From: Sulfuricurvum sp.
GTDB taxonomy: Bacteria; Campylobacterota; Campylobacteria; Campylobacterales; Sulfurimonadaceae
Direction of reading: 5' to 3'
Length of the DNA stretch: 64,000 bases
NCBI GenBank assembly: GCA_030693335.1
Contig: JAUYAU010000004.1
Location: 62,001 to 126,000, forward strand
Below the pieces are notes generated by a model. That model had not been told where the DNA came from, searched no databases, and saw only the letters and a program-made list of their open reading frames with translations. A program made the translations under genes and the position numbers. Below, one piece after another: positions 1 through 64,000 of the stretch (its first letter is position 1; the number at the start of each line of letters is the position of its first letter).

Positions 1-388
1 TGCTGACGGTTATGGGATGAGTATTGTGGAAGCACTCTTGCCGCATGGCGGAAAATGGCTTTATTTGCGGCCTAAAATGATTGCTTCCTCATGGCCATCG
101 CGTGCACGAGAGTTGGGGATAACCGTGGATGAGGTTATTATTTACGAAACAAGCTGCAACGACGATATGCAAAAAATCGATATAGCAAAAAACGGAGTGC
201 TCATTTTCACATCGCCATCTGGCATAGAATGTTTTTGCAAGAGAGCCGCTATATTGCCAACTCATGATGTTGTTGTGATTGGTAAAACAACCCAAAAAGC
301 ACTTCCTCGTGACATAAAATCGACAATCAGCGCACAAACCAGCGTCCTTTTCTGCATTGAAAAAGCGCGTGAAATAGCGGCTGGGTAA
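1..388 (+). CDS. hemD: Uroporphyrinogen-III synthase, C-terminal part (5' end outside window)
   Basis: The reading frame is open from the window edge (first full codon at base 2) to the stop at 386-388, so only the C-terminal half is present. The segment LRPKMIASSWPSRARELG followed by VDEVIIYETSC matches the HemD fold, as does the later FTSPSGIECF, the usual F-T-S-x-x-G/S motif before the last helices. HemD cyclises hydroxymethylbilane to uroporphyrinogen III in the tetrapyrrole pathway (cytoplasm). It sits directly upstream of a structured RNA and purD. Recognition is by motif memory only; the missing N-terminus prevents a full-length check. Confidence 0.8.
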   Translation, partial: ADGYGMSIVEALLPHGGKWLYLRPKMIASSWPSRARELGITVDEVIIYETSCNDDMQKIDIAKNGVLIFTSPSGIECFCKRAAILPTHDVVVIGKTTQKALPRDIKSTISAQTSVLFCIEKAREIAAG

Positions 389-420
389 AATTTTATTATT
401 CCTATTAAGCTTTTTGAGGT

Positions 421-426
421 TATAAT
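421..426 (+). promoter_or_regulatory. -10 box for the 6S-like RNA
   Basis: A perfect TATAAT lies 7-8 bases before the predicted 5' end of the structured RNA. A T-rich stretch sits upstream and there is no clear -35 box, which is usual for sigma-70 promoters in Campylobacterota. Confidence 0.55.
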
Positions 427-432
427 TATCTT

Positions 433-620
433 TACCTGGGCGTAGCGAGTAATCGCATTTGAGGGTTCTACATATACACTTAGTGGTATCGGTAGTCACC
501 TTGGTGTGTCGGTGGTCTCGTTTGAGTGCGCAAGTGCGAGAGATTGCCGCCGGAGGGGTGCTCGATCTGCTTAATTACGCTTTGAGAACCAAAGCTACTG
601 CGAAAACGCCCGCCTGGGCC
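433..620 (+). ncRNA. ssrS: 6S RNA (purD-leader RNA motif of Campylobacterota)
   Basis: This is a roughly 190-nt non-coding stretch between hemD and purD. Seen in sequence: an outer stem GGGCG (438-442) with CGCCC (607-611), CGCA (454-457) with TGCG (599-602), GGTTCT (464-469) with AGAACC (585-590), then a large open central region. A long terminal stem-loop starts with CGGTGG (510-515) pairing CCGCCG (547-552) and continues through TCTCG/CGAGA. A rod with a central bubble and a length of 180-190 nt is the 6S RNA design, which binds sigma-70 RNA polymerase as an open-promoter mimic. From memory, a conserved 'purD RNA' was described upstream of purD in epsilonproteobacteria and equated with 6S RNA. 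The position fits; the fold was done by hand. Confidence 0.65.
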
Positions 621-631
621 TTTACCTTTTT
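608..631 (+). terminator. Rho-independent terminator-like hairpin after the 6S-like RNA
   Basis: GCCC (608-611), loop GCCT, GGGC (616-619), followed by the U-rich run CTTTACCTTTTT. It overlaps the 3' arm of the closing stem of the RNA, so the two structures compete. It separates the RNA from purD. Confidence 0.45.
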
Positions 632-689
632 AAAATGTCGATTTCTTGGTATTTTAAAAGGGTATTATTTTTATTCAAACGGGGTGTGT

Positions 690-1958
690 ATGCGTGTAAT
701 GATAATCGGCAGCGGTGGGCGTGAGTTTTCTATCGGAAGAGTATTAACGCAAGACAGTGCGGTTGAAAAGGTCTATTTTGCTCCGGGTAATGGGGCGACT
801 CCAATGCTGGGTGAAAACGTTGCTATCAAAGACTATAACGAGTTGGCACAATTTGCACTCGACAATGCGATCGATTTGACGATTGTTGGACCAGAAGGCC
901 CATTGACGGATGGCGTTGTGGATATTTTCAAAGCCAAAGGATTGGTAATTTTTGGTCCCAGTCGTGCCGCAGCACAGCTAGAGGGTTCAAAAGTGTACAT
1001 GAAAAACTTTTTGGCCAAATACGGTATTCCTACGGCACGCTATATTGAAACAGGTCACATTGAAAGGGCCTTTAAGTTTATCGATAGCCTGCCGTTACCG
1101 ATTGTAGTAAAAGCCGATGGATTGTGTGCAGGTAAAGGGGTTATTATTGCTCTAACTTACGATGAAGCAAAAATAGCGGTATCTGAAATGCTCAGCGGAA
1201 AATCATTTGGAGATGCCGGAAAACGTGTGGTTGTCGAAGAATTTTTGGACGGATACGAGCTCTCCATGTTTGCTTTGTGTGATGGAAAAGATTTTATCTT
1301 ACTGCCTGCGGCACAAGACCACAAGCGTCTTTTAGACGGTGATGAGGGACCCAATACCGGCGGTATGGGAGCCTATGCTCCAACACCGCTTGTGGATGAT
1401 GTGATTTATGAAAAAGTCAAAGAGCGTATTGTTCGTCCGACACTCAAGGGGATGCAAGAGGAAGGCGCACCGTTTGAAGGGGTTCTCTTTATTGGTATTA
1501 TGATCGTAAACGGCGAGCCGATTACACTGGAATTCAACGTCCGTTTTGGAGACCCTGAGTGTGAAATTTTGATGCCGTTGCTTAAAACGCCGGCAAGCGA
1601 ACTGTTTTACAAAGCTGCAACCAAACAGCTTGACACCCTTAACATTGAATTTCATAATAAATACGCAGTTGGCGTTGTGATGGCGAGCAAAAATTATCCG
1701 TATGATAACTCTGTCCCTGCTGAGATTGTAGTAGATGATATTCATCATGATGAGATTGCACAAAATACTCACATAGCCTATGCGGGAGTGAGTACGGAAG
1801 ATGGCAAACTTTACGCTAACGGCGGACGTGTTCTCGTATGTGTCGGTGTAGGTGACAGCATCAAAAGTGCACGGGATCGTGCCTATATGCTCTGCGGTCA
1901 AGTTCATTTTGCCGGTAAAAAACTGCGTACCGATATAGCCTACCAAGCACTTCGCTAA
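690..1958 (+). CDS. purD: Phosphoribosylamine-glycine ligase (GAR synthetase)
   Basis: Joins glycine to phosphoribosylamine with ATP, the second step of de novo purine synthesis (cytoplasm). The 422-residue protein has the N-terminal Rossmann-like signature [21 protein letters not shown], an ATP-grasp core and the diagnostic [11 protein letters not shown] near residue 285. Length is normal for the family. The start is ATG 690, preceded by GGGG five bases upstream; an in-frame extension to 459 runs through the structured RNA and lacks homology. The stop overlaps the next start (TAATG), so it is probably translationally coupled to the RDD gene. Confidence 0.96.
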
Positions 1959-2407
1959 TGAATGAACAGCTCGATGACGTATTGGATCGTGAACATCTAA
2001 AAATTGCATCGCTAAGGGCACGTTCGGCAGCTTTCGCAATAGATGAAATACTGATTTCCATATTGCTCTTTATCGTTCTTTGGGACAGTATTGCCGCAGC
2101 AAAAACAGTAGAAGCTATTATTGGGCTAACGAATCATTTTTTACTTGAGTTTATGGCAATTAAAATTGTGTATCAAACTTTTTTCACGATGCAGTATGGT
2201 GCAACCTTGGGAAAAATCGCAATGAAAATTCGTGTTATCGAAGTGAGAACATTGTCCAATCCCAGCTTTTTTTCAGCCTTTAATCGGGCGGTCTTTCGCG
2301 TTGTAAGTGAAGCACTTTTGTATCTTGGTTTTGTATGGGCTTTTTTAGATCCGTATCGACGTAGCTGGCATGATTTTACGGCTAAAACAGTGGTTGTAGA
2401 TGCGTAG
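1958..2407 (+). CDS. RDD-family membrane protein
   Basis: A 149-residue integral membrane protein. The RDD family marks are visible: Arg then Ala-Ile-Asp in the first helix (about residues 23-30), the central GATLGKIAMKIRV, and a C-terminal R-S-W-H-D motif before T-x-V-V. Two to three hydrophobic segments lie at about residues 30-50, 60-78 and 115-130. Family function is not settled; some members are proposed ion exchangers. The gene overlaps purD by one base and lptD by eight, so it lies inside a compact operon. Confidence 0.85.
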   Translation: MNEQLDDVLDREHLKIASLRARSAAFAIDEILISILLFIVLWDSIAAAKTVEAIIGLTNHFLLEFMAIKIVYQTFFTMQYGATLGKIAMKIRVIEVRTLSNPSFFSAFNRAVFRVVSEALLYLGFVWAFLDPYRRSWHDFTAKTVVVDA

Positions 2408-4586
2408 ATCAATCTTTATAAGCATTGTTGTGTGCAGTGCTTTGTTGGCGGATGACCGTGTTGAACTTTTCGGTCTCAATGCAGATACAAATGGATCGGT
2501 AGTACATGCTTATGGAAACCCTGTCATAATTTATCAGGATAAAATTTTAACGGCCGAGCGTCTTTCATACGACCGTAATACGAGTATTATTGAAGCCGAA
2601 GGAAACGTGACGGTTTTTGGACAGGGAAAGTATCATGCAATCAGTGATTATACAAAACTGAATATGGACACGGATACCCGTATGTCACGCCCTTTTTACA
2701 TGATTGATCACACGAGCGGATTGTGGATGAATACACAACAGTCCGATGCCTGCGAAAGTCAAATTGATTTGGCCAGCGGAATGGTCTCTGGATGTAATTC
2801 GACCGATCCTTTGTGGAAAATCCGTTTTAGCAGTGCCGATTACAATACCGATAAAATGTGGATGAATTTGTACAATGCCCGTTTGTATGTTGAAAACATT
2901 CCTCTCTTTTATCTCCCTTATTTCGGATATCCGACGGATAAAACACGTCGAAGTGGTTTGCTGATCCCTGAATTTGGACTCTCAAGAGATCAGGGGTTTT
3001 TCTATCAACAGCCCATTTACATTGCCCCGCATCATTGGTGGGATGCAGAGCTTCGTCCTCAAATACGTACCCAGCGCGGATCAGGGTTTTATGGTGATTT
3101 TCGTTTTGTGGATACGGCATCGTCTCAAGGCTCTGTACGATTTGGATATTTTAAAGAACAAGGCGAGTATGCTCTTAAAAATAATTTAGCCAACATGAAA
3201 CATTACGGCTATGATGTTAAGTATCAGCACAGCGCATTTTTAAGAGAGTGGTTTGATCTAAAGCTCGATGGCGAATCGGGATTGTATGTTAGTGGTAGTT
3301 GGATGAACGATGTAGATTACCTCAATTTGCAACAAATCGATGAAACAAAAAATGCTACCTCAAGCCAAATTCTTTCACGTATCAATGCCTACTACAACAA
3401 TGAAGACGATTATTTAGGGGTATATCTCAAACATTTTCAACGTCTTGACTTACCTGATCAAAATGACAAGCAGATTCAAACACTGCCTACCTTTCATTAT
3501 CATCATTATTTAAAGAATTTTTTAGACGATCATCTTCTTGTCAATGCCGACATAATGGCAACCAATTTTTACAGACCAAATGGGAAGCGAGCAGTTGAAG
3601 GAAATATGAATATTCCTGTGACGCTTCAGGCGGGATTGTTTGATAATACCGTTGATGCGAGTTATAAAGCAAATCTCACCGGTCGTTTGATCGGTTTTTA
3701 TGGCAATGCAATGAATCCGTTTTCTTATGTAAATGAATTTGGCGTAACAAGATTGGTTGTTGATAATGATGATAGATATGAATCGGGACAGTATGCTCAA
3801 TTGGATCATACATTTAAACTCTCAAGCACTTTGGTAAAACCGTACGGTGAAACAACGCACGTGATGGCTCCTGAAATCGCTTATACACTTGCAGGAAGCC
3901 GCTATTATGGAGGATATTACGATCGTTATCATAATGAAGAGTGTGTCCCAGGAACACTTAGTATGCCATGGTGTGACTATAACACTCTTCAAGGCCCAAG
4001 TGACACTCTTTCTTTAGGGCTCAATAACTATCTATTTAAAAATGGACAGCAGACATTGGTCGATCGTCTTTCCCAAAATTTTCGTTACGAAGATACGGGA
4101 AACTATTATGGTGAATTAACGAATGAACTGGAGTGGCAGATTGTGCAAGCCATTTCATATTACAATGTAACCTCTTTCAATCATGATCGAAACCGAATCA
4201 CCAAAGAACGTAACACCATACGGTATGATGATAAAGTTGTAACGGCGGCACTTAGTCATTACTATTCAGATGAGCTGCGTAATGGTGTAAATATTTATAC
4301 AAGTTATTGGTCTGCCGATGCCTCGTATCAATATGATCGGCATTATCGTTTTTTTGGCCTTATTGCGTATGATTACCGAGAGGATCTTATGAAACGAAGC
4401 GAAATAGGCTTTTTGTACTCCCAAAGATGTTTGGACGTAGGATTGCGTTTTGTACAAAACAATCGGCCAGTATTAACCGGTGCCAATACCGGGAATGCTA
4501 TCAATGACTCTTATGTTTTTTTAACTCTGATTCTAAAACCGATCGGCGGTTCTGAATTTAATTACAAAATCACCAATAATCAATAG
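2400..4586 (+). CDS. lptD: LPS-assembly outer membrane protein LptD
   Basis: LptD is the outer-membrane beta-barrel that, with LptE, inserts lipopolysaccharide into the outer leaflet. The 728-residue protein starts with a signal peptide (MRRSIFISIVVCSALLADD). An OstA/LptA-like beta-jellyroll follows at about residues 25-130, with repeats such as A-E-G-N-V-T-V-F, then the barrel domain with the conserved YLPYFGYP...GLLIPEFG segment near 170-195. Six or so cysteines are present (for example the pair around 92 and 104), but their match to the E. coli disulfides was not checked. It overlaps the RDD gene and is followed after 9 bases by the MCE gene. Confidence 0.93.
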   Translation: MRRSIFISIVVCSALLADDRVELFGLNADTNGSVVHAYGNPVIIYQDKILTAERLSYDRNTSIIEAEGNVTVFGQGKYHAISDYTKLNMDTDTRMSRPFYMIDHTSGLWMNTQQSDACESQIDLASGMVSGCNSTDPLWKIRFSSADYNTDKMWMNLYNARLYVENIPLFYLPYFGYPTDKTRRSGLLIPEFGLSRDQGFFYQQPIYIAPHHWWDAELRPQIRTQRGSGFYGDFRFVDTASSQGSVRFGYFKEQGEYALKNNLANMKHYGYDVKYQHSAFLREWFDLKLDGESGLYVSGSWMNDVDYLNLQQIDETKNATSSQILSRINAYYNNEDDYLGVYLKHFQRLDLPDQNDKQIQTLPTFHYHHYLKNFLDDHLLVNADIMATNFYRPNGKRAVEGNMNIPVTLQAGLFDNTVDASYKANLTGRLIGFYGNAMNPFSYVNEFGVTRLVVDNDDRYESGQYAQLDHTFKLSSTLVKPYGETTHVMAPEIAYTLAGSRYYGGYYDRYHNEECVPGTLSMPWCDYNTLQGPSDTLSLGLNNYLFKNGQQTLVDRLSQNFRYEDTGNYYGELTNELEWQIVQAISYYNVTSFNHDRNRITKERNTIRYDDKVVTAALSHYYSDELRNGVNIYTSYWSADASYQYDRHYRFFGLIAYDYREDLMKRSEIGFLYSQRCLDVGLRFVQNNRPVLTGANTGNAINDSYVFLTLILKPIGGSEFNYKITNNQ

Positions 4587-4595
4587 GGGCGAAAG

Positions 4596-5990
4596 ATGAA
4601 ATTGGAAGCGAAAATAGGTCTTTTTGTCGTAATGGCGCTAACGGCTTTACTCGTATTGTCAACGCAGGTTACATCGCTTGGGAAATGGGGACAAAGCGGG
4701 TATCCAATCCAAGCTTATGTGGATGATGCTTCAGGGCTTGAAAAGCATACCCATGTATTGATGAACGGGGTTACGATCGGTGAAGTCCAAGAGATCACGA
4801 TAGAGGGAAAGCGCGTTCGTCTTAGTCTTTTGATTAATGAAAGTGTTAAGATACCGGATGATTCGGCAGTGATTGTAGTGCAGGAGTCACTGTTGGGATC
4901 CAAGGTTTTGAATATAGTTGTTGGAGATGCAACGAGTATGCTTAAAAAAGGGGATGTATTAGTACAGTCTAAGCGATATGCATCGTTTGATCAAACAAGT
5001 GATTCGGTTAATGCGGCTGCCAAAGAGATGGAACTTTTACTGCGTGATTTTAGAGAGACGCTGGACGATGAGCACCGTAAAGCGATTCAAGAAGCTATTG
5101 TTGCATTTCGTGATGTCGGGGTGAACTTAAATGGGGTGATTGGTGATAATCGCGATAATCTTCATGCCGCAATTGCCAATTTTAGAGATATGAGTGCCGG
5201 ATTCACACAAACGGCTGATACGGTTAATAAAGATTTACCGGAAATTATGAATCGTGTTAACTCACTAACTACCCGCTTGGATAATATTAGCGGTTCTTTG
5301 GAGCATAAGCTTCCCGAAGCTGTCGATAAGTTTGTTAATATTGAAGACAATGTAAGTACGATATTAGCTGAGAATCGTGCTGGATTGAAAGAAACAATTA
5401 GTTCGGCCGAATCCTTTTTCAAAAGTGGCGAAGAGGCATTTGGAAAAGTGGATACGATGCTTTCGAGTTTTACAATGAGTGAACTGCAAGTGGCAATGCA
5501 CACCGATTATATGATGCGGGATCAATTCGGAAAAGTCTATTTAGGGATTAATTATCTTCCGAATCCGACAACGTACTATATGTTTGATCTCGTGAGTACG
5601 AATGACTATTCGCAATACAGTACTCCAGGTAAACATGTTAAAGGTTCAACTTTTTACTCGCTTCAATATGGAAAACGGTTTGACAACTTGTTATTGCGCT
5701 TTGGAGCGATTGAATCAACGGGAGGTGTCGGTGTTGATTATTTTATGAATCATGATCGACTTAAGTTCAGCGGTGAAATGTTTGATTTTAATGCGGTTAA
5801 TGATGTTAGAGGTGATCGTGTTCACATGAAGGCTCAAGTACGTTATCAGATGTTAAAACATCTAGAACTGTATGGCGGATGGGATAACTTCATGAATCCT
5901 GGGGCACAAAATATTTTCTTAGGATTGGGACTGCGTTTTATCGACAATGACTTAAAATACACTTTTGGTGCCGCATCGATGACACGATAA
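4596..5990 (+). CDS. MCE-domain (MlaD-like) lipid transport protein
   Basis: A 464-residue envelope protein. One N-terminal transmembrane helix (about 7-25) anchors an MCE/MlaD domain (about 38-115, with G-V-x-I-G-E-V and S-L-L-G-S-K). A long helical region rich in heptads follows (about 130-300), then a beta-rich tail ending in GLGLRFIDNDLKYTFG. MCE proteins form hexameric lipid channels across the periplasm. The tail resembles outer-membrane strands more than a usual MlaD end, which is inference. RBS GGGGCGAAAG precedes ATG 4596. Lying between lptD and pnp, it suggests an envelope-lipid role without its own mlaFE neighbours. Confidence 0.85.
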   Translation: MKLEAKIGLFVVMALTALLVLSTQVTSLGKWGQSGYPIQAYVDDASGLEKHTHVLMNGVTIGEVQEITIEGKRVRLSLLINESVKIPDDSAVIVVQESLLGSKVLNIVVGDATSMLKKGDVLVQSKRYASFDQTSDSVNAAAKEMELLLRDFRETLDDEHRKAIQEAIVAFRDVGVNLNGVIGDNRDNLHAAIANFRDMSAGFTQTADTVNKDLPEIMNRVNSLTTRLDNISGSLEHKLPEAVDKFVNIEDNVSTILAENRAGLKETISSAESFFKSGEEAFGKVDTMLSSFTMSELQVAMHTDYMMRDQFGKVYLGINYLPNPTTYYMFDLVSTNDYSQYSTPGKHVKGSTFYSLQYGKRFDNLLLRFGAIESTGGVGVDYFMNHDRLKFSGEMFDFNAVNDVRGDRVHMKAQVRYQMLKHLELYGGWDNFMNPGAQNIFLGLGLRFIDNDLKYTFGAASMTR

Positions 5991-6017
5991 AAGGGTGTGA
6001 AAATTAATGGAGAAACA

Positions 6018-8195
6018 ATGAAATACGATATCGAATTAGCATTAGAAAACAAGCAAGAGTCTTATGCCCTCAATCAAGTAGCGGCGCAAGCCAACGGTGC
6101 CGTATGGCTTAAATCGGGCAATACCGTTATTTTGGCAACGGTTGTCATTGATGAAACCCATTTTGTGGATGAAGATTTTTTACCTTTAACGGTACAGTAC
6201 ATTGAAAAAAGCTATGCGGCGGGTAAATTTCCAGGCGGTTTTATCAAACGGGAAACGAAACCGAGTGATTTTGAAGCATTAACCTCTCGTATCATTGACC
6301 GTTCATTGCGCCCCTTATTTCCAAAAGGGTTTGCGAATCCGATACAAATTTCTGTATTGGTTCTCAGTGCCGATACGGATGCTGATTTGCAAATATTAGG
6401 TCTTAATGCTGCATCGGCTGCTTTGTACCTTTCGGACATTGATATCTTCAATTCCGTCACCGGTGTACGTGTTGCAAAAATTGATGGTGAAATTGTTTTT
6501 AATCCAAAACACAGCGATCTTGGAAACAGTACTTTTGATCTGTATTTAGCAGGAAGCAAAGAAGATATGCTGATGATCGAGATGCAGGCATTGGGCAGTG
6601 ATGAAGCGCAAGTTATGGATGTGGGCTTAGTTGATCCTTTTGTAGATCCGCTTATTGCATCTCAAATGATGACACTGCGTCAGTCAAATGCGATGAGTGA
6701 AGATGAACTCATTGAGGTATTAGCCCAAGCTCAAGCGGTTCTAAAAGAAGCCAATACGATGTACGAAAATGCCTTTAAACCTTATGCTAAAGCACCGTTT
6801 GAACTGCAATGCGTGATAAAAGAGGTTGATAGTGAAATGTGTGCGTATGTAATTCAAAATCATACGGATGATGTAAAACGCGGTATCAGCCAAATGGCAA
6901 AAACGGAACGTTCTACGGCACTTCGAACGATTCGCAAAGCGATTATGGTAGAGAAACCGCAGTGGGATGAGCATGAACTTAAAAAGGCGATTGAACAGGT
7001 TAAGCGCTCTATGGTTCGTGGGCAGATTTTGGATGAAAAAGTACGTGCAGACGGTCGAGGTTTGAGAGAAGTACGTCCAATTTCCATCGAAACCAATGTC
7101 TTGCCAAGTGCCCATGCATCGGCTCTCTTTACACGCGGGCAAACACAGGCGCTCGTTGTGCTGACACTTGGCGGTCCTAAAGATGCTCAAATGTTTGAGG
7201 GGTTAACAGATCGCGGTACGCAAAACGAAGCGTTTATGGTTCATTATAACTTTCCGGGTTTCAGCGTAGGAGAAGCTTCTCCTATCGGTGCTCCGCGCCG
7301 TCGTGAATTGGGACATGGAAATCTGGCTAAACGAGCACTTGAAGGTGCGACGATTCGTAATGGGCAGACGGTTCGTATCGTTTCTGAGATTTTGGAATCC
7401 AATGGCTCCTCATCAATGGCAACCGTATGTGGCGGTTATATGGCATTGCGTGCGGGTGATATCGAGGTATGTGATCCGATTGCGGGTGTTGCTATGGGAA
7501 TGGTTCAAGAGGGAGATCGTCACGCGATTTTGACCGATATTATGGGATTGGAAGATCATGACGGGGATTTGGATTTCAAAGTAGCGGGTTCCAAAGAGGG
7601 GATCACCGCCATGCAAATGGACATAAAGCTGGGGGGAATCCATTTGGATGTCCTCAAAGAAGCACTTTATCAAGCTAAAGAGGCACGTGCCCATATCATT
7701 GACATTATGATGGCCTCGGAAGAGAATATTGAGCTCAATGAGGGGACATTGCCGAGTACCGATTTGTTCCATGTTGATCCAAGCTTCATCGGGGATATTA
7801 TTGGTCAAGCGGGCAAAACAATACGTGAAATCATTGAACGTTTTGATGTTGCGATTGATATTGACAAGAAAAAAGGATCGGTTAAGCTTACGGGTAAAAA
7901 TCGTGAAGGTATCAAAGGGGCGCGTGATCACATCGAAGGGATTACGAACGGCTTAACCCCGGTTGAAAAAGTGGAATACAAAGTGGGTGATGTGGTACAG
8001 GGGAAAGTGAAAAAAATCGTTGACTTTGGAGCGTTTATCGAACTTCCCGGTGGAATTGACGGTCTGATTCACATCTCAAAACTCTCCGATGGGCATGTGG
8101 GCCGTGTAAGCGATGTGATCAAAGAGGGTGATGAACTGATGGTTGAAATCGTAGAGTTCAAAGGGAATAAAATTGGCCTTGGCCGAGCTAAGTAA
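6018..8195 (+). CDS. pnp: Polynucleotide phosphorylase
   Basis: A trimeric 3'-5' exoribonuclease that phosphorolyses RNA to nucleoside diphosphates. About 725 residues: a first RNase PH-like domain with FPGGFIKRE, a helical linker, a second RNase PH core with the active-site segment DIMGLEDHDGDLDFKVAGS, a KH domain (GQAGKTIREI) and a C-terminal S1 domain (GKVKKIVDFGAFIELPGG). I choose ATG 6018, which has GGAG six bases upstream; a GTG at 5997 is in frame but has no better RBS and adds non-homologous residues. Last gene of the purD-lptD-pnp run. Confidence 0.96.
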   Translation: MKYDIELALENKQESYALNQVAAQANGAVWLKSGNTVILATVVIDETHFVDEDFLPLTVQYIEKSYAAGKFPGGFIKRETKPSDFEALTSRIIDRSLRPLFPKGFANPIQISVLVLSADTDADLQILGLNAASAALYLSDIDIFNSVTGVRVAKIDGEIVFNPKHSDLGNSTFDLYLAGSKEDMLMIEMQALGSDEAQVMDVGLVDPFVDPLIASQMMTLRQSNAMSEDELIEVLAQAQAVLKEANTMYENAFKPYAKAPFELQCVIKEVDSEMCAYVIQNHTDDVKRGISQMAKTERSTALRTIRKAIMVEKPQWDEHELKKAIEQVKRSMVRGQILDEKVRADGRGLREVRPISIETNVLPSAHASALFTRGQTQALVVLTLGGPKDAQMFEGLTDRGTQNEAFMVHYNFPGFSVGEASPIGAPRRRELGHGNLAKRALEGATIRNGQTVRIVSEILESNGSSSMATVCGGYMALRAGDIEVCDPIAGVAMGMVQEGDRHAILTDIMGLEDHDGDLDFKVAGSKEGITAMQMDIKLGGIHLDVLKEALYQAKEARAHIIDIMMASEENIELNEGTLPSTDLFHVDPSFIGDIIGQAGKTIREIIERFDVAIDIDKKKGSVKLTGKNREGIKGARDHIEGITNGLTPVEKVEYKVGDVVQGKVKKIVDFGAFIELPGGIDGLIHISKLSDGHVGRVSDVIKEGDELMVEIVEFKGNKIGLGRAK

Positions 8196-8214
8196 TTTTT
8201 TAGCTCCTCCCCAC

Positions 8215-8220
8215 TATAAT
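8215..8220 (+). promoter_or_regulatory. -10 box for atpE
   Basis: A perfect TATAAT about 70 bases before the atpE start, leaving a leader of roughly 60 nt that ends in the RBS ACGGAG. There is no recognisable -35. Confidence 0.5.
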
Positions 8221-8287
8221 TTCGCCTACAAAGTGATAAGTAGGGACACTATCCGAACAGACTTTGATTTAAATACGGAGATTACTC

Positions 8288-8665
8288 ATGAAAAAAGTTC
8301 TATTTCTTATGACTGCACTTGTTGCTGCAGCATTCGGTGCTGATGAAGCGGCAGCAGTTGTTGAAACTGCTGTTGAAGCTGCACCTGCAGTAGCGGCTGC
8401 ATCTGCAGACGTTGCTAACCAAACTCTTAAAGCGTATTCTATGATCGCTGCGGGTGTTGGTCTTGGTTTGGCTGCACTTGGTGGTGCTATCGGTATGGGT
8501 AACACTGCTGCTGCAACTATCGCTGGTACTGCACGTAACCCAGGTCTTGGCGGAAAATTGATGACAACTATGTTCATCGCTCTTGCTATGATCGAAGCAC
8601 AGGTTATCTATACATTGGTAATCGCTCTTATCGCTCTTTACGCTAACCCATATTTGGTAGCGTAA
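8288..8665 (+). CDS. atpE: ATP synthase F0 subunit c
   Basis: Forms the proton-driven rotor ring of F1F0-ATP synthase in the inner membrane. 125 residues: an N-terminal hydrophobic leader (about 1-18, ending FGADE) and an Ala-rich linker, then the two-helix hairpin with GGAIGMG in helix 1 and the ion-binding glutamate in MIEAQVIYT of helix 2. Ordinary c subunits are about 80 residues; a longer form with a leader is known in this phylum. It stands alone, away from the other atp genes, as in other Campylobacterota, with its own promoter and terminator. Confidence 0.95.
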   Translation: MKKVLFLMTALVAAAFGADEAAAVVETAVEAAPAVAAASADVANQTLKAYSMIAAGVGLGLAALGGAIGMGNTAAATIAGTARNPGLGGKLMTTMFIALAMIEAQVIYTLVIALIALYANPYLVA

Positions 8666-8682
8666 GTTTTTATTATTTGAAC

Positions 8683-8770
8683 GCCAAAGGAGTACATTCC
8701 TTTGGCTTCGCTAGCCGCTAAGGCACTAAAGCTTGTCTCTATGAGACAGATTTCTTCTTTCTATTTTTTT
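8683..8770 (+). terminator. Hairpin pair after atpE
   Basis: A perfect 9-bp stem GCCAAAGGA/TCCTTTGGC (8683-8706) without a U-run is followed by TGTCTC/GAGACA (8734-8748), which does lead into a U-rich tract (TTTCTTCTTTC then seven T). The second is the better Rho-independent terminator. Both precede tRNA-Leu. Confidence 0.5.
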
Positions 8771-8772
8771 AT

Positions 8773-8857
8773 GCGGTCGTGGTGGAACGGTAGACACGCT
8801 ACCTTGAGGTGGTAGTGCCTTACGGGTGTGGGGGTTCAAATCCCCCCGACCGCACCA
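8773..8857 (+). tRNA. tRNA-Leu (anticodon GAG)
   Basis: 85 nt including an encoded CCA. Acceptor GCGGTCG pairs CGACCGC. The anticodon stem CTACC/GGTAG encloses a 7-nt loop with GAG at 34-36. The long variable arm and T-arm GGGGGTTCAAATCCCCC fit a class II tRNA-Leu. Its last 20 bases form one copy of the attachment repeat of the adjacent element, and the gene remains intact. Confidence 0.95.
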
Positions 8858-8858
8858 A
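8838..8858 (+). repeat. Attachment site copy 1 (attL-like, in tRNA-Leu 3' end)
   Basis: A 21-bp sequence beginning AAATCCCCCC and ending GCACCAA, identical to 13939-13959 in the same orientation. It covers the 3' half of the T-arm and the acceptor/CCA end, the classic target of tyrosine recombinases. The matching run stops at 8837 (C versus A) and 8859 (C versus T). Confidence 0.9.
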
Positions 8859-8965
8859 CTTTCTTTCAAACTCCCTTGTTATCGACATTCTTAGAACTTA
8901 TTTTTATTCAATTTTAGGTTATTTTGCTTTTTGGTTGCACTTTTGGTTACACAAAAGGAAAAATC

Positions 8966-10798
8966 TTGACATATTTATATGTTCAGCGAAGTAATTATTA
9001 CTATAAACGCAAAATCCCCCATACACTTCACAATTTAGTTTGCTCATTGCATACAGACAGTTTAACAACAGCCAAAAAGCTTTTAGCTATAATCAACGCC
9101 AAATCATTACACTTATTTACAGGCATTAAAAAAGGCGAATGTATGGATATACCAAGAGTTAAGGCGTTAGTTAATAAATATATACAAGAAGCCATTCAAG
9201 AATATAGTGAATTGGAATCATTAAGGCATAAATACTTTGCATTAAAAGAAGATGGGAAAACATACGCAGGGCATTCACAAACTGCTATTGAAAAAGCCCA
9301 AGAACGTATTAACGACATTCTCGATATGGAAGACGATGAACAATTAACGGCAGAAGCTCAGAAGATATTTATACGAAGCAATATAACGCAAGACGAGTTA
9401 GACAGTCTTAGTAATAATGAAAAGAGGGTTCTATATTATGAGCTTTTAAAGGGTGAATATAATGTCTTATCGTATGACCTTAAACGAAATAAAGCAAGAC
9501 TCGAAGAAGCTTTAAATGCTCCAATAGACCAAAGTTTTCAAGCTTTTGCTGATAATGGTGTTTCCGATAGACTGATTAATTCGATAGCAGATAGTTTTGG
9601 AAAAGATGGTGCTAATCTTCTTTTAAATGCTATCGCAAGTCCTCAGCAAGAAAATAATGACAGATACCATTCTAAGACAATTATGGAAATCCTAGAAGAG
9701 TTTATAGAACATAAAACTATAACTCAAAATATTACTGAGCCATTTAGATACAGAACAGACGTAGAGATTTTTATTAAAATTATTGGGAAAGAATATTGGA
9801 TTGACGTAACTCACGAAGATTTTACTAAATATATACAAGCATTGGCGTTTTTACCAATACAAACAAAATATAAAAAATTATTCGAAGAGAAAGACATAAT
9901 AGAGATTCTTAGATTATCAAAAGAAGATAAGTTATCTAATGAACCAACAATAGATCGCATTCAGGGTTCTACTTTAATCAAAAAAATTATTAACATCAAC
10001 GCTTTGCTTGACTTTGCGGTCGATAATGAATATTTAGACAGAAATCGACTTAAACCAAAAACTAAAAATATGAAGGGAAAAGCTTCTGATATAAGGAAAG
10101 AGTTCCGACCCGAACAGCTTAGAAACTTATTTAAAAGCAAATGGTACACCTCAGATTTTGACAAGAATGTAAAGAAATATCCTTCTCGTATATGGATACC
10201 TTTGATTTTAATCTACAATGGGTTCAGGATTAATGAGATAGCTCAAATATACAACAATCAAATTGTGATTAAAGATGATGTATATATGTTTAGAATAGCA
10301 ATAGACAACCAAGACCAGCAGTTAAAAAATGAAGCAAGCAAGCGAACCATACCTATTCATCCAAAACTAATAGAACTTGGATTTCTTGATTTTTGGGAAA
10401 GTCAAAAAAGTAAAGGCTACGCAAGGCTATTTCAGGAGCTTTATCACACGAATACAAAAGGATACGGACAAGCATTCTCAAAAGTATTCAATGATAAAAA
10501 GTTCAAAGAAGGCTGGCTGGAAGAAGAGACAATGAAAAAACTCAATGAAAAAGTCATTAAGTTGGACTTGCACAGTTTCCGCCACGGGTTTTCGGGACAG
10601 CTAAAAGGGATTATCGAAGAAGATACTAGAGAATATTTTTTAGGACATTCAGCTGGTGATGCTGATTATGGAAATATTAAACCATTACCAGCCTATGAAA
10701 ATATTTCAAAGTGCATATACAATTTGGATTTAACGGAGTTGTCAAAAAAACTGTATACGGCATATAATTTAGATAAAAACAGTAAAATCAACATATAA
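8966..10798 (+). CDS. Site-specific tyrosine recombinase (element integrase)
   Basis: About 610 residues. The N-terminus TYLYVQRSNYYYKRKIP resembles the arm-binding start of long phage-type integrases. The catalytic domain shows LIYNGFRINEI (first Arg), a Lys in the strand region after it, HSFRHGFSGQ (H-x-x-R), a late His in LGHSAGDADYG and the nucleophile Tyr near that point. I choose TTG 8966 because AAAGGA lies 6 bases upstream; the frame is open further upstream to a TTG at 8924 without an RBS. Lying 108 bases from tRNA-Leu, it is the likely enzyme for the flanking 21-bp sites. Confidence 0.88.
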   Translation: MTYLYVQRSNYYYKRKIPHTLHNLVCSLHTDSLTTAKKLLAIINAKSLHLFTGIKKGECMDIPRVKALVNKYIQEAIQEYSELESLRHKYFALKEDGKTYAGHSQTAIEKAQERINDILDMEDDEQLTAEAQKIFIRSNITQDELDSLSNNEKRVLYYELLKGEYNVLSYDLKRNKARLEEALNAPIDQSFQAFADNGVSDRLINSIADSFGKDGANLLLNAIASPQQENNDRYHSKTIMEILEEFIEHKTITQNITEPFRYRTDVEIFIKIIGKEYWIDVTHEDFTKYIQALAFLPIQTKYKKLFEEKDIIEILRLSKEDKLSNEPTIDRIQGSTLIKKIININALLDFAVDNEYLDRNRLKPKTKNMKGKASDIRKEFRPEQLRNLFKSKWYTSDFDKNVKKYPSRIWIPLILIYNGFRINEIAQIYNNQIVIKDDVYMFRIAIDNQDQQLKNEASKRTIPIHPKLIELGFLDFWESQKSKGYARLFQELYHTNTKGYGQAFSKVFNDKKFKEGWLEEETMKKLNEKVIKLDLHSFRHGFSGQLKGIIEEDTREYFLGHSAGDADYGNIKPLPAYENISKCIYNLDLTELSKKLYTAYNLDKNSKINI

Positions 10799-10816
10799 AA
10801 TAAAGGAATCTTGGCT

Positions 10817-11224
10817 ATGAAAAAAAATAATATTATTTTGGCAAGCATGCTTGCTATAAGCGTTAGTACTTATGGAAATGATGTGGAGAATGGATTACGT
10901 GCGTATGGCGATAAAAACTTTGTGAAATCGGCTGAATATTTCACAAAAGCCTGCAATAATGGCTATGTTGGAGGGTGTGAGGGACTTGGAGATATGTACA
11001 AGGATGGCTTAGGGGTTGAACAAAATAATTTTAAAGCTGCGGAACTCTATATTAAAGCATGTAAAGGTGGGATGGGAGGTGGATGTAATAATCTCGGAAG
11101 AATGTATGAGCTTGGTGAGGGAGTTAGACAAAATAAAGCTAAAGCTAAAGAATATTATGGGAAAGCTTGCGACTTAAAACAAGATGTTGGATGTAGCAAT
11201 TATGCTATTTTGAATAAAAATTAA
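10817..11224 (+). CDS. Sel1-repeat, cysteine-patterned secreted protein (Hcp-like)
   Basis: About 135 residues with a signal peptide (MKKNNIILASMLAISVSTYG). It contains Sel1-type alpha/alpha repeats (G-L-G-D-M-Y...G-L-G-V...). Each repeat carries a C-x7-C pair inside K-A-C-(7)-G/C, seen three times, the hallmark of Helicobacter cysteine-rich (Hcp) proteins in which the pairs form disulfides. ATG 10817 is preferred (AAAGGA nine bases upstream, good signal peptide) over TTG 10811. It follows the integrase by about 20 bases and looks like cargo; its function is unknown. Confidence 0.75.
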   Translation: MKKNNIILASMLAISVSTYGNDVENGLRAYGDKNFVKSAEYFTKACNNGYVGGCEGLGDMYKDGLGVEQNNFKAAELYIKACKGGMGGGCNNLGRMYELGEGVRQNKAKAKEYYGKACDLKQDVGCSNYAILNKN

Positions 11225-11243
11225 GACCAATATTTCAATAACC

Positions 11244-12116
11244 TTATCTATACAAATATATCTGTGATATCGAACTTCTATGATGGTTCATTTTCTCAGA
11301 AACTGTCCTCAACGCTTGGTGGTGCCCAGCTCCATCATCAAGTAATTTTTCATAGAGATTCTTCGCAAAATCATATCTAAAATCGTGGCTCGATATTCCT
11401 GCGATAGCCTCCAAATCTCTATGATACGTGGATAAACTAGGCATATCTTGTGCGTGCTTGATTTTTTCCACCAAATCACCATCAATGCTTTTTTCTTGGT
11501 AAATATGTCCACCCTTTCCTGAAACTCCGCTAACTTGATAATCTCCATTAGATAAGGGATGAATATATTTTTCAGGGTTGGAGATAATACTATACGCTTC
11601 ACTGACACGAAAGCCTAAATCGTGCTGGAGCTGGGCGAGCAATCCGCTTTCATATCTTTTTTCATACAATTCATCGATTACGCTTTCTGCCCTATCCCCT
11701 AATCCCCTTGATTCATTTTGGGTTGGTGTATTTTCTGTGCTATCTCGTATTTCGTGCCAATACGCTGTTAAATAATTTTTGGGGATGCTGTGCGTTATAT
11801 TAACCTCTTCCAAAGCATTTAAAAGACTATTCCATCCGCTAATATAGTTCTCCATCGTATTAAGCGACAAACCTGCTAAACGCTCTTCTAAAAAGCTATT
11901 GATATTGTCCGCTGTCAAAAGTTGGTTCAACTTTCCTTCCATTTGATTGTTCTCGGCATATTTCACAAAGTCATTAATATACATATCCCTTTTTGTTGCT
12001 TGTGCGTTGGAATGGGTTTTATGGTTGGAGGTTGATTTTTTTGTTCCTCGTGCTTCAAGGCGTATTTGAAGGTCTTTAATTTGCTTGGGAAATGTAGAAC
12101 CTTTTAGATTACTCAC
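11244..12116 (-). CDS. Second tyrosine recombinase (Xer/integrase-like)
   Basis: 290 residues, minus strand. The C-terminal half carries a tyrosine-recombinase set: LGFRVSEA (Arg I), a K-G-G turn with the catalytic Lys, SHDFRYDFA (H-x-x-R), MNHHRSSIS (His in box II) and the C-terminal Tyr in IYLYR. The N-terminal half (about 40-130) looks like a SAM-like core-binding domain. It may resolve multimers or excise the element; the first integrase is the better candidate for integration. Its start overlaps the upstream 121-residue gene by 4 bases (ATGA), so the two are coupled. Confidence 0.8.
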   Translation of the reverse strand: MSNLKGSTFPKQIKDLQIRLEARGTKKSTSNHKTHSNAQATKRDMYINDFVKYAENNQMEGKLNQLLTADNINSFLEERLAGLSLNTMENYISGWNSLLNALEEVNITHSIPKNYLTAYWHEIRDSTENTPTQNESRGLGDRAESVIDELYEKRYESGLLAQLQHDLGFRVSEAYSIISNPEKYIHPLSNGDYQVSGVSGKGGHIYQEKSIDGDLVEKIKHAQDMPSLSTYHRDLEAIAGISSHDFRYDFAKNLYEKLLDDGAGHHQALRTVSEKMNHHRSSISQIYLYR

Positions 12117-12478
12117 TGCTCATCCTCTTTCAAAAATCTGTAGATTGAACTCGCAGAGAGATTTATTTTATATTTTAGTTTTAGCTCGTTTGAAATCCTT
12201 TGGGCACCTAATCCCACTTTGGAAAGTTCTTTTATTTGTATTTGATACTTTCTGATCAAAGGATTTTTAATATGTAGCTCTTTTGCTTTTTGCTCTATTT
12301 TTTTATCTTGAATATTTTTGATAATAAAAAGAGATTGGATGATTTGATTTTTTGTGATGTTGTCCGCACCACATTTTTTAAGGTGTCCCACAATCCTTTT
12401 AGCAAGTTCATCCACTTCGTCTGCTGTAAATCCTAATACTTTTCCTGCTCGGTCTATGTAATTGATGGTTAATTTCAT
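12113..12478 (-). CDS. Small putative DNA-binding protein of the element
   Basis: 121 residues, rich in Lys and Ile, no membrane segment. The last 40 residues (GLGAQRISNELKLKYKI then SASSIYRFLKE) look like a helix-turn-helix of the resolvase/recombinase C-terminal type. RBS TAGGAG precedes the ATG by 8 bases. Overlap with the recombinase start suggests a partner such as a directionality factor or regulator; this is inference. Confidence 0.6.
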   Translation of the reverse strand: MKLTINYIDRAGKVLGFTADEVDELAKRIVGHLKKCGADNITKNQIIQSLFIIKNIQDKKIEQKAKELHIKNPLIRKYQIQIKELSKVGLGAQRISNELKLKYKINLSASSIYRFLKEDEQ

Positions 12479-12633
12479 TCTATGTTCTCCTATGGTTGAT
12501 ATGTGGAAGTCATAAAATAACTTGAATGGGTTTGTCTTTTAGGCTGTTGTTCAGAAGTGTGATTTCATTTATTGAGGAAATCACGAAAGCTCATTATGTG
12601 TTAATACGTGAAAAAGACGGTAAGTAATAATAA

Positions 12634-12747
12634 TTAGCTGAAGAAGGGCATTAAATACCCAAGCAAGGATGAAATTATTTGGGCAACTACTGTTTGCCAG
12701 ACTATATCGATTAAGCCCATCTTGGGGCCACCTATAACTATACGCAT
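12634..12747 (-). CDS. 37-residue hydrophobic peptide, unrecognised
   Basis: A short ORF with a strong RBS (AAGGAG, five bases before the ATG). The start is MRIVIGGPKMGLIDIVWQ and the rest is almost wholly hydrophobic (V-V-A-Q-I-I-S-S-L-L-G-Y-L-M-P-F-F-S), so one membrane helix is likely. It lies 21 bases downstream of the 47-residue ORF stop, on the same strand and ahead of the HTH gene. A toxin-like or holin-like peptide is possible but unproven. Support is the RBS, spacing and hydrophobic design only. Confidence 0.5.
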   Translation of the reverse strand: MRIVIGGPKMGLIDIVWQTVVAQIISSLLGYLMPFFS

Positions 12748-12768
12748 TTTAACTCCTTATAAAAATAT

Positions 12769-12912
12769 TTATAATTTGTTATAGGTGTCTAAAATACTTT
12801 TGTTGCGATTATGGTAAAAACTTTTCAAAGAAATTGAAAAACTTTTTCCTGCTTCATTTTTGAATGCGTCTTGAAACGCTTCAAATACCTTTCTATGGGT
12901 ATTTATAAGCAT
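12769..12912 (-). CDS. 47-residue basic peptide, unrecognised
   Basis: Short ORF MLINTHRKVFEAFQDAFKNE... ending N-K-L, preceded by GGAG seven bases before the ATG. It is amphipathic and basic with no membrane segment. It is first in a likely minus-strand operon: this ORF, the hydrophobic peptide, the HTH protein, the recombinase. No family recognised. Codon use is compatible with its neighbours; no homology support is available. Confidence 0.45.
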   Translation of the reverse strand: MLINTHRKVFEAFQDAFKNEAGKSFSISLKSFYHNRNKSILDTYNKL

Positions 12913-13018
12913 TTAGAGGCTCCGCCGTCACTATTTCATTTCTGACGAAACGCAATAGAGACGGGCAGAGCATTTATTAAATTACCATCATTTTAGTGCT
13001 GTGTGTTCTAATCAATAC

Positions 13019-13050
13019 GATGTATATAATTCATCAACTTGCTATACATC
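13019..13050. promoter_or_regulatory. Palindrome GATGTATA / TATACATC between divergent genes
   Basis: A perfect 8-bp inverted repeat with a 16-bp spacer, lying between the minus-strand small-ORF operon and RepL. TATAT-type -10 sequences overlap it on both strands. It could be an operator or part of a replication origin. Confidence 0.4.
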
Positions 13051-13092
13051 TTTAATCACAGCAATTAGTTTATTTTTAATCAAATCCCAAAA

Positions 13093-13127
13093 TATAGGGA
13101 TTTTTCTTATATGTAGCCATCCCTATA
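13093..13127. promoter_or_regulatory. Palindrome TATAGGGAT / ATCCCTATA overlapping a -10 box
   Basis: A perfect 9-bp inverted repeat with a 17-bp spacer. The right arm overlaps the TATAAT at 13124-13129, the likely -10 of the RepL gene. Placement suggests autorepression or an initiator-binding site. Confidence 0.5.
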
Positions 13128-13251
13128 ATATAAGATTAAAAAAGATTTTAATAAATTATAAAAAATAATTATATTTTCTAATCAAATGCAGTGGATTATT
13201 TTTAAAATGTGTATTAAGATTTTAACATCAAACAAAAAGGAGCTAAAAATT

Positions 13252-13821
13252 ATGGCAACAGTAAATTATGAACAAACTGAAACAACCATTACGAAAGATT
13301 TAACAACACAAGAAGCGACACACTTAACGGAAACTGTCACTAAATCAATAAGAGTAGAATCCGAAGAGCCTTATATAAAAGTCTATACAAGAGATATCCA
13401 TAAGCTATACGATTTAGCACCAATGCACAGCAAGTTTTTATATGAGTTTTTTAGTATGGCAGATTGGAATACTCACGAGCTACAAATATCAGGTGGCAAG
13501 AAAGCAGAGTTAGCTCTAAAATACAATACAACAAAAGCGACAATCGATAACGTTATTTCAAAATTGACAAAAAAAGACATCATCATCAAAAAGGGGACTG
13601 GCTTATATATTTTAAATCCATATCTCTTTGGAAAAGGAACTTGGGGAAGTATCAGAACAGTGCGTTCAACTGTTGATTATGATACAGAAACTAAAAAGCT
13701 AATTATAGTACCTGAACCGCAAGACCCCATCGCAAAAGTCGAAAAACAATGGAAAGACATTGAAGATATTGATGCCGAAATTGAAGACATGGAAGCACGT
13801 GGTATGCTTAATGCGAGTTAA
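13252..13821 (+). CDS. RepL-family plasmid replication initiator-like protein
   Basis: 189 residues. The central part resembles the RepL winged-helix family of small plasmids: KVYTRDIHKLYDL near residues 40-55, a helix-turn-helix with T-K-A-T-I-D-N-V-I-S-K-L near 95, then the family signature YILNPYLFGKGTWGSI near 120. RepL proteins start plasmid replication. ATG 13252 is chosen with AAGGAG upstream; the frame extends to 13186 without an RBS. The acidic tail is poorly conserved. A replication gene in a chromosomal element bounded by att repeats implies an autonomous stage. Confidence 0.8.
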   Translation: MATVNYEQTETTITKDLTTQEATHLTETVTKSIRVESEEPYIKVYTRDIHKLYDLAPMHSKFLYEFFSMADWNTHELQISGGKKAELALKYNTTKATIDNVISKLTKKDIIIKKGTGLYILNPYLFGKGTWGSIRTVRSTVDYDTETKKLIIVPEPQDPIAKVEKQWKDIEDIDAEIEDMEARGMLNAS

Positions 13822-13938
13822 GCAAATATCCCTTATTCTTAGGTGTATAATACAATACAAAATCTTACACTGATAGTTGCACAAAAAAGCAAAATATCGA
13901 TACAAAGTGGTTGAATTGGTGCTGTGAAAGTGGTCGAA

Positions 13939-13959
13939 AAATCCCCCCGACCGCACCAA
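13939..13959 (+). repeat. Attachment site copy 2 (attR-like)
   Basis: Identical in 21 bases to 8838-8858. Here it is only a fragment of tRNA-Leu (3' end with CCA) without the rest of the gene, as expected for the distal end of an element inserted in the tRNA. The interval 13822-13938 holds no gene; it contains a TATAAT-like box in GTGTATAATAC near 13843. Confidence 0.9.
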
Positions 13960-13998
13960 TTTAACGCTTAAACTTCCTAAAACAGTCACTTTAATAGC

Positions 13999-15106
13999 GC
14001 CCATTCAACAATCAAGTGCAACAACGTTATTTTTATAGTGTAGCTTCGAGTCATCAATCCATTGTGCAATTTTAGCAAAGAACACTTCATGCGGAGTTTT
14101 ATAGCCAAGTATTTTTCGAGGTCTATGGTTTAGTTTCTCTTGTATGTCTACAATAAATTTATCACTTATCGTCTCAAACTTTGTCTTCTTCGGAATATAT
14201 TCCCGTATTAATCCATTGGTGTGTTCGTTAAGTCCTCGCTGCCACGATTTATAAGGTTCAGCAAAGTAAAAATCAACTCCGAGTTTTTGTTCAATATAGG
14301 CATGATTGGCAAACTCTTTACCGTTATCGCTGGTAATGGTTCGTATAACACCTTTGAGCGGTTCCATTAATTTGACTATTACTTGAGTCACTTCGAATGC
14401 TTCTTTGCTGGGAGCTTTATGCATCAAGGTAAACTTTGAATGTCGATCTACAAGGGTCACTATACTTTGCTCATGATCTTTTCCAATGATGGTATCGGCT
14501 TCGAAATCCCCTATACGGCTTTTCTCTTCGACAATAGTATCTCTTTGATGAATTGGTTTAGCCCTTGGTATTTTTCCTCGCAGTTCGTATATTCCTTTAC
14601 GAGTTTTATACTTTCGATGCTTATGGCGTAAATACTGTGCAAGCTCTTTGTGTCCTTCTCGCATACGTCGATAAATATAACGATAGATTGTCTCATGGCT
14701 AAGTGCTATCAACCCATCTAAGCTCATCCGCCCCGCAATCTGTTCTGGGCTCCATCCCTCTTTTAGCTTTGCATGAATATAACGCTGGTGTGCTCCGTTT
14801 AGTTTCTTGTTTTTCTGCTTCCGCTGATACCGTAGCCTTGCGCTCACTTGTGCATAATACGCTTGATACTCTCCTGTATCTAACTCATTGCGTCGTATCT
14901 CACGTCCTATTGTTGATCGATGTACTCCAAGTGCTTTTGCTATCGCACTCAAACTCACTCGCTCTCTTCTCAAAGCTTCTATTTGGTATCGTTGTACCAT
15001 GGTCAATTGGTTGTAGCTCATATATGTCCCTTTATCTCTGGTCGGATAAAATCGACTCTTTGCTACACCCTTTTGATCTCCTGTTGCACTTTAAACTTGA
15101 ATTGGC
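13999..15106 (-). mobile_element. IS30-family insertion sequence
   Basis: The transposase gene is flanked by imperfect inverted repeats. Left 13999-14023 reads GCCCATTCAAC...AAGTGCAACA; the right end (complement of 15082-15106) reads GCCAATTCAAG...AAGTGCAACA. About 19 of 25 positions match, with an identical inner block AAGTGCAACA. No clear target duplication is seen next to either end, so exact termini are uncertain by a few bases. It lies 40 bases beyond the distal att copy. Confidence 0.8.
14005..15021 (-). CDS. IS30-family transposase
   Basis: 338 residues, DDE integrase-fold transposase. An N-terminal HTH (L-S-A-I-A-K-A-L-G-V-H-R-S-T-I-G-R-E) is typical of IS30. The DDE triad is visible as GDFEADTIIG, TITSDNGKEF and the Glu in the RGLNEHTNGLIREY segment. 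Length and organisation are normal and the frame is intact, so it is potentially active. Confidence 0.95.
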   Translation of the reverse strand: MSYNQLTMVQRYQIEALRRERVSLSAIAKALGVHRSTIGREIRRNELDTGEYQAYYAQVSARLRYQRKQKNKKLNGAHQRYIHAKLKEGWSPEQIAGRMSLDGLIALSHETIYRYIYRRMREGHKELAQYLRHKHRKYKTRKGIYELRGKIPRAKPIHQRDTIVEEKSRIGDFEADTIIGKDHEQSIVTLVDRHSKFTLMHKAPSKEAFEVTQVIVKLMEPLKGVIRTITSDNGKEFANHAYIEQKLGVDFYFAEPYKSWQRGLNEHTNGLIREYIPKKTKFETISDKFIVDIQEKLNHRPRKILGYKTPHEVFFAKIAQWIDDSKLHYKNNVVALDC

Positions 15107-15187
15107 GTCAAATAAATTTCTTCTCAAAAACTTCAAGGGTACACATTTAGGTACACATATAATTTTGACACTCCCATTCAACAATTC

Positions 15188-15583
15188 CTATTTTAAAGAA
15201 CGTAATTCAATCTCACCACGATAAAAATTTTTGTCATTCGTTACAATCAAACTGCTATGGTTACGAAGAGCACAAATATATTGGAGCATATCTTCAAAAT
15301 CATCTTTATCACCCATGAGACCCATCGCTTCTTTGATGGTGTCAATATCAATAGCAATCACATCGATAAAGGTCAATAACTTTTCTAGTTCCGCAATAAT
15401 ATTCTTAGAAGATAGTTTTTTAGATGCTACATAATAAACCGTTGTAAAAATATCACAACTTGTACATAGTTCATTTCCCTCTACTATAGCCTCTTTCACA
15501 AACTCACGCGTTAGTGTGATATTCCCACGATCACTATCGATTAAATCGAGGATAATATTGGCATCTAAAAAATATTTAGCCAT
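15188..15583 (-). CDS. PIN-domain ribonuclease toxin (VapC-like)
   Basis: 131 residues, single PIN domain. The N-terminal FLDANIILDLID gives the first acidic residue. The cluster GDKDDFEDMLQY near residue 92 and VTNDKNF near 116 supply the remaining acidic residues of a metal-dependent RNase. It overlaps the antitoxin gene by 8 bases, the usual TA layout. RNA target unknown. The gene ends 80 bases from the IS30 end and is intact. Confidence 0.85.
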   Translation of the reverse strand: MAKYFLDANIILDLIDSDRGNITLTREFVKEAIVEGNELCTSCDIFTTVYYVASKKLSSKNIIAELEKLLTFIDVIAIDIDTIKEAMGLMGDKDDFEDMLQYICALRNHSSLIVTNDKNFYRGEIELRSLK

Positions 15584-15827
15584 TAGCCATCTCAGTTTTT
15601 AGATCATTAAAATCTTTCCCGCCCAATGAAAATGAACCAAGCCCAGACAAAGCGGCAAGTTTTTGTTCAATTTTACCTGCTTCGGCTTCTTTCATAAGGG
15701 TTCGATATCTTTCTATATCAATTACAACAGCGAAAGGCTTCTCGCGTTTAGTAATAATGATATCTTCTTCTTTAACATGATCTAGCAGATGGGATTGTTG
15801 TTTAAGTTGAGTTGCTGAAATATTCAT
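15576..15827 (-). CDS. Phd/YefM-type antitoxin
   Basis: 83 residues. The N-terminal MNISATQLKQQSHLLDHV and KREKPFAVVIDIERY give the Phd/YefM DNA-binding fold; the C-terminal part (L-G-S-F-S-L-G-G-K) would wrap the toxin. The ATG is preceded by AAGGAG. It lies upstream of and overlaps the PIN toxin, and is expected to autorepress the pair. Confidence 0.85.
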   Translation of the reverse strand: MNISATQLKQQSHLLDHVKEEDIIITKREKPFAVVIDIERYRTLMKEAEAGKIEQKLAALSGLGSFSLGGKDFNDLKTEMANG

Positions 15828-15846
15828 CTTAACTCCTTTTGTCTAT

Positions 15847-15966
15847 TTATACAATTATACCTTTTAAACCATTGTTTATCAAATTATGTTTTACAAAGGC
15901 TTTATCTTCCTGCTTGCCCCACTGTGCATTGTGACCAAAGTCTTTTTCTAAAAACCCTGCTCTCTT
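15847..15966 (-). pseudogene. Short open remnant between tonB and the antitoxin
   Basis: A 39-codon stretch without a start codon, reading KRAGFLEKDFGHNAQWG...ending LKGIIV and stop. It has gene-like composition but no RBS, and is preceded in frame by a stop. It may be the tail of a gene lost by deletion near the TA insertion. Not recognised; could be chance. Confidence 0.25.
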
Positions 15967-15978
15967 TTATGCTTCACT

Positions 15979-16983
15979 TCATTTATAGTTGATATTGAGC
16001 ATAATATCCATAAATTCTTTTTTAAGAATATCGGGTATGGGTTGAAATTTTACAATTTTTTTAACTAATACTGCTCCCGCTGCATCTAAAGTTTCAGAGC
16101 CGGATGATTCTATGATCTCCATCTTTATAACTGTGCCATCGTTACCAATTCTAAATTTAATTTTGACGGTTCCTTCTTCTGCTTCTTGGGGATAGACTTT
16201 ATATTTCTCGATTGCCTGTTGAATACCTTGCATATAAGCTTGTTGGGCACTAAAAATTTCTTCACCATACGATTTAACTGTATTAGGCTCTGAATTCAAA
16301 ATTTCTGCTGTAATAGGTGCGGTGTCAAGGGGTGTTGTTTCTCTGCTCATGTTTTTGATTATTGACAGAGTCATGGTTGGTACAGTTTCTGTTAGAATCA
16401 TGGAGGGCTTTTGCATAGGTATTCTTGGACTACTTTGCATTGAGTGTTTCATTATGTATTGCTGTTGAAGTTTCTTAGCAGGAGACTTTGTGGTATGAAG
16501 TGGCGAAAATGCTTCCGTCGGTTTATTATAGTAGTAAGAATTGAGTCCCATTGACCCATAAATTTCGGGGGAAGCTTCGGGTAGGCTATAGGCTGACTTT
16601 TGCATTGGAGCGTTTGGCATTGAAGCCTGTGTCGGTTCAATGGTGCTTGTGGGTTGTGCCGGTGCCGAGGATTTAACAGGGGGCATGATATCGGCCGGTA
16701 TTTCAGCGGGTAGATTGGATACCTCGGATTTTGGTTTTGCGGGTGCTTGCGTTATTTCATTATCCGTTGTTTTTTCTGGCTCGGGAGAGATTGGAGCCGA
16801 TTTTACACTCGGCTTGCTTTCTTTTTCTTCGGAAGCTATCTTCTGTGAAGTTGTGTCAGGCGGGCCAAAAGTAAGTTCAATCGCTTTACTTTTCTTCGAT
16901 AAATCTACTGCAAGAGGGAAGAAAAAAAAGATTGCGATCAAGACAAGATGCAATAATGCAGATAAAAAAAGACTTTTTTTCAT
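15979..16983 (-). CDS. tonB: TonB-family energy transducer
   Basis: 334 residues: an N-terminal signal anchor (about 5-25), a long Pro/Ser/Thr-rich periplasmic spacer (about 40-240) and a C-terminal TonB domain (about 250-334) with YPQEAEEGTVKIKFRIGNDG and ESSGSETLDAAG. It transmits proton-motive energy from ExbBD to outer-membrane receptors. Last gene of an exbB-exbD-tonB operon; it overlaps exbD by 4 bases. No receptor gene is adjacent, so the substrate is open. Confidence 0.9.
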   Translation of the reverse strand: MKKSLFLSALLHLVLIAIFFFFPLAVDLSKKSKAIELTFGPPDTTSQKIASEEKESKPSVKSAPISPEPEKTTDNEITQAPAKPKSEVSNLPAEIPADIMPPVKSSAPAQPTSTIEPTQASMPNAPMQKSAYSLPEASPEIYGSMGLNSYYYNKPTEAFSPLHTTKSPAKKLQQQYIMKHSMQSSPRIPMQKPSMILTETVPTMTLSIIKNMSRETTPLDTAPITAEILNSEPNTVKSYGEEIFSAQQAYMQGIQQAIEKYKVYPQEAEEGTVKIKFRIGNDGTVIKMEIIESSGSETLDAAGAVLVKKIVKFQPIPDILKKEFMDIMLNINYK

Positions 16984-17360
16984 TTATGTTGAAGTGATGC
17001 GATTGAAATATGAGTATATCCTCCGGCAGTTAGTGTATCGATGATAGTGACAAAGTATTGGTACTCCATGCCTCGGTCTCCATTGATGATAATGGTAGAT
17101 TCTTTTGATGCAGATTGTAACGAATTTAATAGAGTTTCTTTTGACACAAGTTTATTAGCCAAATAAACAGTGCCGTCGGCGTGTATTGTAAGCTCTATTG
17201 GTTTTTGAATCGTTTTTGCTGATGCTGATGCTTCAGGTAAGTCTACTTGAATGGACCCTTTAACAATAAACGTTGCTGTTGTAAGCACAATAGCGAGTAA
17301 CACCAGCATAATATCAATAAACGGGATGACATTGATGGATTCAATTTTTTTGATCTTCAT
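16980..17360 (-). CDS. exbD: ExbD biopolymer transport protein
   Basis: 126 residues with one N-terminal helix (about 12-32) containing the functional Asp in VIPFIDIMLVLL, then a periplasmic domain (I-D-L-P-x-A, D-G-x-V-Y-L). It couples the proton flow of the ExbB channel to TonB. It overlaps exbB by 20 bases and tonB by 4. Confidence 0.93.
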   Translation of the reverse strand: MKIKKIESINVIPFIDIMLVLLAIVLTTATFIVKGSIQVDLPEASASAKTIQKPIELTIHADGTVYLANKLVSKETLLNSLQSASKESTIIINGDRGMEYQYFVTIIDTLTAGGYTHISIASLQHK

Positions 17361-17823
17361 AATGAATCTCCCATTGAGCGACCATTACTTCCATACGTCG
17401 TACTAAATAATTATGAAAAACAATTGCCGGAATGGCCACAATAAGTCCAAATGCAGTGGCTTTTAGTGCTAATGCAAGGCCCATCATGATGGCATTACTA
17501 TCAGTCATTCCGCCTATTCCAAGACTATAAAAGGTTAAGATTATGCCAAATACAGTACCAAGCAATCCGATATAAGGCGCATTAGCTGCAATGGTAGATA
17601 TAATCGTTAAGCGATTACTCATCTTTAACTCTAGTTCTTTTTTATTGGTATAGTTCTCTAAATGTATTGTTTTATAAAAGTTTATGCGCTCGAATAGAAT
17701 AGCAAATGTTATAAGACTCATCATTCCAAGCATGCTGAAAATAGATATATCCAGTAAAGTGCTGTAGGTTTTCAAAGTGTATGTAGCTGTGTCAAAAATT
17801 TCCAGTACTGTATTGGTTTCCAT
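17341..17823 (-). CDS. exbB: ExbB/TolQ-family proton channel protein
   Basis: 160 residues, three transmembrane helices. The conserved ANAPYIGLLGTVFGIILTF and ALKATAFGLIVAIPAIVFHN segments are the MotA/TolQ/ExbB core. It is short relative to E. coli ExbB (244) but typical for the compact ExbB of this phylum. RBS AAGGAG. First gene of the operon. Confidence 0.93.
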   Translation of the reverse strand: METNTVLEIFDTATYTLKTYSTLLDISIFSMLGMMSLITFAILFERINFYKTIHLENYTNKKELELKMSNRLTIISTIAANAPYIGLLGTVFGIILTFYSLGIGGMTDSNAIMMGLALALKATAFGLIVAIPAIVFHNYLVRRMEVMVAQWEIHYEDQKN

Positions 17824-17989
17824 AGAAAGCTCCTTGTTGTTAGTTTAAATTATTAAAACGATATTGGTAGTGCTTTTAATTAAAGCTTTCGGGGGTTCAT
17901 AATTTGACTATAACTTTAGCATAATTCGTTAGGACAATAAAGTATGTTCTAGCTTTATCTATAGTTTATACTTAATAAAAGGATTATTA

Positions 17990-19321
17990 TTGGAATCTAT
18001 AAGACACTTAAACCCTCTCTTAAAACACCTTTTAGCAGGAACGATACTATCTTTTGTAACGCTGGCTTATGCTGATGAGTGGATGAGCGACACTGCTACA
18101 AACTGTCAAATTTGGAATATTGCTCAAAATGTTCAACGCATTTCTTGGTCTGGTGTGTGCAAGAATGGTAAGGGAGAAGGAAAAGGTACCCTGCGATTGA
18201 TCCTTAAGGATGAGAATGAAGAACAATATGTGGGTATTTTAACTGCAGGCAAGGCAAATGGTAGAGGCATATACCTATGGCCAAACATGAGTGTATATGA
18301 AGGTCAATTTATCGATAGTCAACATAGTGGCAATGGAAAATATATTTTTCCTGATGGTAGTTACTATGAAGGCCAATTTATAAATGGTAAACGGACGGGA
18401 AAAGGTAAATTTATATGGCCTGAGAAAGCTTACTATGAAGGTGACTTTATTGATGGCATCCAAATAGGTAAAAGTAAATTCATATGGCCTGACGGCAGTG
18501 TTTATGAAGGTGATTTTGTAAATGGCGTACGTACGGGGCAGGGAGTGCTTACCTATCCTGATCGCAGCCGCTATGAAGGACCTTTTTTAGACGGTAAGCA
18601 AACAGGTTATGGGAAATTTGCTTGGATCACTGGTAATACATACGAGGGTGATGTTGTTGATGGTACTCCAAGCGGACAGGGTAGATTTGTTTGGACAAAT
18701 AAAAATATTTATGTGGGAAGTTTCATTATTGGACAGCCGACAGGAAAAGGAATGTTTATCTGGGCAAACGGAAATCGTTATGAAGGGGATTTTTTAGATG
18801 GTAAGCCTCATGGTCAGGGGAGATTTATCTGGGTTGACGGAAATCAATATGATGGTGATTTTAACAATGGTCGGCAGACTGGAAAAGGGAAACTCACCTA
18901 TACAGATGGAAACACTTATACCGGCGATTTTACCAATGGTATACAAACGGGCAAAGGAATATTTACCTGGGCAAACGGAATGCGTTATGAGGGTCATTTT
19001 GTAAACGATGTCAAATCCGGAAAAGGAAAATTCACATGGCCAGACAATAGTAGTTATGAAGGAATTTTCAAAAACGGGAACCCTTCAACTAATGGAAAAC
19101 ATATCTGGTCCAATGGAATAATCTATGAGGGAAATATTATTCGTAATAAAAAAGAGGGATTTGGAAAAATGAGCATACCTCGAGCACTTTATTCCTCCTC
19201 TTTCTCGAGTGATGGCAACTGGGAAGGGGATTATTTCGTTTATCAGGGGATGTTTGGCGATGATGATTTTATCACTTCTTGTAAAAAAGCGTCAGAGTGC
19301 AAAGGAGCAACAAAGAAATAA
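17990..19321 (+). CDS. MORN-repeat protein with signal peptide
   Basis: 443 residues starting at a TTG (AAAGGA upstream). A hydrophobic leader (about 12-28, ...TLAYADEW) suggests export. From about residue 80 to 400 there are some 14 MORN repeats of 23 residues with the pattern Y-E-G-x-F-x-x-G-x-x-x-G-x-G-x-x-x-W-P-D-G. MORN arrays form extended beta-sheets used for binding or scaffolding. The C-terminus has a Cys pair (C-K-K-A-S-E-C). No enzymatic domain is visible; function unknown. It is divergent from exbB. Confidence 0.85.
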   Translation: MESIRHLNPLLKHLLAGTILSFVTLAYADEWMSDTATNCQIWNIAQNVQRISWSGVCKNGKGEGKGTLRLILKDENEEQYVGILTAGKANGRGIYLWPNMSVYEGQFIDSQHSGNGKYIFPDGSYYEGQFINGKRTGKGKFIWPEKAYYEGDFIDGIQIGKSKFIWPDGSVYEGDFVNGVRTGQGVLTYPDRSRYEGPFLDGKQTGYGKFAWITGNTYEGDVVDGTPSGQGRFVWTNKNIYVGSFIIGQPTGKGMFIWANGNRYEGDFLDGKPHGQGRFIWVDGNQYDGDFNNGRQTGKGKLTYTDGNTYTGDFTNGIQTGKGIFTWANGMRYEGHFVNDVKSGKGKFTWPDNSSYEGIFKNGNPSTNGKHIWSNGIIYEGNIIRNKKEGFGKMSIPRALYSSSFSSDGNWEGDYFVYQGMFGDDDFITSCKKASECKGATKK

Positions 19322-19336
19322 GCTAAATCTTCTCTT

Positions 19337-19713
19337 TTACTTCTTCAAAATTTCCAAAATTGTATCACTCTCGTAACTGGCTATATTTTTGAAGGTAGAA
19401 TCGAGAAAAATGCTTCAATACTCTGCACTTTGATCGTCTTGAATCGTATAGGACACCTGATATAGCTTGTTCCCGACATAAAAATCACACTCTTTGTTTT
19501 CGAGCAGATAAGTCACATCCTCTGAATTCCAATAGTTGCATAGAACATTGCCCCCACATTGCGTTCAGAACTTATCCCGAGATTTAAAAAGCCATTATCA
19601 GACATATACACTTTTTTAGCCGAATTAATTTCAGCCGTTAACTTTGTGTTATATTTAGAGATTCGACGGATTAAAAAATTATCCTCAAGGTTCGACTGTC
19701 CTATTATGTGGTA
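19337..19713 (-). pseudogene. Decayed AAA-ATPase C-terminal (DUF4143-like) gene
   Basis: Minus-strand translation gives NFLIRRISKYNTKLTAEINS, then KKVYMSDNGFLNLGI, a frameshift near 19558, then NVLCNYWNSEDVTYLLENKE, CDFYVGNKLYQVSYTI, an in-frame TGA, and a tail ending ILEILKK and stop. This matches the C-terminal domain found behind many bacterial ATP-binding proteins (DUF4143). Stops lie upstream, and no Walker region remains. It is clearly non-functional. The rest of 19322-19910 holds no intact gene. Confidence 0.65.
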
Positions 19714-19751
19714 TCATTATTACATTCGAAAACAAATTAAAATCATTCAAT

Positions 19752-19777
19752 GGTTGCACTTTTTGTTGCACCAAAAG
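19752..19777 (+). repeat. 26-bp sequence resembling the integrase start region
   Basis: GGTTGCACTTTT then GTTGCAC and CAAAAG, nearly the same as 8933-8958 at the beginning of the element integrase (about 23 of 26 positions). It may be the remnant of another integrase 5' end or a recombinase-binding site. Confidence 0.35.
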
Positions 19778-19910
19778 CTATGAAACGTCGTAAAATAGGG
19801 TTTTGGTACTTTCAAACGCCTATTTCAGGCATTTCTTCAAGAAACTTATCCATCTCAAAAAATACTGAATTTGTTAAATAAAGAATTGGCGATTTATAAG
19901 GAATACAATC

Positions 19911-20102
19911 ATGACTTTAGAAGAAATTGCGTTAGAATTAGAGCTAGCAGGGCTAAGTAGAGAGCAACAGATCAAATTATTATCCTCTATCAAAAGAGGC
20001 GGTTTTGATGCAAAAGCGATCGATAAAAAACTAATCCTTATGGGATTTGCTCCGATTTTCACTATCTATGATGATGAGGAAGATGCTCCTAAAAAAAGCT
20101 GA
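19911..20102 (+). CDS. Small hypothetical protein, 63 residues
   Basis: An acidic, mostly helical protein (MTLEEIALELELAGLSREQQ...) with RBS AAGGA nine bases before the ATG. No membrane segment or known motif. It converges with the Hpt gene, which ends 8 bases away. It may be a remnant-free orphan gene; function not recognised. Confidence 0.55.
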   Translation: MTLEEIALELELAGLSREQQIKLLSSIKRGGFDAKAIDKKLILMGFAPIFTIYDDEEDAPKKS

Positions 20103-20110
20103 TGTGCTAT

Positions 20111-20488
20111 CTATAATAATCCCATTTTATTTTTCCATAACTTATAACTTTCATCTGCTGTATTAAATTGCTTTTCAAGTGATGCCAAGTCCTCTAAATA
20201 TGCATGATTTTCTTTTTCATGAGCTCTCTTTTCCAATTCTTGTGCGATTTCATTGATAGCGGTATAACGCAACGATCCGGCACTCCCTTTGATTGAGTGA
20301 GCAAGCATTTCAATGGTCTCATAGTCAAGAACTCTTATTGCTTCATTTAATGCTACCAGCGTTGACGATACAGACTCAAAGAATTTATTGTTCAGTCTGA
20401 TCATGACCTCATCTGACAAATGAAGCATTGCTTTTAATTCACCAAATACCTTTTCAAATTCCTGAATCTGCTCTTCATGGGTTTTCAT
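20111..20488 (-). CDS. Hpt-domain phosphotransfer protein
   Basis: 125 residues, one four-helix Hpt domain. The phosphorylatable His is H64 in LAHSIKGSAGSL, followed by the usual Gly/Ser run. It overlaps the hybrid kinase stop/start by 4 bases, so it is the likely phosphotransfer partner of that kinase's receiver. Last gene of the signalling run. Confidence 0.88.
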   Translation of the reverse strand: MKTHEEQIQEFEKVFGELKAMLHLSDEVMIRLNNKFFESVSSTLVALNEAIRVLDYETIEMLAHSIKGSAGSLRYTAINEIAQELEKRAHEKENHAYLEDLASLEKQFNTADESYKLWKNKMGLL

Positions 20489-23031
20489 ATCAACTTCTTT
20501 GTTGAGAAGCGTGTCATGACGCGATGCAACTCATCATAATCCAAAGGTTTAGCAAGATAATCGTTCATTCCGTGTGCTGTAAACTCTTCAGCATCACCCT
20601 CCATGACATTGGCCGTCAGCGCAATAATTGGAAGCTCAGGATATTCTTTACGAATTAACTTTGTTGCTTGGATTCCGTCCATAACCGGCATATTTACATC
20701 CATCAGTACCAAATCGTATCTATTCTTATGGACCATTTCTACAGCTTCTTTGCCATCATTAGCAAAATCGGCCGTTACCCCATAATGGGAATTTAGCAAT
20801 TCTCCGATGAGCATTCTGTTGATCTCAAAATCATCAACAACCAATACCTTTAATTCTAAATACTTCATGGCAGCTTGATGGGCATTCGTGACTTCGTTCT
20901 CAAACTCATCACATTTTTGCGCATTAAGGACAAAAGAGAAAGTAGACCCTTTCCCCTCTTCGCTTTGTATCGCGATTTCTCCCCCCATAAGCTTCACAAT
21001 CGCGTTGGCAATCGAAAGCCCCAACCCTGTCCCGCCGTATTCACGCGTAGTGGAGGCATCTGCTTGTGTGAATTTTTCAAAAATTTTGCCTTGCTTGCTT
21101 TTTGGAATTCCAATCCCCGTATCAATAACACTAAACTCTAATTTTTGAGCGTTTTTCGTATCCTCAACCATTTCTATCTTAACGTGTACCGATCCCTCTT
21201 CGGGTGTAAATTTAAGCGCATTGCTGATGAGATTGCTCAACACTTGCTTGATACGATGAATATCAAGGATCAAACACTCCTCGATTTTTTCATCCATTAT
21301 CAATCGATAATCTATTTTTTTGATATCTGCTTGAGGAATAAAAAGTTCAAAAACACTCGTAAGTTCTTTCTTCGGATGGCTTTTAATCCATTCTATGTCG
21401 ATTTTACCCTCTTCTATTTTGGAAAAGTCCAAAACATCATTAACAATGTGCAGCAGCATTTCCAATGAACTCTCCACAATCGATACATAACGACGCTGGG
21501 TCGTGTCCAGATTTGTTTTTGAGAGCAAATGGATAAATCCGACAACTCCGTTTATCGGTGTTCGGATTTCATGACTCATATTAGCGACAAAGGCGGATTT
21601 AATCCGTTCGGCTTCCTGTGCATTCAAACGGCTTTTTTGTATTTCGGTCACATCCTCCCGCAATCCAAGGTATTCCAAAATTTTACCGTCTTCATCCACG
21701 ATAGGTGAGATCAAATTTTTAACAAAATAGGACTCTCCGTTCTTTTTGGTATTTTGAAGCATTCCTTGCCAGTTTCTTCCTCGCTGAAGTGTATGCCACA
21801 TCGCTTTGAAAACCGTTGCAGGCGTGTCCGGATGACGTACAATACTATGAGGCTGTCCCAACAGTTCCTCTTGGGTGTATCCGCTGATCTTAACAAAACG
21901 GGGGTTAACATAAGTGATAATCCCCTTTGCATCCGTTCGAGAAACAATCATGCTCTCTTCAATGGCTTTTTTATACTGTTCAGTCAAAAGAACCGAACGA
22001 TTATAATGATAAATATACCACATTAACAACGCCAATATAATGGCAAGCATGATTACTAAAAGGACAAACTGATTCCATTGTGTTGCAAATATCGGATGAT
22101 CCGGGGTGATTTCAACCATATACGCTGCTTGTTCTCCACCGATCTGATAGATCGGTTTTAAAACCATCAGCGCATAGGTTCCCCTGTGAATAAGTTGTAT
22201 CCCTTGTAACTTTTCTTCTTTTAGCCCTTTTAAGATTTTTTCTTTATTTTCGGCGATGAGAGCTTCTAGCTCCCCTTTTGCAAATCCCTGTGCGTCTTTA
22301 AGCAGCGCACTTTCTTGATCTTCGACGTACTCTGAACCAAAAAGAGAGTCTTGATAACGTTTGATCATAGCTTCATGTTTTGACTTTTTCGTTAACATGC
22401 TGCGCTTAATCAAAAAAGTATAGGCTCCCTGATCTTGAAGCATTGCTTGTCGCTTGAGTGCTAAAAACGGATAGGCGATTTCTACCGTTCCGGTGAAATG
22501 CCCTTTATAAAACAAGGGATAAATACTGCGAAAATGACTTGCATATTTTCCCGTTTCAAAAGCAACGACTTTCTTTTGTGTCTGTTGCGCATAAACAACA
22601 ATTGGACGCACACTGCTAAGCTTATCTCCGAACTTTTGTGGCTCATGCACACGTAAAAATGCAATCTGCTCAGGTAAATGGAAAAACAGAATCCGCGTAT
22701 CAAACTCCTGCAGTGAGTCATATACCACCTTCATTCGCTGGTACAGCTCTTGACGCAGAATCATCTGCCCTGACGCGTCACTGTGCATCGCTTGATGCAT
22801 AATCTGGGAAACTCTGGGAGAATCCAAAAACATCCCATAATAGTTATCCATCATTCGCTGCTGCATCGATTCATAGCTTTGCGTACGGTCATTAAACTCT
22901 TTAACGTGAGTTTGAACATAAGCATTTGTCAAGCTTTCATAACGAGAATACAACAAGGAAGAAACAGCCCCAACGAGGGTAATGTATAACGCAAAATAGA
23001 GAAAAACCTTACGCCCGATCAGTTGTCTCAT
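20485..23031 (-). CDS. Hybrid sensor histidine kinase (PAS-HisKA-HATPase-REC)
   Basis: 848 residues. A transmembrane helix near 8-28, a periplasmic sensor of about 290 residues and a second helix near 322-345 are followed by a PAS domain (about 360-465, with YTQEELLGQPHSIVRHPDTP, an Aer-like motif). The kinase core has H487 in MSHEIRTP, N-box NLISNALKFTP, G-boxes DTGIGIP and GGTGLGLSI. A receiver lies at about 725-845 (LVVDDFE, LMDVNMPVMDG). It overlaps the Hpt gene downstream and the REC-GGDEF gene upstream, which points to a phosphorelay with both. Confidence 0.92.
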   Translation of the reverse strand: MRQLIGRKVFLYFALYITLVGAVSSLLYSRYESLTNAYVQTHVKEFNDRTQSYESMQQRMMDNYYGMFLDSPRVSQIMHQAMHSDASGQMILRQELYQRMKVVYDSLQEFDTRILFFHLPEQIAFLRVHEPQKFGDKLSSVRPIVVYAQQTQKKVVAFETGKYASHFRSIYPLFYKGHFTGTVEIAYPFLALKRQAMLQDQGAYTFLIKRSMLTKKSKHEAMIKRYQDSLFGSEYVEDQESALLKDAQGFAKGELEALIAENKEKILKGLKEEKLQGIQLIHRGTYALMVLKPIYQIGGEQAAYMVEITPDHPIFATQWNQFVLLVIMLAIILALLMWYIYHYNRSVLLTEQYKKAIEESMIVSRTDAKGIITYVNPRFVKISGYTQEELLGQPHSIVRHPDTPATVFKAMWHTLQRGRNWQGMLQNTKKNGESYFVKNLISPIVDEDGKILEYLGLREDVTEIQKSRLNAQEAERIKSAFVANMSHEIRTPINGVVGFIHLLSKTNLDTTQRRYVSIVESSLEMLLHIVNDVLDFSKIEEGKIDIEWIKSHPKKELTSVFELFIPQADIKKIDYRLIMDEKIEECLILDIHRIKQVLSNLISNALKFTPEEGSVHVKIEMVEDTKNAQKLEFSVIDTGIGIPKSKQGKIFEKFTQADASTTREYGGTGLGLSIANAIVKLMGGEIAIQSEEGKGSTFSFVLNAQKCDEFENEVTNAHQAAMKYLELKVLVVDDFEINRMLIGELLNSHYGVTADFANDGKEAVEMVHKNRYDLVLMDVNMPVMDGIQATKLIRKEYPELPIIALTANVMEGDAEEFTAHGMNDYLAKPLDYDELHRVMTRFSTKKLI

Positions 23032-23921
23032 AGCGCTCTCTTTTCATACAAAACAACACGGTTTCGCCCTTCTTCCTTGGCGATATACAGTGCTGTGTCT
23101 GCATTTTTTAAAAGATCCTCGTACCGTTGCATATCCGGCTGTAGCTGTCCCACACCAAAACTCGCTGTCACTAAAATACCTTCAGGATGCAGTGCCTCTA
23201 TTTGACTTCGTAATTTTTCTGCTTTTACCAGCGCGTCATCTGCCGTACAGCTGTCCAAAACTATGATAAATTCTTCACCGCCAAAACGTGCGGCCACATC
23301 CTCTTTACGGGCGCTGCTTTCCATAATTTTGGCCACTGCCTTCAAAATGACATCACCCGTTAAATGACCAAACGTATCATTCACGTTTTTAAAATGATCA
23401 ATGTCCACAATAACCACCGAGAGTGCCTTATTATGACGTTTGCTCTCAGATACTTTTTTATCGAGAATATCACTCAAAAAATGACGATTGTACAATCCCG
23501 TCAACTGATCGCGTGTAGCCATTCTTACAAGCTGATCATGCTGCTGCTTGAGTGTGATGTGCGTTTTGACCCGTGCTTTAACGATTGAGGGGCGTATAGG
23601 TTTGGCAATATAATCCACAGCACCCAATTCCAGTCCATATTCTTCATCCTCAGCTGCATCTTTTCCTGTAATAAAGATAATCGGTATTTTGGCAGTGATG
23701 CTCTCTTCTTTGAGTAACTTGAATACATCATAACCGCTTATCTCCGGCATCTGTACATCCAATAATATTAAATCAGGTATTGGATCCTGGCTTGCGAGTT
23801 CCAGTGCCCTTGCCCCTCCAGTAGCTACTTTAACATCATAATCTTCTTTGAGCAAAAGAGCCAATGCTTGCACATTAGTGGGAACATCATCTACAATTAA
23901 TATAACCGCTTTAGTATTCAT
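23028..23921 (-). CDS. Response regulator diguanylate cyclase (REC-GGDEF)
   Basis: 297 residues. The N-terminal receiver has LIVDDV and phosphoacceptor Asp in LILLDVQMPEISG. The C-terminal GGDEF domain has FGGEEF as catalytic site and RKED five residues before it as the inhibitory I-site. It makes cyclic-di-GMP from two GTP, under control of phosphorylation. It sits between two hybrid kinases, overlapping one by 4 bases; it is the only output enzyme of that sub-cluster. Confidence 0.93.
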   Translation of the reverse strand: MNTKAVILIVDDVPTNVQALALLLKEDYDVKVATGGARALELASQDPIPDLILLDVQMPEISGYDVFKLLKEESITAKIPIIFITGKDAAEDEEYGLELGAVDYIAKPIRPSIVKARVKTHITLKQQHDQLVRMATRDQLTGLYNRHFLSDILDKKVSESKRHNKALSVVIVDIDHFKNVNDTFGHLTGDVILKAVAKIMESSARKEDVAARFGGEEFIIVLDSCTADDALVKAEKLRSQIEALHPEGILVTASFGVGQLQPDMQRYEDLLKNADTALYIAKEEGRNRVVLYEKRAL

Positions 23922-23924
23922 ATT

Positions 23925-26900
23925 TTATTCCAATCCTGCCATAATAGTTTCCAAAAGCGCAAGGGCTTCAGGCGTGTCAAATCGATCTATATGCCCTTTA
24001 AGCATACGCATATGCACCGTAAACTCTTCATCGGTATAATCACCAAAAATATCAAGTGCATCGGTATCAATATACGCTCCTGCTTCAATCTCTTTTTTCA
24101 GATTTTGCAATTTTACGGCCATCTGTAACGAATCCATCCGTTTTTTTCGTATCACGGGCCGGACTTCTTGCTTGAGTACTTTTTCAAATACCGCACATAC
24201 CTCTTGCATTGCTTTTTCCAAATTTACAAATTCCTTTTTGAGCGTGCTTTTATTCCCGTTCTTCGCTGAAAATTCGATCGTTTTTGCCAATGCCTGCAGC
24301 TGTTGTGCCGAGACATTCGCTGCCGATCCTTTGATCGAATGTGCGTGCAGCTGTATATTAGACAAATCAGCTTGCGCAATTGCCGTGCCAAGCGCACTGG
24401 TCATTCTGTGACCCTCATCCAAAAATGACTGTATGATTTTTATCAAGAGCTCTTTTTTACCGCCCAATCGCTTAAGCGCATCCGTTTCATCCCACAACTT
24501 AAGCTCTTGAACCTCTTTATCGATGGGCTTGGCTTTTGGCTTTCTTGGATGAACATTCGGCTCATCCGCGACAACGCTTCCCTTCAACCATTTCAGCAAC
24601 GCTGCCCTAAGCGTATCAATATTAATTGGTTTCGTCACATAATCACTCATCCCTGCAATAAGGCATTTTTCACGATCCCCTGCCATTGCATTGGCCGTCA
24701 TTGCGATGATCGGAATCTTTAGATATGCTTCTCCTGCTCTTCCCTCTCGGATTGCCGTTGATGCTGTATAGCCGTCCATTTCAGGCATTTGGCAATCCAT
24801 CAAAAGGAGCGTATAGGGTACGGTTTCCAACGCAAGCTGCATCGCTTCGAGCGCTTCTAAACCATTGCAAGCGACATCTGCTTCCAACCCGATCATCCCC
24901 AGCATACCCTGCGCTACGATCTGATTGGTAGTGTTGTCTTCGACCAATAAAATACGAATATCAGCTGGCCATTGAATCTGTGTATTCTCCTGAAGTGTCC
25001 CTAAATAATCCTTCGTTACAAGCGGAGTAGCCCCCTCAAGCGCCTCCCCCTCATCAAACAGTACTTTGAGCGCGTTGAGCAAATCTTTTGTCGTAGTGGG
25101 TTTGGCAAAGAATGCATCAAATCCGATTTGTGCAAAACGCTGCGCATCATTCCGTGACCCCAATGACGTCATCATAATCATCTTCATATCATCGCATTGA
25201 CGTATACTGCGTATCTCTTCCCCCAGATCCGCCCCATCCATGTTAGGCATCTGCATGTCCAACAGCGCTACATCATAAGGTGGGATATGCCCCTGTGCAA
25301 TACGGATCTGACAATAATCAAATGCAATGATCGGATCTTCAGCCTCATATACTTTCATTCCCCAGCTTTCCAACTGTGCTCGCACAACCGCACGATTCGT
25401 TTCATTGTCATCTACTACAAGAACAGATTTATCCGCAACCGACATACTGGGAATACTCAACGCCGATAGCTCACCCAATCCAACGCCGATATCTATATGG
25501 AAGGTACTCCCCTCATGCTCAACACTCGTTACCCAAATTTTTCCATCCATAATTTCGCACAGTTTCTTCACAATCGCCAGCCCCAATCCCGTGCCGCCAT
25601 ATTTGCGCGTTGTCGAATTGTCCGCTTGCGAAAACGTCTCAAACAATGAGTCAATTTTATCCGCGGAAATTCCGATTCCGCTGTCACGCACATTGATACG
25701 CAATCTTCCGTGATGAGCATCTACTTCATCCAATACTACACTGATGAAAACTTCCCCCCGATGGGTAAATTTGACCGCATTACCGACAAGATTTGTCAAT
25801 ATCTGGCGCAGACGTCCCGGATCGGTAATCACGCTACTGCGTGTCAGTTTCGTCGTATCCAGTATGAGTTCCAGCCCTTTTTCCTGGGCACTAAAAGCAA
25901 TTGCTTCAATAAATTCTCCCAGCTCATCGCGCAAATTGAACTCGATCATCTCAAGCTCCATTTTACCTGCTTCAACTTTGGAAAAATCGAGGATATCGTT
26001 AATGAGTCCCAGCAGTGAGTTTGCACTGTTAGAAGCAACACGCACTTGGTGACGTTGGGTATCATCCAAGTTTGAATGGGACAAAAGTCCAAGCATCCCA
26101 AGCACTCCATTCATAGGAGTCCTGATCTCATGGCTCATGGTTGCTAAAAACTCTGATTTTATCTGTGCAGAAGACTCCGCAGCCTCTTTGGCTATCAGCA
26201 TCTGCTGTTCGGCTTCTTTAAACAGGGAAACATTGCTTGCAATTCCCATATAACCGCTTGTCTTCCCATTTGCATCATACAATGCGGTCACATTCAAATA
26301 CACCGGAACTTCACTGCCGTCTTTGCACACATAGATCCACTCATGCGCATTAGGTAAATGCTTCTGTGCTTTAATTACAAATACCTTAAAGCCAGGCTCC
26401 ACAACCTCCCCTAACTCTTGGGAAAATTCTTTGGCTCTATAAACCACTTCCTCCAACTTGTGAAAAATAGCGGGACTTTCTTTGCCTATCAGCTCTTGGG
26501 CTTTATACCCAAGCATCTCTTCAGCCGCAGCGTTAAACCCTGTTATCATCCCCTCAATGTCCGTAGTAATGATCGCTACCCCGGCATTCTCAAAGATCGC
26601 TTTTTGAAGCTGCATCGCTTTGCTTAGAGAATCTTGAATGGCTTTACGTTCTGTAATATCGGTACGTATTGCAATATAACTCACAGGCTTTTTATGTTCA
26701 TCCATAAAAGGAACGATGGTTGTATCGACCCAATAATACGAACCATTCTTCGCCACATTACACACTTCGCCATGCCATATTGCACCATGACTCACCGTAT
26801 GGTACATCTCTTTCCAGTATTCTATTCCATGCAGACCCGAGTTAAGCAGCCGATGATTTTTTCCGATCAATTCATCACTTTTATAGCCGCTGATCTCTTC

Positions 26901-28271
26901 AAATTTGCTGTTTACAAAGGTAATTGTCCCCTTCACATCCGTAATGGCGACAATAGAATGGGCATCGAGGGCATATTTTTGTTCTTTGAGTTCATCGAGC
27001 GTCTTTTGTGCTTTTTGCGCCAAATAATTCAACTTCTCTTCATTATATTCTTGTTTCTCAATTAACGCATTAAAGACCGATCCAAGTTCTCCAATCTCAT
27101 TAGCAGCCTCCACCGATACATAAACCTCTTTAGTGCCGTTCATATATTGTTTGCTGGCCTCGGAAAGCAATTCAATAGGTTTCACAATACGTCTGGCAAT
27201 CATTATCCCTACAAAAACGACCACACCGGTAACAATCAAAGAAAAAATAATGATCATAGTAAACAAATGATTTGGGATAGCCAGTACCTCTGATTCGTCC
27301 ATTTCACTAATGTGTACCCATCGTATCCCCATTAGATTGATCGATCGGTGTTCCCCCAGAACTTTTTTCCCGTTTGGCCCTATATAAAAGCTTGCTTTTT
27401 CTGACATCCCATCAGGATATTGCCCGTGAATTCCATGTTCGTTATACCAATTCCAAAAAACTTTTGTACTGATTCGTCGCTTCAAAACTTCATCGGAATC
27501 CCCAACGGAACTGCGCAGTAACCCATCTGCTCCAACAAGGTATTGGCTTACTCCCTCTCTCTTATCCTTCAAAGAGTCAAAAAGAACATTCATATTCAAC
27601 TGTAACCCTATAATACCAACCATTTTGCCTGAATTATCCAAAATTGGCTGAGTAATAAATCCGGTCAATGCATCTGCTGAGGGAGCATAACGTTCAAGAT
27701 CTGAAAAATGAACTTTTCCATCTGCAAGACTTCTACGATACGTTTGAGCAAAACGGGTTTTAGAATACAGGCCATTTAAAAGATTTGTCCCTAAATCAGA
27801 TTCTTTTTTAATCGTATAGAGGATATTTCCCTCCAAATCGATTAAAAACAGATCGTACACATAGTCATACTCTTTTGAAAGTGTCAAAATTGTCTCTGGC
27901 TGATTTTTTATGAATTTTTCATACTCTTCACCGTGAATGAAGGAGTAAAGATTCTGGGAACTTTTAGTATAACGCTCATGCAACAAAGATAAAACGTCTT
28001 TAGGTGCTCTAAGCTGCGACCATATCCATAAATTTTTAGCGGCTCCATAAAAATTCTCATTGAGTGTTGCAACATTCAAAACAGCAGTGTTGGTAAGCTT
28101 ATTGCGCTGCATTTCGTCAACGCTTTTGACCGTATGTGCGTATCCATACCAGGCAATAATAACAACAGGAATAATACTCAAAGTCAAAAACCAAAACAAC
28201 AGCGTAAATCCTAAAGAACGGAATAGCTGTCTATTTATGGCTTTCACTTTGAGTATCATCTCTTGAATCAT
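23925..28271 (-). CDS. Giant hybrid histidine kinase (Cache-HAMP-PAS-PAS-HisKA-HATPase-REC-REC-Hpt)
   Basis: 1448 residues. Helices at about 15-40 and 335-357 enclose a dCache-type periplasmic sensor. Then come HAMP (about 358-410), two PAS domains (about 430-550 and 555-690), a HisKA with H714 in MSHEIRTPMNG, HATPase (NLVGNAVKFT, DSGIGIS, GGTGLGLAI), receiver 1 (from about 958, LLDMQMPNMDG), receiver 2 (from about 1107, LMDCQMPEMDG) and Hpt (about 1290-1370, LHAHSIKGSAAN). A C-terminal helical tail of about 60 residues is unassigned. BarA/TorS-type phosphorelay architecture. It overlaps the upstream binding-protein gene by 4 bases, suggesting that protein feeds ligand to the periplasmic sensor. 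Confidence 0.92.
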   Translation of the reverse strand: MIQEMILKVKAINRQLFRSLGFTLLFWFLTLSIIPVVIIAWYGYAHTVKSVDEMQRNKLTNTAVLNVATLNENFYGAAKNLWIWSQLRAPKDVLSLLHERYTKSSQNLYSFIHGEEYEKFIKNQPETILTLSKEYDYVYDLFLIDLEGNILYTIKKESDLGTNLLNGLYSKTRFAQTYRRSLADGKVHFSDLERYAPSADALTGFITQPILDNSGKMVGIIGLQLNMNVLFDSLKDKREGVSQYLVGADGLLRSSVGDSDEVLKRRISTKVFWNWYNEHGIHGQYPDGMSEKASFYIGPNGKKVLGEHRSINLMGIRWVHISEMDESEVLAIPNHLFTMIIIFSLIVTGVVVFVGIMIARRIVKPIELLSEASKQYMNGTKEVYVSVEAANEIGELGSVFNALIEKQEYNEEKLNYLAQKAQKTLDELKEQKYALDAHSIVAITDVKGTITFVNSKFEEISGYKSDELIGKNHRLLNSGLHGIEYWKEMYHTVSHGAIWHGEVCNVAKNGSYYWVDTTIVPFMDEHKKPVSYIAIRTDITERKAIQDSLSKAMQLQKAIFENAGVAIITTDIEGMITGFNAAAEEMLGYKAQELIGKESPAIFHKLEEVVYRAKEFSQELGEVVEPGFKVFVIKAQKHLPNAHEWIYVCKDGSEVPVYLNVTALYDANGKTSGYMGIASNVSLFKEAEQQMLIAKEAAESSAQIKSEFLATMSHEIRTPMNGVLGMLGLLSHSNLDDTQRHQVRVASNSANSLLGLINDILDFSKVEAGKMELEMIEFNLRDELGEFIEAIAFSAQEKGLELILDTTKLTRSSVITDPGRLRQILTNLVGNAVKFTHRGEVFISVVLDEVDAHHGRLRINVRDSGIGISADKIDSLFETFSQADNSTTRKYGGTGLGLAIVKKLCEIMDGKIWVTSVEHEGSTFHIDIGVGLGELSALSIPSMSVADKSVLVVDDNETNRAVVRAQLESWGMKVYEAEDPIIAFDYCQIRIAQGHIPPYDVALLDMQMPNMDGADLGEEIRSIRQCDDMKMIMMTSLGSRNDAQRFAQIGFDAFFAKPTTTKDLLNALKVLFDEGEALEGATPLVTKDYLGTLQENTQIQWPADIRILLVEDNTTNQIVAQGMLGMIGLEADVACNGLEALEAMQLALETVPYTLLLMDCQMPEMDGYTASTAIREGRAGEAYLKIPIIAMTANAMAGDREKCLIAGMSDYVTKPINIDTLRAALLKWLKGSVVADEPNVHPRKPKAKPIDKEVQELKLWDETDALKRLGGKKELLIKIIQSFLDEGHRMTSALGTAIAQADLSNIQLHAHSIKGSAANVSAQQLQALAKTIEFSAKNGNKSTLKKEFVNLEKAMQEVCAVFEKVLKQEVRPVIRKKRMDSLQMAVKLQNLKKEIEAGAYIDTDALDIFGDYTDEEFTVHMRMLKGHIDRFDTPEALALLETIMAGLE

Positions 28272-29170
28272 CGTCTTACCTCATTGAAATAAATCAATTC
28301 AGCAACAGGATAGTTCATTTCCTCTAGTTTTTTCTTCATTACTGGAGAAAGCGTTTCATTATTAATCCATCGTATGTTTGCGCGCATCTGTTCAAACTCC
28401 TCAAAACCTACATTATTGAGATAAGGCTTTACTGTTTTATAGAAAAGTTTTGGATTATTCTGATAAGAAGAAACGGCTTTATCCATAAGCGCTTTAAGTG
28501 TTTGCAGCTGTTTTTTATGTTGATTGTAAACCTGACGGGAAGTCATAAAAGAATCAACGACCACATAATGATCATTTTTACTGCTCGCAATCTCTTTGAA
28601 GCCTTGTTTTTTCAAAGCCAAATCATGAGGATTATAAGTTATCATAATAAAGGCCTCATTTGAATTTGGGTTGCCGACACGCTTAATTTCTTCTTGACTG
28701 CGATTATAAATCTTCATCTTATCTTTGGAAAGATTATGTTCTACGATTAAATAATTGAGCATATCTTCCCCCACTGTATCAAGCTCAACGTACACACTCA
28801 TCTTTGTATCCGGTTGAAGCAGCTGCTGGAGAGTGCGGTTTGAAAGGATGACGTCTCCCCCATAGGAGCGATCATAAATAATAACAGGGATGAGATCTTT
28901 ATGAAATTCTTTGAGCCGAAAATACTCATGCTCCGTACCCGTCACAACATCAGAGGCATTGGTCTCATACAAATTTAAATTTTCTTCAATTGAGCCCGCT
29001 TGAAGTATTTGAATATTAGCCTCTTTTAGCCATCCCGTTGCATGAGCATAGTACAAAGGGCTGGCTCCGATCCATGTGTCCACTGAAATCACAAGCGGTT
29101 TTTCCTCAACAGGGGCACATCCCCAGAAGATAAACATAGCACCCACTATCCCCGAGATCAAACCCTTCAT
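28268..29170 (-). CDS. Periplasmic substrate-binding lipoprotein (NMT1/SsuA-like), no transporter nearby
   Basis: 300 residues. The leader ends in the lipobox IFWGC (Cys near 18). The mature part ISVDTWIGASPLYYAHATGW...ILQAGSIEENLNL is like ABC-type binding proteins of the NMT1/THI5/SsuA group. No permease or ATPase gene is present; instead the gene is coupled by 4-base overlap to the giant kinase. I infer a sensory role (ligand presentation to the kinase). Ligand unknown. Confidence 0.8.
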   Translation of the reverse strand: MKGLISGIVGAMFIFWGCAPVEEKPLVISVDTWIGASPLYYAHATGWLKEANIQILQAGSIEENLNLYETNASDVVTGTEHEYFRLKEFHKDLIPVIIYDRSYGGDVILSNRTLQQLLQPDTKMSVYVELDTVGEDMLNYLIVEHNLSKDKMKIYNRSQEEIKRVGNPNSNEAFIMITYNPHDLALKKQGFKEIASSKNDHYVVVDSFMTSRQVYNQHKKQLQTLKALMDKAVSSYQNNPKLFYKTVKPYLNNVGFEEFEQMRANIRWINNETLSPVMKKKLEEMNYPVAELIYFNEVRR

Positions 29171-29179
29171 GATTTTTCC

Positions 29180-29395
29180 CTATCCTGCAACTCTGGGCTG
29201 TATCGTGATCGTATAGTTGCCGCCCATACTTGAGAGGACGAACTGGTGTTTTTTACAATAATTTTTTTGCATCCGCTGCAGCAATGCTTCAGCTTCTTCT
29301 TTTACATCCTGCGCAGAGTCAAAACTTTGTGTATCTACTCCGCCATCACGCTTGAAACAACTGCATCCGTTTTTTACTTCTAATCGATATCCCAT
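29180..29395 (-). CDS. Small hypothetical protein, 71 residues
   Basis: A soluble protein with four Cys (C-S-C near 11-13, one near 47) and a basic helix. No family recognised. It sits 9 bases from each neighbour in the signalling operon, which supports it being a real gene. It could be a small adaptor; nothing further can be said. Confidence 0.6.
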   Translation of the reverse strand: MGYRLEVKNGCSCFKRDGGVDTQSFDSAQDVKEEAEALLQRMQKNYCKKHQFVLSSMGGNYTITIQPRVAG

Positions 29396-29404
29396 CCTAA
29401 GCTC

Positions 29405-30724
29405 CTAAAAGTCAAATATATCATCGAGATCTTCGGCAGTGCTGGCATGATCAGCATCGTCCATGGTTAAAATACTCATAATGAGTTCGGCATTGGCAAC
29501 GATCGTATCATCCATAAAGTTCACCCTAGCAGCACCCTCAACGAAAATCATTTGTATCCACGTACTTAAATCACGCCCAAATGCAGCGCACATCGGTGCT
29601 ATATCAGTAGCTTTGTTTACAAATAAATCACGGTGACTGTCAATAATTCGTCCCATCGTCCCCAAAGCATGGCCGATAGAATAACTGTCCGTATATCCTG
29701 AAGCAATTCGGCCTATCTGCTGAAGATTATTGCTGATTTCATCCACCTCTTGATACTCAATCTCTCCGCCCACAATCATCATAAGAGAATTGAGCTTGCC
29801 CACATACTCCTTTAAATCCAGTAAATCTTCAGGGTCCATATAATCATACACCTGCATTGTTTCCACAACTGCTTTGTAGGCTGCCGCAGGAGCTGTAGAT
29901 TCAGGGACAACATTTGTTATCACTTCATTAACAAGCGCAACCGGTTGTTCAAGATTGGGACGCTTCACCGCAATGCTGATTTTTCCATCCCTTATTTTAT
30001 AATCAGTCACCGTTGGATTTTTTGCCATAACCAGTTTGATAATCTTCTCATCAACATCATCCAAGCCTCTAAGGGTGATGAACATGGTCTCCATCGATTC
30101 TTCGACAATTATCTGCAGCTTAACCCCTACTTTCAACCCGATAGATCCCAAAGCATATACGGTACGTATGGCGTCACTTAATTTCTCACAACGTTGGCTT
30201 GAATTGAGCAGATAATATTCCCAAAATTCTGCAAGCTCATCATCTTTTTCTACATAAAAGAGCAATTTACGGCTAAAAATTTCTTGTGTAAACAAATTTG
30301 CAGCGCTTGCATTATACTTTCTTGTCAATGTGTCCCGTGACTCAATCAACGATAAATAATTGCCTAAACGTGCCAAAAAGATATCTGCATTAATGGGCTT
30401 GTTGATATAGTCCTCAGCGCCGTTCCTGAGTATCTGTTGCTGACGTGCACCATCATCTACTGCAGATACGGCAACAATCATCGTTTTAGCATCTTGCGCG
30501 CGGATACGTTTGGTAGCTTCTATTCCATCCATCTCCGGCATCATGATATCCATAAAGATGAGATGAAAATGTTCATCTTGCACAATCAAAGAGGCTTCTA
30601 ACCCATTGACCGCTTCATGTATGTTGAAATCTATACCGTTGTCTTCAGCATAATCTTCCAAAAGTGCCCGTAAAAGCATTCGATTGTTTTCATTGTCATC
30701 AACAATAAGTATTTTAGTAATCAT
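29405..30724 (-). CDS. Response regulator with uncharacterised C-terminal half
   Basis: 439 residues. A receiver at 1-125 (ILIVDDNENN, phosphoacceptor in LIFMDIMMPEMDG, N-K-P). After it come about 300 residues without a family I recognise: an alpha/beta portion (about 150-260), a helical bundle (about 290-400) that could be Hpt-like but lacks a clear H-x-x-K-G, and an acidic tail ending L-D-D-I-F-D-F. The tail resembles the acidic-aromatic CheY-binding peptide of CheZ. Located directly after parA. Confidence 0.75.
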   Translation of the reverse strand: MITKILIVDDNENNRMLLRALLEDYAEDNGIDFNIHEAVNGLEASLIVQDEHFHLIFMDIMMPEMDGIEATKRIRAQDAKTMIVAVSAVDDGARQQQILRNGAEDYINKPINADIFLARLGNYLSLIESRDTLTRKYNASAANLFTQEIFSRKLLFYVEKDDELAEFWEYYLLNSSQRCEKLSDAIRTVYALGSIGLKVGVKLQIIVEESMETMFITLRGLDDVDEKIIKLVMAKNPTVTDYKIRDGKISIAVKRPNLEQPVALVNEVITNVVPESTAPAAAYKAVVETMQVYDYMDPEDLLDLKEYVGKLNSLMMIVGGEIEYQEVDEISNNLQQIGRIASGYTDSYSIGHALGTMGRIIDSHRDLFVNKATDIAPMCAAFGRDLSTWIQMIFVEGAARVNFMDDTIVANAELIMSILTMDDADHASTAEDLDDIFDF

Positions 30725-30743
30725 TCAGATCCATTCTTCTCAT

Positions 30744-31487
30744 TTAATCTAATCGAGCCAAGAGCTCTTCCACAAAATAACGGTAATCTTTCACTCCGCG
30801 AGAACGTTCCTCATCCAAAACGACAGGATTTCCCCCTTCAAACTGTTTGGCCAGTTTAATATCAATCCCTATCCCTGAAAAGAGTTTTTCTTCACCAAAC
30901 TGTGTTCTAATTTTGGCAATGGCTTCACGATGTTCAGGAATATGGGCATTGACCATCACGGGTAAAATCCCCACTTCGGGTGTTTTTTGCGCATTGAGTG
31001 AGGCATTTTGATAGATGGCGCGTACCATTTGCCCCACAGCGACGACACCCAAATGATGCGGAACAAAAGGGATGACAACCGCATCGGCGACTTCAAGCGC
31101 ATTTTTAAGCAGTCCATCAAAAGTTGGAGGGGTGTCGATAATCACGTAATCAAAAAAATCATGGATCATCTCGCGGCGAAAACGGTTTTTGAGTACTCCT
31201 CGCAAATCTCCAAATTCATACACATCAAAAAACTCTTGTGCAGGGGCAAGAGTGAGCTGATCGTGTACCGTGTGCACAAACGTCTCACTGAGAGTTTTAC
31301 CTACAAAAATTGAATGCGCGCCATTATCCTCTGAAGCTTCGCAGCCTACTCCCAGTGAAGCATGTCCTTGAGTATCAAAATCGATCAATAGCACCGATCC
31401 TATTTTCGCCAGTTCGCAGGCAAGATTTACCGAAGTAGTCGTCTTTGCCGATCCCCCTTTACGATTTGAAACAACGATTGTTTTCAT
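30744..31487 (-). CDS. parA: ParA/MinD-family ATPase of the chemosensory cluster
   Basis: 247 residues. Deviant Walker A KGGSAKTTT (K10, K15), switch I region DFDTQGHASLG and Walker B VIIDTPPTFD are all present, as in ParA proteins that form ATP-dependent dimers on the nucleoid. No parB is next to it. Other ParA homologues inside chemotaxis operons (Rhodobacter PpfA, Vibrio ParC) position receptor arrays. Its stop/start overlaps the upstream CheW gene by 4 bases. I infer a role in partitioning or placing this array. Confidence 0.88.
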   Translation of the reverse strand: MKTIVVSNRKGGSAKTTTSVNLACELAKIGSVLLIDFDTQGHASLGVGCEASEDNGAHSIFVGKTLSETFVHTVHDQLTLAPAQEFFDVYEFGDLRGVLKNRFRREMIHDFFDYVIIDTPPTFDGLLKNALEVADAVVIPFVPHHLGVVAVGQMVRAIYQNASLNAQKTPEVGILPVMVNAHIPEHREAIAKIRTQFGEEKLFSGIGIDIKLAKQFEGGNPVVLDEERSRGVKDYRYFVEELLARLD

Positions 31488-31912
31488 GCTGCCTCATCAT
31501 GCGGAAGCTTAACGGAATCGATAACAACAACTAACGACTGTTTGTACTCAACAACACCGCGTGTGAGTAAGTACTCCCCTACTGTAACGCAATGCGCGTA
31601 TGGTTTAATATGGGAGGGTTCAAATGCGGTAATATCTTTAATTGTGTCTACTTTAATAGCAAACACCCCTTTGTTATCCCGGTAAATCAAAAGTTTTTGA
31701 GCACTCAATGCCGGTTCTTCCCCATACGCATTGGTCATTTTTCTAAAATTGATTACTTTGAGGGTATTGTTCTGATACATCATTATCCCATCCACAAAAG
31801 GATGAGCATTGGGAACAGGTGTCAATAATGGAACCTGATCTATACGTTCTATGTTGCTCACATCCAATGCGTAATGCGCTTCATTACTCGTGAAAATGAT
31901 AAAATCGCTCAC
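31484..31912 (-). CDS. CheW-like coupling protein 1
   Basis: 142 residues, single CheW SH3-like domain. Conserved features: FIIFTSNEAHYALDV, PNAHPFVDGIM and VINFRKM. CheW links receptors to CheA. It is clearly paralogous to the CheW at 32198-32632, with the STAS gene between them. Confidence 0.88.
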   Translation of the reverse strand: MSDFIIFTSNEAHYALDVSNIERIDQVPLLTPVPNAHPFVDGIMMYQNNTLKVINFRKMTNAYGEEPALSAQKLLIYRDNKGVFAIKVDTIKDITAFEPSHIKPYAHCVTVGEYLLTRGVVEYKQSLVVVIDSVKLPHDEAA

Positions 31913-31928
31913 AACTGCTCCCTGGCAC

Positions 31929-32198
31929 TTACGCGCAATGCATTTCGGTTATTTCAAACCCTTCACACAGTTTTTGATACAGCTTGAGATCATCACCATA
32001 CAAAAAGTTTGCACCATACAACTTTTTGTACCCCAAAATGAGCTGTAAAACACCTAAATGAATATCATCACATGCACTAAAATCAACCGTAATTTCAGCA
32101 GGTGAAGTAAGCTGTAAGAAATCACGTAAAGAAACGATCTCATCTTCATAGACAACCCCGCTAAACGTTACCGTATTATTTTCCATCAATGTTGCCAT
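31929..32198 (-). CDS. STAS-like small protein
   Basis: 89 residues. The pattern E-I-T-V-D-F-S-A-C-D-D-I-H-L-G-V-L-Q-L-I-L-G-Y fits a STAS/MlaB fold (beta strand, turn, helix). The usual Ser/Thr after the Asp is replaced (D-I-H-L), so a phosphorylation switch is unlikely. It is located between two CheW paralogues and shares one base with the upstream one. Proposed protein-protein adaptor; inference. Confidence 0.65.
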   Translation of the reverse strand: MATLMENNTVTFSGVVYEDEIVSLRDFLQLTSPAEITVDFSACDDIHLGVLQLILGYKKLYGANFLYGDDLKLYQKLCEGFEITEMHCA

Positions 32199-32632
32199 TA
32201 TACTTTCTCCTTCATCGGCAATGATACCGATTTAATAACGTTCACAAGCCGATTGTCGACCTCAACCACCCCATCTATTTCTACAAAACCCTCATTTGCT
32301 TCAAGTTTGTCAACGTGTTTGAGGGTTGAGCAATCGAGATTCTTAATATCTTCTATCTGATCCACTTTGATACCAAAGAATGCATTTTGCGTTTGATAAA
32401 TTAGTAGCTTTTGAGATTTGCCCGTCGTAGTTTCTTGAAAATTTTCCATCCCCATCATGCTTCGAAAGTTTACCACTTTGATCACGCGATCTTCATAGGA
32501 CATCATCCCCTCAACCATAGGGTGTGCATTGGGAATAGCCGTTACAAACGGAACTTGAATAATCCGCTGTATCGATGCGACACTGAGAGCATAATAGTTA
32601 TCACCTATAGTAAAGATAATATAATCTTCCAT
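32198..32632 (-). CDS. CheW-like coupling protein 2
   Basis: 144 residues, one CheW domain (YIIFTIGDNYYALSV, PNAHPMVEGMM, VVNFRSMMG). It lies immediately downstream of cheA (14 bases) and is the more likely dedicated coupler. Paralogue of the 31484 gene. Confidence 0.9.
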   Translation of the reverse strand: MEDYIIFTIGDNYYALSVASIQRIIQVPFVTAIPNAHPMVEGMMSYEDRVIKVVNFRSMMGMENFQETTTGKSQKLLIYQTQNAFFGIKVDQIEDIKNLDCSTLKHVDKLEANEGFVEIDGVVEVDNRLVNVIKSVSLPMKEKV

Positions 32633-32646
32633 CTTAATTCCTTTAC

Positions 32647-35400
32647 TTAACTAGCAATACGATGATCGCTTTTGAGTACCGTCGATATTCCTAAAATGCC
32701 TATCGGATCGATTGCCATAATGATTTGCCCATTCCCCAATAATGCTGTACCGCTGAAAATAGGGTGACCTTCCATAATCCCCTCAAGCGGTTTTTGAACC
32801 ACATCTAACTGACCTAACAGCTCATTAACGACAACAGCGAGAAGGTTTCCTTTGATATTTAGCACCACCACAGGAAGTGCTTTGTTGGTCAGCGCTTCTT
32901 CATCCAGCATGTTTTTCGCGAACAGCAACGGAATGACTTCGCCGCGTAAATAAATAAATGGCTCGTTTTGCAAATACTCTATTTGAGTAGGTTCGATTTT
33001 AACCGTTTCGGAAACTGAATCCATTGGGAATCCATAATGAACCCCGCTCATAGTCACATGCAGTAATGAAGTAACGGCAAGCGATACCGGGATTGAGAGA
33101 TAAATCGTCGTTCCTTGATTGGGTACCGTCTTGATACGGATCGTTCCGCCAAATCCTTCGATTGATTTGCGTACAACGTCCATTCCGACACCCCGACCGC
33201 TGTATTCACTGATCGTTTCTGCCGTTGAGAGACCCGGAAGCATGACCAATGCCGCTTTTTCATCATCATTCATAGCTTCCACTTGCTCCAGCGTCAGCAG
33301 CTCTTTTTCAAGCACCTTTTGAACCACACGGCTAATATTGATCCCTGCGCCGTCATCACGTATTTCAATGATGATTTTGTCCGATTGCGCATAGGCATTA
33401 AGCGCTATGTGCCCTTCCGGATTTTTCCCTTTTTGAATACGAATTTCCGGCATTTCAATCCCATGATCCAAAGAGTTTCGCATAATATGGATCATTGGAT
33501 CAGCAAGCATTTCAATCATATTTTTATCGAGTTTTGTTTCCCCTCCGTCCATGCTCAAGGTCACTTTTTTATTCATATTTTTAGAGATATCGCGTACCAG
33601 TTTTGGATAGCGGTCAAACACATACGAAATCGGCAGCATGCGCATCGACATAATCAAATCTTGCAATTGCTCGGCTAAGCGGTTGATAAACGTGTATTTT
33701 TCCATAATCGCACGCTTGATCACTTCTCCTGTCATTTTATGAACACCATCCGCCAAATACGGGAGGGAGTTTTTAGCCACCAAAAGTTCTCCGACAACGT
33801 TCATCAAATGATCAATCGATTCCTGATCGACTTTGACCGTTTTGCCGATGACTCCCTTTTTGTTGCTGGCTAACTGATTGTCTGAATCAGCGCGTTCTAC
33901 CACACTTGAGACTACAGGAACCACCTCAGAGGCTTTTGCAACAGGTTCACTGTAGGACTTAACCTCTGCAGGTTCCGCTGCCATTACAACTACTGCTTCA
34001 ACGCTAGGGGTTTTAGATACTGTAACAGGTTCTTGAACAGCTGTATTTTGTTCATCATTTATTTCACAGCGCAACCAATTGATCAAGGCTTCTTTTGAGC
34101 TAAAACTGCTTGGCATATCGCAAATATACGGTTTAAGGTTGTTTTCTAAAATCGACATTACCCGTGCTTGGGATGCGTCATCATTCACCATCTCCAATGT
34201 TTGAAGCTGCTGTGTCAGAATCGCTTTTAGCTGTAGGCGCTCTACCTCATTGATTTCTATCGTTTCGCAGACTGCATTAGGTGTACATACTGCCTCTACA
34301 CTTGGTGCATTATCAAGCAAAGCATTATGCACATACACGTTCCCCTGAGGCAACTGTGCAAAAAACGATTTCAACAAGCCCAAATCACTATCTTTGATTG
34401 TATTAAGTACCTCATCAAAACGTCGCAGCTGCATACTTTGAAGCGTATCTCGTCCAATTAACGGCAACGTATTATGAATCTTTTCACTGATTTCTAAACG
34501 GTTGTGTGCGTCAATAGCTCCGCTGCACTCCGCTGAAAGTTCTTTCAGAACATCCAATGTATGCCCGGCTTCACCCTCGTTAATCTGCAGTAACGTCACA
34601 ATATCAAGCGGAACAAAGCTAAGCTCATCGATGAAATTAAACAGTGCATCGCTGATCTCTTCATAGGTTGCATAAACAAATGCCGTCATACTCAAACGAA
34701 GCAACAATCCATCCGGATCATCAAAACCGGATAAAAGTGCTTTTGACGCATTTTCACCCATGCATGCATGAATTCCTAGAACCTTATCTCCAATAAGAGA
34801 AAGAGTATAGAGAGGATCATTTCCATACACCATGCACGATTCATCTAAATCAAAGACAATGGCATACAGCTGTTCCTTGGCACAAAACTCCTCATCAATA
34901 TCGCCCACTTTAAAGGGAATTTTTTGGTTGAACTGTCGTAAAAACGGCATTGGGATATTGACAATACGTTCAACATCGCTTGCCAATCGAAACGGGCACG
35001 ACCACACGTGCACTTCAATCGTTTTCCCCATGAGCCCACTGAGCTCTTGCGCAATTTGATCGATACGTGACTCATCCGCTTCGACAATGTCACCGCACTC
35101 TTCGGCAGCTTCAATGAGGTTAACCACTTCATCAAATGCATTAAACAAAGATTCAACCATAACGGGTTTAAACTCAAGTTTTCCTGCACGCAGCATGTCC
35201 AATAAATCTTCGGCATGATGGGTAATGCGTTTGACCGCTTCAAACCCTACGATTCCGGAGCCCCCTTTGAGCGTATGGGCAGCACGAAAAACCGAGTTTA
35301 ACAACTCCGGATCATCTCCTCCGATGTTTTCAATGTTTTGGTCAATAAACGCCAAATTTTCTCTGGCTTCCAATAAAAATTGTTCGAGTAGCGGATTCAT
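32647..35400 (-). CDS. cheA: Chemotaxis histidine kinase CheA
   Basis: 917 residues. An N-terminal Hpt (P1) with H42 in AAHTLKGGSG; a long middle region (about 130-540) with no sure domain, including an Ala/Val/Pro-rich linker near 465-530; P3 dimerisation (about 550-610, VGELLVAKNSLPYL); P4 kinase domain (MRNSLDHGIE, DDGAGI, SGRGVGMDVV); and P5 CheW-like end (about 780-910). There is no fused receiver; free CheY genes follow upstream and downstream. It phosphorylates CheY/CheB in response to the receptors of the cluster. The middle region is longer than in E. coli CheA (654 residues). Confidence 0.95.
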   Translation of the reverse strand: MNPLLEQFLLEARENLAFIDQNIENIGGDDPELLNSVFRAAHTLKGGSGIVGFEAVKRITHHAEDLLDMLRAGKLEFKPVMVESLFNAFDEVVNLIEAAEECGDIVEADESRIDQIAQELSGLMGKTIEVHVWSCPFRLASDVERIVNIPMPFLRQFNQKIPFKVGDIDEEFCAKEQLYAIVFDLDESCMVYGNDPLYTLSLIGDKVLGIHACMGENASKALLSGFDDPDGLLLRLSMTAFVYATYEEISDALFNFIDELSFVPLDIVTLLQINEGEAGHTLDVLKELSAECSGAIDAHNRLEISEKIHNTLPLIGRDTLQSMQLRRFDEVLNTIKDSDLGLLKSFFAQLPQGNVYVHNALLDNAPSVEAVCTPNAVCETIEINEVERLQLKAILTQQLQTLEMVNDDASQARVMSILENNLKPYICDMPSSFSSKEALINWLRCEINDEQNTAVQEPVTVSKTPSVEAVVVMAAEPAEVKSYSEPVAKASEVVPVVSSVVERADSDNQLASNKKGVIGKTVKVDQESIDHLMNVVGELLVAKNSLPYLADGVHKMTGEVIKRAIMEKYTFINRLAEQLQDLIMSMRMLPISYVFDRYPKLVRDISKNMNKKVTLSMDGGETKLDKNMIEMLADPMIHIMRNSLDHGIEMPEIRIQKGKNPEGHIALNAYAQSDKIIIEIRDDGAGINISRVVQKVLEKELLTLEQVEAMNDDEKAALVMLPGLSTAETISEYSGRGVGMDVVRKSIEGFGGTIRIKTVPNQGTTIYLSIPVSLAVTSLLHVTMSGVHYGFPMDSVSETVKIEPTQIEYLQNEPFIYLRGEVIPLLFAKNMLDEEALTNKALPVVVLNIKGNLLAVVVNELLGQLDVVQKPLEGIMEGHPIFSGTALLGNGQIIMAIDPIGILGISTVLKSDHRIAS

Positions 35401-35414
35401 ATGTTGTCCTTGAT

Positions 35415-35780
35415 TTAAACTTTTAACAAGAGCTGCAAATACCCTTTCAGAGCATCGGGCTTAATAGGTTTGGTTTCGAAAAGATTGGCACCTACTTTAA
35501 ACGCTTCGAGTTTGTCCGTTGCTGCCATTTGTATTGTGATCATGATAACAGGAGTAAAGCGGCGCATTGGCTGCTGACGTAATTCACTCACAAATGAGTA
35601 ACCGTCCATAACCGGCATATTCACATCTACAAGATACAAATCCACATTATTGTCCAATGATTTTTCAAGTGCTTCCATCCCATTTTCTGCTTCAAGCACT
35701 TCTACACCTAAATCTTTTAGAATAGAGCCATGATAACTCCGCACTGTTTTTGAATCGTCCACTACCATTACTGTTGCCAT
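35415..35780 (-). CDS. CheY-type response regulator 1
   Basis: 121 residues, a lone receiver. D8, D9 and phosphoacceptor D52 (in YLVDVNMPVMDG) and the Lys in ETKPI are present. It lies next to cheA, between it and the CheZ-like gene. Confidence 0.92.
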   Translation of the reverse strand: MATVMVVDDSKTVRSYHGSILKDLGVEVLEAENGMEALEKSLDNNVDLYLVDVNMPVMDGYSFVSELRQQPMRRFTPVIMITIQMAATDKLEAFKVGANLFETKPIKPDALKGYLQLLLKV

Positions 35781-35789
35781 TTCATGCTC

Positions 35790-36182
35790 CTAAAAAAACT
35801 CTATTCCGTCATCATCGTCTTCACGATTCACTTTTCCGCTAAATGCACTGTGTTTCTGTTTTGCTTTCTCAAGCGCATTCGTCAATTTTCCGTGCATTTT
35901 TTCAATGCTTTGCGCTGCAATCGCATCATCCTCGCTAAAAGCATGCATAAAATACTGCATATGTTCCTGCGCACTCTCAATAGCTTCTATCGTCGCACTT
36001 AACTGTTGCGCAATGATGTCTTGATACTGCATCGCTTCGAGCGTTTCATCATCTACGCTTAAACCGTTTTTATCAAGGAAGCGGACAAATCGTAACTGTG
36101 CCTCTTGTGTTAGTCCAATGGTCTCGCGTTCCACGTTTTTAACATGTTCCAATAATCCATTAAGAGTATGTAAGAATTGCAT
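35790..36182 (-). CDS. CheZ-like CheY phosphatase (candidate)
   Basis: 130 helical residues. The segment MQYQDIIAQQL gives Q54-D55-x3-Q59, the same spacing as the CheZ catalytic D-x3-Q in FQDLTGQ. The C-terminus D-D-D-D-G-I-E-F-F resembles the acidic-aromatic CheY-binding tail of CheZ. It is smaller than E. coli CheZ (214 residues), like the remote CheZ proteins known in this phylum. Its position between two cheY genes fits. Function is inferred from motif and context. Confidence 0.65.
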   Translation of the reverse strand: MQFLHTLNGLLEHVKNVERETIGLTQEAQLRFVRFLDKNGLSVDDETLEAMQYQDIIAQQLSATIEAIESAQEHMQYFMHAFSEDDAIAAQSIEKMHGKLTNALEKAKQKHSAFSGKVNREDDDDGIEFF

Positions 36183-36192
36183 CTTGATTGAC

Positions 36193-36564
36193 TTATGCTA
36201 AGCGCAATACTCTAGAAATTGCCTGCTTAAGCTGTGCCGGGTTGAATGGTTTTACCACCCAGCCCGTCAATCCAAGAGCTTTTCCCTGTGCTTTGAGTTC
36301 ATCGCGTGTTTCAGTTGTAAGCATCAATACCGGAGTGCGAGCCGTACTTGGAACCTGACGAAGTCCCTGTAAAAACTCAAATCCGTTCATAACAGGCATA
36401 TTCATATCCGTAATAATCAAATCAGGAACCATCCCCCCTTTGATTTCATTGAGTGCATCAACCGCAGATAAATATTGCTTTACCTCAATAGGCATTGAAT
36501 CCGTAACCATCCGAGTGGATGCTAAAGCGGTCTCACTGTCGTCTACAAATATTACTAATGGCAT
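36193..36564 (-). CDS. CheY-type response regulator 2
   Basis: 123 residues, a lone receiver with D8, D9, D53 (LIITDMNMPVMNG), a Thr in MLTTET and the Lys in VVKPF. Paralogue of the 35415 gene. Having two CheYs in one cluster suggests one output and one phosphate sink. Confidence 0.92.
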   Translation of the reverse strand: MPLVIFVDDSETALASTRMVTDSMPIEVKQYLSAVDALNEIKGGMVPDLIITDMNMPVMNGFEFLQGLRQVPSTARTPVLMLTTETRDELKAQGKALGLTGWVVKPFNPAQLKQAISRVLRLA

Positions 36565-36583
36565 TTTCTTCTCCTAAATGTGA

Positions 36584-37414
36584 TTATTTTTGATAAATTA
36601 ATGTGGAATCAATTTTTTTGGCCTTAAACACCGAAGTGATACGGCTCATATATTCAGCATGACCCAATAAAACATAACCATTTGGGTTAAGCATATCGTA
36701 AAAGGTCATTGCAACTTCTTTTCGGCTGGCATCATCAAAATAGATCAGCATATTACGTGAAAAAATTACATCAAATTTTCCCAACTTTCGCATATCCCCT
36801 CTATCGAAGACATTGGATACTTTAAAATCAACTGTGCCGATAAGATCATCAATGAGATCATAACCCAACGTCCGTTTTTTAAAATACTTAGCCAATACCT
36901 TCGGAGGTATCGCATGGACTGAACGGTCAGAGTATTTGCCCAATTTGGCTTTTTCAATAACCGTACTGTCAATGTCAATACCTACAATTTCGATATCACG
37001 TTCTTCGACAATACGCGCTTCTTCGAGAATGTGCAATATCATCGAATAGGGTTCTTCCCCCGTAGAACTTGGTGCAGATAAAATCCGCAAAGCCTGCCCT
37101 TTTGGTTTTATTTCATGCAGTTCCGGCAAAATTCGCTCTACTAAAACCTCAAACTGCTCTTTCTCACGATAAAAATAGGTTTCATTAACCGTCATCCCAT
37201 TCATAAGTGCTTGAAACTCTGCGCCATCTTTATCATCAAAACGCAAGGTGTAAAAATATTTACGGAAGGAATCAGCTCCGATTGCTTTACAACGTGTTTC
37301 TATGTACTTGGAAAGTTTGTCAAAATGTTTGTCAAGTTCCAAGTATATTCCCGCTTTACGATAAATGTAATCGGTCATCTTGTAAAAATTTTCTTCTGAT
37401 AAAAGAGCTTCCAC
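36584..37414 (-). CDS. cheR: Chemoreceptor methyltransferase CheR
   Basis: 276 residues. N-terminal helical domain, then the SAM-binding domain with LSAPSSTGEEPYS (usual form S-A-A-C-S-T-G-E-E-P-Y-S), IVGIDIDSTVIEKA and FDVIFSRNMLIYFD. It methylates receptor glutamates for adaptation, using SAM. With CheB in the same run, an adaptation system is complete. Confidence 0.95.
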   Translation of the reverse strand: MEALLSEENFYKMTDYIYRKAGIYLELDKHFDKLSKYIETRCKAIGADSFRKYFYTLRFDDKDGAEFQALMNGMTVNETYFYREKEQFEVLVERILPELHEIKPKGQALRILSAPSSTGEEPYSMILHILEEARIVEERDIEIVGIDIDSTVIEKAKLGKYSDRSVHAIPPKVLAKYFKKRTLGYDLIDDLIGTVDFKVSNVFDRGDMRKLGKFDVIFSRNMLIYFDDASRKEVAMTFYDMLNPNGYVLLGHAEYMSRITSVFKAKKIDSTLIYQK

Positions 37415-37416
37415 AA

Positions 37417-38043
37417 TTACCCCCGAATACTGCGAATGGCATTATCGATTGCGAAATCGGCATACGTATCATTAAAACGGCTTTTGACTGTTTCGAGCAA
37501 GGGAATGTCCTCCATTTCACCAATCTCGGCCATATAGTCCACAGCCGTCATTGCCACATTGATGTCGCTTTCATTTTCTAGAAGCTCAATGAGCATATCA
37601 CGAGATTGGGCAAAATTAACATCACCCAAAACATTGATCGCAAAAATACGCAAATCACGATCATCTCCAATCAAAAATTTCACAATATAATATTTGATTG
37701 CATCGCCATAGCTTTGAAGCGTTGTGATCCCCAGATTGCGAATGTATGCATTACGTACTTTGAGCAGTCCCATAATCGATTCGATAGGAGCACGACTTCC
37801 CTCCATTTTAGAAAGAGTGGCGGCAATTTTACTTGCCATGTCTTTATGGACATACGGGCTATCTATCAAAAGTTTAACCAACTCTTCTCCGCCGCCATCG
37901 AACATTTCAATTTGCTCTATTGCATAGCCTTGCTCATCAAATTTTTCATCATTAGCATGATAATATTCTACCGCCTCTTCTAATCTTGAAAACTCTGGAA
38001 GCTCTTCAACAACCTGCTGTATGTGTTTTTTTACCAGTGCCAT
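37417..38043 (-). CDS. HEAT-repeat protein of the chemosensory cluster
   Basis: 208 residues, all-helical, with HEAT-like repeats (LLIDSPYVHKDMASKIAATL, LKVRNAYIRNLGITTLQ, LIGDDRDLRIFAINVLGDV, LENESDINVAMTAVDYMAEI). Such proteins act as scaffolds. It lies between cheR and cheB with very short spacers. The role in the array is unknown. Confidence 0.82.
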   Translation of the reverse strand: MALVKKHIQQVVEELPEFSRLEEAVEYYHANDEKFDEQGYAIEQIEMFDGGGEELVKLLIDSPYVHKDMASKIAATLSKMEGSRAPIESIMGLLKVRNAYIRNLGITTLQSYGDAIKYYIVKFLIGDDRDLRIFAINVLGDVNFAQSRDMLIELLENESDINVAMTAVDYMAEIGEMEDIPLLETVKSRFNDTYADFAIDNAIRSIRG

Positions 38044-38053
38044 GCCTATATCC

Positions 38054-39112
38054 TTAGCGTAGTGTTTGAAGCGCTCTTACAATCTTAGGGAACGGGAGCT
38101 GCTGGGATACTCCCCCTCGATCATAAGCTTCTTTTGGCATTCCATAAACCGTTGCCGTCTCTTCGCTCTCACCAATGGTGAATCCTCCTGCTTGCTTGAT
38201 CGCAACCATACCACTCGCACCGTCATCACCGATCCCTGTCAATAAAACCCCTACAATCTGATCACCTGAAAATACTTTGAGCGCACTCATAAACATTTCA
38301 TCAACGCTGGGCTGAAAAAAACGGTTTCCTTTCTTTTTCTCCTCACGGATAACCACTCTTCCGGTCACTTTTTTAGCAAAGTGCATGTGAACTCCGCCAC
38401 GTGCGAGATAAATATTACCGGGGTAAAGTTCCATATGATCTTTTGCTTCTATAACCGGCAAAGTACTGTTTTTGTCCAATCGAGTTGCGAATGCTGCGGT
38501 GAACTGCTCGGGCATGTGCTGAACAATACAAACGGCGTAACCAAACGATGAGGGCAATGCCGTACAAATCTGTTCAATAAGCCCAGGTCCGCCTGTTGAT
38601 GCGCCAATCAATAATATTTTGGTTACATCTGCAGTTGATTTATTTTCCAAACGTGTCGCTTCCCGAACACTTTGCGGACGTTCACGTACAACACTGCGCC
38701 GTGTCATTGTTTTCAAACGTCGCGGCGGAATACGACTGAGAGACTTAACTTTTTGGACGATATCTTCTGAGTTTTCACTGCGCCCTACATTCATCGTTCC
38801 GGGTTTTGAAATATAGTCAACAGCACCTGCATCAAGTGCTTCCATTGTAATTTGAGCACTTTCAGTCGTCAAAGAACTGATCATCAAAATCGGGGTTGGG
38901 CGTACTTCCATGATCTTACGAACAGCGGTAAGACCATCCATAATCGGCATATTAATATCCATTGTAATAACATCGTATTGACTGGCAAGCGCTTTTTCAA
39001 CCGCTTCGGCACCATTACGTGCCGTGTCAATCTCAAATCCAAGCTCGGCTATAATCTCTGTTATTTGTTTTCTAACCAATGCCGAATCATCTGCTATAAG
39101 GATTCTTTTCAT
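38054..39112 (-). CDS. cheB: Chemotaxis protein CheB (REC-methylesterase)
   Basis: 352 residues. A receiver (ILIADDSAL, ITMDINMPIMDG) is followed by the CheB esterase with the Ser in GASTGGP, His in QHMPEQF and Asp in TGIGDDGASGM. It demethylates or deamidates receptors when phosphorylated. It overlaps the triple-CheW gene by 4 bases. Confidence 0.96.
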   Translation of the reverse strand: MKRILIADDSALVRKQITEIIAELGFEIDTARNGAEAVEKALASQYDVITMDINMPIMDGLTAVRKIMEVRPTPILMISSLTTESAQITMEALDAGAVDYISKPGTMNVGRSENSEDIVQKVKSLSRIPPRRLKTMTRRSVVRERPQSVREATRLENKSTADVTKILLIGASTGGPGLIEQICTALPSSFGYAVCIVQHMPEQFTAAFATRLDKNSTLPVIEAKDHMELYPGNIYLARGGVHMHFAKKVTGRVVIREEKKKGNRFFQPSVDEMFMSALKVFSGDQIVGVLLTGIGDDGASGMVAIKQAGGFTIGESEETATVYGMPKEAYDRGGVSQQLPFPKIVRALQTLR

Positions 39113-40485
39113 GCAGCGCCTTCCAATACTTGTGAAATATTACGGTTAAACAGCAACACCAGCCGTTTTCCTTCATCTAAATGAATAACATTCGAAAAAA
39201 GCCCATCACCGCTCTCTTCCTCTCTCATCTGTGCCGGATCAATCGACAGAACATCGCTTACCGTATTTACAAAAAATCCAATTCGTCCTTTTGGGGCATG
39301 ACAAATAATAATTTTCTGATCTCCATGTGTAGGAATTTTTATCCCCAAGCGTTTATGCAAAGAGCCGATGGTCACAATCTGCCCTCGTATGTTGATGATT
39401 CCGTCTACCATTTCAGCAGCATTTGCCACCGGAGTGACAGGAGTCATATCAATAATCTCTGCAACCTCTTCGATACTAAAGGCATACTCTTCATTTCCGA
39501 GTTTAAAAATCACTACTTCCACCATCTCAACTGCATTCTCGCTCACCGCTGCAACGTCATTGGAAACAACAATATCATTGTTTCGCTCCAACAAAGATTC
39601 AATAGCGCTGTTTGAGACAAGAGAGATAAGCTTATCTCCATTATGTATTACACCGGCAATGCGTTTATCATCATTGCTTGTCCCCAGTGAATCCAAATCG
39701 GCTTTTGAGAACTCATGAATGTCCACAATTTCATCAATCATCAATCCCAATGTTTTATTGTGCATCTGAACGATCATGATGCGATTCTTTTCTCCTGGCT
39801 TGGGTTGAAATCCGTAAAAACGGCGTAAATCAGCAATAACCACAAGTTCTTCGCGTAAAGACATCATGCCGATAATTTCATCATTTGAACCCGCCATGGC
39901 GGTAATAGTGACATCTGCATTCAGAATCTCTCTCAAGTCATCAATAGGGAGTGCATATTCTTCTGCTCCCATTTTAAAAACGAGATAACGGCTTTTATCT
40001 TCCACTTTTATGGATGATTCTGTGTCATAGCGGCTTTTCTCTGACACCACTTGAGCTGCTACCTTCACGGATCGAATCGCTGCGATAACGTACTCCAGAC
40101 TGACAACCTGAATCAGCATATCTTCATAATGAACAATGGCGATAATCGCCTCATCCACAACATCCAGATACTCAATTTTTTGTTGATCGATCGTCAAAGA
40201 AACCGTTACTTGATCCACAAGCAATGCCAATGTGTTCATCTCATTATTCAATGTGATAACCCGATTTTTCTGATCCAAGGCGCTGCAAGGCGTAAGACCC
40301 AATAAAAGGTTAAAATCCAATAAGGTAACAATCCCTCCGCCAACGGCACATAAGCCGCGGACTTCATAAGGGCTCAATGCCAAGCTCGTAATATCCGGGA
40401 CACGAAGAATTTGACCAATCAACGCAGTGGAAATACCAAATGAAACCTCATTATGGCGAATAATCAAAATCTCTTCGATAAGCAT
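39109..40485 (-). CDS. Triple CheW-domain coupling protein
   Basis: About 458 residues made of three CheW domains: about 1-140, 165-305 and 325-458, each with a Y/F-A-L/F-x-I strand and a G-x-I/M-x-x-R-x-x-x-V block. ATG 40485 is chosen: GGGG lies eight bases upstream, just past the receptor stop; the longer frame extends into the receptor gene. Such polyvalent CheW proteins can cross-link receptor or CheA assemblies. It follows the receptor gene directly. Confidence 0.88.
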   Translation of the reverse strand: MLIEEILIIRHNEVSFGISTALIGQILRVPDITSLALSPYEVRGLCAVGGGIVTLLDFNLLLGLTPCSALDQKNRVITLNNEMNTLALLVDQVTVSLTIDQQKIEYLDVVDEAIIAIVHYEDMLIQVVSLEYVIAAIRSVKVAAQVVSEKSRYDTESSIKVEDKSRYLVFKMGAEEYALPIDDLREILNADVTITAMAGSNDEIIGMMSLREELVVIADLRRFYGFQPKPGEKNRIMIVQMHNKTLGLMIDEIVDIHEFSKADLDSLGTSNDDKRIAGVIHNGDKLISLVSNSAIESLLERNNDIVVSNDVAAVSENAVEMVEVVIFKLGNEEYAFSIEEVAEIIDMTPVTPVANAAEMVDGIINIRGQIVTIGSLHKRLGIKIPTHGDQKIIICHAPKGRIGFFVNTVSDVLSIDPAQMREEESGDGLFSNVIHLDEGKRLVLLFNRNISQVLEGAA

Positions 40486-40489
40486 GGAA

Positions 40490-42373
40490 TTACCCCTGTT
40501 GAAGTTCATCCGCCATGACAGCGAGTTCTTCAACGCCTTCGCCAATATGGCTTACCGTTTCAATAATCAGTTCACTGGCTTTACGAGATTCCTGTGCATT
40601 GCGCGCTGAAAGTTCAACTGCTTTTTGAATCTCACTAATACCGATAAGTCCTTGATTAAGACCCTCAATGTTTTGATCATTGATTGTTTTAAGACCCGTA
40701 AAGCGATCAAGTAAATCAATCAGCATGGTAGTGATTTTATCGATTTCGTGAATCAATGTTCCAATTTGCTCTTTTTCACCCTCTTGATTGATCAACAGCT
40801 TAAGCCAATCCGTACGAACAGTATCAATTTCTGCATTCATGGATTCGATCGTATCATTGATCTTCTCGGTATTGGATTCGGAATCTTTGGCCAAATTACG
40901 GATATCCGCACTAACAACCGCAAATCCTTTACCAAAATCACCTGCACGCGCCGCTTCGATCGAACCGCTGATTGCCAACATATTAAGCTGGATAATGCTG
41001 TTAGAGATACTGCCAACCGTTTTATCAACGTTACGTGTCTCTTTAACGATCACATCAAGCTCGCTGCTTGCGCTGCTGCCCTCTGCTATTGAATTGACAA
41101 AATCTTGACTGATTCCATTCATTTGACCTTTCACATCCGCAAATGATGTTTTCAGCAAGTCAAAGTTACGACGTGCAATTTCGATAAGTTTGCTGATGTC
41201 TTTGGATGCAGCAAGACCGCTCTCAAACAGTTCTTTATTTAAAATAGCACTTTGGTTTGTTGCTTGAGAAGAGGCTTCGATTTGATTTAATCCGCTTGTT
41301 ACTTCTTTGAGAGAATTTTGGATGTCGTCCATCGATGAACTGATAGCATCTGCAGATGCCGCTATCTCTTCGGCCGATTTCATCGTATCCGTTGAAAATT
41401 TAAGCTCTTCGGAAAGATTATTGAGTTCTTTAATATCCTCTTCGGTTTGAACCAGTGAGTTGCTTTGCATTTCGATACTGTTGAGGGTTTTTTCAACGGA
41501 TTTTGCAATCTCACTGGATGCATCTGCGATTTCTTTTGACCCGTCATTGATCTGCACAACAGAATGACCGAGGCTTTGAGTATAGCTGCTCATATTACGG
41601 GCCGCTTCTACCGAGTAAACCGCGATCTTGGTAAGTTCCTCCATTTTAAAACTCAGAGAGGAACCGCGTCCGCCGGTTTGCTCAATAATACCTGTTGTAC
41701 TGGTAATACTTTTGATGATATTATCGATACTTTCTTGGATTTTATTGACCAAATTCGAAATAAAATCGGCATTCTTTTCAGATTCACCCGCAAGCGCACG
41801 TGTTTCATCCGCTACAACTGCAAACCCTTTTCCATGCTCTTTTGCACGGCTGGCTTCGATAGCGGCATTAAGCGCCAAAAGGTTCGTTTGATCCGCAATT
41901 TTTGCGATAAATCCAACCGCCTCTCCGATATTCTCAGAAGAAATTTTTAGCTCTTCCGATTTAGTAGATGATGTTTTAGCAACATTCACCGCCTGCGACA
42001 TACGCGCAACCGAGGTGTTGATCGTGCCAACTGCTCCCATGATGTTATCACCCGTTACAAGTGTTGAGGAGATAACCGTATCAATACTGGTCGTCATACG
42101 CCCGATATTGGAGTTGATAGCCCGTACATTTTTAAGCGCCTGCTCACTTGCCCCGCTGTTTTCCTCTGCCGCTGTCGCGATTTGTTCCATCGAGCTCTTG
42201 AGTTGCTCAATCGCACTTACGCTCTCTTGCGCGTTACCCAAAATAGTCGTAGCTACTCCGGCGATACTTTCTGATATTTGTTGCTGTTTTGCCAAAGTAC
42301 GCTGACGTCTCTTGTCTGGGCTAACGCTTCCTACTGCTGCGGGTGCATGCTCTGTTCGTCTTACTAGTGCCAT
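40490..42373 (-). CDS. Soluble double-tip chemoreceptor (DosM-like MCP)
   Basis: 627 residues with no transmembrane helix and no sensor domain. It has two chemoreceptor signalling tips: residues about 160-200 ([19 protein letters not shown]...[11 protein letters not shown]) and about 455-495 ([28 protein letters not shown]), joined by coiled coil. The N-terminal 30 residues are basic (R5, R6, K21-R23, R25, K29). Vibrio cholerae DosM, with two signalling domains, stabilises cytoplasmic arrays; this protein has the same design. Adaptation sites are likely, given CheR/CheB. The input probably comes from the PAS protein encoded just upstream. Confidence 0.9.
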
Positions 42374-42382
42374 TGTTTCTCC

Positions 42383-42811
42383 TTAATCCAGTGTCGCGTA
42401 GAGCGCTTCTGCTTTTTTGATATCTTCACGTGATGGTTTAATACGGATAGAAACATACTTCACATTTCCATTTTTATCGGTTGAACGCAAAACGGTTGCG
42501 TATACCCAGTAATGTCCCCCGCCTTTACGTGCGTTTTTAACGTATCCGGTCCAAAAACCTTTTGCCTGAACATCGTCCCATAGTGAACGAAACGCCGCAC
42601 GCGGCATGTCAGGATGGCGAACGCAGTTATGCGGCTGGCCAAGGAGATCTTCCCCTTTCCATCCCGCAACTTTTGCGAAGGAATCGCTCACATAGGTAAT
42701 AATCCCTTTTTCGTCCGTTTCGGACAATAAATATAAGTCATCATAGAGCATTTCACCATCATCTAAAAACGTAAGCCCTTCTGTATTGGGTGTGTCATCC
42801 GTTCTTGCCAT
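42383..42811 (-). CDS. Aer-type PAS protein, soluble
   Basis: 142 residues, one PAS domain with the Aer/CetB-like motif GQPHNCVRHPDMP and later GHYWVYATVLR, the type that binds FAD and reports redox or energy state. No membrane helix. ATG 42811 is used (GGGG six bases upstream); TTG 42826 is in frame but lacks an RBS. It is the first gene of the run, 9 bases before the double-tip receptor, so it is probably its sensory partner, comparable to CetB with CetA in Campylobacter. Confidence 0.85.
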   Translation of the reverse strand: MARTDDTPNTEGLTFLDDGEMLYDDLYLLSETDEKGIITYVSDSFAKVAGWKGEDLLGQPHNCVRHPDMPRAAFRSLWDDVQAKGFWTGYVKNARKGGGHYWVYATVLRSTDKNGNVKYVSIRIKPSREDIKKAEALYATLD

Positions 42812-42983
42812 TGTTAACCCCTTCAATTAAAAACCTTAATAAAAGGTAGCATAGCGGTATCTATCTGAAGAAAAACTTATTATCGATAAAAAAGAATTCT
42901 TTATGTTAAAAGAGATTTAATAGTGCCCTAAAATAACAATGCATATTCATCATAGATAGGCAATTATTTTAATCTAAAAATAT

Positions 42984-42989
42984 TATAAT
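42984..42989 (+). promoter_or_regulatory. -10 box for the M23 peptidase gene
   Basis: TATAAT located 24 bases before the ATG in the spacer (42812-43012) between the signalling run and the peptidase. The rest of the spacer must also hold the minus-strand promoter of the chemosensory run; TATGCT in the minus sense near 42851 is a weak candidate. Confidence 0.45.
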
Positions 42990-43012
42990 GCAGACAAAAA
43001 GAAGCTTTTATC

Positions 43013-43846
43013 ATGAAAATTTTTATCCTTATATTGTTCTCTTTCGTTTCTGCCTTTTCTTTTGACGTAGGAAACGGCAAAAGTGTAATCATCCCGCTCG
43101 ATAGCCCGCAGGGAATTTTACAACTTCCCGATCGTAACATTACCGTTTTACCGCATCCTATTTATCCTAACGAAGGGTTTGCAATTATTCCGATTGATTA
43201 CTACAAACAACCGCAAATCATAGAGGCACAATGGCTTAAGGAAAATGAGCGCAGGAGTGTAGAAATCAATATCATTAACAGTTTATACCCCACCGAAGTT
43301 CTGAGTGTCGATAGTTCAAAAGTGTCCCCTCCGCCCGAAGCACTCCAACGCATCGCCCAGGAAAAAGCTGAAGCCGAAGAAATATACAAACACATCACAG
43401 CTGAACGTTATTGGAACAAACCTTTTATTCGCCCTATCGATTCGATTACAACAAGCCAATATGGCAGTGCACGTACGTATAACGGTGTTTTAAAGAGTTA
43501 TCATGGGGGCGTTGATTTTCGAGCCAAAACTCCGCTTCCCATCTTGGCGACCAACGATGGGGTTGTCGTATTAGTAAAAGATCGTTATTACGCAGGAGGG
43601 ACGGTCATCATTGATCACGGTGAAGGGGTTTACAGCTGTTATTTTCACCTGAGCCAATTTGATGTCAAAGTAGGTGATCCCGTTATTCAAGGACAAGAGA
43701 TAGGCTTAAGTGGAGCAACGGGTAGAATTACCGGCCCCCATTTGCATTTTGGATTCATGGTACAGGGGATTCAAACCGATCCAATTGAATTTATGGCACA
43801 AATAAACACACTTTTTACGCAATCAACTAGAATTGTTCAGAAATAG
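43013..43846 (+). CDS. M23-family peptidoglycan endopeptidase
   Basis: 277 residues: signal peptide (about 1-16), an N-terminal domain, then the M23 (LytM) domain (about 150-270) with the zinc ligands in YHGGVDF (H-x3-D) and PHLHFGF (H-x-H), plus a central His in YFHLSQ. It cleaves peptide bridges in murein in the periplasm; related enzymes in this phylum affect cell shape. Monocistronic with its own promoter. Confidence 0.9.
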   Translation: MKIFILILFSFVSAFSFDVGNGKSVIIPLDSPQGILQLPDRNITVLPHPIYPNEGFAIIPIDYYKQPQIIEAQWLKENERRSVEINIINSLYPTEVLSVDSSKVSPPPEALQRIAQEKAEAEEIYKHITAERYWNKPFIRPIDSITTSQYGSARTYNGVLKSYHGGVDFRAKTPLPILATNDGVVVLVKDRYYAGGTVIIDHGEGVYSCYFHLSQFDVKVGDPVIQGQEIGLSGATGRITGPHLHFGFMVQGIQTDPIEFMAQINTLFTQSTRIVQK

Positions 43847-43882
43847 AATAAAAACAGCAAAATCAATATTACATAAAATTCT

Positions 43883-43914
43883 TATAATCTTTTGATATAC
43901 TGTTTTTTAGTATA
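43883..43914 (+). promoter_or_regulatory. -10 box and palindrome before the diguanylate cyclase gene
   Basis: TATAAT (43883-43888) is followed by a 6-bp inverted repeat TATACT/AGTATA (43896-43914) just downstream, possibly an operator at the transcription start. Confidence 0.35.
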
Positions 43915-43945
43915 AGTTTTAATCAAATCATAGTAGGTCTCTATC

Positions 43946-45532
43946 GTGAAAAAAAGACACATTTTCCTCCTTCTTTTAGGAATTTTATTTCTCCCTTCTT
44001 CTGTATCTTCCAAACCTCTAGAAGAGGTCACACTTCAGTTACGATGGCTTCATCAGTTTCAATTCGCCGGTTATTATATGGCATTAAACAAGGGATACTA
44101 TCGTAATGTAGGGCTAAATGTCCGAATTTTACAGGTCGATGATTCGCGTCCTCATCCCGTAGATGAAGTTATTTCAGGTCGCGCGCAATACGGCATCGGC
44201 AATTCCGGACTTATCAATGAGCGTCAAAATGGGAGACCTGTTGTAGTTCTCGCCGCACTGTTTCAAAATTCTCCCAATGTTTGGATTATGCGTAAAGACA
44301 GCAATGTTAGCACTCTTGCTGATTTAGCCACTAAACGCCTAATGATGACCAAAAATATTGAAAACGCAGAGCTCATGGCCCTCTTTTACAAAGAAGGTAT
44401 CGATCTCAATAAACTCAATATTATTGAAAATACTTTTAATACCGATGATTTGATTGACGGAAAAATAGATGCACTCAATGGCTACTCTTCCAATGAACCT
44501 TATTATCTCCAGAAAAAAGGAATTGAGTACACAATCATTGACCCGCGAAAACACAACATTAATTTTTACAGCGACTGCCTGTTTACCTGTGATACAGAAC
44601 TCACCAATCATCCCCAACGGGTCAAAGCGTTTCGAGAAGCGAGTTTACAGGGTTGGGCCTATGCTCTCGAACACCCCGAAGAGGCCATTGATGTAATTTT
44701 ACGTGATTATTCGCAAGCCAAAACACGTGAACATCTCCGCTATGAAGCTGCTGCAATTCGTCATCTGGTAGAACCTGATTTTATTGAAATCGGACACATG
44801 AATCCTGATCGATGGGAAAAAATAGCAAAAATCTACCATGTACTTGGGTTTGCCTCATCAGCTAAAATTCCCAAAGGATTTTTATACGATCCAGCGACGC
44901 CTGAAGACAACAAATGGCTCTATTATTTGCTTGCCGCAGCTTTGATATTACTGATTCTCATTGCAGTGATCGCAGGGTACATTTACCGGCTTAACCGTAT
45001 CATCAAAGAACAAGCAATACGCGATTCGCTCACAGGAATTTATAACCGTCGGTATCTTGACGAAACGCTTCCCAGAGAGATCTCGAGGGCGTCTCGTGAG
45101 TTGAGCGACTTGTCTATTGTTATGCTCGATTTAGATCACTTTAAAGTCATCAACGATACCTATGGTCATGCCGCAGGGGACGAAGTACTCAAAACAATCG
45201 CTTCATCCCTTCTGCGTCTCATTCGCCAGAATGATTTTGTTGCCCGATTTGGCGGTGAAGAGTTTATTATTGTTATGCCTGGAATGCCTGCAGATCAAGC
45301 CTATGAACGCATGGAAGAGTGTCGCAAAGAGATAGAGAATACCATCATTACTTACAAAAATCATAAAATTTCGATGACACTTTCAGGGGGAATTTCCTCA
45401 TGTACAAGCTTCCATGAAACGAAAGATGAACTGATAAAAATGGCGGATGATGCTCTCTATGAGAGCAAAAATAATGGGCGAAATCAAATTACACTCGCCA
45501 ATCAACTATTCACTAAAGAAGGAGCCTTATGA
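43946..45532 (+). CDS. Membrane diguanylate cyclase with periplasmic NMT1/THI5-like binding domain
   Basis: 528 residues, GTG start. A signal peptide precedes a periplasmic binding domain (about 25-305) starting VTLQLRWLHQFQFAGYYMA, of the NMT1/THI5 type (pyrimidine-precursor or related ligands). One helix (about 330-350) leads to a GGDEF domain (about 365-520) with active FGGEEF and the I-site RQND upstream. It should make cyclic-di-GMP in response to a ligand. It overlaps the Tsx-like porin gene by 4 bases, so sensing and uptake of a small solute are coupled genetically. Confidence 0.92.
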   Translation: MKKRHIFLLLLGILFLPSSVSSKPLEEVTLQLRWLHQFQFAGYYMALNKGYYRNVGLNVRILQVDDSRPHPVDEVISGRAQYGIGNSGLINERQNGRPVVVLAALFQNSPNVWIMRKDSNVSTLADLATKRLMMTKNIENAELMALFYKEGIDLNKLNIIENTFNTDDLIDGKIDALNGYSSNEPYYLQKKGIEYTIIDPRKHNINFYSDCLFTCDTELTNHPQRVKAFREASLQGWAYALEHPEEAIDVILRDYSQAKTREHLRYEAAAIRHLVEPDFIEIGHMNPDRWEKIAKIYHVLGFASSAKIPKGFLYDPATPEDNKWLYYLLAAALILLILIAVIAGYIYRLNRIIKEQAIRDSLTGIYNRRYLDETLPREISRASRELSDLSIVMLDLDHFKVINDTYGHAAGDEVLKTIASSLLRLIRQNDFVARFGGEEFIIVMPGMPADQAYERMEECRKEIENTIITYKNHKISMTLSGGISSCTSFHETKDELIKMADDALYESKNNGRNQITLANQLFTKEGAL

Positions 45533-46224
45533 AACAACTTTTACTATCATCCATACTTCTCGTATCACATCTCTGTGCATTTTCAAGTAGTGAGATTCAC
45601 ATCCTTGATGGTAATTTCAAAGGGCCGACATTCTTAGATACCCAAGATGGACACAAACAAACCGTGACTGCTCAGCACTACCGTACATGGGATTATGGCG
45701 ATATTTTTATGTTTGCCGACTATGCTTATGCCAAACAGGGATTACAGTTTAGCAATCTAAAAAATGACCTTTACGGCGAAATATCCCCCCGCCTAAGCCT
45801 CAATAAACTAACTGGCGTTTCAACATCTGATGGAATCGTCAAAGAGTGGTATGTCGCAGCTCAGTACAATCGTTCAGATACCTATCGTGCATGGCTTTAT
45901 GGTATTGGAACGAATCTCAATATCCCTGGATTTGCAGTATTTGGCCTCAACCTTTACCGAAAAGTACACAACATTGGCGAAGACACCTATCAGCTTTCAG
46001 CAAACTATTATGTTCCGCTGTCGCAACGATGGCATATTGAAGGGTTCAGCGACTGGACAACCATCGATTTTATAAGCCAAAATCAGCTTTTGTTCAATCT
46101 TGCCCCATCACTTGGGATAACAACAGGAAAATTAGAAGTGGGAACTGAGTGGCACTACTATCATGAAAATACCTACCATCAAGATAATGATGTTTTTCAG
46201 GCGATGGTTAAGTACATCTTTTGA
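45529..46224 (+). CDS. Tsx-like outer membrane channel
   Basis: 231 residues with a signal peptide (about 1-18). The mature part has alternating beta-strands and the Tsx-family look (W-D-Y-G-D-I-F-M-F-A-D near residue 55, C-terminal F in V-K-Y-I-F). Tsx porins let nucleosides cross the outer membrane. Coupled to the diguanylate cyclase. Substrate here is unproven. Confidence 0.78.
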   Translation: MKQLLLSSILLVSHLCAFSSSEIHILDGNFKGPTFLDTQDGHKQTVTAQHYRTWDYGDIFMFADYAYAKQGLQFSNLKNDLYGEISPRLSLNKLTGVSTSDGIVKEWYVAAQYNRSDTYRAWLYGIGTNLNIPGFAVFGLNLYRKVHNIGEDTYQLSANYYVPLSQRWHIEGFSDWTTIDFISQNQLLFNLAPSLGITTGKLEVGTEWHYYHENTYHQDNDVFQAMVKYIF

Positions 46225-46226
46225 TG

Positions 46227-46310
46227 TTACTCTCTTTTCAACGCCACCCAGGCAAATCCGATCACAATAACAGTTATAAATCCAACTTGGAACCAATCAA
46301 CAGGTGTCAT
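46227..46310 (-). CDS. 27-residue single-helix membrane peptide
   Basis: [27 protein letters not shown]-type ORF: a hydrophobic core of about 18 residues ([10 protein letters not shown]) with a positive end. The start overlaps the rlmN stop in ATGA, typical of coupled translation. It is a plausible small gene in the tail of the rlmN operon; no function is known. Confidence 0.5.
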
Positions 46311-47383
46311 TGCATAACCTCGCTTAACTCTTTTTCTTTTAGCTGACCACACGCGGCACTGATATCCAGCCCTTTGGAATCGCGTATCGTACACAACACA
46401 CCGTGCGCTTCCAAATAATCGCGGAATTTTGTCATATCAGCGCGCGTCGGGCGTTCATAATCGCTCCCTGGATAAGGATTGAAGAAGATCAGATTCACTT
46501 TGGCTTTTATCCCGTGCAAAAGTTTCACCAATTTTTTAGCCGAAACCAGATCGTCATTTTTATTTTTGATCACCAAATACTCAAACATCACTCGTTTTCG
46601 CGTATCGATCGGAAATCGTTTAACGGCATCGATAATAGAGGCGATATTATACGCTTTGTTCATCGGGATGAGTTCACTGCGCAACTCATCGTCCACTGCA
46701 TGCAATGAAATAGCGATATGAACACCCAAGTCCATCTCTCCAAGTTTGTCGATCTTGGTACTCAATCCGCTCGTTGATACCGTTTGCCGTTTACCTGAAA
46801 TGCTCAATCCGTCTTCATCTTTGAAAATGGTGATTGCTTTGGCCAAATTATCCAAATTGTCCAACGGTTCACCCATTCCCATATAGACGATATTCAGCCT
46901 ACGATGCGCCGCGAGATTGTTGTCTATTTTAACCGCCAATACCTGTGCTACGATCTCTCCTGCACTCAAATCACGGGTAAATCCCCCCTTAGCGGTCAGA
47001 CAAAATGAGCAGCCTACTTTACATCCAACCTGTGTCGAAACACACACCGTAAAACGTGCTTCATGCTCAATATTGCCTTCATCGTCAATACTCTCATCTT
47101 TCATCTTCAGCCAGACGGTTTCAATGGTTTTTCCATCTTGCAGTTCAAATAAATATTTAATCGTCCCGTCACTCGAGCACTCTTTACGCGCTATTTTTAA
47201 GGGCATGATCTCATAGGTATTGGTCAATTCTTCACGCATCGCCTTGGGTAGGTTTTGCATCTGATCAAAACTTGTGGCGTATTGATGGTAGATCCAATTC
47301 CAAATCTGCTTAGCACGAAACGAAGGTTTCACCATTGAGGAAAGTTCTGCTTTGGTATAGTCCAGCAAACACAACTTACCCAC
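46307..47383 (-). CDS. rlmN: 23S rRNA/tRNA adenine C2-methyltransferase RlmN
   Basis: 358 residues, a radical-SAM enzyme that methylates A2503 of 23S rRNA and A37 of some tRNAs. The cluster motif is CKVGCSFC (C-x3-C-x2-C), followed by [10 protein letters not shown]; the second catalytic Cys is in the C-terminal SAACGQL region. It overlaps the nucleosidase-like gene by 8 bases. Confidence 0.96.
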
Positions 47384-47912
47384 GAAGTATCCCTTTCTCT
47401 TCCAAATGGGCTTTTAGCAACACTTTTGCAAATCCATGATTAGCGATAAAATCCCGATGCGCGTTAGCATCACAATAATTGGTAATGCAAAAAACACCGC
47501 CTGCAGGAATCCCAAACACTTGCGCCACACGCATAACGGCAAAAAACTCCATGTTTTCAATCCCCAACCCTAATGCACGAAATTGCTTCATAGCACGCTG
47601 GCTCGTCGTGATATAGTTAGAAGAGTTCACGATAACATCTTTGATATTTTTCGTTTGTGCGGATATAACGTTATCAATCGGTGTATAGGCATTTTTATCC
47701 AAGAAACCTAACTCGATGTTAGCTGCTGTTTTAGACTCAAGTATGTCGTGTATGTTATGCTCACCATAACTACCGGCACTGCCGATGAAAAGGATAAAGT
47801 CGGGTTTGTCTGTTAGACAAATACGCGTTAAGCTCATAGCGCTGTCCACCAAACCCACCCCGATCGGTGTTGCGAAATCAAACGTTTCGTTATTGCCTGC
47901 ACACAGTATCAT
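47376..47912 (-). CDS. Purine nucleosidase/phosphorylase-family protein
   Basis: 178 residues of the PNP/UDP phosphorylase fold: [21 protein letters not shown] (the usual Met-Glu ribose-binding pair) and [14 protein letters not shown] (the catalytic Asp region). Shorter than MTA/SAH nucleosidases (about 230) and lacking their N-terminal strand. MTAN- or futalosine-type activity cannot be told apart. It is between rlmN and hisF with 4-8 base overlaps. Confidence 0.75.
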
Positions 47913-48667
47913 AACCGCACCGCAATACCGTTGTCACGTAAATAGCGTTTGAGATCCATAATATCAATCTCTTTGTAGTGAAAAATACTGGCTGCCAATG
48001 CCGCATCCGCACCATGTTCAAATGCCTCTTTGATATGCTCCATTGTTCCTGCGCCTCCACTGGCAATCACGGGAACATTCACGGCACGGCTTATCTGTTC
48101 CGTTATTGAAAGATCAAAACCAGCTTTGGTGCCATCAGCATCCATCGAAGTCAGCAATATCTCACCCGCACCGCGGTCAACCACCTCTTTTGCCCATTCA
48201 AGCGCATTTATCCCCGTATCGACACGACCGCCGTTGAGATAGACATTCCACTGATCACCTGTGCGTTTTACATCAATTGCCACTACAATGCACTGCGCTC
48301 CAAATCGTTTTGCACCCTCATCGATAAACTCGGGACGTTTAATCGCCGCAGAGTTAATACTCACTTTGTCACATCCCACATTCAATAAACGGTAAATATC
48401 ATTTAGCTCGCGTATTCCGCCTCCAACAGTCAGGGGAATAAATACTTCACGCGCCACTTGTTCAACAATGTGCACAATGGTATCACGCTGCTCATGCGAT
48501 GCCGTAATGTCTAAAAAAGTGATTTCATCAGCCCCTTCATCATTGTAGCGTTTTGCGACTTCTACAGGGTCCCCTGCATCTCTTAGCCCGACAAAATTAA
48601 CACCCTTAACGACTCGGCCGTCTTTAACGTCTAGGCAGGGGATAATCCGTTTAGCAAAATATTCCAT
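47909..48667 (-). CDS. hisF: Imidazole glycerol phosphate synthase cyclase subunit HisF
   Basis: 252 residues, (beta/alpha)8 barrel. [18 protein letters not shown] carries the first catalytic Asp; AIDVKR near residue 130 the second; [19 protein letters not shown] is the phosphate-binding loop. Makes the imidazole ring of histidine plus AICAR, together with HisH (not in the window). Confidence 0.97.
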
Positions 48668-48769
48668 ACTTTTCCTATCTTCTTAACTGTAATTCTAATA
48701 GTATATCGCCTCTTCACTAATTTATTTATTTACTTTTATATTTAGACTTTATTGGATATACTCCAAAGA

Positions 48770-49546
48770 ATGCAGAACCGTGCCGCCATAGCCAAGAAAA
48801 GATTTGGTCAGAATTTTTTACGTGACGAAAGCGTTGTAGCTCAAATCATCCAATCGATGCCCCTTACCCCTCACCGTATTGCGGAGATCGGGCCTGGGTT
48901 AGGTGATTTAACTAAGTATTTAGTTGATGTCAAAAGTGTCACCGCTTTTGAGGTCGATACCGACTTGTGCAAGCATTTACAGCACCAATTTGCCGATGCC
49001 ATCGCTACCAGTAAACTCACACTCCGATGCGGAGATGTGTTGGAAACTTGGAAGAGTGAGCTTTTGGATGAACCGTACGATTTAGTGGCAAATTTGCCCT
49101 ATTACATCGCAACGAATATCATACTCAAAGCCCTCGCCGATCCGGCGTGTAAAAATATGCTTGTCATGATTCAGCGTGAAGTAGCGGAAAAATTCTCCGC
49201 TGCACCCAATGAGAGAGCTTTTGGAGCCCTCAGCGTAATAACACAGAGCGTGGCGGATGTTGAAATCGTCCTCCATGTTCCGCCTACTGCGTTTGAACCT
49301 GCTCCAAAAGTCGATTCTGCCGTACTGCTCATTCGAAAAACGGCAAATCGTACTGATGAAGAATTTGAGGAAATGCTACGAGTAGCATTCACACAACCTC
49401 GTAAAACGCTTCACAAAAATCTCACTGCACGCTATGATAGTCCCGTTGTGGTTCAAGCGTTTGAAGCGCTTGAACTCGAACGCACTGTCCGACCTCATCA
49501 GCTTAGCACCTCTGACTTTCACCGACTCTACGCCCTATTACAATAG
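48770..49546 (+). CDS. rsmA: 16S rRNA dimethyladenosine transferase (KsgA)
   Basis: About 258 residues. Dimethylates A1518 and A1519 of 16S rRNA with SAM. Motif set: FGQNFL at the N-terminus, IGPGLGDLT (motif I), NLPYYIATNII (catalytic N-L-P-Y), PPTAFEPAPKVDSAV. I prefer ATG 48770 because homologues begin close to A-K-K-x-x-G-Q; TTG 48752 is in frame with similar weak RBS support. Confidence 0.95.
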   Translation: MQNRAAIAKKRFGQNFLRDESVVAQIIQSMPLTPHRIAEIGPGLGDLTKYLVDVKSVTAFEVDTDLCKHLQHQFADAIATSKLTLRCGDVLETWKSELLDEPYDLVANLPYYIATNIILKALADPACKNMLVMIQREVAEKFSAAPNERAFGALSVITQSVADVEIVLHVPPTAFEPAPKVDSAVLLIRKTANRTDEEFEEMLRVAFTQPRKTLHKNLTARYDSPVVVQAFEALELERTVRPHQLSTSDFHRLYALLQ

Positions 49547-49639
49547 TCATTTTTTGACTAAAAAAGTCGTAGTATCGATCGTAAACAATTTACATAATTC
49601 ATGTACATATAAAACCAAATAATTTAACAAAGGATTACC

Positions 49640-51730
49640 ATGGCAGACGAAAATAACCAATCTCAACCACAAGCAGACACTCGTCCTCAAGGCGAAAATC
49701 GCCCTCCACGCAACGACAATCGCAGACCTTTTCGACCAAGAAATACTAATCGCCCTGAAGGAAGTACCGAAGATGGGGCACCAAGAGAGAGACAGGACAA
49801 CCGTCCACCGCGTACTGACAATCGTCCTCCTCGCAACGACAATCAGCCCCCTCGCACGAATCATTTGATTCGCAATCCTGCTCCAAGCGATAGCGCCACC
49901 GATTTATCGACCGAGAGCGAAAACAATGCACGTCCACAGCGCAGTGGAGGTCGCGGAGGTCGCCGTGGTTCAGGAAGTGCCCCAATCGACACAAATTTAC
50001 GCGATTTCGTATTGAAAAATCAAGAAGTACATAAAAACCGTCTTAATCCGCACCTAAAACTCAACTTAGACAACAATGAAAAGATCAAGATCACTCCGTT
50101 GGGCGGATTAGGTGAAATCGGTGGAAATATTACCGTTATCGAAACTGAAAATGAAGCGATCATTATTGATATCGGGATGAGTTTTCCCAACGAAGAGATG
50201 CATGGTGTTGATATCTTGGTTCCAGATTTTACCTACTTGCGCGAAATTCGTAAAAAGATTGTTGCAATCATTATTACACATGCACACGAAGACCATATTG
50301 GTGCTGTGCCGTATTTCTTTAAAGAGATGCAATTCCCTATCTATGGAACACCACTTCCGCTTGCTATGATCGGCAACAAATTCGACGAACACCACATGCG
50401 TGATTTCCGCCGCTATTTCAATCCGATCGTCAAAAGAGAAGTGTACCGTATCGGTAACGATTTTGATATTGAGTGGATGCACATGACGCACTCCATCATC
50501 GATTCAAGCTCATTAGCAATCACGACTAAAGCGGGAACTGTTATCCATACGGGTGACTTTAAGATTGATTTCACCCCTGTTGATGGCTATACGGCAGATA
50601 TACACCGTCTAGCTCACTACGGTGAAAAAGGTGTTTTATGTCTCATGAGTGACTCTACAAATTCCTATAACAAAGAATGGACACCAAGTGAGCTCGCTGT
50701 TGCTCCAGGTTTTGACCGCATTTTCTCAAAGGCAGAGGGACGTATTATAATGTCGACTTTCAGCTCGAATATTCATCGTGTCTACCAAGCAATTCAATAC
50801 GGTATGAAATGCAATCGCAAGATCTGTGTTATCGGACGCTCCATGGAACGTAATCTTGAAATTGCAATGCAGTATGAATACATCAAGCTTCCTAAGAACA
50901 TTTTTGTGGATGCCGAAGAAGCGAATCGCATGAATGACAAAGACGTTCTGATTATCACCACAGGGAGTCAGGGTGAGCCAAGTTCAGCACTGTTTCGTAT
51001 GGCAATTGGTGAGCACCGTCATATTAAGATCAAACCTACTGATCTGATCGTTCTCTCCGCTCGTGCCATTCCGGGTAACGAAGGGTCCATTTCTGGAATG
51101 TTGAATTACTTGCAACGCGCAGGCGCACGTGTTGCTAATGACCGTGATATACACGTATCAGGTCACGCAAGCATGGAGGAGCAAAAGCTTATGCTTCGAC
51201 TTACGAATCCTAAATTCTTCCTTCCAATCCACGGTGAATACAACCACATCATGAAGCACCGTGAAACCGCAATTGCCTGTGGTGTTCCTGAGCGCAATAT
51301 TCTCCTTATGAGTGATGGGGACTGCATGGAAGTCAGCAGTAAAATGATGCGGAAATCAAAAACGGTTAAAACGGGCAAGACCTATATTGACAATCAAAAC
51401 AATCACCAAATCGAAGATGACATCGTCATCGATCGTCAGAAAATGGCAAGTGAGGGGATGGTGGTTCTTGTTGCACAAGTCAGCACTGCCGATTCACGCC
51501 TTTTATCAAAGCCTCTTGTTACGAGCTTCGGTCTTGTGGCTGACCGCAATGATAAAGCCTTTGCCGCAGAGATGGAAGATGTATTAGAGCATTTCCTCCT
51601 AAACCTTAAGCCGGGACTTATCGAAAACCCAAAAGCGCTTGAAAATGACTTGCGTCAAGTAGTTCGCAAGCATATCTATCGCAAAATGAAAAAATACCCA
51701 CTCATTGTACCTCACGTTTTCATAATGTAA
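49640..51730 (+). CDS. rnj: Ribonuclease J
   Basis: 696 residues. The first 100 are disordered and Arg/Asn/Pro-rich with repeats of R-P-P-R-N-D-N. A metallo-beta-lactamase domain follows (about 145 onward, zinc motif ITHAHEDHIG), with beta-CASP insert and C-terminal domain (GRSMERN, GSQGEPSSAL, SGHAS, IHGEYNH). RNase J does 5'-3' exo- and endoribonucleolytic mRNA decay. The long N-terminal extension occurs in Helicobacter RNase J. RBS AAAGGA. Confidence 0.95.
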   Translation: MADENNQSQPQADTRPQGENRPPRNDNRRPFRPRNTNRPEGSTEDGAPRERQDNRPPRTDNRPPRNDNQPPRTNHLIRNPAPSDSATDLSTESENNARPQRSGGRGGRRGSGSAPIDTNLRDFVLKNQEVHKNRLNPHLKLNLDNNEKIKITPLGGLGEIGGNITVIETENEAIIIDIGMSFPNEEMHGVDILVPDFTYLREIRKKIVAIIITHAHEDHIGAVPYFFKEMQFPIYGTPLPLAMIGNKFDEHHMRDFRRYFNPIVKREVYRIGNDFDIEWMHMTHSIIDSSSLAITTKAGTVIHTGDFKIDFTPVDGYTADIHRLAHYGEKGVLCLMSDSTNSYNKEWTPSELAVAPGFDRIFSKAEGRIIMSTFSSNIHRVYQAIQYGMKCNRKICVIGRSMERNLEIAMQYEYIKLPKNIFVDAEEANRMNDKDVLIITTGSQGEPSSALFRMAIGEHRHIKIKPTDLIVLSARAIPGNEGSISGMLNYLQRAGARVANDRDIHVSGHASMEEQKLMLRLTNPKFFLPIHGEYNHIMKHRETAIACGVPERNILLMSDGDCMEVSSKMMRKSKTVKTGKTYIDNQNNHQIEDDIVIDRQKMASEGMVVLVAQVSTADSRLLSKPLVTSFGLVADRNDKAFAAEMEDVLEHFLLNLKPGLIENPKALENDLRQVVRKHIYRKMKKYPLIVPHVFIM

Positions 51731-51731
51731 G

Positions 51732-51751
51732 AGACGCTTTTAGCGTCTTTT
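51732..51751 (+). terminator. Rho-independent terminator after rnj
   Basis: AGACGCT, loop TTT, AGCGTCT, then T-rich tail, starting right at the rnj stop (TAAG). Confidence 0.75.
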
Positions 51752-51799
51752 ACAATTCTGTTCGTTATACTCTCTCCTATCTACTGCTAAAGACTTATC

Positions 51800-52426
51800 A
51801 TGAAAGTAACCCTTCATCACCATACTCCATTGGTTGTTTGTTCCGATGCGATCCGTACTTGTTGGCAAAGTTTTGACAACAGTGATAACGGCGGAGAAAA
51901 AGATCGAGCACTGATCGATCGCGTCGGCAATAAATTCAAACACGCTTCTACTCTCGAGCACCTTGTATACAGCTTTTACCTTGAGGGAATCAGCCGTGCA
52001 TTACTCCAAGAGCTTGCCCGTCATCGCATGGCATCGCTCTCGGTTAAAAGCACACGCTATACTCTCAAAGAACTAAAAGACGAAGAAACATTTTCCCTCG
52101 AAGACAAACCTCGTGCCGAAAAATATTTAGTAATGACCGGTGTTGATATCGTGGATGAAATGAGCATACGTGCATTGGAGAATCTGCGTGTCGTTTTGGT
52201 TGCTGGTATCAGTAATGATCGGGCCAAATATTGCCTTCCTGAAAGCTATAAAACAGAACTGACATGGACAATTAACGCACGAAGTCTTCAAAACTTTATT
52301 TCTCTACGAAGTGATAAAGCAGCGCTATGGGAAATACGCGATCTCGCCAATATGGTTTTCGAAACACTCCCTAGCGACCATCGTTATCTTTTCGAAAACT
52401 CTCTCAAGGAAATCACCCATGACTAA
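51800..52426 (+). CDS. thyX: FAD-dependent thymidylate synthase ThyX
   Basis: 208 residues. The ThyX signature R-H-R-x7-S is seen as RHRMASLSVKS; LPESYKTELTWTINARSLQNF is the second conserved block. Methylates dUMP with methylene-THF using FAD/NADPH; typical of Campylobacterota, which lack thyA. It overlaps the start of the lipoprotein gene by 8 bases. Confidence 0.96.
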   Translation: MKVTLHHHTPLVVCSDAIRTCWQSFDNSDNGGEKDRALIDRVGNKFKHASTLEHLVYSFYLEGISRALLQELARHRMASLSVKSTRYTLKELKDEETFSLEDKPRAEKYLVMTGVDIVDEMSIRALENLRVVLVAGISNDRAKYCLPESYKTELTWTINARSLQNFISLRSDKAALWEIRDLANMVFETLPSDHRYLFENSLKEITHD

Positions 52427-52685
52427 ATCACTGCTCTATTCTGCACTAATAATCACCACATTTACTCTGGGCATCTCTGGATGCGCTGAGAAGCAATTAA
52501 CATTTAATAAGATGATATGTCCGGCAGGACATGATGATGCGCATATCAAAGCTGATTTTAGCGCGTGCCGTTATTATGATCTTAAAGAGGCTGATAAAGC
52601 GTCTGTTCCGACAATAACAATTGAATGTAAAGAGTGTTTGGAGAAAAAGGGATATAAAATTATTAATCAAGAAGAAAAAGAATAA
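52419..52685 (+). CDS. Small lipoprotein
   Basis: 88 residues with lipobox L-G-I-S-G-C (Cys near 22). The mature part has six Cys, including C-K-E-C near residue 70, and many charged residues. RBS AAGGA sits in the end of thyX. No family recognised; the Cys pattern suggests disulfides or metal binding. Confidence 0.65.
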   Translation: MTKSLLYSALIITTFTLGISGCAEKQLTFNKMICPAGHDDAHIKADFSACRYYDLKEADKASVPTITIECKECLEKKGYKIINQEEKE

Positions 52686-52704
52686 GACCCGAGGGTCTTT
52701 CTTC
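52684..52704. terminator. Bidirectional terminator between the lipoprotein gene and rplT
   Basis: AAGACC, loop CGAG, GGTCTT, followed by TTCTTCTT on the plus side and preceded by an A-rich stretch that gives U-run on the minus side. It separates convergent genes. Confidence 0.6.
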
Positions 52705-53058
52705 TTAGAGTGCTGCTTTGGATAGTGCCGTTAGTGCTGTGAAAGCATTAGCGTCATTCATTGCCATATCAGCAAGGATTTTGCGATCAAGTTCGATGTT
52801 GGCACGCTTAAGGCCGTTCATGAAATTTGAGTAGTTCATACCATTTAAACGGCATGCCGCATTGATACGGATAATCCACAATTTACGGAATTCACGTTTT
52901 TTCTGTTTACGATCGCGGAACGCGTACTGCATACTACGCTCTAATTGCTCTTTCGCTTTACGGAAATGTTTACGTCTTCCACTGTAGAAACCACGTGCTA
53001 GTTTCAAGACTTTCTTATGACGTCTGTGTCTTACGACACCTGTTTTTACTCTTGGCAT
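52705..53058 (-). CDS. rplT: Ribosomal protein L20
   Basis: 117 residues, very basic; [28 protein letters not shown] and [15 protein letters not shown] are canonical L20. Third gene of infC-rpmI-rplT. The 100-bp spacer to rpmI (53059-53158) can form small hairpins (CCAGA/TCTGG and CCGC/GCGG), possibly regulatory. Confidence 0.98.
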
Positions 53059-53158
53059 ATTTTTCCTTTCTTTACCCGGTTCATTTCAAATTTAATGAGT
53101 GGGTGCCGCTATGCGGACTTGCCCAGACTGGTCTGGAGAGTTAATAGATGGTTGGTAA

Positions 53159-53353
53159 TTAACCTACGATCATCTTTTTGATGTTTTTAACATCGACAGC
53201 AGCAACCACTTTTGGAGTGTTTTGTCCACGTCTTGTTCCAGCATCTTGTTTGGTCAAAATGTGACTACGAAATGCAGTACCACGTTTGACAGTGCCATTT
53301 TTCTTAATTTTGAAGCGTTTAACCGCCCCTTTAACCGATTTCATTTTTGGCAT
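53159..53353 (-). CDS. rpmI: Ribosomal protein L35
   Basis: 64 residues, start at [14 protein letters not shown] (AAGGATC upstream); the longer frame (53371) adds six non-homologous residues. Basic, with the typical SHILTKQD...RR end region. Between infC and rplT. Confidence 0.97.
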
Positions 53354-53447
53354 CGACTTGATCCTTTGCAAAAATTCTCTAAACGAGACGCGGATTATAC
53401 CATAGAAAATCTTTTTATTGATTGATTAATGTAGCTAATGGGAAATG

Positions 53448-53508
53448 CCGTTCGTGGTGAGCCTGTCGAACCATGAGCGTTGCCCAACGACAAGCTCAGG
53501 ACGAACGG
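53448..53508. repeat. Interspersed hairpin repeat (TTCGTGGTGAGC...-type)
   Basis: 21-base arms CCGTTCGTGGTGAGC.. and ..GCTCAGGACGAACGG pair with three mismatches around a 19-base loop containing GAACCATGAGCG. This element type (TTCGTGGTGAGCCTGTCGAACC) recurs between genes in many unrelated bacteria. It lies between infC and rpmI on a transcript where a strong hairpin could affect expression. Confidence 0.75.
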
Positions 53509-53516
53509 ATAGAAAA

Positions 53517-54047
53517 TTACTTTTTTTCCTCTTTCTTTGGAAGAATCATCATATTGCAATAACGCCCTTCCATAGCTGGTGCTTTATACATTGTACCAAC
53601 ATCTTCAACCATAGGCCAAACGCGCTGTAAAACAGCTACAGCGGACTCTGGATGCGCCATTTCACGGCCGCGCAAGAAAACACGAAAGTGGACATGCTTG
53701 CCCTCTTCCAAAAACTCGCGCGCATGCTTTACTTTATAACCGATATCATTGTCTGCGATCTTAACGGATAGCTTAATCTCTTTGACTTCGATTTTAGTCT
53801 GCTTTTTGCGTGCTTCTTTTTTCTTTTTCTCTTCTTGGTAATAAAACTTACCATAGTCCATGATTTTTGCCACCGGTGGCTTAGCATCTGGAGATATTAG
53901 TACGAGATCTAGTCCCAACTCATTTGCTTTATCCATTGCCTCTTTAATCGATACAACGCCTAATGCTTCACCACCGTCAACGACACAACGTACTTCTGGT
54001 ACTCTAATGTCTTCATTCATTTGAACTCGGTCTTGTTTTTTAATCAA
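53517..54047 (-). CDS. infC: Translation initiation factor IF-3
   Basis: 176 residues. N-domain ([21 protein letters not shown]), linker of Lys-Glu repeats and C-domain ([18 protein letters not shown]). Binds 30S and edits start codon selection. The start is atypical: TTG 54047 or the next codon ATT; GAGGT lies 7 bases upstream, inside the end of thrS. IF-3 genes commonly use non-ATG starts for autoregulation. It overlaps thrS by 4 bases. Confidence 0.96.
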
Positions 54048-55852
54048 AAATTTACCTCATTGATTTTTTCTTTGATCATAGCGAGAAATGCATCTTCACT
54101 AAGATTATATTGTTCGCGCGTTCTACGATCACGCACCGCAACACATTTGGAGTTCACTTCTTCATCGCCTAAAACGATAATCATCGGAACACGACCTTTT
54201 TCCGCTGTTCGGATACGTTTATTGAGACTGTCATTTTTGTCGAAAATCTCATAATCCGCACCCAAATCAATCAGTTTATTCCCCAATTGGCGCGCATATT
54301 CAACATGAGTTTCGGCAATCGGAACGATAGCCACCTGCGTCGGAGCAATAAACATTGGGAATTCCCCAGCGTAATGCTCCGTCAATATACCAATAAAACG
54401 CTCAAAAGAACCTAAAATGGCACGATGAATCATAACCGGCTGTATTTTAGCGTTCTCTTCGCCATTGTATTCAAGTTCAAAACGCTCAGGAAGATTGAAA
54501 TCAAGCTGTATTGTTCCGCATTGCCATTCACGTCCAATAGCATCGGTGATCTTGATATCAATCTTTGGGCCGTAAAATGCCCCGCCGCCCTCATCAATCT
54601 CATAGGCCAGCTTATTCTTATCCATAGCATTTTTGAGGGCATTGGTTGAAATTTCCCAAACCGCATCATCACCGACTGCTTTTTCAGGCTTTGTAGAGAT
54701 CATCATCTTGTAGTTAAATTCAAAAGTACTCATAATCTTATCAACAAAATCAACGACTTCAATGATTTGTTCTTCAATCTGATCTGCCGTACAAAAAATA
54801 TGGGCATCATCTTGTGTGAACTCACGAACACGGAACAACCCATGAAGCGCTCCCGTCATTTCATGGCGGTGGACAATCCCATACTCAAAGTATTTAAGCG
54901 GAAGATCACGATACGAGCGTAAATCGTGTTCATAAACTTTGATATGTCCGACACAGTTCATCGGCTTTACACCAAATTCGATTTCATCGATATTGGTAAA
55001 ATACATGTTTTCGCCGTAATTTTGGTAGTGGCCACTCACTTTCCAAAGGTCAGATCGTAACATCTCAGGACCACGTACCGGCTCATATCCACGCTTGCGA
55101 TGCGCTTTAAACAACAATTGCTCCAAGCGTGAACGCATACGTGCACCAGCAGGTAACCAAATAGGGAAACCTGCCCCTACTTCCTCACGAAACGTGAAAA
55201 GTTTCATCTCTGCACCGATTTTACGATGATCACGTTTTTCAGCTTCAGCTACTTGTTCAAGGTGAGCTTTCAACGATTCTTTATCGGAAAATGCTATCCC
55301 ATAAATACGGGTTAGCATTTCATTTTTGCTGTCTCCGCCTAAATAAGCACCTGAAATCTTGGTAAGTTTAAAATAACGAATTAATCCGACATTGGGTAAA
55401 TGCGGTCCACGGCATAAATCTTCAAAATTACCTTGCTTGTAAATAGAAATTGAATTACTTGGAATACGATCCATCACGGCTTGTTTTAGATGATCATCCG
55501 CAAACTTACCGCGCGCTTCCTCTTTTGTTATCTCATAACGCTCAATTTTTTCTTTCCCCTTAGCAATGTCGAGCATCTTTTTTTCAATACTCTTAAGATC
55601 CTCTTCACTTAAATGCTCATTGACTTTAAAATCGTAATAAAATCCTTCTTTAACAACGGGTCCAACAAAAAACTTTGCATCTGTATAGAGTGATTTAATC
55701 GCTTCTGCCAATAAATGAGCACACGAGTGACGAATAATTTCAAGAGAATCGGCAGAATTATCAAAAGCAATCTCTTCGCCTGTAATTCCCAAGCTTTGTG
55801 CGGTTTGTAAATCAAAAATCTGATCGTTATGTTTTATAGCGATGATATCCAT
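54044..55852 (-). CDS. thrS: Threonyl-tRNA synthetase
   Basis: 602 residues, class II synthetase. The TGS-like N-terminus is reduced (about 40 residues); the editing domain carries [12 protein letters not shown]; the catalytic core has motif 2 ([17 protein letters not shown]), zinc ligands (MNCVGH), motif 3 ([11 protein letters not shown]) and an anticodon domain at the end. Shorter than E. coli ThrRS (642). First gene of the thrS-infC-rpmI-rplT operon. Confidence 0.97.
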
Positions 55853-55919
55853 AAAGATATGCCTTGTTTAAAAATTATGCGAATTATACGGCATAGTTGA
55901 TTGTGTAGATATTAACGAA

Positions 55920-56429
55920 TTAATGCAACTTATTATCTTTTATCATCGCTTCAATTAATTCTTTATTTTCTTCTTCCATTTTTTTGAATGAATTTACCAA
56001 ATAACGGTGTAAATCATCTTCAGTTTGATTTTCCAAAACAGCTTTAGCATAATAATCAAAAAATTTGCTGTAAGGTGTCATACTGGAAGATAACACCATA
56101 TTTAGATCTATTTTACCAAAATATGATTCCCAACTTGCGGAAATTTTTTGGACAATGCTTTTTTTAATCTTCCATGTAATAACAAATACAGCAATCATCA
56201 CCATTGACAACAATACAATATACAAGACAATACATTGTGCTATTCCCAGCTTATTAAACACGTATGGATTGAAAATTAAAGCATACTCTATAAAAGGCAT
56301 TGCGATAAAGAATAAAATCACACTTTTACTGCTCAGACCCCCAATAGGGGCTGCATTAAAGATCGTACGTTTTGTACCATCTGATTTCGCAAAGGTAGAT
56401 AAAATGACTTTTAGAGAATACATCGACAT
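55920..56429 (-). CDS. Two-helix membrane protein, hypothetical
   Basis: 169 residues starting at MSMYSLKVIL with GAGGAAA seven bases upstream; a longer frame to 56480 lacks an RBS. Two adjacent hydrophobic helices (about 40-60 and 66-90) and a charged helical tail. Not recognised. It follows ctaB at the end of the oxidase operon, but the gap of about 60 bases leaves its membership open. Confidence 0.6.
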   Translation of the reverse strand: MSMYSLKVILSTFAKSDGTKRTIFNAAPIGGLSSKSVILFFIAMPFIEYALIFNPYVFNKLGIAQCIVLYIVLLSMVMIAVFVITWKIKKSIVQKISASWESYFGKIDLNMVLSSSMTPYSKFFDYYAKAVLENQTEDDLHRYLVNSFKKMEEENKELIEAMIKDNKLH

Positions 56430-56491
56430 AAGATTTCCTCGAAGATAAATGAAGGGTGCAAGAGGAAAATCCTCTTGCAAAGTAGAATAGG

Positions 56492-57352
56492 TTAATGAAC
56501 TTTTAAAAACTCATCAATACTGATCAAAATTACCGTTCCTAAAAAGGCAAGGTTAATCTGCCAAAATACTTTACGAGCCTGTTTTAGATCAAAATCTTTA
56601 GTCAAAAGTTGCAAACTACTGATAAATGCCAGTATTGCAGTTAAAATAAGAATTCCTATGATCACCGTGTTTTCTGGTTGAAAAACAGTTACCATAAAAT
56701 AGCCTGTCATAATCGTCAACATCAACCAATAATAGGTCAAACGCTGTAGACTCATTTTACCAAACAAACGCATTGCGGTTGGATATCCTGCTCCTGCATA
56801 ATCTCCATAATGCAGCATGACCAATAACCAAAAGTGCGGTATCTGCCAAACAAAGTAGAAAAGACCCAAAGCAAAAAACTCTGGTTCTCCCAGTGTTCCT
56901 CCAGCAGCAAGCCATCCAATAGCAGGTGGAACAACACCTAATAAAGCCCCTGGAACAACGGCCAAAGCACTTTTCTTTTTCAAAGGTGTGTAAAAAAAGT
57001 TATACCAAAGAAAAGAAAAAAGAAATAAATCAACTCCGATAAATCCAAGTAAATCATAAATAAGAGCAAGGGATGAAATAATCAAAATAGCGGCGATGAT
57101 GATCGCTGTACGAGGAGACCATTTTCCAGAAGCAATAGGACGGTGTTTAGTCCGTTCCATTAACGCATCTTCTTTATATTCTTGGTATTGATTAAGCGTT
57201 GAAACACCCATTGCGACCAAGAGCACTGCAAAAGTTGCAATAAACATGTCTGGTCCAATTTCGCCCTTTGCCATTATGTAGGCAAAGAGAGCCGAAAGGC
57301 TCACGGCAAAAGAGAGGACAAATTTAGTTAAAACGATAAAGTCTTTGATCAT
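56492..57352 (-). CDS. ctaB: Protoheme IX farnesyltransferase (heme O synthase)
   Basis: 286 residues, UbiA-type prenyltransferase with about eight helices. NQYQEYKEDALMERTKHRPI is the Asp-rich prenyl-PP motif; the second loop has DYAGAGYPTAMRLFG. Makes heme O from heme B for A-type oxidases. It overlaps coxB by 4 bases. Confidence 0.95.
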   Translation of the reverse strand: MIKDFIVLTKFVLSFAVSLSALFAYIMAKGEIGPDMFIATFAVLLVAMGVSTLNQYQEYKEDALMERTKHRPIASGKWSPRTAIIIAAILIISSLALIYDLLGFIGVDLFLFSFLWYNFFYTPLKKKSALAVVPGALLGVVPPAIGWLAAGGTLGEPEFFALGLFYFVWQIPHFWLLVMLHYGDYAGAGYPTAMRLFGKMSLQRLTYYWLMLTIMTGYFMVTVFQPENTVIIGILILTAILAFISSLQLLTKDFDLKQARKVFWQINLAFLGTVILISIDEFLKVH

Positions 57353-58575
57353 TTTGTACCGTTTAGATATTCAGCAATAGCTGAAACCTCGTCTTCTGAT
57401 ACATAAGGGAACGCTGGCATTGTACCGATCATACCCTTTTTACCGTGTTTCAATACATTACGTAAAAGTGTAGCATCATATGATACAAGGCTTGGAGCCA
57501 TACCGCCTTGACCTTTACCGTCTTCACCATGACATGAACTACATGCTGCAAATGAAACAGGTGCTGTACCTTTAAGACCACCAGAAACATAAGCTGAAAT
57601 CTCTTGAGCATCAGTACCTGTAACCAAACCAGCTGGCATTGCACCCATATCATAACCAAGTTTAGCTTGACCATTTTTGATTACATCTAATACTTGTTCT
57701 TTAGTCAATGTTCTTGTTTTTAGAGCAGGACCAATAAGTTGTTTATCTGTTGTAACTGCGTGACAGCTTTTACATCCATGAAGTTGTAATACTGCGTCAC
57801 CTGATTTAGCATAGTTACCTTTTGGTGTATCATCATTGCTATTGAACCAAGCTTCATATTCAGCTTTTGGAAGTACAACAATTCTAGAGTACATATATGA
57901 GTGATCTGTACCACAGTACTCAGCACACTCAACATCAAACTCACCTACTTTGTCAGCTTTAAACCACTGCTTTGTAATACGACCTGGAACCACATCCTCT
58001 TTCATACGGAATGCCGGAACAAAGAATGAGTGAAGAACATCATCCAGTGGTGCTGTCATCTCTAGGATGATATTAGTACCAACTGGTACATACAGTGCCG
58101 ATTTACCCATTGTACCTTTTTCGATAATTTTTCCATTCTCATCTACCACAGGCTTAGTAAAAGCTCCACCAAGTTTGTGAACATAACCATTTGCATTTGC
58201 AGGATACTCATATCTCCATTTCCATTTACTACCTTCAACTTTAACAGTAATTGCATCTGATGCATCCGGCATGGTACGAAGTGTTTTCATGCTAGTATAA
58301 CCATACCAAAAGAAAACTGCCAACATCAACGTAGGGACAACTGTCCAGGTAATTTCTAGCCCTGTGTGATGGGTAATATTTTCAATATTTTCATCTTTAA
58401 CGTTACTTGCACGATATTTAACTGCGAAATAAAGCATTGGAGCAACAACTGATAAAAACAATACAATTGAAAGTACCAAGTTGATCCATAGTGCCTGATC
58501 TATATCCGCTGCAAAAGTAGCCGCACTTGAAGTAAATCCTTCTAATACATTATTAGTATTCATTTCTACTGACAT
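57349..58575 (-). CDS. coxB: Cytochrome c oxidase subunit II with two fused cytochrome c domains
   Basis: 408 residues. Two N-terminal helices, then the CuA domain with VLHSFFVPAFRMKEDVVPG (His ligand) and VECAEYCGTDHSYM (C-x3-C, His, Met). The C-terminal third has two heme c sites: GCKSCH near residue 270 and CSSCHGEDGKGQGG near 343. A fused single c domain is the caa3 pattern; two are unusual. It receives electrons directly from the periplasmic donor chain. RBS GGGGGCGG. Confidence 0.95.
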   Translation of the reverse strand: MSVEMNTNNVLEGFTSSAATFAADIDQALWINLVLSIVLFLSVVAPMLYFAVKYRASNVKDENIENITHHTGLEITWTVVPTLMLAVFFWYGYTSMKTLRTMPDASDAITVKVEGSKWKWRYEYPANANGYVHKLGGAFTKPVVDENGKIIEKGTMGKSALYVPVGTNIILEMTAPLDDVLHSFFVPAFRMKEDVVPGRITKQWFKADKVGEFDVECAEYCGTDHSYMYSRIVVLPKAEYEAWFNSNDDTPKGNYAKSGDAVLQLHGCKSCHAVTTDKQLIGPALKTRTLTKEQVLDVIKNGQAKLGYDMGAMPAGLVTGTDAQEISAYVSGGLKGTAPVSFAACSSCHGEDGKGQGGMAPSLVSYDATLLRNVLKHGKKGMIGTMPAFPYVSEDEVSAIAEYLNGTK

Positions 58576-58584
58576 ACCGCCCCC

Positions 58585-58899
58585 TTACTTCGCTGGCGAT
58601 GTTATATGACTAACATCAGCATATTGAAAATTATTGACATCAATGATGACAATTGCAAAAAAGAACACAACAATAAATACAGCAAATATTACCGTCCAGC
58701 CGATCAATGTTTCACCTTTTAAGTGCATATAATACATCAAAATGATCCATGCTTTTACAGTACCGATTAACATTTGAAGACCAAACGTCATATCTGGCAA
58801 AAACATTGTTGGTTGAATAAATGTTAAGGCTGTTAATGCTAAAAGCCCAAAGAGAACTTTATAATAACCGCCTTTTTCTGCTTTATAATTAGTGACCAT
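58585..58899 (-). CDS. Cytochrome c oxidase subunit IV-like protein
   Basis: 104 residues, three transmembrane helices (about 12-30, 38-58, 70-92). Typical of CtaF/CoxD: IMLYYMHLKGETLIGW. Start at MVTNYKAEKGGYY with GGAGGAG upstream, inside the end of coxC; the longer frame to 58923 only runs through coxC. Accessory subunit. Confidence 0.85.
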   Translation of the reverse strand: MVTNYKAEKGGYYKVLFGLLALTALTFIQPTMFLPDMTFGLQMLIGTVKAWIILMYYMHLKGETLIGWTVIFAVFIVVFFFAIVIIDVNNFQYADVSHITSPAK

Positions 58900-59620
58900 G
58901 AATAACTCCTCCTGCAATATCACCTGCTCCGATCATGTAAAAGTATGGAAATACAAATACCCAAATAAGATGTACTAAATCCCAGTAAAGTGCGATATTA
59001 AAATGCAAAATATTGTGTTCCGGCGTTACTTTGCCACTGTTAATACGCTTAAGCAACCATAACATCAATCCGATACCAATGATAATGTGAAAGCCGTGAA
59101 GACCAGTCATCGTAAAGTACATTCCAAAGAATAAAATTTCTCCAAAAGGCTTTGAGTGCTCATTGCCTGATTGAAGAGCATCCAATCCTAAGAAAATACC
59201 GTGATGATACTCAGCGGTCCACTCAACAGCTTTAACACCCAAGAAAACAGCTGCCAAAAGCATCGTGGCCCAAATCATCAATTTAGCGCCTTTTACATCG
59301 CCACTGCGCATTTTTAGTAAGCCAAGACCCATTGTTAACGCAGAAAATAATAGAACAACCGTATTAACCCCGCCCAAGACTCTATTAAGTCCTGCAGATG
59401 CATTAATGAAATCTTGGTGATGCAATGTAAAATAATAGGTAAGAACCATAAACATAGCACCAAACATCAATACTTCAGTCAGCATAAATAGCCAAAAGCC
59501 TAATTTACCGCCCTCATAATCTCCTTGCCAACCCTGAACCACATGTTCTTTACCATCGCGGTCAATCGCGATTTCAGGTACATATACATGAGCATCATGC
59601 TCGTGTGAATCGTGCGCCAT
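58889..59620 (-). CDS. coxC: Cytochrome c oxidase subunit III
   Basis: 243 residues, about five to seven helices. GFWLFMLTEVLMFGAMF and TGLHGFHIIIGIGLM are the family marks. Stabilises proton uptake of subunit I. It overlaps the subunit IV start by 11 bases. Confidence 0.95.
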   Translation of the reverse strand: MAHDSHEHDAHVYVPEIAIDRDGKEHVVQGWQGDYEGGKLGFWLFMLTEVLMFGAMFMVLTYYFTLHHQDFINASAGLNRVLGGVNTVVLLFSALTMGLGLLKMRSGDVKGAKLMIWATMLLAAVFLGVKAVEWTAEYHHGIFLGLDALQSGNEHSKPFGEILFFGMYFTMTGLHGFHIIIGIGLMLWLLKRINSGKVTPEHNILHFNIALYWDLVHLIWVFVFPYFYMIGAGDIAGGVIHGH

Positions 59621-61296
59621 CAGTCAATCCTTTTCATATTTTCATCAAATTTAACTACCGGTTGACCATGGTGATATTCATATGGTCTAAAGTCAACGTA
59701 TGGAACTTTTGTATGGTTTTCCAACGGTGGTGGTGAACTTGGTAAATGCCATTCAAGTGTTGTTGCATTCCATGGATTTGGAGTTGTTGGCTTACCATTA
59801 CGTATACCTTGGATCAACACATAGAACATGTAAATCAAACCAGACACAAAAATAATCGCACCCCAAAATGAGATTTGGTGATAGATTTGAAATTCTGGCA
59901 AATAGTCAAAATAACGTCTTGGCATACCATAGTAACCTGCGATAAACATTGGGAACCAAAGAAGATTAAAGCCAATGAATAGTGTATAGAATGCAAATTT
60001 TGCTTTTGCTTCTGAGTACATTTTTCCAAATACAAGAGGGAACCAATAGTGGATTCCTGCGAAGAACAAGAATACAACCCCACCTAGCATTGCATAGTGA
60101 AAGTGTGCAATGGTGTAATACGTATCTTGAAGGTGAATATCAGCACCTATCATCGCGATCGTAACACCCGAAAGTCCACCGATTGCAAAAGTAATAATCG
60201 TGCCCAATGCCCATAACATAGGTGTATCAAGAACGATTTTACCTTTGTACATCGTTGCAATCCAGTCATAAAACTTGATCCCCGTAGGAATTGCAACAAA
60301 GAATGTAAGGAATGAGAAGATTATCTTAGCAAGATCAGACATACCCGATGTAAACAAGTGGTGACCCCATACTAAATAACCGACTCCTGCAATAGCAGCT
60401 GATGAAAGGGCAATTGTACGGTAACCAAAGATCTCTCTGCGTGAAAATGCCGGAATGATTTCAGACATGATACCAAACGCCGGAAGAATCATCAAATAAA
60501 CTGCCGGGTGTGAATAAATCCAGAACAAGTGTTGGAACAATACTGGATCTCCACCTTTAGCAGGATCAAAAATACCGATACCAAAATACTTTTCTAGCAA
60601 TGCCAAAACAAGGGTAATACCAACAACCGGCGTTGCGAGAAGCTGAATCCATGCTGTTGCATAAATTCCCCATACAAACAATGGCATTTTGAAGAAATCC
60701 ATACCAGGTGCGCGTAAACGGTGAATCGTAACCAAAAAGTTAAGACCAGTTAAAATAGATGCCATACCAAGAATAAAAGCAGCAACCAACGTTGAAACAA
60801 CATTTGTGTCCGTATTCAAACTGTATGGAGCATAAAATGTCCAACCTGTATCTGCAAAGTTAAATGTCAAACTGCCATCAGCAATACTAAAATTAAACAA
60901 TGAAGACAATGCAACAATACATCCAACGATGTAAAGCCAAAAAGTAAACCAGTTAAGACGCGGGAAAGAGACATCTTTCGCGCCGATCATCAATGGCATA
61001 ACAATGTTACCAAATACTGCAGGAATTCCTGGAATAATAAACAAGAAAACCATAACTACGCCGTGAAGGGTAAATGCTTGGTTAAACGTGTGTGCCTCTA
61101 TGAACTGTTGGCCGGGGGCAAACAACTCAAATCTCATTGTCAATGCTGCAGCAACTGCAACAAAAAAGAATGTGAACATTACCACGGCATACATAATACC
61201 GATACGTTTGTGGTCAATGGTTAACATCCATTGCATAAAAGTGCTTTTTGGGTGACCAAAAGCGCAGTGTGTTTCGTCGAAATAACTTTTACTCAT
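59620..61296 (-). CDS. coxA: Cytochrome c oxidase subunit I (A2 type)
   Basis: 558 residues, 12 helices. Ligands seen: His in TLHGVVMVF, IYSHPAVYLM (CuB His and Tyr cross-link), GHHLFTSGM and IAHFHYAML (hemes). The Y-S-H-P-A-V sequence replaces the E of W-x-x-G-H-P-E-V, so it belongs to the A2 class of heme-copper oxidases (as in Thermus and Rhodothermus caa3). Reduces O2 to water and pumps protons. Starts 1 base after the sco-like stop. Confidence 0.97.
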   Translation of the reverse strand: MSKSYFDETHCAFGHPKSTFMQWMLTIDHKRIGIMYAVVMFTFFFVAVAAALTMRFELFAPGQQFIEAHTFNQAFTLHGVVMVFLFIIPGIPAVFGNIVMPLMIGAKDVSFPRLNWFTFWLYIVGCIVALSSLFNFSIADGSLTFNFADTGWTFYAPYSLNTDTNVVSTLVAAFILGMASILTGLNFLVTIHRLRAPGMDFFKMPLFVWGIYATAWIQLLATPVVGITLVLALLEKYFGIGIFDPAKGGDPVLFQHLFWIYSHPAVYLMILPAFGIMSEIIPAFSRREIFGYRTIALSSAAIAGVGYLVWGHHLFTSGMSDLAKIIFSFLTFFVAIPTGIKFYDWIATMYKGKIVLDTPMLWALGTIITFAIGGLSGVTIAMIGADIHLQDTYYTIAHFHYAMLGGVVFLFFAGIHYWFPLVFGKMYSEAKAKFAFYTLFIGFNLLWFPMFIAGYYGMPRRYFDYLPEFQIYHQISFWGAIIFVSGLIYMFYVLIQGIRNGKPTTPNPWNATTLEWHLPSSPPPLENHTKVPYVDFRPYEYHHGQPVVKFDENMKRID

Positions 61297-62097
61297 TTAA
61301 CTCTCCTTTTTGTGATTATCATCTTGTGTCATGTGACGATCGTCTTCTTTTCTACCTAATTTAACCAGATAAAGAAAAAATCCAAATACCATTGCAAGCA
61401 TTACAATGCCCGCAATTTTCTCCCATTGGAAAATATACTTTTTAGCTTCCGGATCATACGAATAGCAAAAAAGCAGCGGTTTTGCGATGGTTGGGCGTAC
61501 AGTGCCGTTACTCGCTTCATATATTGCCATCTTCAAATCAATTGGCGCTTGGGTAATACCGTATAAATATCGGGTTACTTTACCTTCAGGTGACAATATA
61601 ATCAATGATGCCGAGTGAATATAATCTGTTTTTCCTGTCATAGAAACCGTTTTCTCATACCTGAAACCAACGCTGTCTGCCAGTTTTCCAGAACTGTTAT
61701 TCTCTCCGATAACAAAATGCCAAGCATCGGCAACGTATTGTCGTCCAATAGACTCAAGTTGATTTTTGCGTTTTGCTGCTGCTAACGCGGGTGTTTCATT
61801 TTCTGCGAAGCTTACAGTAATCACTTTATAATCAGTGTTCTCTGCAAGTTCTAACTTTCCAAGAGTTTTTGCTAAATCATTCAACTGTGGGCTGCAAATA
61901 CCTGCACATCGAAAATAATTAAGCGTTAAAATGGTTGGTTTTCCATCCATTAATTTCTTTAATGTTACTCGTTCTGATTTTTCATTAACAAATGTCAAAT
62001 CAAGAGGAACCATCTTTCCTAGCTTTTCTTCAATGCCCAATGGAACCGCATTTAAAAAAGTTATTAGCAGAGAAAAAAGCAGTATAATTTTTCCCAA
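61297..62097 (-). CDS. SCO1/SenC-family copper chaperone
   Basis: 266 residues, TTG start with GGGGGG eight bases upstream. N-terminal signal anchor, thioredoxin-like SCO domain with copper site CAGIC (C-x3-C) and the His in YIHSASLIILS. An extra C-terminal helix (about 225-245) is present. Loads copper into CuA of coxB. First gene of the cox operon. Confidence 0.9.
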   Translation of the reverse strand: MGKIILLFSLLITFLNAVPLGIEEKLGKMVPLDLTFVNEKSERVTLKKLMDGKPTILTLNYFRCAGICSPQLNDLAKTLGKLELAENTDYKVITVSFAENETPALAAAKRKNQLESIGRQYVADAWHFVIGENNSSGKLADSVGFRYEKTVSMTGKTDYIHSASLIILSPEGKVTRYLYGITQAPIDLKMAIYEASNGTVRPTIAKPLLFCYSYDPEAKKYIFQWEKIAGIVMLAMVFGFFLYLVKLGRKEDDRHMTQDDNHKKES

Positions 62098-62125
62098 TAT
62101 AAATCCCCCCTTAGAAAAGTCCTAA

Positions 62126-62131
62126 ATTATA
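62126..62131 (-). promoter_or_regulatory. -10 box for the cox operon
   Basis: TATAAT on the minus strand, about 30 bases ahead of the TTG start of the SCO gene. The 110-bp spacer (62098-62207) holds no gene. Confidence 0.45.
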
Positions 62132-62207
62132 AGTAAATCAACTTTAAATAAGCTTGAAGTTGTTGTAAATTAACACATAATTAACAAAAGTATGTTATTT
62201 GTTACTT

Positions 62208-62639
62208 TTAGTAAAGTTTTAATTTATTAGGTTTTATGAAATAAAGTGTTATAATGGCAATTAAAGAGAAAAAAAGAAAATAAAGAACATTTCCGCTTAT
62301 TTTATAAGCGATAACCCCAAAAACAGTATTCCCTTGCGGTATTAAAAACAAAAGCAGTTTAGAATGCTTTCTTAGCTTTACAAGAAGTGCTTCATGATCC
62401 AATGTCTTTTCTAAAGCTCTAAGGTGACGATGAAGAAGTAAATAGTAAAGAATTGGCAATTCAATGAATTTATATACAATAAGCGTATAAATAAAAGTCT
62501 TATTGTATTTGCCGCCAAAATAAGCAGAGGGCGAAAGATGAATAAAGTAGCTTGATGCAATCGCAAGTATCGCTAAAAAAGCAACAATACCCATCATAAT
62601 GAGCCGACGCTTATGCAGATAAGCTACCAATTCATCCAT
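62208..62639 (-). CDS. Hypothetical four-helix membrane protein
   Basis: 143 residues, helices at about 12-30, 48-68, 90-110 and 118-136. No motif recognised. It begins 3 bases after the CopD-like gene stop and likely works with it. Confidence 0.65.
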   Translation of the reverse strand: MDELVAYLHKRRLIMMGIVAFLAILAIASSYFIHLSPSAYFGGKYNKTFIYTLIVYKFIELPILYYLLLHRHLRALEKTLDHEALLVKLRKHSKLLLFLIPQGNTVFGVIAYKISGNVLYFLFFSLIAIITLYFIKPNKLKLY

Positions 62640-62642
62640 AGG

Positions 62643-63164
62643 TTAAAATGTACTTCTTAAGAATACTCCTAAAAATATTCCCACCAAACCCAAAAAGATA
62701 TTCAATGGCAACAAGTATTTACCTACAAGCCACATGCAGTCTGCACTTACTTTTGTTTTACACAGCTTGCAGCTCGCTTTATTAAGAATCCAAATCATAA
62801 AGAACATATTCATAACCATTATTGTCCAGATACTTCCCTTGGTATGTATAAGCTTATAGATTTCTAAATTCTTAAAATCCAGAGTGAATCCATTCGCATC
62901 AATAGCATTGTCTTTGTATCCCAATGCCATAAATAAGGCTGTTACAAAAAGTAGAATAATAAATGGAGATAAAAAGGTGAAGAATTTTTTATACAATGCA
63001 GCTCTACCTGTAGCACGACGCTCAATAGGAACTCCAGCACCTGACTCTCTTGTTAGAAACCACAGGGTAATCATTCCTCCAACCCAAACAGACGCACCTA
63101 ATACATGAAAAAAAATCACAAACAAACTGTAATCTTGCATAACCGAATAAATAAAATCTCTCAC
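62643..63164 (-). CDS. CopD/DUF-type multi-helix membrane protein
   Basis: 173 residues, four helices. The N-terminal FFHVLGASVWVGGMITLW resembles the CopD family (copper uptake/resistance). GTG start with GAGGA six bases upstream; TTG 63191 is in frame but lacks an RBS. Its position just upstream of SCO and cox genes supports a copper or oxidase assembly role; inference. Confidence 0.65.
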   Translation of the reverse strand: MRDFIYSVMQDYSLFVIFFHVLGASVWVGGMITLWFLTRESGAGVPIERRATGRAALYKKFFTFLSPFIILLFVTALFMALGYKDNAIDANGFTLDFKNLEIYKLIHTKGSIWTIMVMNMFFMIWILNKASCKLCKTKVSADCMWLVGKYLLPLNIFLGLVGIFLGVFLRSTF

Positions 63165-63394
63165 TCCAAGTCCTCGTTTAAAAATAATCAATAATAATAT
63201 CTGTTAACCTATTCGAGAATTCTTAAATATAATCTTTTACTATATCGATACAACAGTTGATTCTCATTTAAGTATTGACAAAGCAGTAGATATTTTAAAA
63301 CGTAAGGTGACATTTTGGATGACACTGAAGAAAATATAAGATTAAAAGTAGGAGTTTAATTTGACTAAAGCTCCTGAAATACGGGGATTTTGGA

Positions 63395-63470
63395 TGGTGG
63401 TCCCAACTGGACTCGAACCAGTGACCCCTACCTTGTCGAGGTAGTGCTCTACCAACTGAGCTATGAGACC
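63395..63470 (-). tRNA. tRNA-Val (anticodon GAC)
   Basis: 76 nt with encoded CCA. Acceptor GGTCTCA pairs TGGGACC with one G-U; anticodon loop TCGACAA has GAC at 34-36; T-loop GGTTCGAGTCC. The 200-bp spacer upstream (63192-63394) holds no gene I can support. Confidence 0.95.
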
Positions 63471-63521
63471 ATTCATGAAATTAAGAATTGGAAGTATACG
63501 GCTTGCGAGGTTAAAAACCTC

Positions 63522-63959
63522 TTAAGCCTTTTTTACGGTATAGTTTAAAATCAGAAGCCATACAACAGCGATATCGATCATAACATCGGCAAAATTAAAT
63601 ACCGCAAAATCAAATCCGCAATGCCAATAAACATAGTCCACTACCCCGCCATGAATAAAACGATCAGTTACATTCGACAGTCCTGCCCCCACCATAATAC
63701 CCACAGGAATGAGATAACGATTTTCTTTTAACCAAAGCGTGTAACCTATAACTCCCGCCAATAATGCTAACTGTATCCATTTAAGCCATTGGGCCAAAAA
63801 AGCGAACATTGAAAAAGCCACCCCTTTGTTAAAAACCAAAATCAAATCAATGCACTCGGTGTAATAACGAAAACCCTCTACAAAAAGATTTTTAATGAAT
63901 TGGTCAACAATGAAAACAGCTGACAATACGGCCAATAAGATGGCTAAAGTTTTAAGCAT
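63522..63959 (-). CDS. lspA: Lipoprotein signal peptidase
   Basis: 145 residues, four helices. The catalytic Asp pair is in SNVTDRFIHGGVVDY and FNFADVMIDIAVV. Removes lipoprotein signal peptides after diacylglyceryl transfer. It overlaps the glmM stop by 8 bases, an arrangement shared with other Campylobacterota. Confidence 0.96.
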   Translation of the reverse strand: MLKTLAILLAVLSAVFIVDQFIKNLFVEGFRYYTECIDLILVFNKGVAFSMFAFLAQWLKWIQLALLAGVIGYTLWLKENRYLIPVGIMVGAGLSNVTDRFIHGGVVDYVYWHCGFDFAVFNFADVMIDIAVVWLLILNYTVKKA

Positions 63960-64000
63960 TCAATGCCTTTTCAAAAAACGACACTAAATGATCCATTTGC
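63952..64000 (-). CDS. glmM: Phosphoglucosamine mutase, last 15 codons (5' part outside window)
   Basis: The minus-strand frame reads MDHLVSFFEKALNA and stop (63952-63954), overlapping the lspA start. The end sequence and the glmM-lspA order known in this phylum (from memory) suggest GlmM. Too short for certainty. Confidence 0.5.
   Translation of the reverse strand, partial: QMDHLVSFFEKALNA

Follow-up and report, generated by a model that had tools for sequence, protein, structure and literature searches.

Two modules in one tight signalling gene array of Sulfuricurvum sp.: an F9-class chemosensory system and an attached kinase/c-di-GMP half

Introduction

The 64,000-nucleotide stretch of Sulfuricurvum sp. 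DNA analysed here (the window) contains a long, tightly packed run of signalling genes. The locus raises the question whether such a run encodes one system or several. An earlier note on this DNA read it as one integrated system of a kind not described before, with a possibly non-flagellar output. The array was found to consist of two modules, an F9 chemosensory system (29180-42811) and an attached kinase/c-di-GMP half (20111-29170), and the latter was very probably added downstream of the former, in the same direction, in one Sulfuricurvum-type clade.

Results

Gene content of the array

The array comprises 21 minus-strand genes, read from 42811 to 20111, and neighbouring genes are separated by -4 to +19 bp. 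This range assumes that CheW3 starts at 40485; an earlier, less likely start would give a gap of -5. The tight array in one direction, as claimed before, was thus confirmed by count.

The F9 module opens with a PAS protein of 142 aa (42383..42811; Pfam PAS_3/PAS), which is also the first gene in relatives. It is followed by a DosM-type receptor with two tandem MCP signalling domains (40490..42373), CheW3 with three fused CheW domains (39109..40485), CheB (REC and methylesterase, 38054..39112), a HEAT-repeat protein (HEAT_2, 37417..38043), CheR (36584..37414) and a first CheY (single REC, 36193..36564). The mechanical ORF of CheW3 begins at 40545 and the start at 40485 was chosen by comparison with relatives. 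Next come a CheZ-like protein of 130 aa (35790..36182), a second CheY (single REC, 35415..35780), CheA (32647..35400; Hpt, H-kinase_dim, HATPase_c and CheW), a single CheW (32198..32632), a STAS-like protein (31929..32198), another single CheW (31484..31912), a ParA/MinD-type ATPase (30744..31487; AAA_31, CbiA and MipZ), a REC protein of 439 aa (29405..30724) and, as last gene of the module, a conserved protein of 71 aa with a Cys/His pattern and no Pfam match (29180..29395).

The kinase module begins with a lipoprotein gene (28268..29170; no Pfam match), which by our own reading of the sequence is probably of the periplasmic-binding type. Behind it lie a membrane-bound hybrid kinase of the architecture dCache-HAMP-PAS-PAS-HisKA-HATPase-REC-REC-Hpt (23925..28271), a REC-GGDEF diguanylate cyclase (23028..23921), a second membrane-bound hybrid kinase (dCache_3-PAS-HisKA-HATPase-REC, 20485..23031) and an Hpt protein (20111..20488). 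The lipoprotein ahead of the first kinase, and the two REC domains and own Hpt of that kinase, had been overlooked.

Pfam matches agreed with the names given earlier to CheR, CheB, CheA, the two CheY, HEAT, ParA, PAS, the kinases and Hpt, and with five CheW domains outside CheA (three in one protein and two single). The presence of a c-di-GMP gene in this lineage was likewise confirmed by the Pfam match of REC-GGDEF. For the CheZ-like and STAS labels, support came from conserved motifs and from relatives, and Pfam gave no match for the window proteins themselves. The maximum of the 19-residue mean hydropathy was at most 1.8 across the 16 chemosensory genes and 3.0 in each hybrid kinase, as expected from the earlier division into membrane-free inputs and membrane-bound kinases.

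An apparent promoter gap at 29170-29405 was rejected, as the conserved 71-aa ORF fills this interval and has relatives at the same place in 31 of 40 fetched loci. A generic promoter and terminator scan gave counts not above those of shuffled sequences.

Assignment of the chemosensory half to class F9

Between 29180 and 42811 the genes make up a complete cytoplasmic chemosensory system of class F9. The assignment is based on DosM and CheW3, the published signatures of the class (PMC9321776). Tandem double signalling domains, overlooked earlier, are present in DosM as three MCPsignal stretches in one protein, with hairpin-tip motifs at residues 165 and 465. Pfam places three concatenated CheW domains in one protein, and the cluster has its own CheA and CheY, as a full set does. 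Strong hydrophobic segments are absent from the chemosensory proteins, which is consistent with a double-layer cytoplasmic array as predicted from the genes. The F3 class, the flagellar system of the phylum, is marked by a CheA with REC domain and a cheVAW operon (PMC9321776); CheA of the window has no REC match and no CheW-REC protein (CheV) was found among the 21 genes. As class F9 is also treated in PMC7534058, and is on record for Campylobacterota (PMC9239204), the view that no system of this exact composition has been described is not supported for the chemosensory half.

With Vibrio cholerae cluster I (F9), compared for core components only and not for accessory genes, the window shares DosM, CheW3, CheB, CheR, CheY and CheA in one membrane-free cluster. 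Beyond this core it adds PAS, the CheZ-like protein, two extra CheW, ParA, the 439-aa regulator and the 71-aa protein. Seven proteobacterial F9 loci on plasmids were also opened (Azospirillum, Methylobacterium, Methylosinus, Sphaerotilus and Eleftheria). These have the order DosM-CheW-CheB-HEAT-CheR-CheY-CheA followed by a gene of 78-87 aa, and their DosM is 31-36% identical to that of the window. HEAT and degenerate STAS-like proteins accompany F9 in all seven of these Alpha- and Betaproteobacterial loci, and PAS, the CheZ-like protein and the non-REC part of the 439-aa protein gave no match in them at E≤0.01.

Distribution, gene order and boundary of the F9 module

By a CheW3 match at E≤1e-20, F9 was present in 84 of 228 family genomes; G115, whose match is only partial and weak at 30% identity with two stops, was counted among them. 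Of 40 fetched family loci, two (L045 and L062) stop before CheA and were excluded; the gene order was kept in 37 of the remaining 38 and, being so recurrent, is not due to chance. The sole exception, L065, has a permuted STAS-ParA-PAS-DosM-CheW3-CheB order with the HEAT gene some 9 kb upstream. A GTDB search with the HEAT protein as marker matched 82 loci, of which 80 were kept; all 80 carry Campylobacterota titles and adjoining F9 genes, but the scan patterns are narrow, so that absence elsewhere says little. These 80 loci and the 40 fetched ones overlap in genomes and are not independent sets. In a phylum sample, HEAT was matched in nine of 397 genomes at E≤1e-8, all within the family of the window, and the partial F9 sets on record for Nitratiruptor and Nautilia were not recovered by this search.

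In family loci the module usually ends at the small 71-aa ORF. In five out of five F9-less Sulfurimonas-type genomes examined, an empty site was found in which flhA, a 134-aa gene and rpsO adjoin a 238-aa gene, and the same arrangement occurs in the window's own genome. On the other side, rpsO adjoins the PAS gene in all seven F9 loci examined from that side, and a gene related to the 238-aa one (73-86% identity) lies within 177 bp past the module end in 13 of 38 loci and farther away in four more. The empty site is not universal, since rpsO has a different neighbour in G044, an F9-less genome of the Sulfuricurvum type.

Attachment of the kinase half

The sensor of the first kinase, searched within the genus, was found in 10 of 41 genomes. 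All ten have the kinase half directly behind F9, none of the 24 F9-less genus genomes has the sensor, and seven of the 17 F9-bearing ones lack it. Among the 40 fetched family loci, only genus members carry the kinase half. The two halves are therefore apart at family level, where F9 occurs without the kinases, and together inside the kinase-bearing clade. On the strength of the empty site and of the loci ending at the small ORF, a single integrated unit was rejected at family level, and with F9 in 84 of 228 family genomes against a sensor in 10 of 41 genus genomes, the claim of one integrated system was not upheld.

That all 21 genes nevertheless evolved as one signalling unit is improbable. 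The gaps of at most 19 bp fit such a unit, as does a sensor that stayed attached to F9 in the genus while diverging to 48% identity, and the filling of this slot by different c-di-GMP genes elsewhere in the family. Against it stand the 13 module ends with the border gene of the empty site close behind, and the F9-bearing genus genomes without sensor. It is possible, if rather doubtful, that the kinase module merely landed downstream of a long operon, as gene crowding without functional coupling. The content of the downstream slot is indeed variable elsewhere (a permease, a beta-propeller protein, an MCP with thioredoxin and unassigned genes), but in all ten genomes that have it the sensor kinase is strictly linked to F9, which speaks for more than crowding, unless one ancestral event explains it. 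Kinase genes were also seen at another position: 10 GTDB loci have one as an insertion directly ahead of the gene for the 439-aa REC protein, whose start it overlaps in seven, and HisKA was found in all six scanned.

Relation to flagella and possible output

As noted earlier, no flagellar genes are nearby: none was found among 10 flanking genes scanned. One flanking gene matches MotA_ExbB, and its neighbours are ExbD and TonB genes. The non-flagellar output once proposed is not supported, as 83 of the 84 genomes with F9 encode FlhA or FliF and the module lies 3.4-6.7 kb from flhA in at least 32 relatives (hand-read). Among the remaining F9 genomes, flhA lies on a different contig in at least 23 and was not found in six. 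Loss of flagella in these six was rejected: five have FliF, which makes assembly gaps likelier, and the sixth, G202, is 65% complete.

That the module, along with the other chemosensory genes of the genome, controls flagellar swimming, as in energy or stress taxis, is a reading of real weight that still falls somewhat short of even. FlhA is present in 78 of the 84 F9 genomes, and FlhA-positive genomes carry F9 more often than the others do (Fisher p 0.04 over the whole set of 228 and 0.03 over 139 high-quality genomes, both uncorrected for shared ancestry). Full flagellar gene sets are reported for 97% of F9 species (PMC9321776), and the module encodes two CheY and a CheZ-like protein. Yet FlhA is common anyway (198 of 228), and the position beside flhA is an old, inherited insertion site, empty in F9-less genomes, and so no proof of a flagellar output either. 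No conserved sigma-28 site was found upstream of the PAS gene: the strict pattern occurred in one of 109 stretches, that of the window (shuffled mean 0.36, maximum 3), and the loose pattern in five, where shuffles gave 5.2 on average, short stretches of 45-47 bases (L058, L061, L134 and L149) included. V. cholerae lacking its F9 cheA shows no detectable phenotype under standard conditions, according to the available part of PMC7534058.

An output through neighbouring c-di-GMP enzymes, setting c-di-GMP levels and lifestyle and not flagellar rotation, is unlikely. Four different c-di-GMP gene arrangements occupy the downstream slot across lineages, those elsewhere being GGDEF-EAL, a weak EAL with an HDOD gene, and PAS-GGDEF with a CheX-like gene. 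In the majority of the 40 loci, however, the slot holds no such gene, the slot count was made after the data had been seen, and many genomes of the F9-bearing family are rich in c-di-GMP genes (PMC9239204, in its available part).

A shared N-terminal tag and the ParA-type ATPase

DosM and the HEAT protein of the window begin with the basic tags MALVRR and MALVKK. The tag has the pattern M-[small]-[L/I]-x-[K/R/T], often followed by another basic residue, and spans five to six residues. In the seven Alpha- and Betaproteobacterial loci it is present on DosM and HEAT in 14 of 14 cases, counted in the same data from which the pattern was derived. As an outside yardstick, it fits 14 of 594 mechanically called long ORFs, 13 of which are DosM or HEAT; the mechanical starts may lead to an undercount of the background. 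Codon 2 of DosM is GCA in 61 of 68, so part of the likeness there could reflect translation start preferences. The tag is the most interesting new detail of the locus, being short, similar, at the front of two proteins and kept across distant bacteria. That these two unrelated proteins share a docking tag and both dock on the same partner is plausible, with the balance tilted slightly against it.

The ParA-type ATPase stands in a che operon without ParB, as no ParB-like Pfam match was found among the genes scanned; ParA in such operons goes with cytoplasmic receptors (PMC2829493, available part). A ParA-type ATPase in a soluble-receptor operon is likewise known from CheOp3 of Rhodobacter sphaeroides (PpfA/TlpT), where the N-terminus of TlpT acts on PpfA. 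CheOp3 differs in its receptor type and in a split CheA3/CheA4, and DosM and CheW3 are not described there in the part of that source available (PMC3964821). If both tagged proteins act on ParA, PomX/PomY/PomZ may serve as a model, with two ATPase-activating proteins for one ParA/MinD ATPase; as far as the available part of PMC13170346 goes, PomX and PomY use different regions, whereas the two proteins here carry the same short tag. ParA gave no match at E≤1 within the stretch in two Campylobacterota loci (L166 and L170) that keep both tags, and it was matched in just two of the seven proteobacterial loci, the tag persisting in the five without a match in the stretch. The tag as a ParA-activating peptide is kept as a lead only.

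CheZ-like, STAS-like and REC proteins

The CheZ-like protein (35790..36182) had no Pfam match (0.001) and no PDB match. PF04344 is a weak test of its identity, as this profile matches no CheZ anywhere in the genome, including any F3-type CheZ, while the E. coli control matches. The label is based on a conserved D-x-x-x-Q motif within QYQDIIxQQ: D55 and Q59 are invariant in 25 of 25 aligned sequences, as are E128, F129 and F130 of the C-terminal IEFF. In E. coli CheZ, the catalytic pair D143/Q147 forms the same D-x-x-x-Q motif and a C-terminal tail binds CheY.

For the STAS-like protein (31929..32198), STAS_2 gave matches in 10 of 25 relatives, with E-values of 1.1e-4 at best and up to the limit of 0.1. 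A PDB profile search gave no STAS chain, only designed repeat and carrier proteins, which were taken as chance. His47 and Gln52 are invariant in 25 of 25 aligned sequences, the His presumably about where the phosphorylatable Ser of a STAS/RsbW partner switch would stand.

The 439-aa protein (29405..30724), not found in four of 38 loci, contains two domains behind REC that had escaped notice. A search with the whole AlphaFold model returned mostly REC folds, so a second model was made of the C-terminal part; LvrC and RssB, each a REC plus a second domain, topped the Foldseek list. The C-terminal part resembles RsbW and the CheA P1 domain in fold, at 5-17% identity, with Z values of 11-12 for the P1-like helical bundle that can be chance. 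An N-box Asn was not seen by eye in the RsbW-like domain. His364, the one well-kept His of the bundle (25 of 31), lies at the end of the third helix; the phospho-His of CheA sits on the second helix of P1. Like the CheZ-like protein, the 439-aa protein ends in a conserved acidic-aromatic tail (DDIFDF).

Discussion

Beyond the gene content, order, boundary and distribution observed, we infer how the two modules may work. Soluble receptors, among them DosM with signalling tips at both ends, would build a two-layer membrane-free array together with CheW3, CheW and CheA, and CheR and CheB would adapt it. CheA would phosphorylate both CheY proteins and the small CheZ-like protein would dephosphorylate them, while ParA may position the array on the nucleoid. 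HEAT and the degenerate STAS-like protein may have structural or regulatory roles in F9 systems at large. The family-specific regulator of 439 aa probably docks on a CheY or on CheA through its DDIFDF tail and gates the pathway, whose output may be motility-related. In the kinase module, the binding protein would signal to the dCache hybrid kinase and on to REC-GGDEF and c-di-GMP, next to the second hybrid kinase and Hpt. This module probably feeds the adjoining REC protein or proteins and sets c-di-GMP, which would bring outside signals to the cytoplasmic array, a coupling proposed from the adjacency of the two modules.

Of the earlier interpretation, the cytoplasmic chemosensory system and the common direction of the genes stand; integration, the lack of a described counterpart and a non-flagellar output found no support. 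A perfectly tight array of 22.7 kb can thus hold two modules that differ in their history.

The structure of F9 arrays is well seen, their function dark. New here are HEAT and STAS-like proteins as companions of F9 beyond Campylobacterota, the DosM/HEAT tag and the acidic-aromatic tails. The locus family points to constant F9 parts beyond the core, HEAT and STAS-like, and adds a regulator that joins REC, RsbW-like and CheA-P1-like domains. Should the tag have the ParA-type ATPase as its partner, F9 would offer a second example of two activating proteins serving a single ParA/MinD ATPase, here with the same peptide used twice. If not, the tag would be an F9 assembly code that works also at loci without ParA. 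Either way, the shared terminal tag offers a direct handle on the assembly or positioning of a membrane-free array.

Composition of the array

The array comprises 21 genes on the minus strand of a 2.17 Mb genome, running from 42811 to 20111 with spacings of −4 to +19 bp when the CheW3 start is taken as 40485. A Pfam scan gave, in order, PAS (gene 1), a receptor with repeated MCPsignal domains (gene 2, DosM), three fused CheW domains (gene 3, CheW3), CheB, HEAT_2, CheR, REC, a gene without match at the CheZ-like position (gene 8), REC, CheA (gene 10), CheW, a gene without match at the STAS-like position (gene 12), CheW, a ParA-type ATPase (gene 14) and a REC domain joined to a part without assigned domain (gene 15, 29405-30724, here REC-439 after its length). 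Gene 16 (29180-29395), the last of this chemosensory module, encodes a 71-aa protein without Pfam match, with Cys and His positions conserved in the patterns C-x-C and C-x-x-H. The kinase half (20111-29170) holds a gene without match, from its sequence a putative lipoprotein of the periplasmic-binding type (gene 17), a hybrid kinase dCache-HAMP-PAS-PAS-HisKA-HATPase-REC-REC-Hpt (gene 18), REC-GGDEF (gene 19), a hybrid kinase dCache_3-PAS-HisKA-HATPase-REC (gene 20) and Hpt (gene 21). The scan bears out the domain list of the earlier note. As far as the 10 scanned flanking genes go, its statement that no flagellar genes are near is also correct (MORN, MotA_ExbB/ExbD/TonB, integrase, M23 peptidase, NMT1-GGDEF, Tsx-like, RlmN-type radical-SAM and PNP), of which MotA_ExbB/ExbD/TonB form an ExbB-type set. 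The NMT1-GGDEF gene (43946-45532, plus strand), an NMT1 periplasmic-binding domain fused to GGDEF, is divergent from the array and stays beside F9 in several genomes of this lineage, labelled Sulfuricurvum-type by inference. A transposase-type gene (HTH_38, rve; 14005-15021, minus strand) is found on the downstream side.

According to two papers (PMC9321776, PMC7534058), DosM and CheW3 are architectures found uniquely in class F9 of the cytoplasmic chemosensory systems. The cluster holds both together with CheA, CheY, CheB and CheR, a full F9 set, and a further paper by the same authors already reports F9 in free-living Campylobacterota (PMC9239204). Whereas the CheA of the phylum's F3 system is marked by a REC domain, the CheA found here has none. 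The chemosensory part is an F9 system, a known class in a phylum where it was already known.

Distribution and boundaries of the F9 module

CheW3 (E≤1e-20; G115 counted despite a weak, partial match) is present in 84 of the 228 genomes of the family. Forty of these loci were fetched and 38 cover PAS through CheA. The order PAS-DosM-CheW3-CheB-HEAT-CheR-CheY-(CheZ-like)-CheY-CheA is kept in 37 of them, counting L076, where the CheZ-like gene was undetected; the sole exception, L065 (G133), is permuted. In L065 and in L148, also permuted, ParA stands immediately ahead of PAS-DosM-CheW3. The ParA gene occurs in 38/38 loci, REC-439 whole or partial in 34/38, and the 71-aa ORF (coverage >85%) in 31. 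Across the phylum, the HEAT profile was run on a sample of 397 genomes and matched nine, all within this family.

In F9-less genomes of the Sulfurimonas type (a label by inference for the family's large genus g16), flhA, a 134-aa gene and rpsO directly adjoin a 238-aa gene (5/5 examined); we take the 134-aa gene to be Rrf2-like and its neighbour to be rpsO, both named from the sequence. In all seven F9 loci viewed from the flhA side rpsO adjoins the PAS gene. A relative of the 238-aa gene (73-86% identity) is also present past the module end: 13 of the 38 loci have it ≤177 bp away, and four more have it at 1.3-5.4 kb. From these comparisons, the module ends sharply at PAS and at the small ORF. 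The flhA/rpsO site of the window's own genome (L191, G000:C12, ~72-74 kb) has the same empty arrangement, so its F9 module is located elsewhere. The rpsO neighbour in the F9-less Sulfuricurvum-type genome G044 (L190) differs from that of the usual empty site. Three Sulfurimonas-type genomes carry, between flhA and F9, a 651-784-aa protein, hydrophobic at its N-terminus (L197:10701-13040, L198:2015-4369, L196:11470-13425), which clusters by similarity with the PAS gene and is a possible sensor.

FlhA was found in 198 of the 228 family genomes; among the 84 with F9, 78 have it. Of the other six, FliF is present in five, and the remaining genome is 65% complete. Without ancestry correction, Fisher tests of the association give p 0.04 for all genomes and 0.03 for the 139 of high quality. 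In at least 32 F9 genomes flhA lies on the CheW3 contig, in the opposite direction and 3414-6683 bp away, and in at least 23 others it is on a separate contig, many assemblies being fragmented. This closeness is an inherited position, since the same flhA is found at the empty site. A conserved sigma-28 site was looked for ahead of the operon and none was found. F9 is linked to flagellate lineages, and its output may or may not be flagellar.

HEAT and STAS-like proteins in other phyla

A tblastn search with HEAT against plasmids returned 15 records, none reaching 80% coverage. Among the ten matches listed, seven loci were examined (Methylobacterium, Sphaerotilus, three of Azospirillum, Methylosinus and Eleftheria). 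All seven have the HEAT gene within MCP-CheW-CheB-HEAT-CheR-CheY-CheA, followed by a 78-87-aa 'hypothetical' gene, and their MCP and CheW genes match DosM and CheW3 of the window across most of the length; a ParA match occurs in two. When the small protein from four of these loci was aligned with 21 STAS-like proteins of Campylobacterota, His47 and Gln52 were invariant (25/25), and STAS_2 matched 10 of the 25. The seven loci and this alignment suggest that both HEAT and the STAS-like protein belong to F9 in general. A limited search of the literature on F9, DosM and cytoplasmic arrays found no mention of a HEAT repeat.

Conserved termini

DosM and HEAT are otherwise unrelated, despite a common N-terminal tag. 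The start MAL[VIML][KR] was found in 39/40 DosM and 39/39 HEAT of a first sequence set, which includes the window, and in 65/68 and 68/77 of a second, overlapping set, where the looser M[AGPT]L.[KRN] fits all (68/68 and 77/77). In DosM the 15-25 residues after the tag are freely variable. M[AGPST][LI]x[KRT] fits 14/14 DosM and HEAT N-termini from the seven proteobacterial loci (HEAT of L218 scored from an upstream in-frame start), at identities of 31-36% for DosM and 25-34% for HEAT; as background, 594 long ORFs were called mechanically and 14 have the pattern, all but one of these being DosM or HEAT (13). In published work, partners of ParA/MinD ATPases act via short positively charged N-termini (PMC10241942, PMC13170346), as does TlpT on PpfA (PMC3964821). 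By this analogy ParA would be the first candidate partner of the tag. Against it, the tag is kept where the stretch has no ParA match, namely in five loci of proteobacteria and two of Campylobacterota.

At the other end, REC-439 terminates in DDIFDF (31/31 in the first set, 45/45 in the second). For the CheZ-like protein the ending is I[ED]FF (33/36 and 55/63), with VEFF in seven of the 11 exceptions. Both tails may be likened to the CheY-binding tail of CheZ.

The REC-439 protein

An AlphaFold model from 30 sequences divides the protein into three parts, REC followed by an alpha/beta domain and then a helical bundle (pLDDT 82, pTM 0.37). In a second model, without REC (pLDDT 81, pTM 0.48), the alpha/beta part best fits anti-sigma factors of the RsbW/SpoIIAB type (Z 9.3-11.2, 96-109 residues, 5-10% identity). 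The bundle best fits CheA P1 domains (Z 10.6-12.2, 125-128 residues, 7-17% identity), values which may be chance for helical bundles, and the lowest Foldseek E-value for the model without REC was 0.0065. The phosphorylated His of CheA is located on the second helix. The single well-kept His of the bundle, His364 (25/31), is at the end of the third, so the bundle appears P1-like and is probably not a phosphodonor. Together with the CheY-docking-like tail, this suggests a gate that would interact with CheY or CheA.

In ten GTDB loci (L120, L130, L138, L139, L146, L150, L151, L155, L157 and L169) a kinase gene is inserted between parA and REC-439, overlapping the REC-439 start in seven. Six were scanned and showed HisKA (6/6), HATPase (5/6) and an N-terminal REC (4/6). 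From its position, this histidine kinase would be a natural partner for the REC domain of REC-439.

The kinase half

The sensor part of the first kinase was detected (E≤1e-25) in 10 of 41 genomes of the genus, all with F9. Each time it shares a contig with F9 and follows CheW3 at a distance of 9.8-11.1 kb (G079 scored via the contig bearing the CheW3 end). It was absent from all 24 F9-less genus genomes searched and not found in seven of the 17 with F9. In other lineages the slot directly behind the module is filled differently: by GGDEF-EAL in L055 and L056; in L053 by a gene matching EAL and HDOD weakly; in L054 by three genes (one of 788 aa, one CheX-like, and PAS-GGDEF); in L051 by an MCP with zinc-binding domain and a thioredoxin; in L046 by a permease facing the module; and in some other loci by genes without assignment. 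Given the linkage in 10/10 and the differing contents, the attachment is stable in one clade and the slot variable. Genes for c-di-GMP recur in this slot, by a tally made after seeing the data.

A limited literature search found no earlier description of the HEAT and STAS-like parts, the N-terminal tag or the tail-bearing REC protein. New and testable are HEAT and STAS-like proteins as general parts, the shared tag and the REC protein with its tail. The system of the window is F9, its accessory set specific to the family and its attachment of kinases and c-di-GMP signalling specific to one clade.

Follow-up and report, generated by a model that had tools for sequence, protein, structure and literature searches.

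Few experimental cases, namely, PpfA, McdA, and PomZ, underlie what is known about the inheritance of cytoplasmic cargos made only of protein. The sandwich arrays formed by the F9 chemosensory class are well known in structure and poorly understood in function. PpfA, which partitions the TlpT clusters of Rhodobacter sphaeroides, is, like the protein studied here, a ParB-less ParA encoded in a che operon and accompanied by a soluble receptor. That such ParA proteins occur in che operons has already been published, as has the idea that they partition cytoplasmic clusters; 77 of 206 species were reported to have PpfA homologs in che operons, 86% of these with a putative cytoplasmic receptor (PMC2829493). 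CheOp3 of R. sphaeroides encodes a split kinase (CheA3/CheA4) together with the receptor TlpT, with DosM and CheW3 unmentioned (PMC3964821). The likeness of our protein to PpfA is drawn here from description. The F6 system of Vibrio, which has ParC and ParP, also includes a ParA-like ATPase in a che operon, and its CheA possesses an extra LID domain (PMC7534058). F6 arrays are membrane-bound and polar.

The hallmarks of the F9 class are a triple CheW and DosM, a receptor with tandem signaling domains (PMC9321776). The F9 array of Vibrio cholerae (cluster I), compared here by description, has the double-tip receptor DosM and the triple CheW (PMC7534058 and PMC9321776), as does the locus analyzed here. 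A limited search of the available parts of these two papers found no mention of a ParA, either for cluster I or for F9 arrays in general, whereas in our locus the ParA gene adjoins cheA and cheW. In this study, we describe a ParA clade dedicated to F9 operons, the slot that it stably keeps across phyla, its presence in only part of the F9 systems, and an accompanying CheA insert, for which a limited literature search found no earlier description. Because some F9 systems have ParA and others do not, they offer a natural comparison for asking whether and how ParA positions the array and which protein takes the role of ParB.

ParA in the F9 operon of Sulfuricurvum

The window, that is, the whole 64,000-nucleotide stretch of Sulfuricurvum sp. 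DNA that was analyzed, includes the features listed in Table 1. The operon around parA is a complete F9-class system, with DosM, triple CheW, CheA, CheY, CheB, and CheR all present. The ORF and translation check showed that parA is intact; its start codon overlaps the stop codon of the upstream cheW gene (ATGA), and 20 nt separate its own stop codon from the following gene. This 4-nt overlap and the short gap place parA on the same transcript as the che genes. Pfam scans of the neighboring genes detected no ParB domain in the operon. The sole ParB of the genome (C11:26744-27019) lies on another contig, next to the chromosomal Soj (C11:27131-27895), which has 33% sequence identity to the operon ParA. 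An earlier note on this DNA had described a ParA without ParB inside a chemosensory operon, and that description holds. The 130-residue protein encoded between the two CheY-type receivers resembles a minimal CheZ phosphatase, with the motif QYQDI(I/V)(S/A)QQL and the C-terminal IEFF conserved among relatives.

Table 1. Coordinates of ParA and the surrounding F9 chemosensory operon in the window
Feature	Positions	Strand	Remarks
Response regulator RRx439, alpha/beta and helical C-terminal part, C-terminal DDIFDF peptide	29405-30724	-	After ParA in most Campylobacterota operons
F9-associated ParA ATPase	30744-31487	-	247 aa, ATG start; KGGSAKT Walker A, DFDTQGHA signature
Single-domain CheW, 4-nt overlap with parA	31484-31912	-	Pfam
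Single-domain CheW	32198-32632	-	Pfam
F9 CheA, 917 aa, long P1-P3 region	32647-35400	-	Pfam; residues about 270-350 are the candidate ParA-associated insert
CheY-type receiver	35415-35780	-	Pfam
CheZ-like 130-aa protein	35790-36182	-	Motif (LQYQDIIxQQL, C-terminal IEFF); no Pfam match
CheY-type receiver	36193-36564	-	Pfam
CheR	36584-37414	-	Pfam
HEAT-repeat protein, conserved F9 operon member	37417-38043	-	Pfam and operon comparison
CheB	38054-39112	-	Pfam
CheW3, three concatenated CheW domains (F9 hallmark)	39109-40545	-	Three CheW stretches (Pfam); PMC9321776
DosM-type soluble receptor, 627 aa, two signaling tips, basic N-terminus	40490-42373	-	MCPsignal stretches; aligned with DosM-type receptors of F9 operons
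PAS-domain protein heading the operon	42383-42826	-	Pfam and operons of relatives

The ParA protein matched Pfam AAA_31 (E 2.1e-30) and has a deviant Walker A motif, NRKGGSAKTTT, in which the signature lysine is present. The ParA/MinD fold, the signature lysine, and the catalytic Asp assign it to the ParA superfamily. The best solved-structure matches to its AlphaFold model (pLDDT 89) were Soj/ParA proteins, with VIA Z values of 31 to 33 over about 240 residues; Helicobacter pylori Soj (VIA Z 32.0 to 6iub) shares the fold, the Walker motifs, and most DNA-contact positions. No MinD-type membrane-targeting C-terminal helix follows the last helix of the fold in the model.

The DNA-contact lysines of HpParA are K199, K227, K230, and K247, and N45 reaches the gamma-phosphate via water (PMC11229316). 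Among 50 F9 ParA proteins, the signature lysine, the Walker lysine, and the catalytic Asp were invariant (50/50), the equivalents of K199, K230, and K247 were basic in 40, 34, and 35 proteins, respectively, and 44 had an additional basic residue in an SRG motif. The K227 equivalent was non-basic in every Campylobacterota F9 ParA, as were the residues that commonly occupy this position in the proteobacterial proteins, and the equivalent of R189 in Bs Soj was His in the Campylobacterota proteins. DNA binding is thus plausible from the sequence, with three of the four HpParA contact positions mostly basic and K227 lost. In addition, His replaces the Asn equivalent to N45 of HpParA (QxN to QxH). 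The collection scan picked ParA proteins by QGHA and SNRKGG patterns, so the conservation of these patterns is partly by construction; QxH was also kept in the ParA proteins reached via DosM instead (L207, L208, L226, L252, and L254-L256). F9 ParA differs from chromosomal Soj, to which it is about 33% identical, in the QxH motif, the lost K227 equivalent, and the lack of ParB.

Phylogeny and distribution of the F9-associated ParA

In a maximum-likelihood tree of 76 rows covering F9-type ParA, Soj, ParC, plasmid ParA, and MinD/FlhG, all ParA proteins from F9 operons and four orphans formed a single clade with 100/100 support and a long stem. Soj, plasmid ParA proteins, MinD/FlhG, and ParC, whose rows were identified through CheB- and CheW-type neighbors, fell outside this clade. 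The Campylobacterota ParA proteins made up one subclade, the sister of which was from a deltaproteobacterial MAG. F9 operons have a dedicated ParA clade with a stable slot across phyla. This separate clade rules out a stray plasmid or chromosomal ParA. An ordinary partition ParA captured by chance would suit the Soj fold and the identity of about 30-33% to Soj, but with a distinct 100/100 clade, the same operon slot across phyla, and no parB adjoining parA, it has a negligible probability.

The earlier note had suggested that ParA and the soluble receptor together partition the array at division. F9 ParA groups neither with plasmid or chromosomal ParA nor with the ParC and MinD-like families, and its gene is conserved together with that of the receptor, as seen from the Campylobacterota genomes that have both and from the F9 operons shared across phyla. 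Because the clade is separate and conserved with the receptor gene, PpfA-like partitioning of the array is the best reading.

Close ParA orthologs (66-98% identity) were patchy among 61 genomes of the family, in which the 33%-identical Soj was nearly universal. Among 397 Campylobacterota genomes, 10 had ParA, 11 had DosM, and 9 had both. The operon order PAS-DosM-CheW3-CheB-HEAT-CheR-CheY-CheZlike-CheY-CheA-CheW-ParA was kept in the Campylobacterota relatives, usually with the long response regulator next. ParA was within the che operon at 23 of 24 loci (L043-L066), and the remaining locus was at a contig edge; in permuted operons, ParA still adjoined CheA or DosM. Two Campylobacterota genomes (G184 and G430) had DosM without F9 ParA, possessing only a Soj-type ParA, and their DosM proteins were more divergent (38-41%).

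Scanning the F9 ParA alignment against 84,980 species genomes gave 80 loci. Of the best 42 (L085-L126), 38 were inside F9 operons from alpha-, beta-, gamma-, and deltaproteobacteria, a Zixibacteria MAG, and Campylobacterota, and in most F9 operons of these 42 loci the ParA slot was after CheA or CheA-STAS. The other four loci comprised two in genomes with DosM elsewhere and two in genomes in which DosM was not found. In the former two (L109 in G436 and L120 in G1428), the F9-type ParA stood apart from the DosM operon of the same genome; counting G256 (L067) from Campylobacterota with G1426 (L107) and G1427 (L110), DosM was not found in three genomes with an F9-type ParA. The best ParA matches among 72,556 plasmids came from two F9 operons, one on Methylosinus pOB3b1 and the other on a Methylobacterium plasmid, and both occupy the slot after cheA. 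Several che frames are broken in the pOB3b1 operon of Methylosinus trichosporium (L079), and ParA is intact. F9 operons on plasmids of Sphaerotilus, Eleftheria, and Azospirillum had no ParA within the operon.

Sampling through DosM, blind to ParA, detected an F9-type ParA in 5 of 11 resolvable proteobacterial genomes (present in G454, G715, G888, G1056, and G555; absent from G467, G761, G488, G1073, G1388, and G1181). L230 and L211 were counted as having ParA, since a whole-genome search located it just beyond the extracted region. Because only 5 of these 11 genomes have it, ParA is optional in F9 systems, a module that is nevertheless positionally stable.

Candidate adaptors of ParA

Several proteins that activate ATPases of the ParA type do so through a basic extension at the N-terminus, a feature that TlpT shares (PMC7993993). 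The basic residues that the earlier note listed for the receptor (R5, R6, K21-R23, R25, and K29) are all there. The first 30 residues of DosM have a net charge of +5, tied for the highest of the 57 ORFs in the window (mean -0.4, sd 2.8). DosM opens with a few basic residues (MALVKK), which are followed by a variable linker and then by a conserved (K/R)xRTLAKQQ stretch. Wherever the N-terminus could be read, the DosM of ParA-containing systems had the motif (K/R)xRTxA(K/R)QQ intact; so did 7 of the 14 DosM proteins from systems without ParA, the other seven of which form one clade. The basic N-terminal motif is thus a general, core feature of DosM, and because it is equally intact in several systems without ParA, it does not qualify by sequence as a ParA peptide. 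We accordingly dropped the N-terminus as a ParA-specific peptide; the tie between the ParA lineage and the double-tip receptor system stands, whereas the receptor N-terminus gains no specific support as the partner. The confinement of motif degradation to one clade without ParA is compatible with a role as a ParA partner.

The basic tail of DosM might instead bind the nucleoid directly, as the N-terminal basic tail of FrzCD binds DNA without sequence specificity (PMC5716589), with ParA merely modulating this or acting on something else. In favor of this, the N-terminus is basic in systems with ParA and in many without it; the explanation does not account, however, for why the ParA clade tracks F9 operons, and the motif is conserved in sequence (RTLAKQQ) beyond mere basicity. 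We consider it improbable.

A second candidate is an insert of about 100 residues before the P3 domain of CheA, which was found in 46 of 46 systems with ParA versus 2 of 14 without. The P1-P3 span was 436-531 residues in all 46 of the former and 249-392 in 12 of the latter 14 (Fisher p 6.5e-11, uncorrected for relatedness). When relatedness was corrected on a CheA P3-P5 tree, five independent ParA contrasts gave three in the same direction, none in the opposite direction, and two with no difference (p 0.25), and the association is therefore only suggestive. The difference in span is largely the helical insert: an HMM of the proteobacterial insert matched the long CheA proteins of systems without ParA and not the short ones. 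Against Campylobacterota CheA, this HMM matched weakly at the right place (E 0.24-6), a level at which homology is not established. L212, which has no ParA, kept a 70-residue equivalent of the insert despite a short total P1-P3 span.

On these sequence comparisons, the CheA insert is the candidate better correlated with ParA than the DosM N-terminus is. From general array architecture, the insert would sit on the outer sides of the sandwich, and both ends of DosM would lie between the two baseplates. We tentatively propose, as a possibility that we do not hold to be likely, that CheA itself is the ParB-like adaptor. In this view, its helical insert, about 100 residues long and located after P1/P2 and before P3, would lie on the array's outer face, couple to the ParA subfamily, and tend to be lost after ParA is lost. 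Such a link would be the F9 equivalent of LID/ParP/ParC, built with a different ParA.

Two neighboring products were rejected as partners. The CheW adjacent to ParA is a bare CheW domain without the extra domain of a ParP-type adaptor, the insert of its relatives being CZB, and the STAS-like ORF before ParA also occurs in operons without ParA. In most Campylobacterota relatives, this CZB zinc-binding domain is inserted in the fold of the ParA-adjacent CheW (for example, L044:4418-5203 and L045:7995-8819); the CheW proteins of the window have no CZB insert.

Proposed role of ParA and the flanking genes

Because ParA is ParB-less and the same subfamily recurs at the same operon position across phyla, it probably helps to divide the array between daughter cells. 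By analogy with PpfA, we regard nucleoid-based positioning and inheritance of the F9 array as its probable function, with considerable room for doubt. A ParA-ATP dimer would bind the nucleoid non-specifically, and an array protein acting as adaptor, either the DosM N-terminus or the CheA insert, would stimulate ATP hydrolysis and release ParA locally. The array would then move along, or be spaced over, the nucleoid and be split between the daughters, as PpfA does for the R. sphaeroides clusters. Counting against this reading are the loss of the K227 equivalent, the His at the R189 equivalent, the dispensability of ParA (6 of 11 genomes sampled through DosM, in addition to G184 and G430), and the three ParA-containing genomes in which DosM was not found.

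The ATPase could also act like ParC, anchoring or maturing the array at the pole or another fixed site with no movement over the nucleoid. ParC of F6 arrays is likewise a ParA-like ATPase from a che operon (PMC7534058; PMC5706961), the basic residue equivalent to K227 of HpParA is missing in F9 ParA and ParC alike, and the co-occurrence of the CheA insert and ParA parallels the F6 CheA LID, a domain reported exclusively from systems with ParC and ParP (PMC7534058). Nevertheless, the ParC rows lie outside the F9 ParA clade, the window has no ParP-like CheW bearing a ParC-interaction domain, and F9 arrays are cytoplasmic and not membrane-bound (PMC7534058). Polar targeting of this kind seems unlikely to us, though worth keeping in mind.

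A further alternative to array partitioning is that ParA serves RRx439 or some other cargo. RRx439 comes next after ParA in most Campylobacterota operons, and G256, the lone ParA-only Campylobacterota genome, keeps the genes for ParA, a hybrid kinase, and RRx439 together at L067. However, no RRx439 was seen in proteobacterial F9 operons, and the permuted operons L062 and L066 keep ParA without it, which makes this role very improbable.

In 24 of 24 aligned relatives, RRx439 ends in DDIFDF (DDIFNF in one) after a variable linker, and LvrC of Leptospira is its best structural match. Two further minus-strand ORFs lie downstream of the array operon: a 300-residue ORF (28268-29170) with no Pfam match, which reads like a periplasmic substrate-binding protein, and a 1448-residue hybrid kinase (23925-28271) with Cache, PAS, receiver, and Hpt domains.
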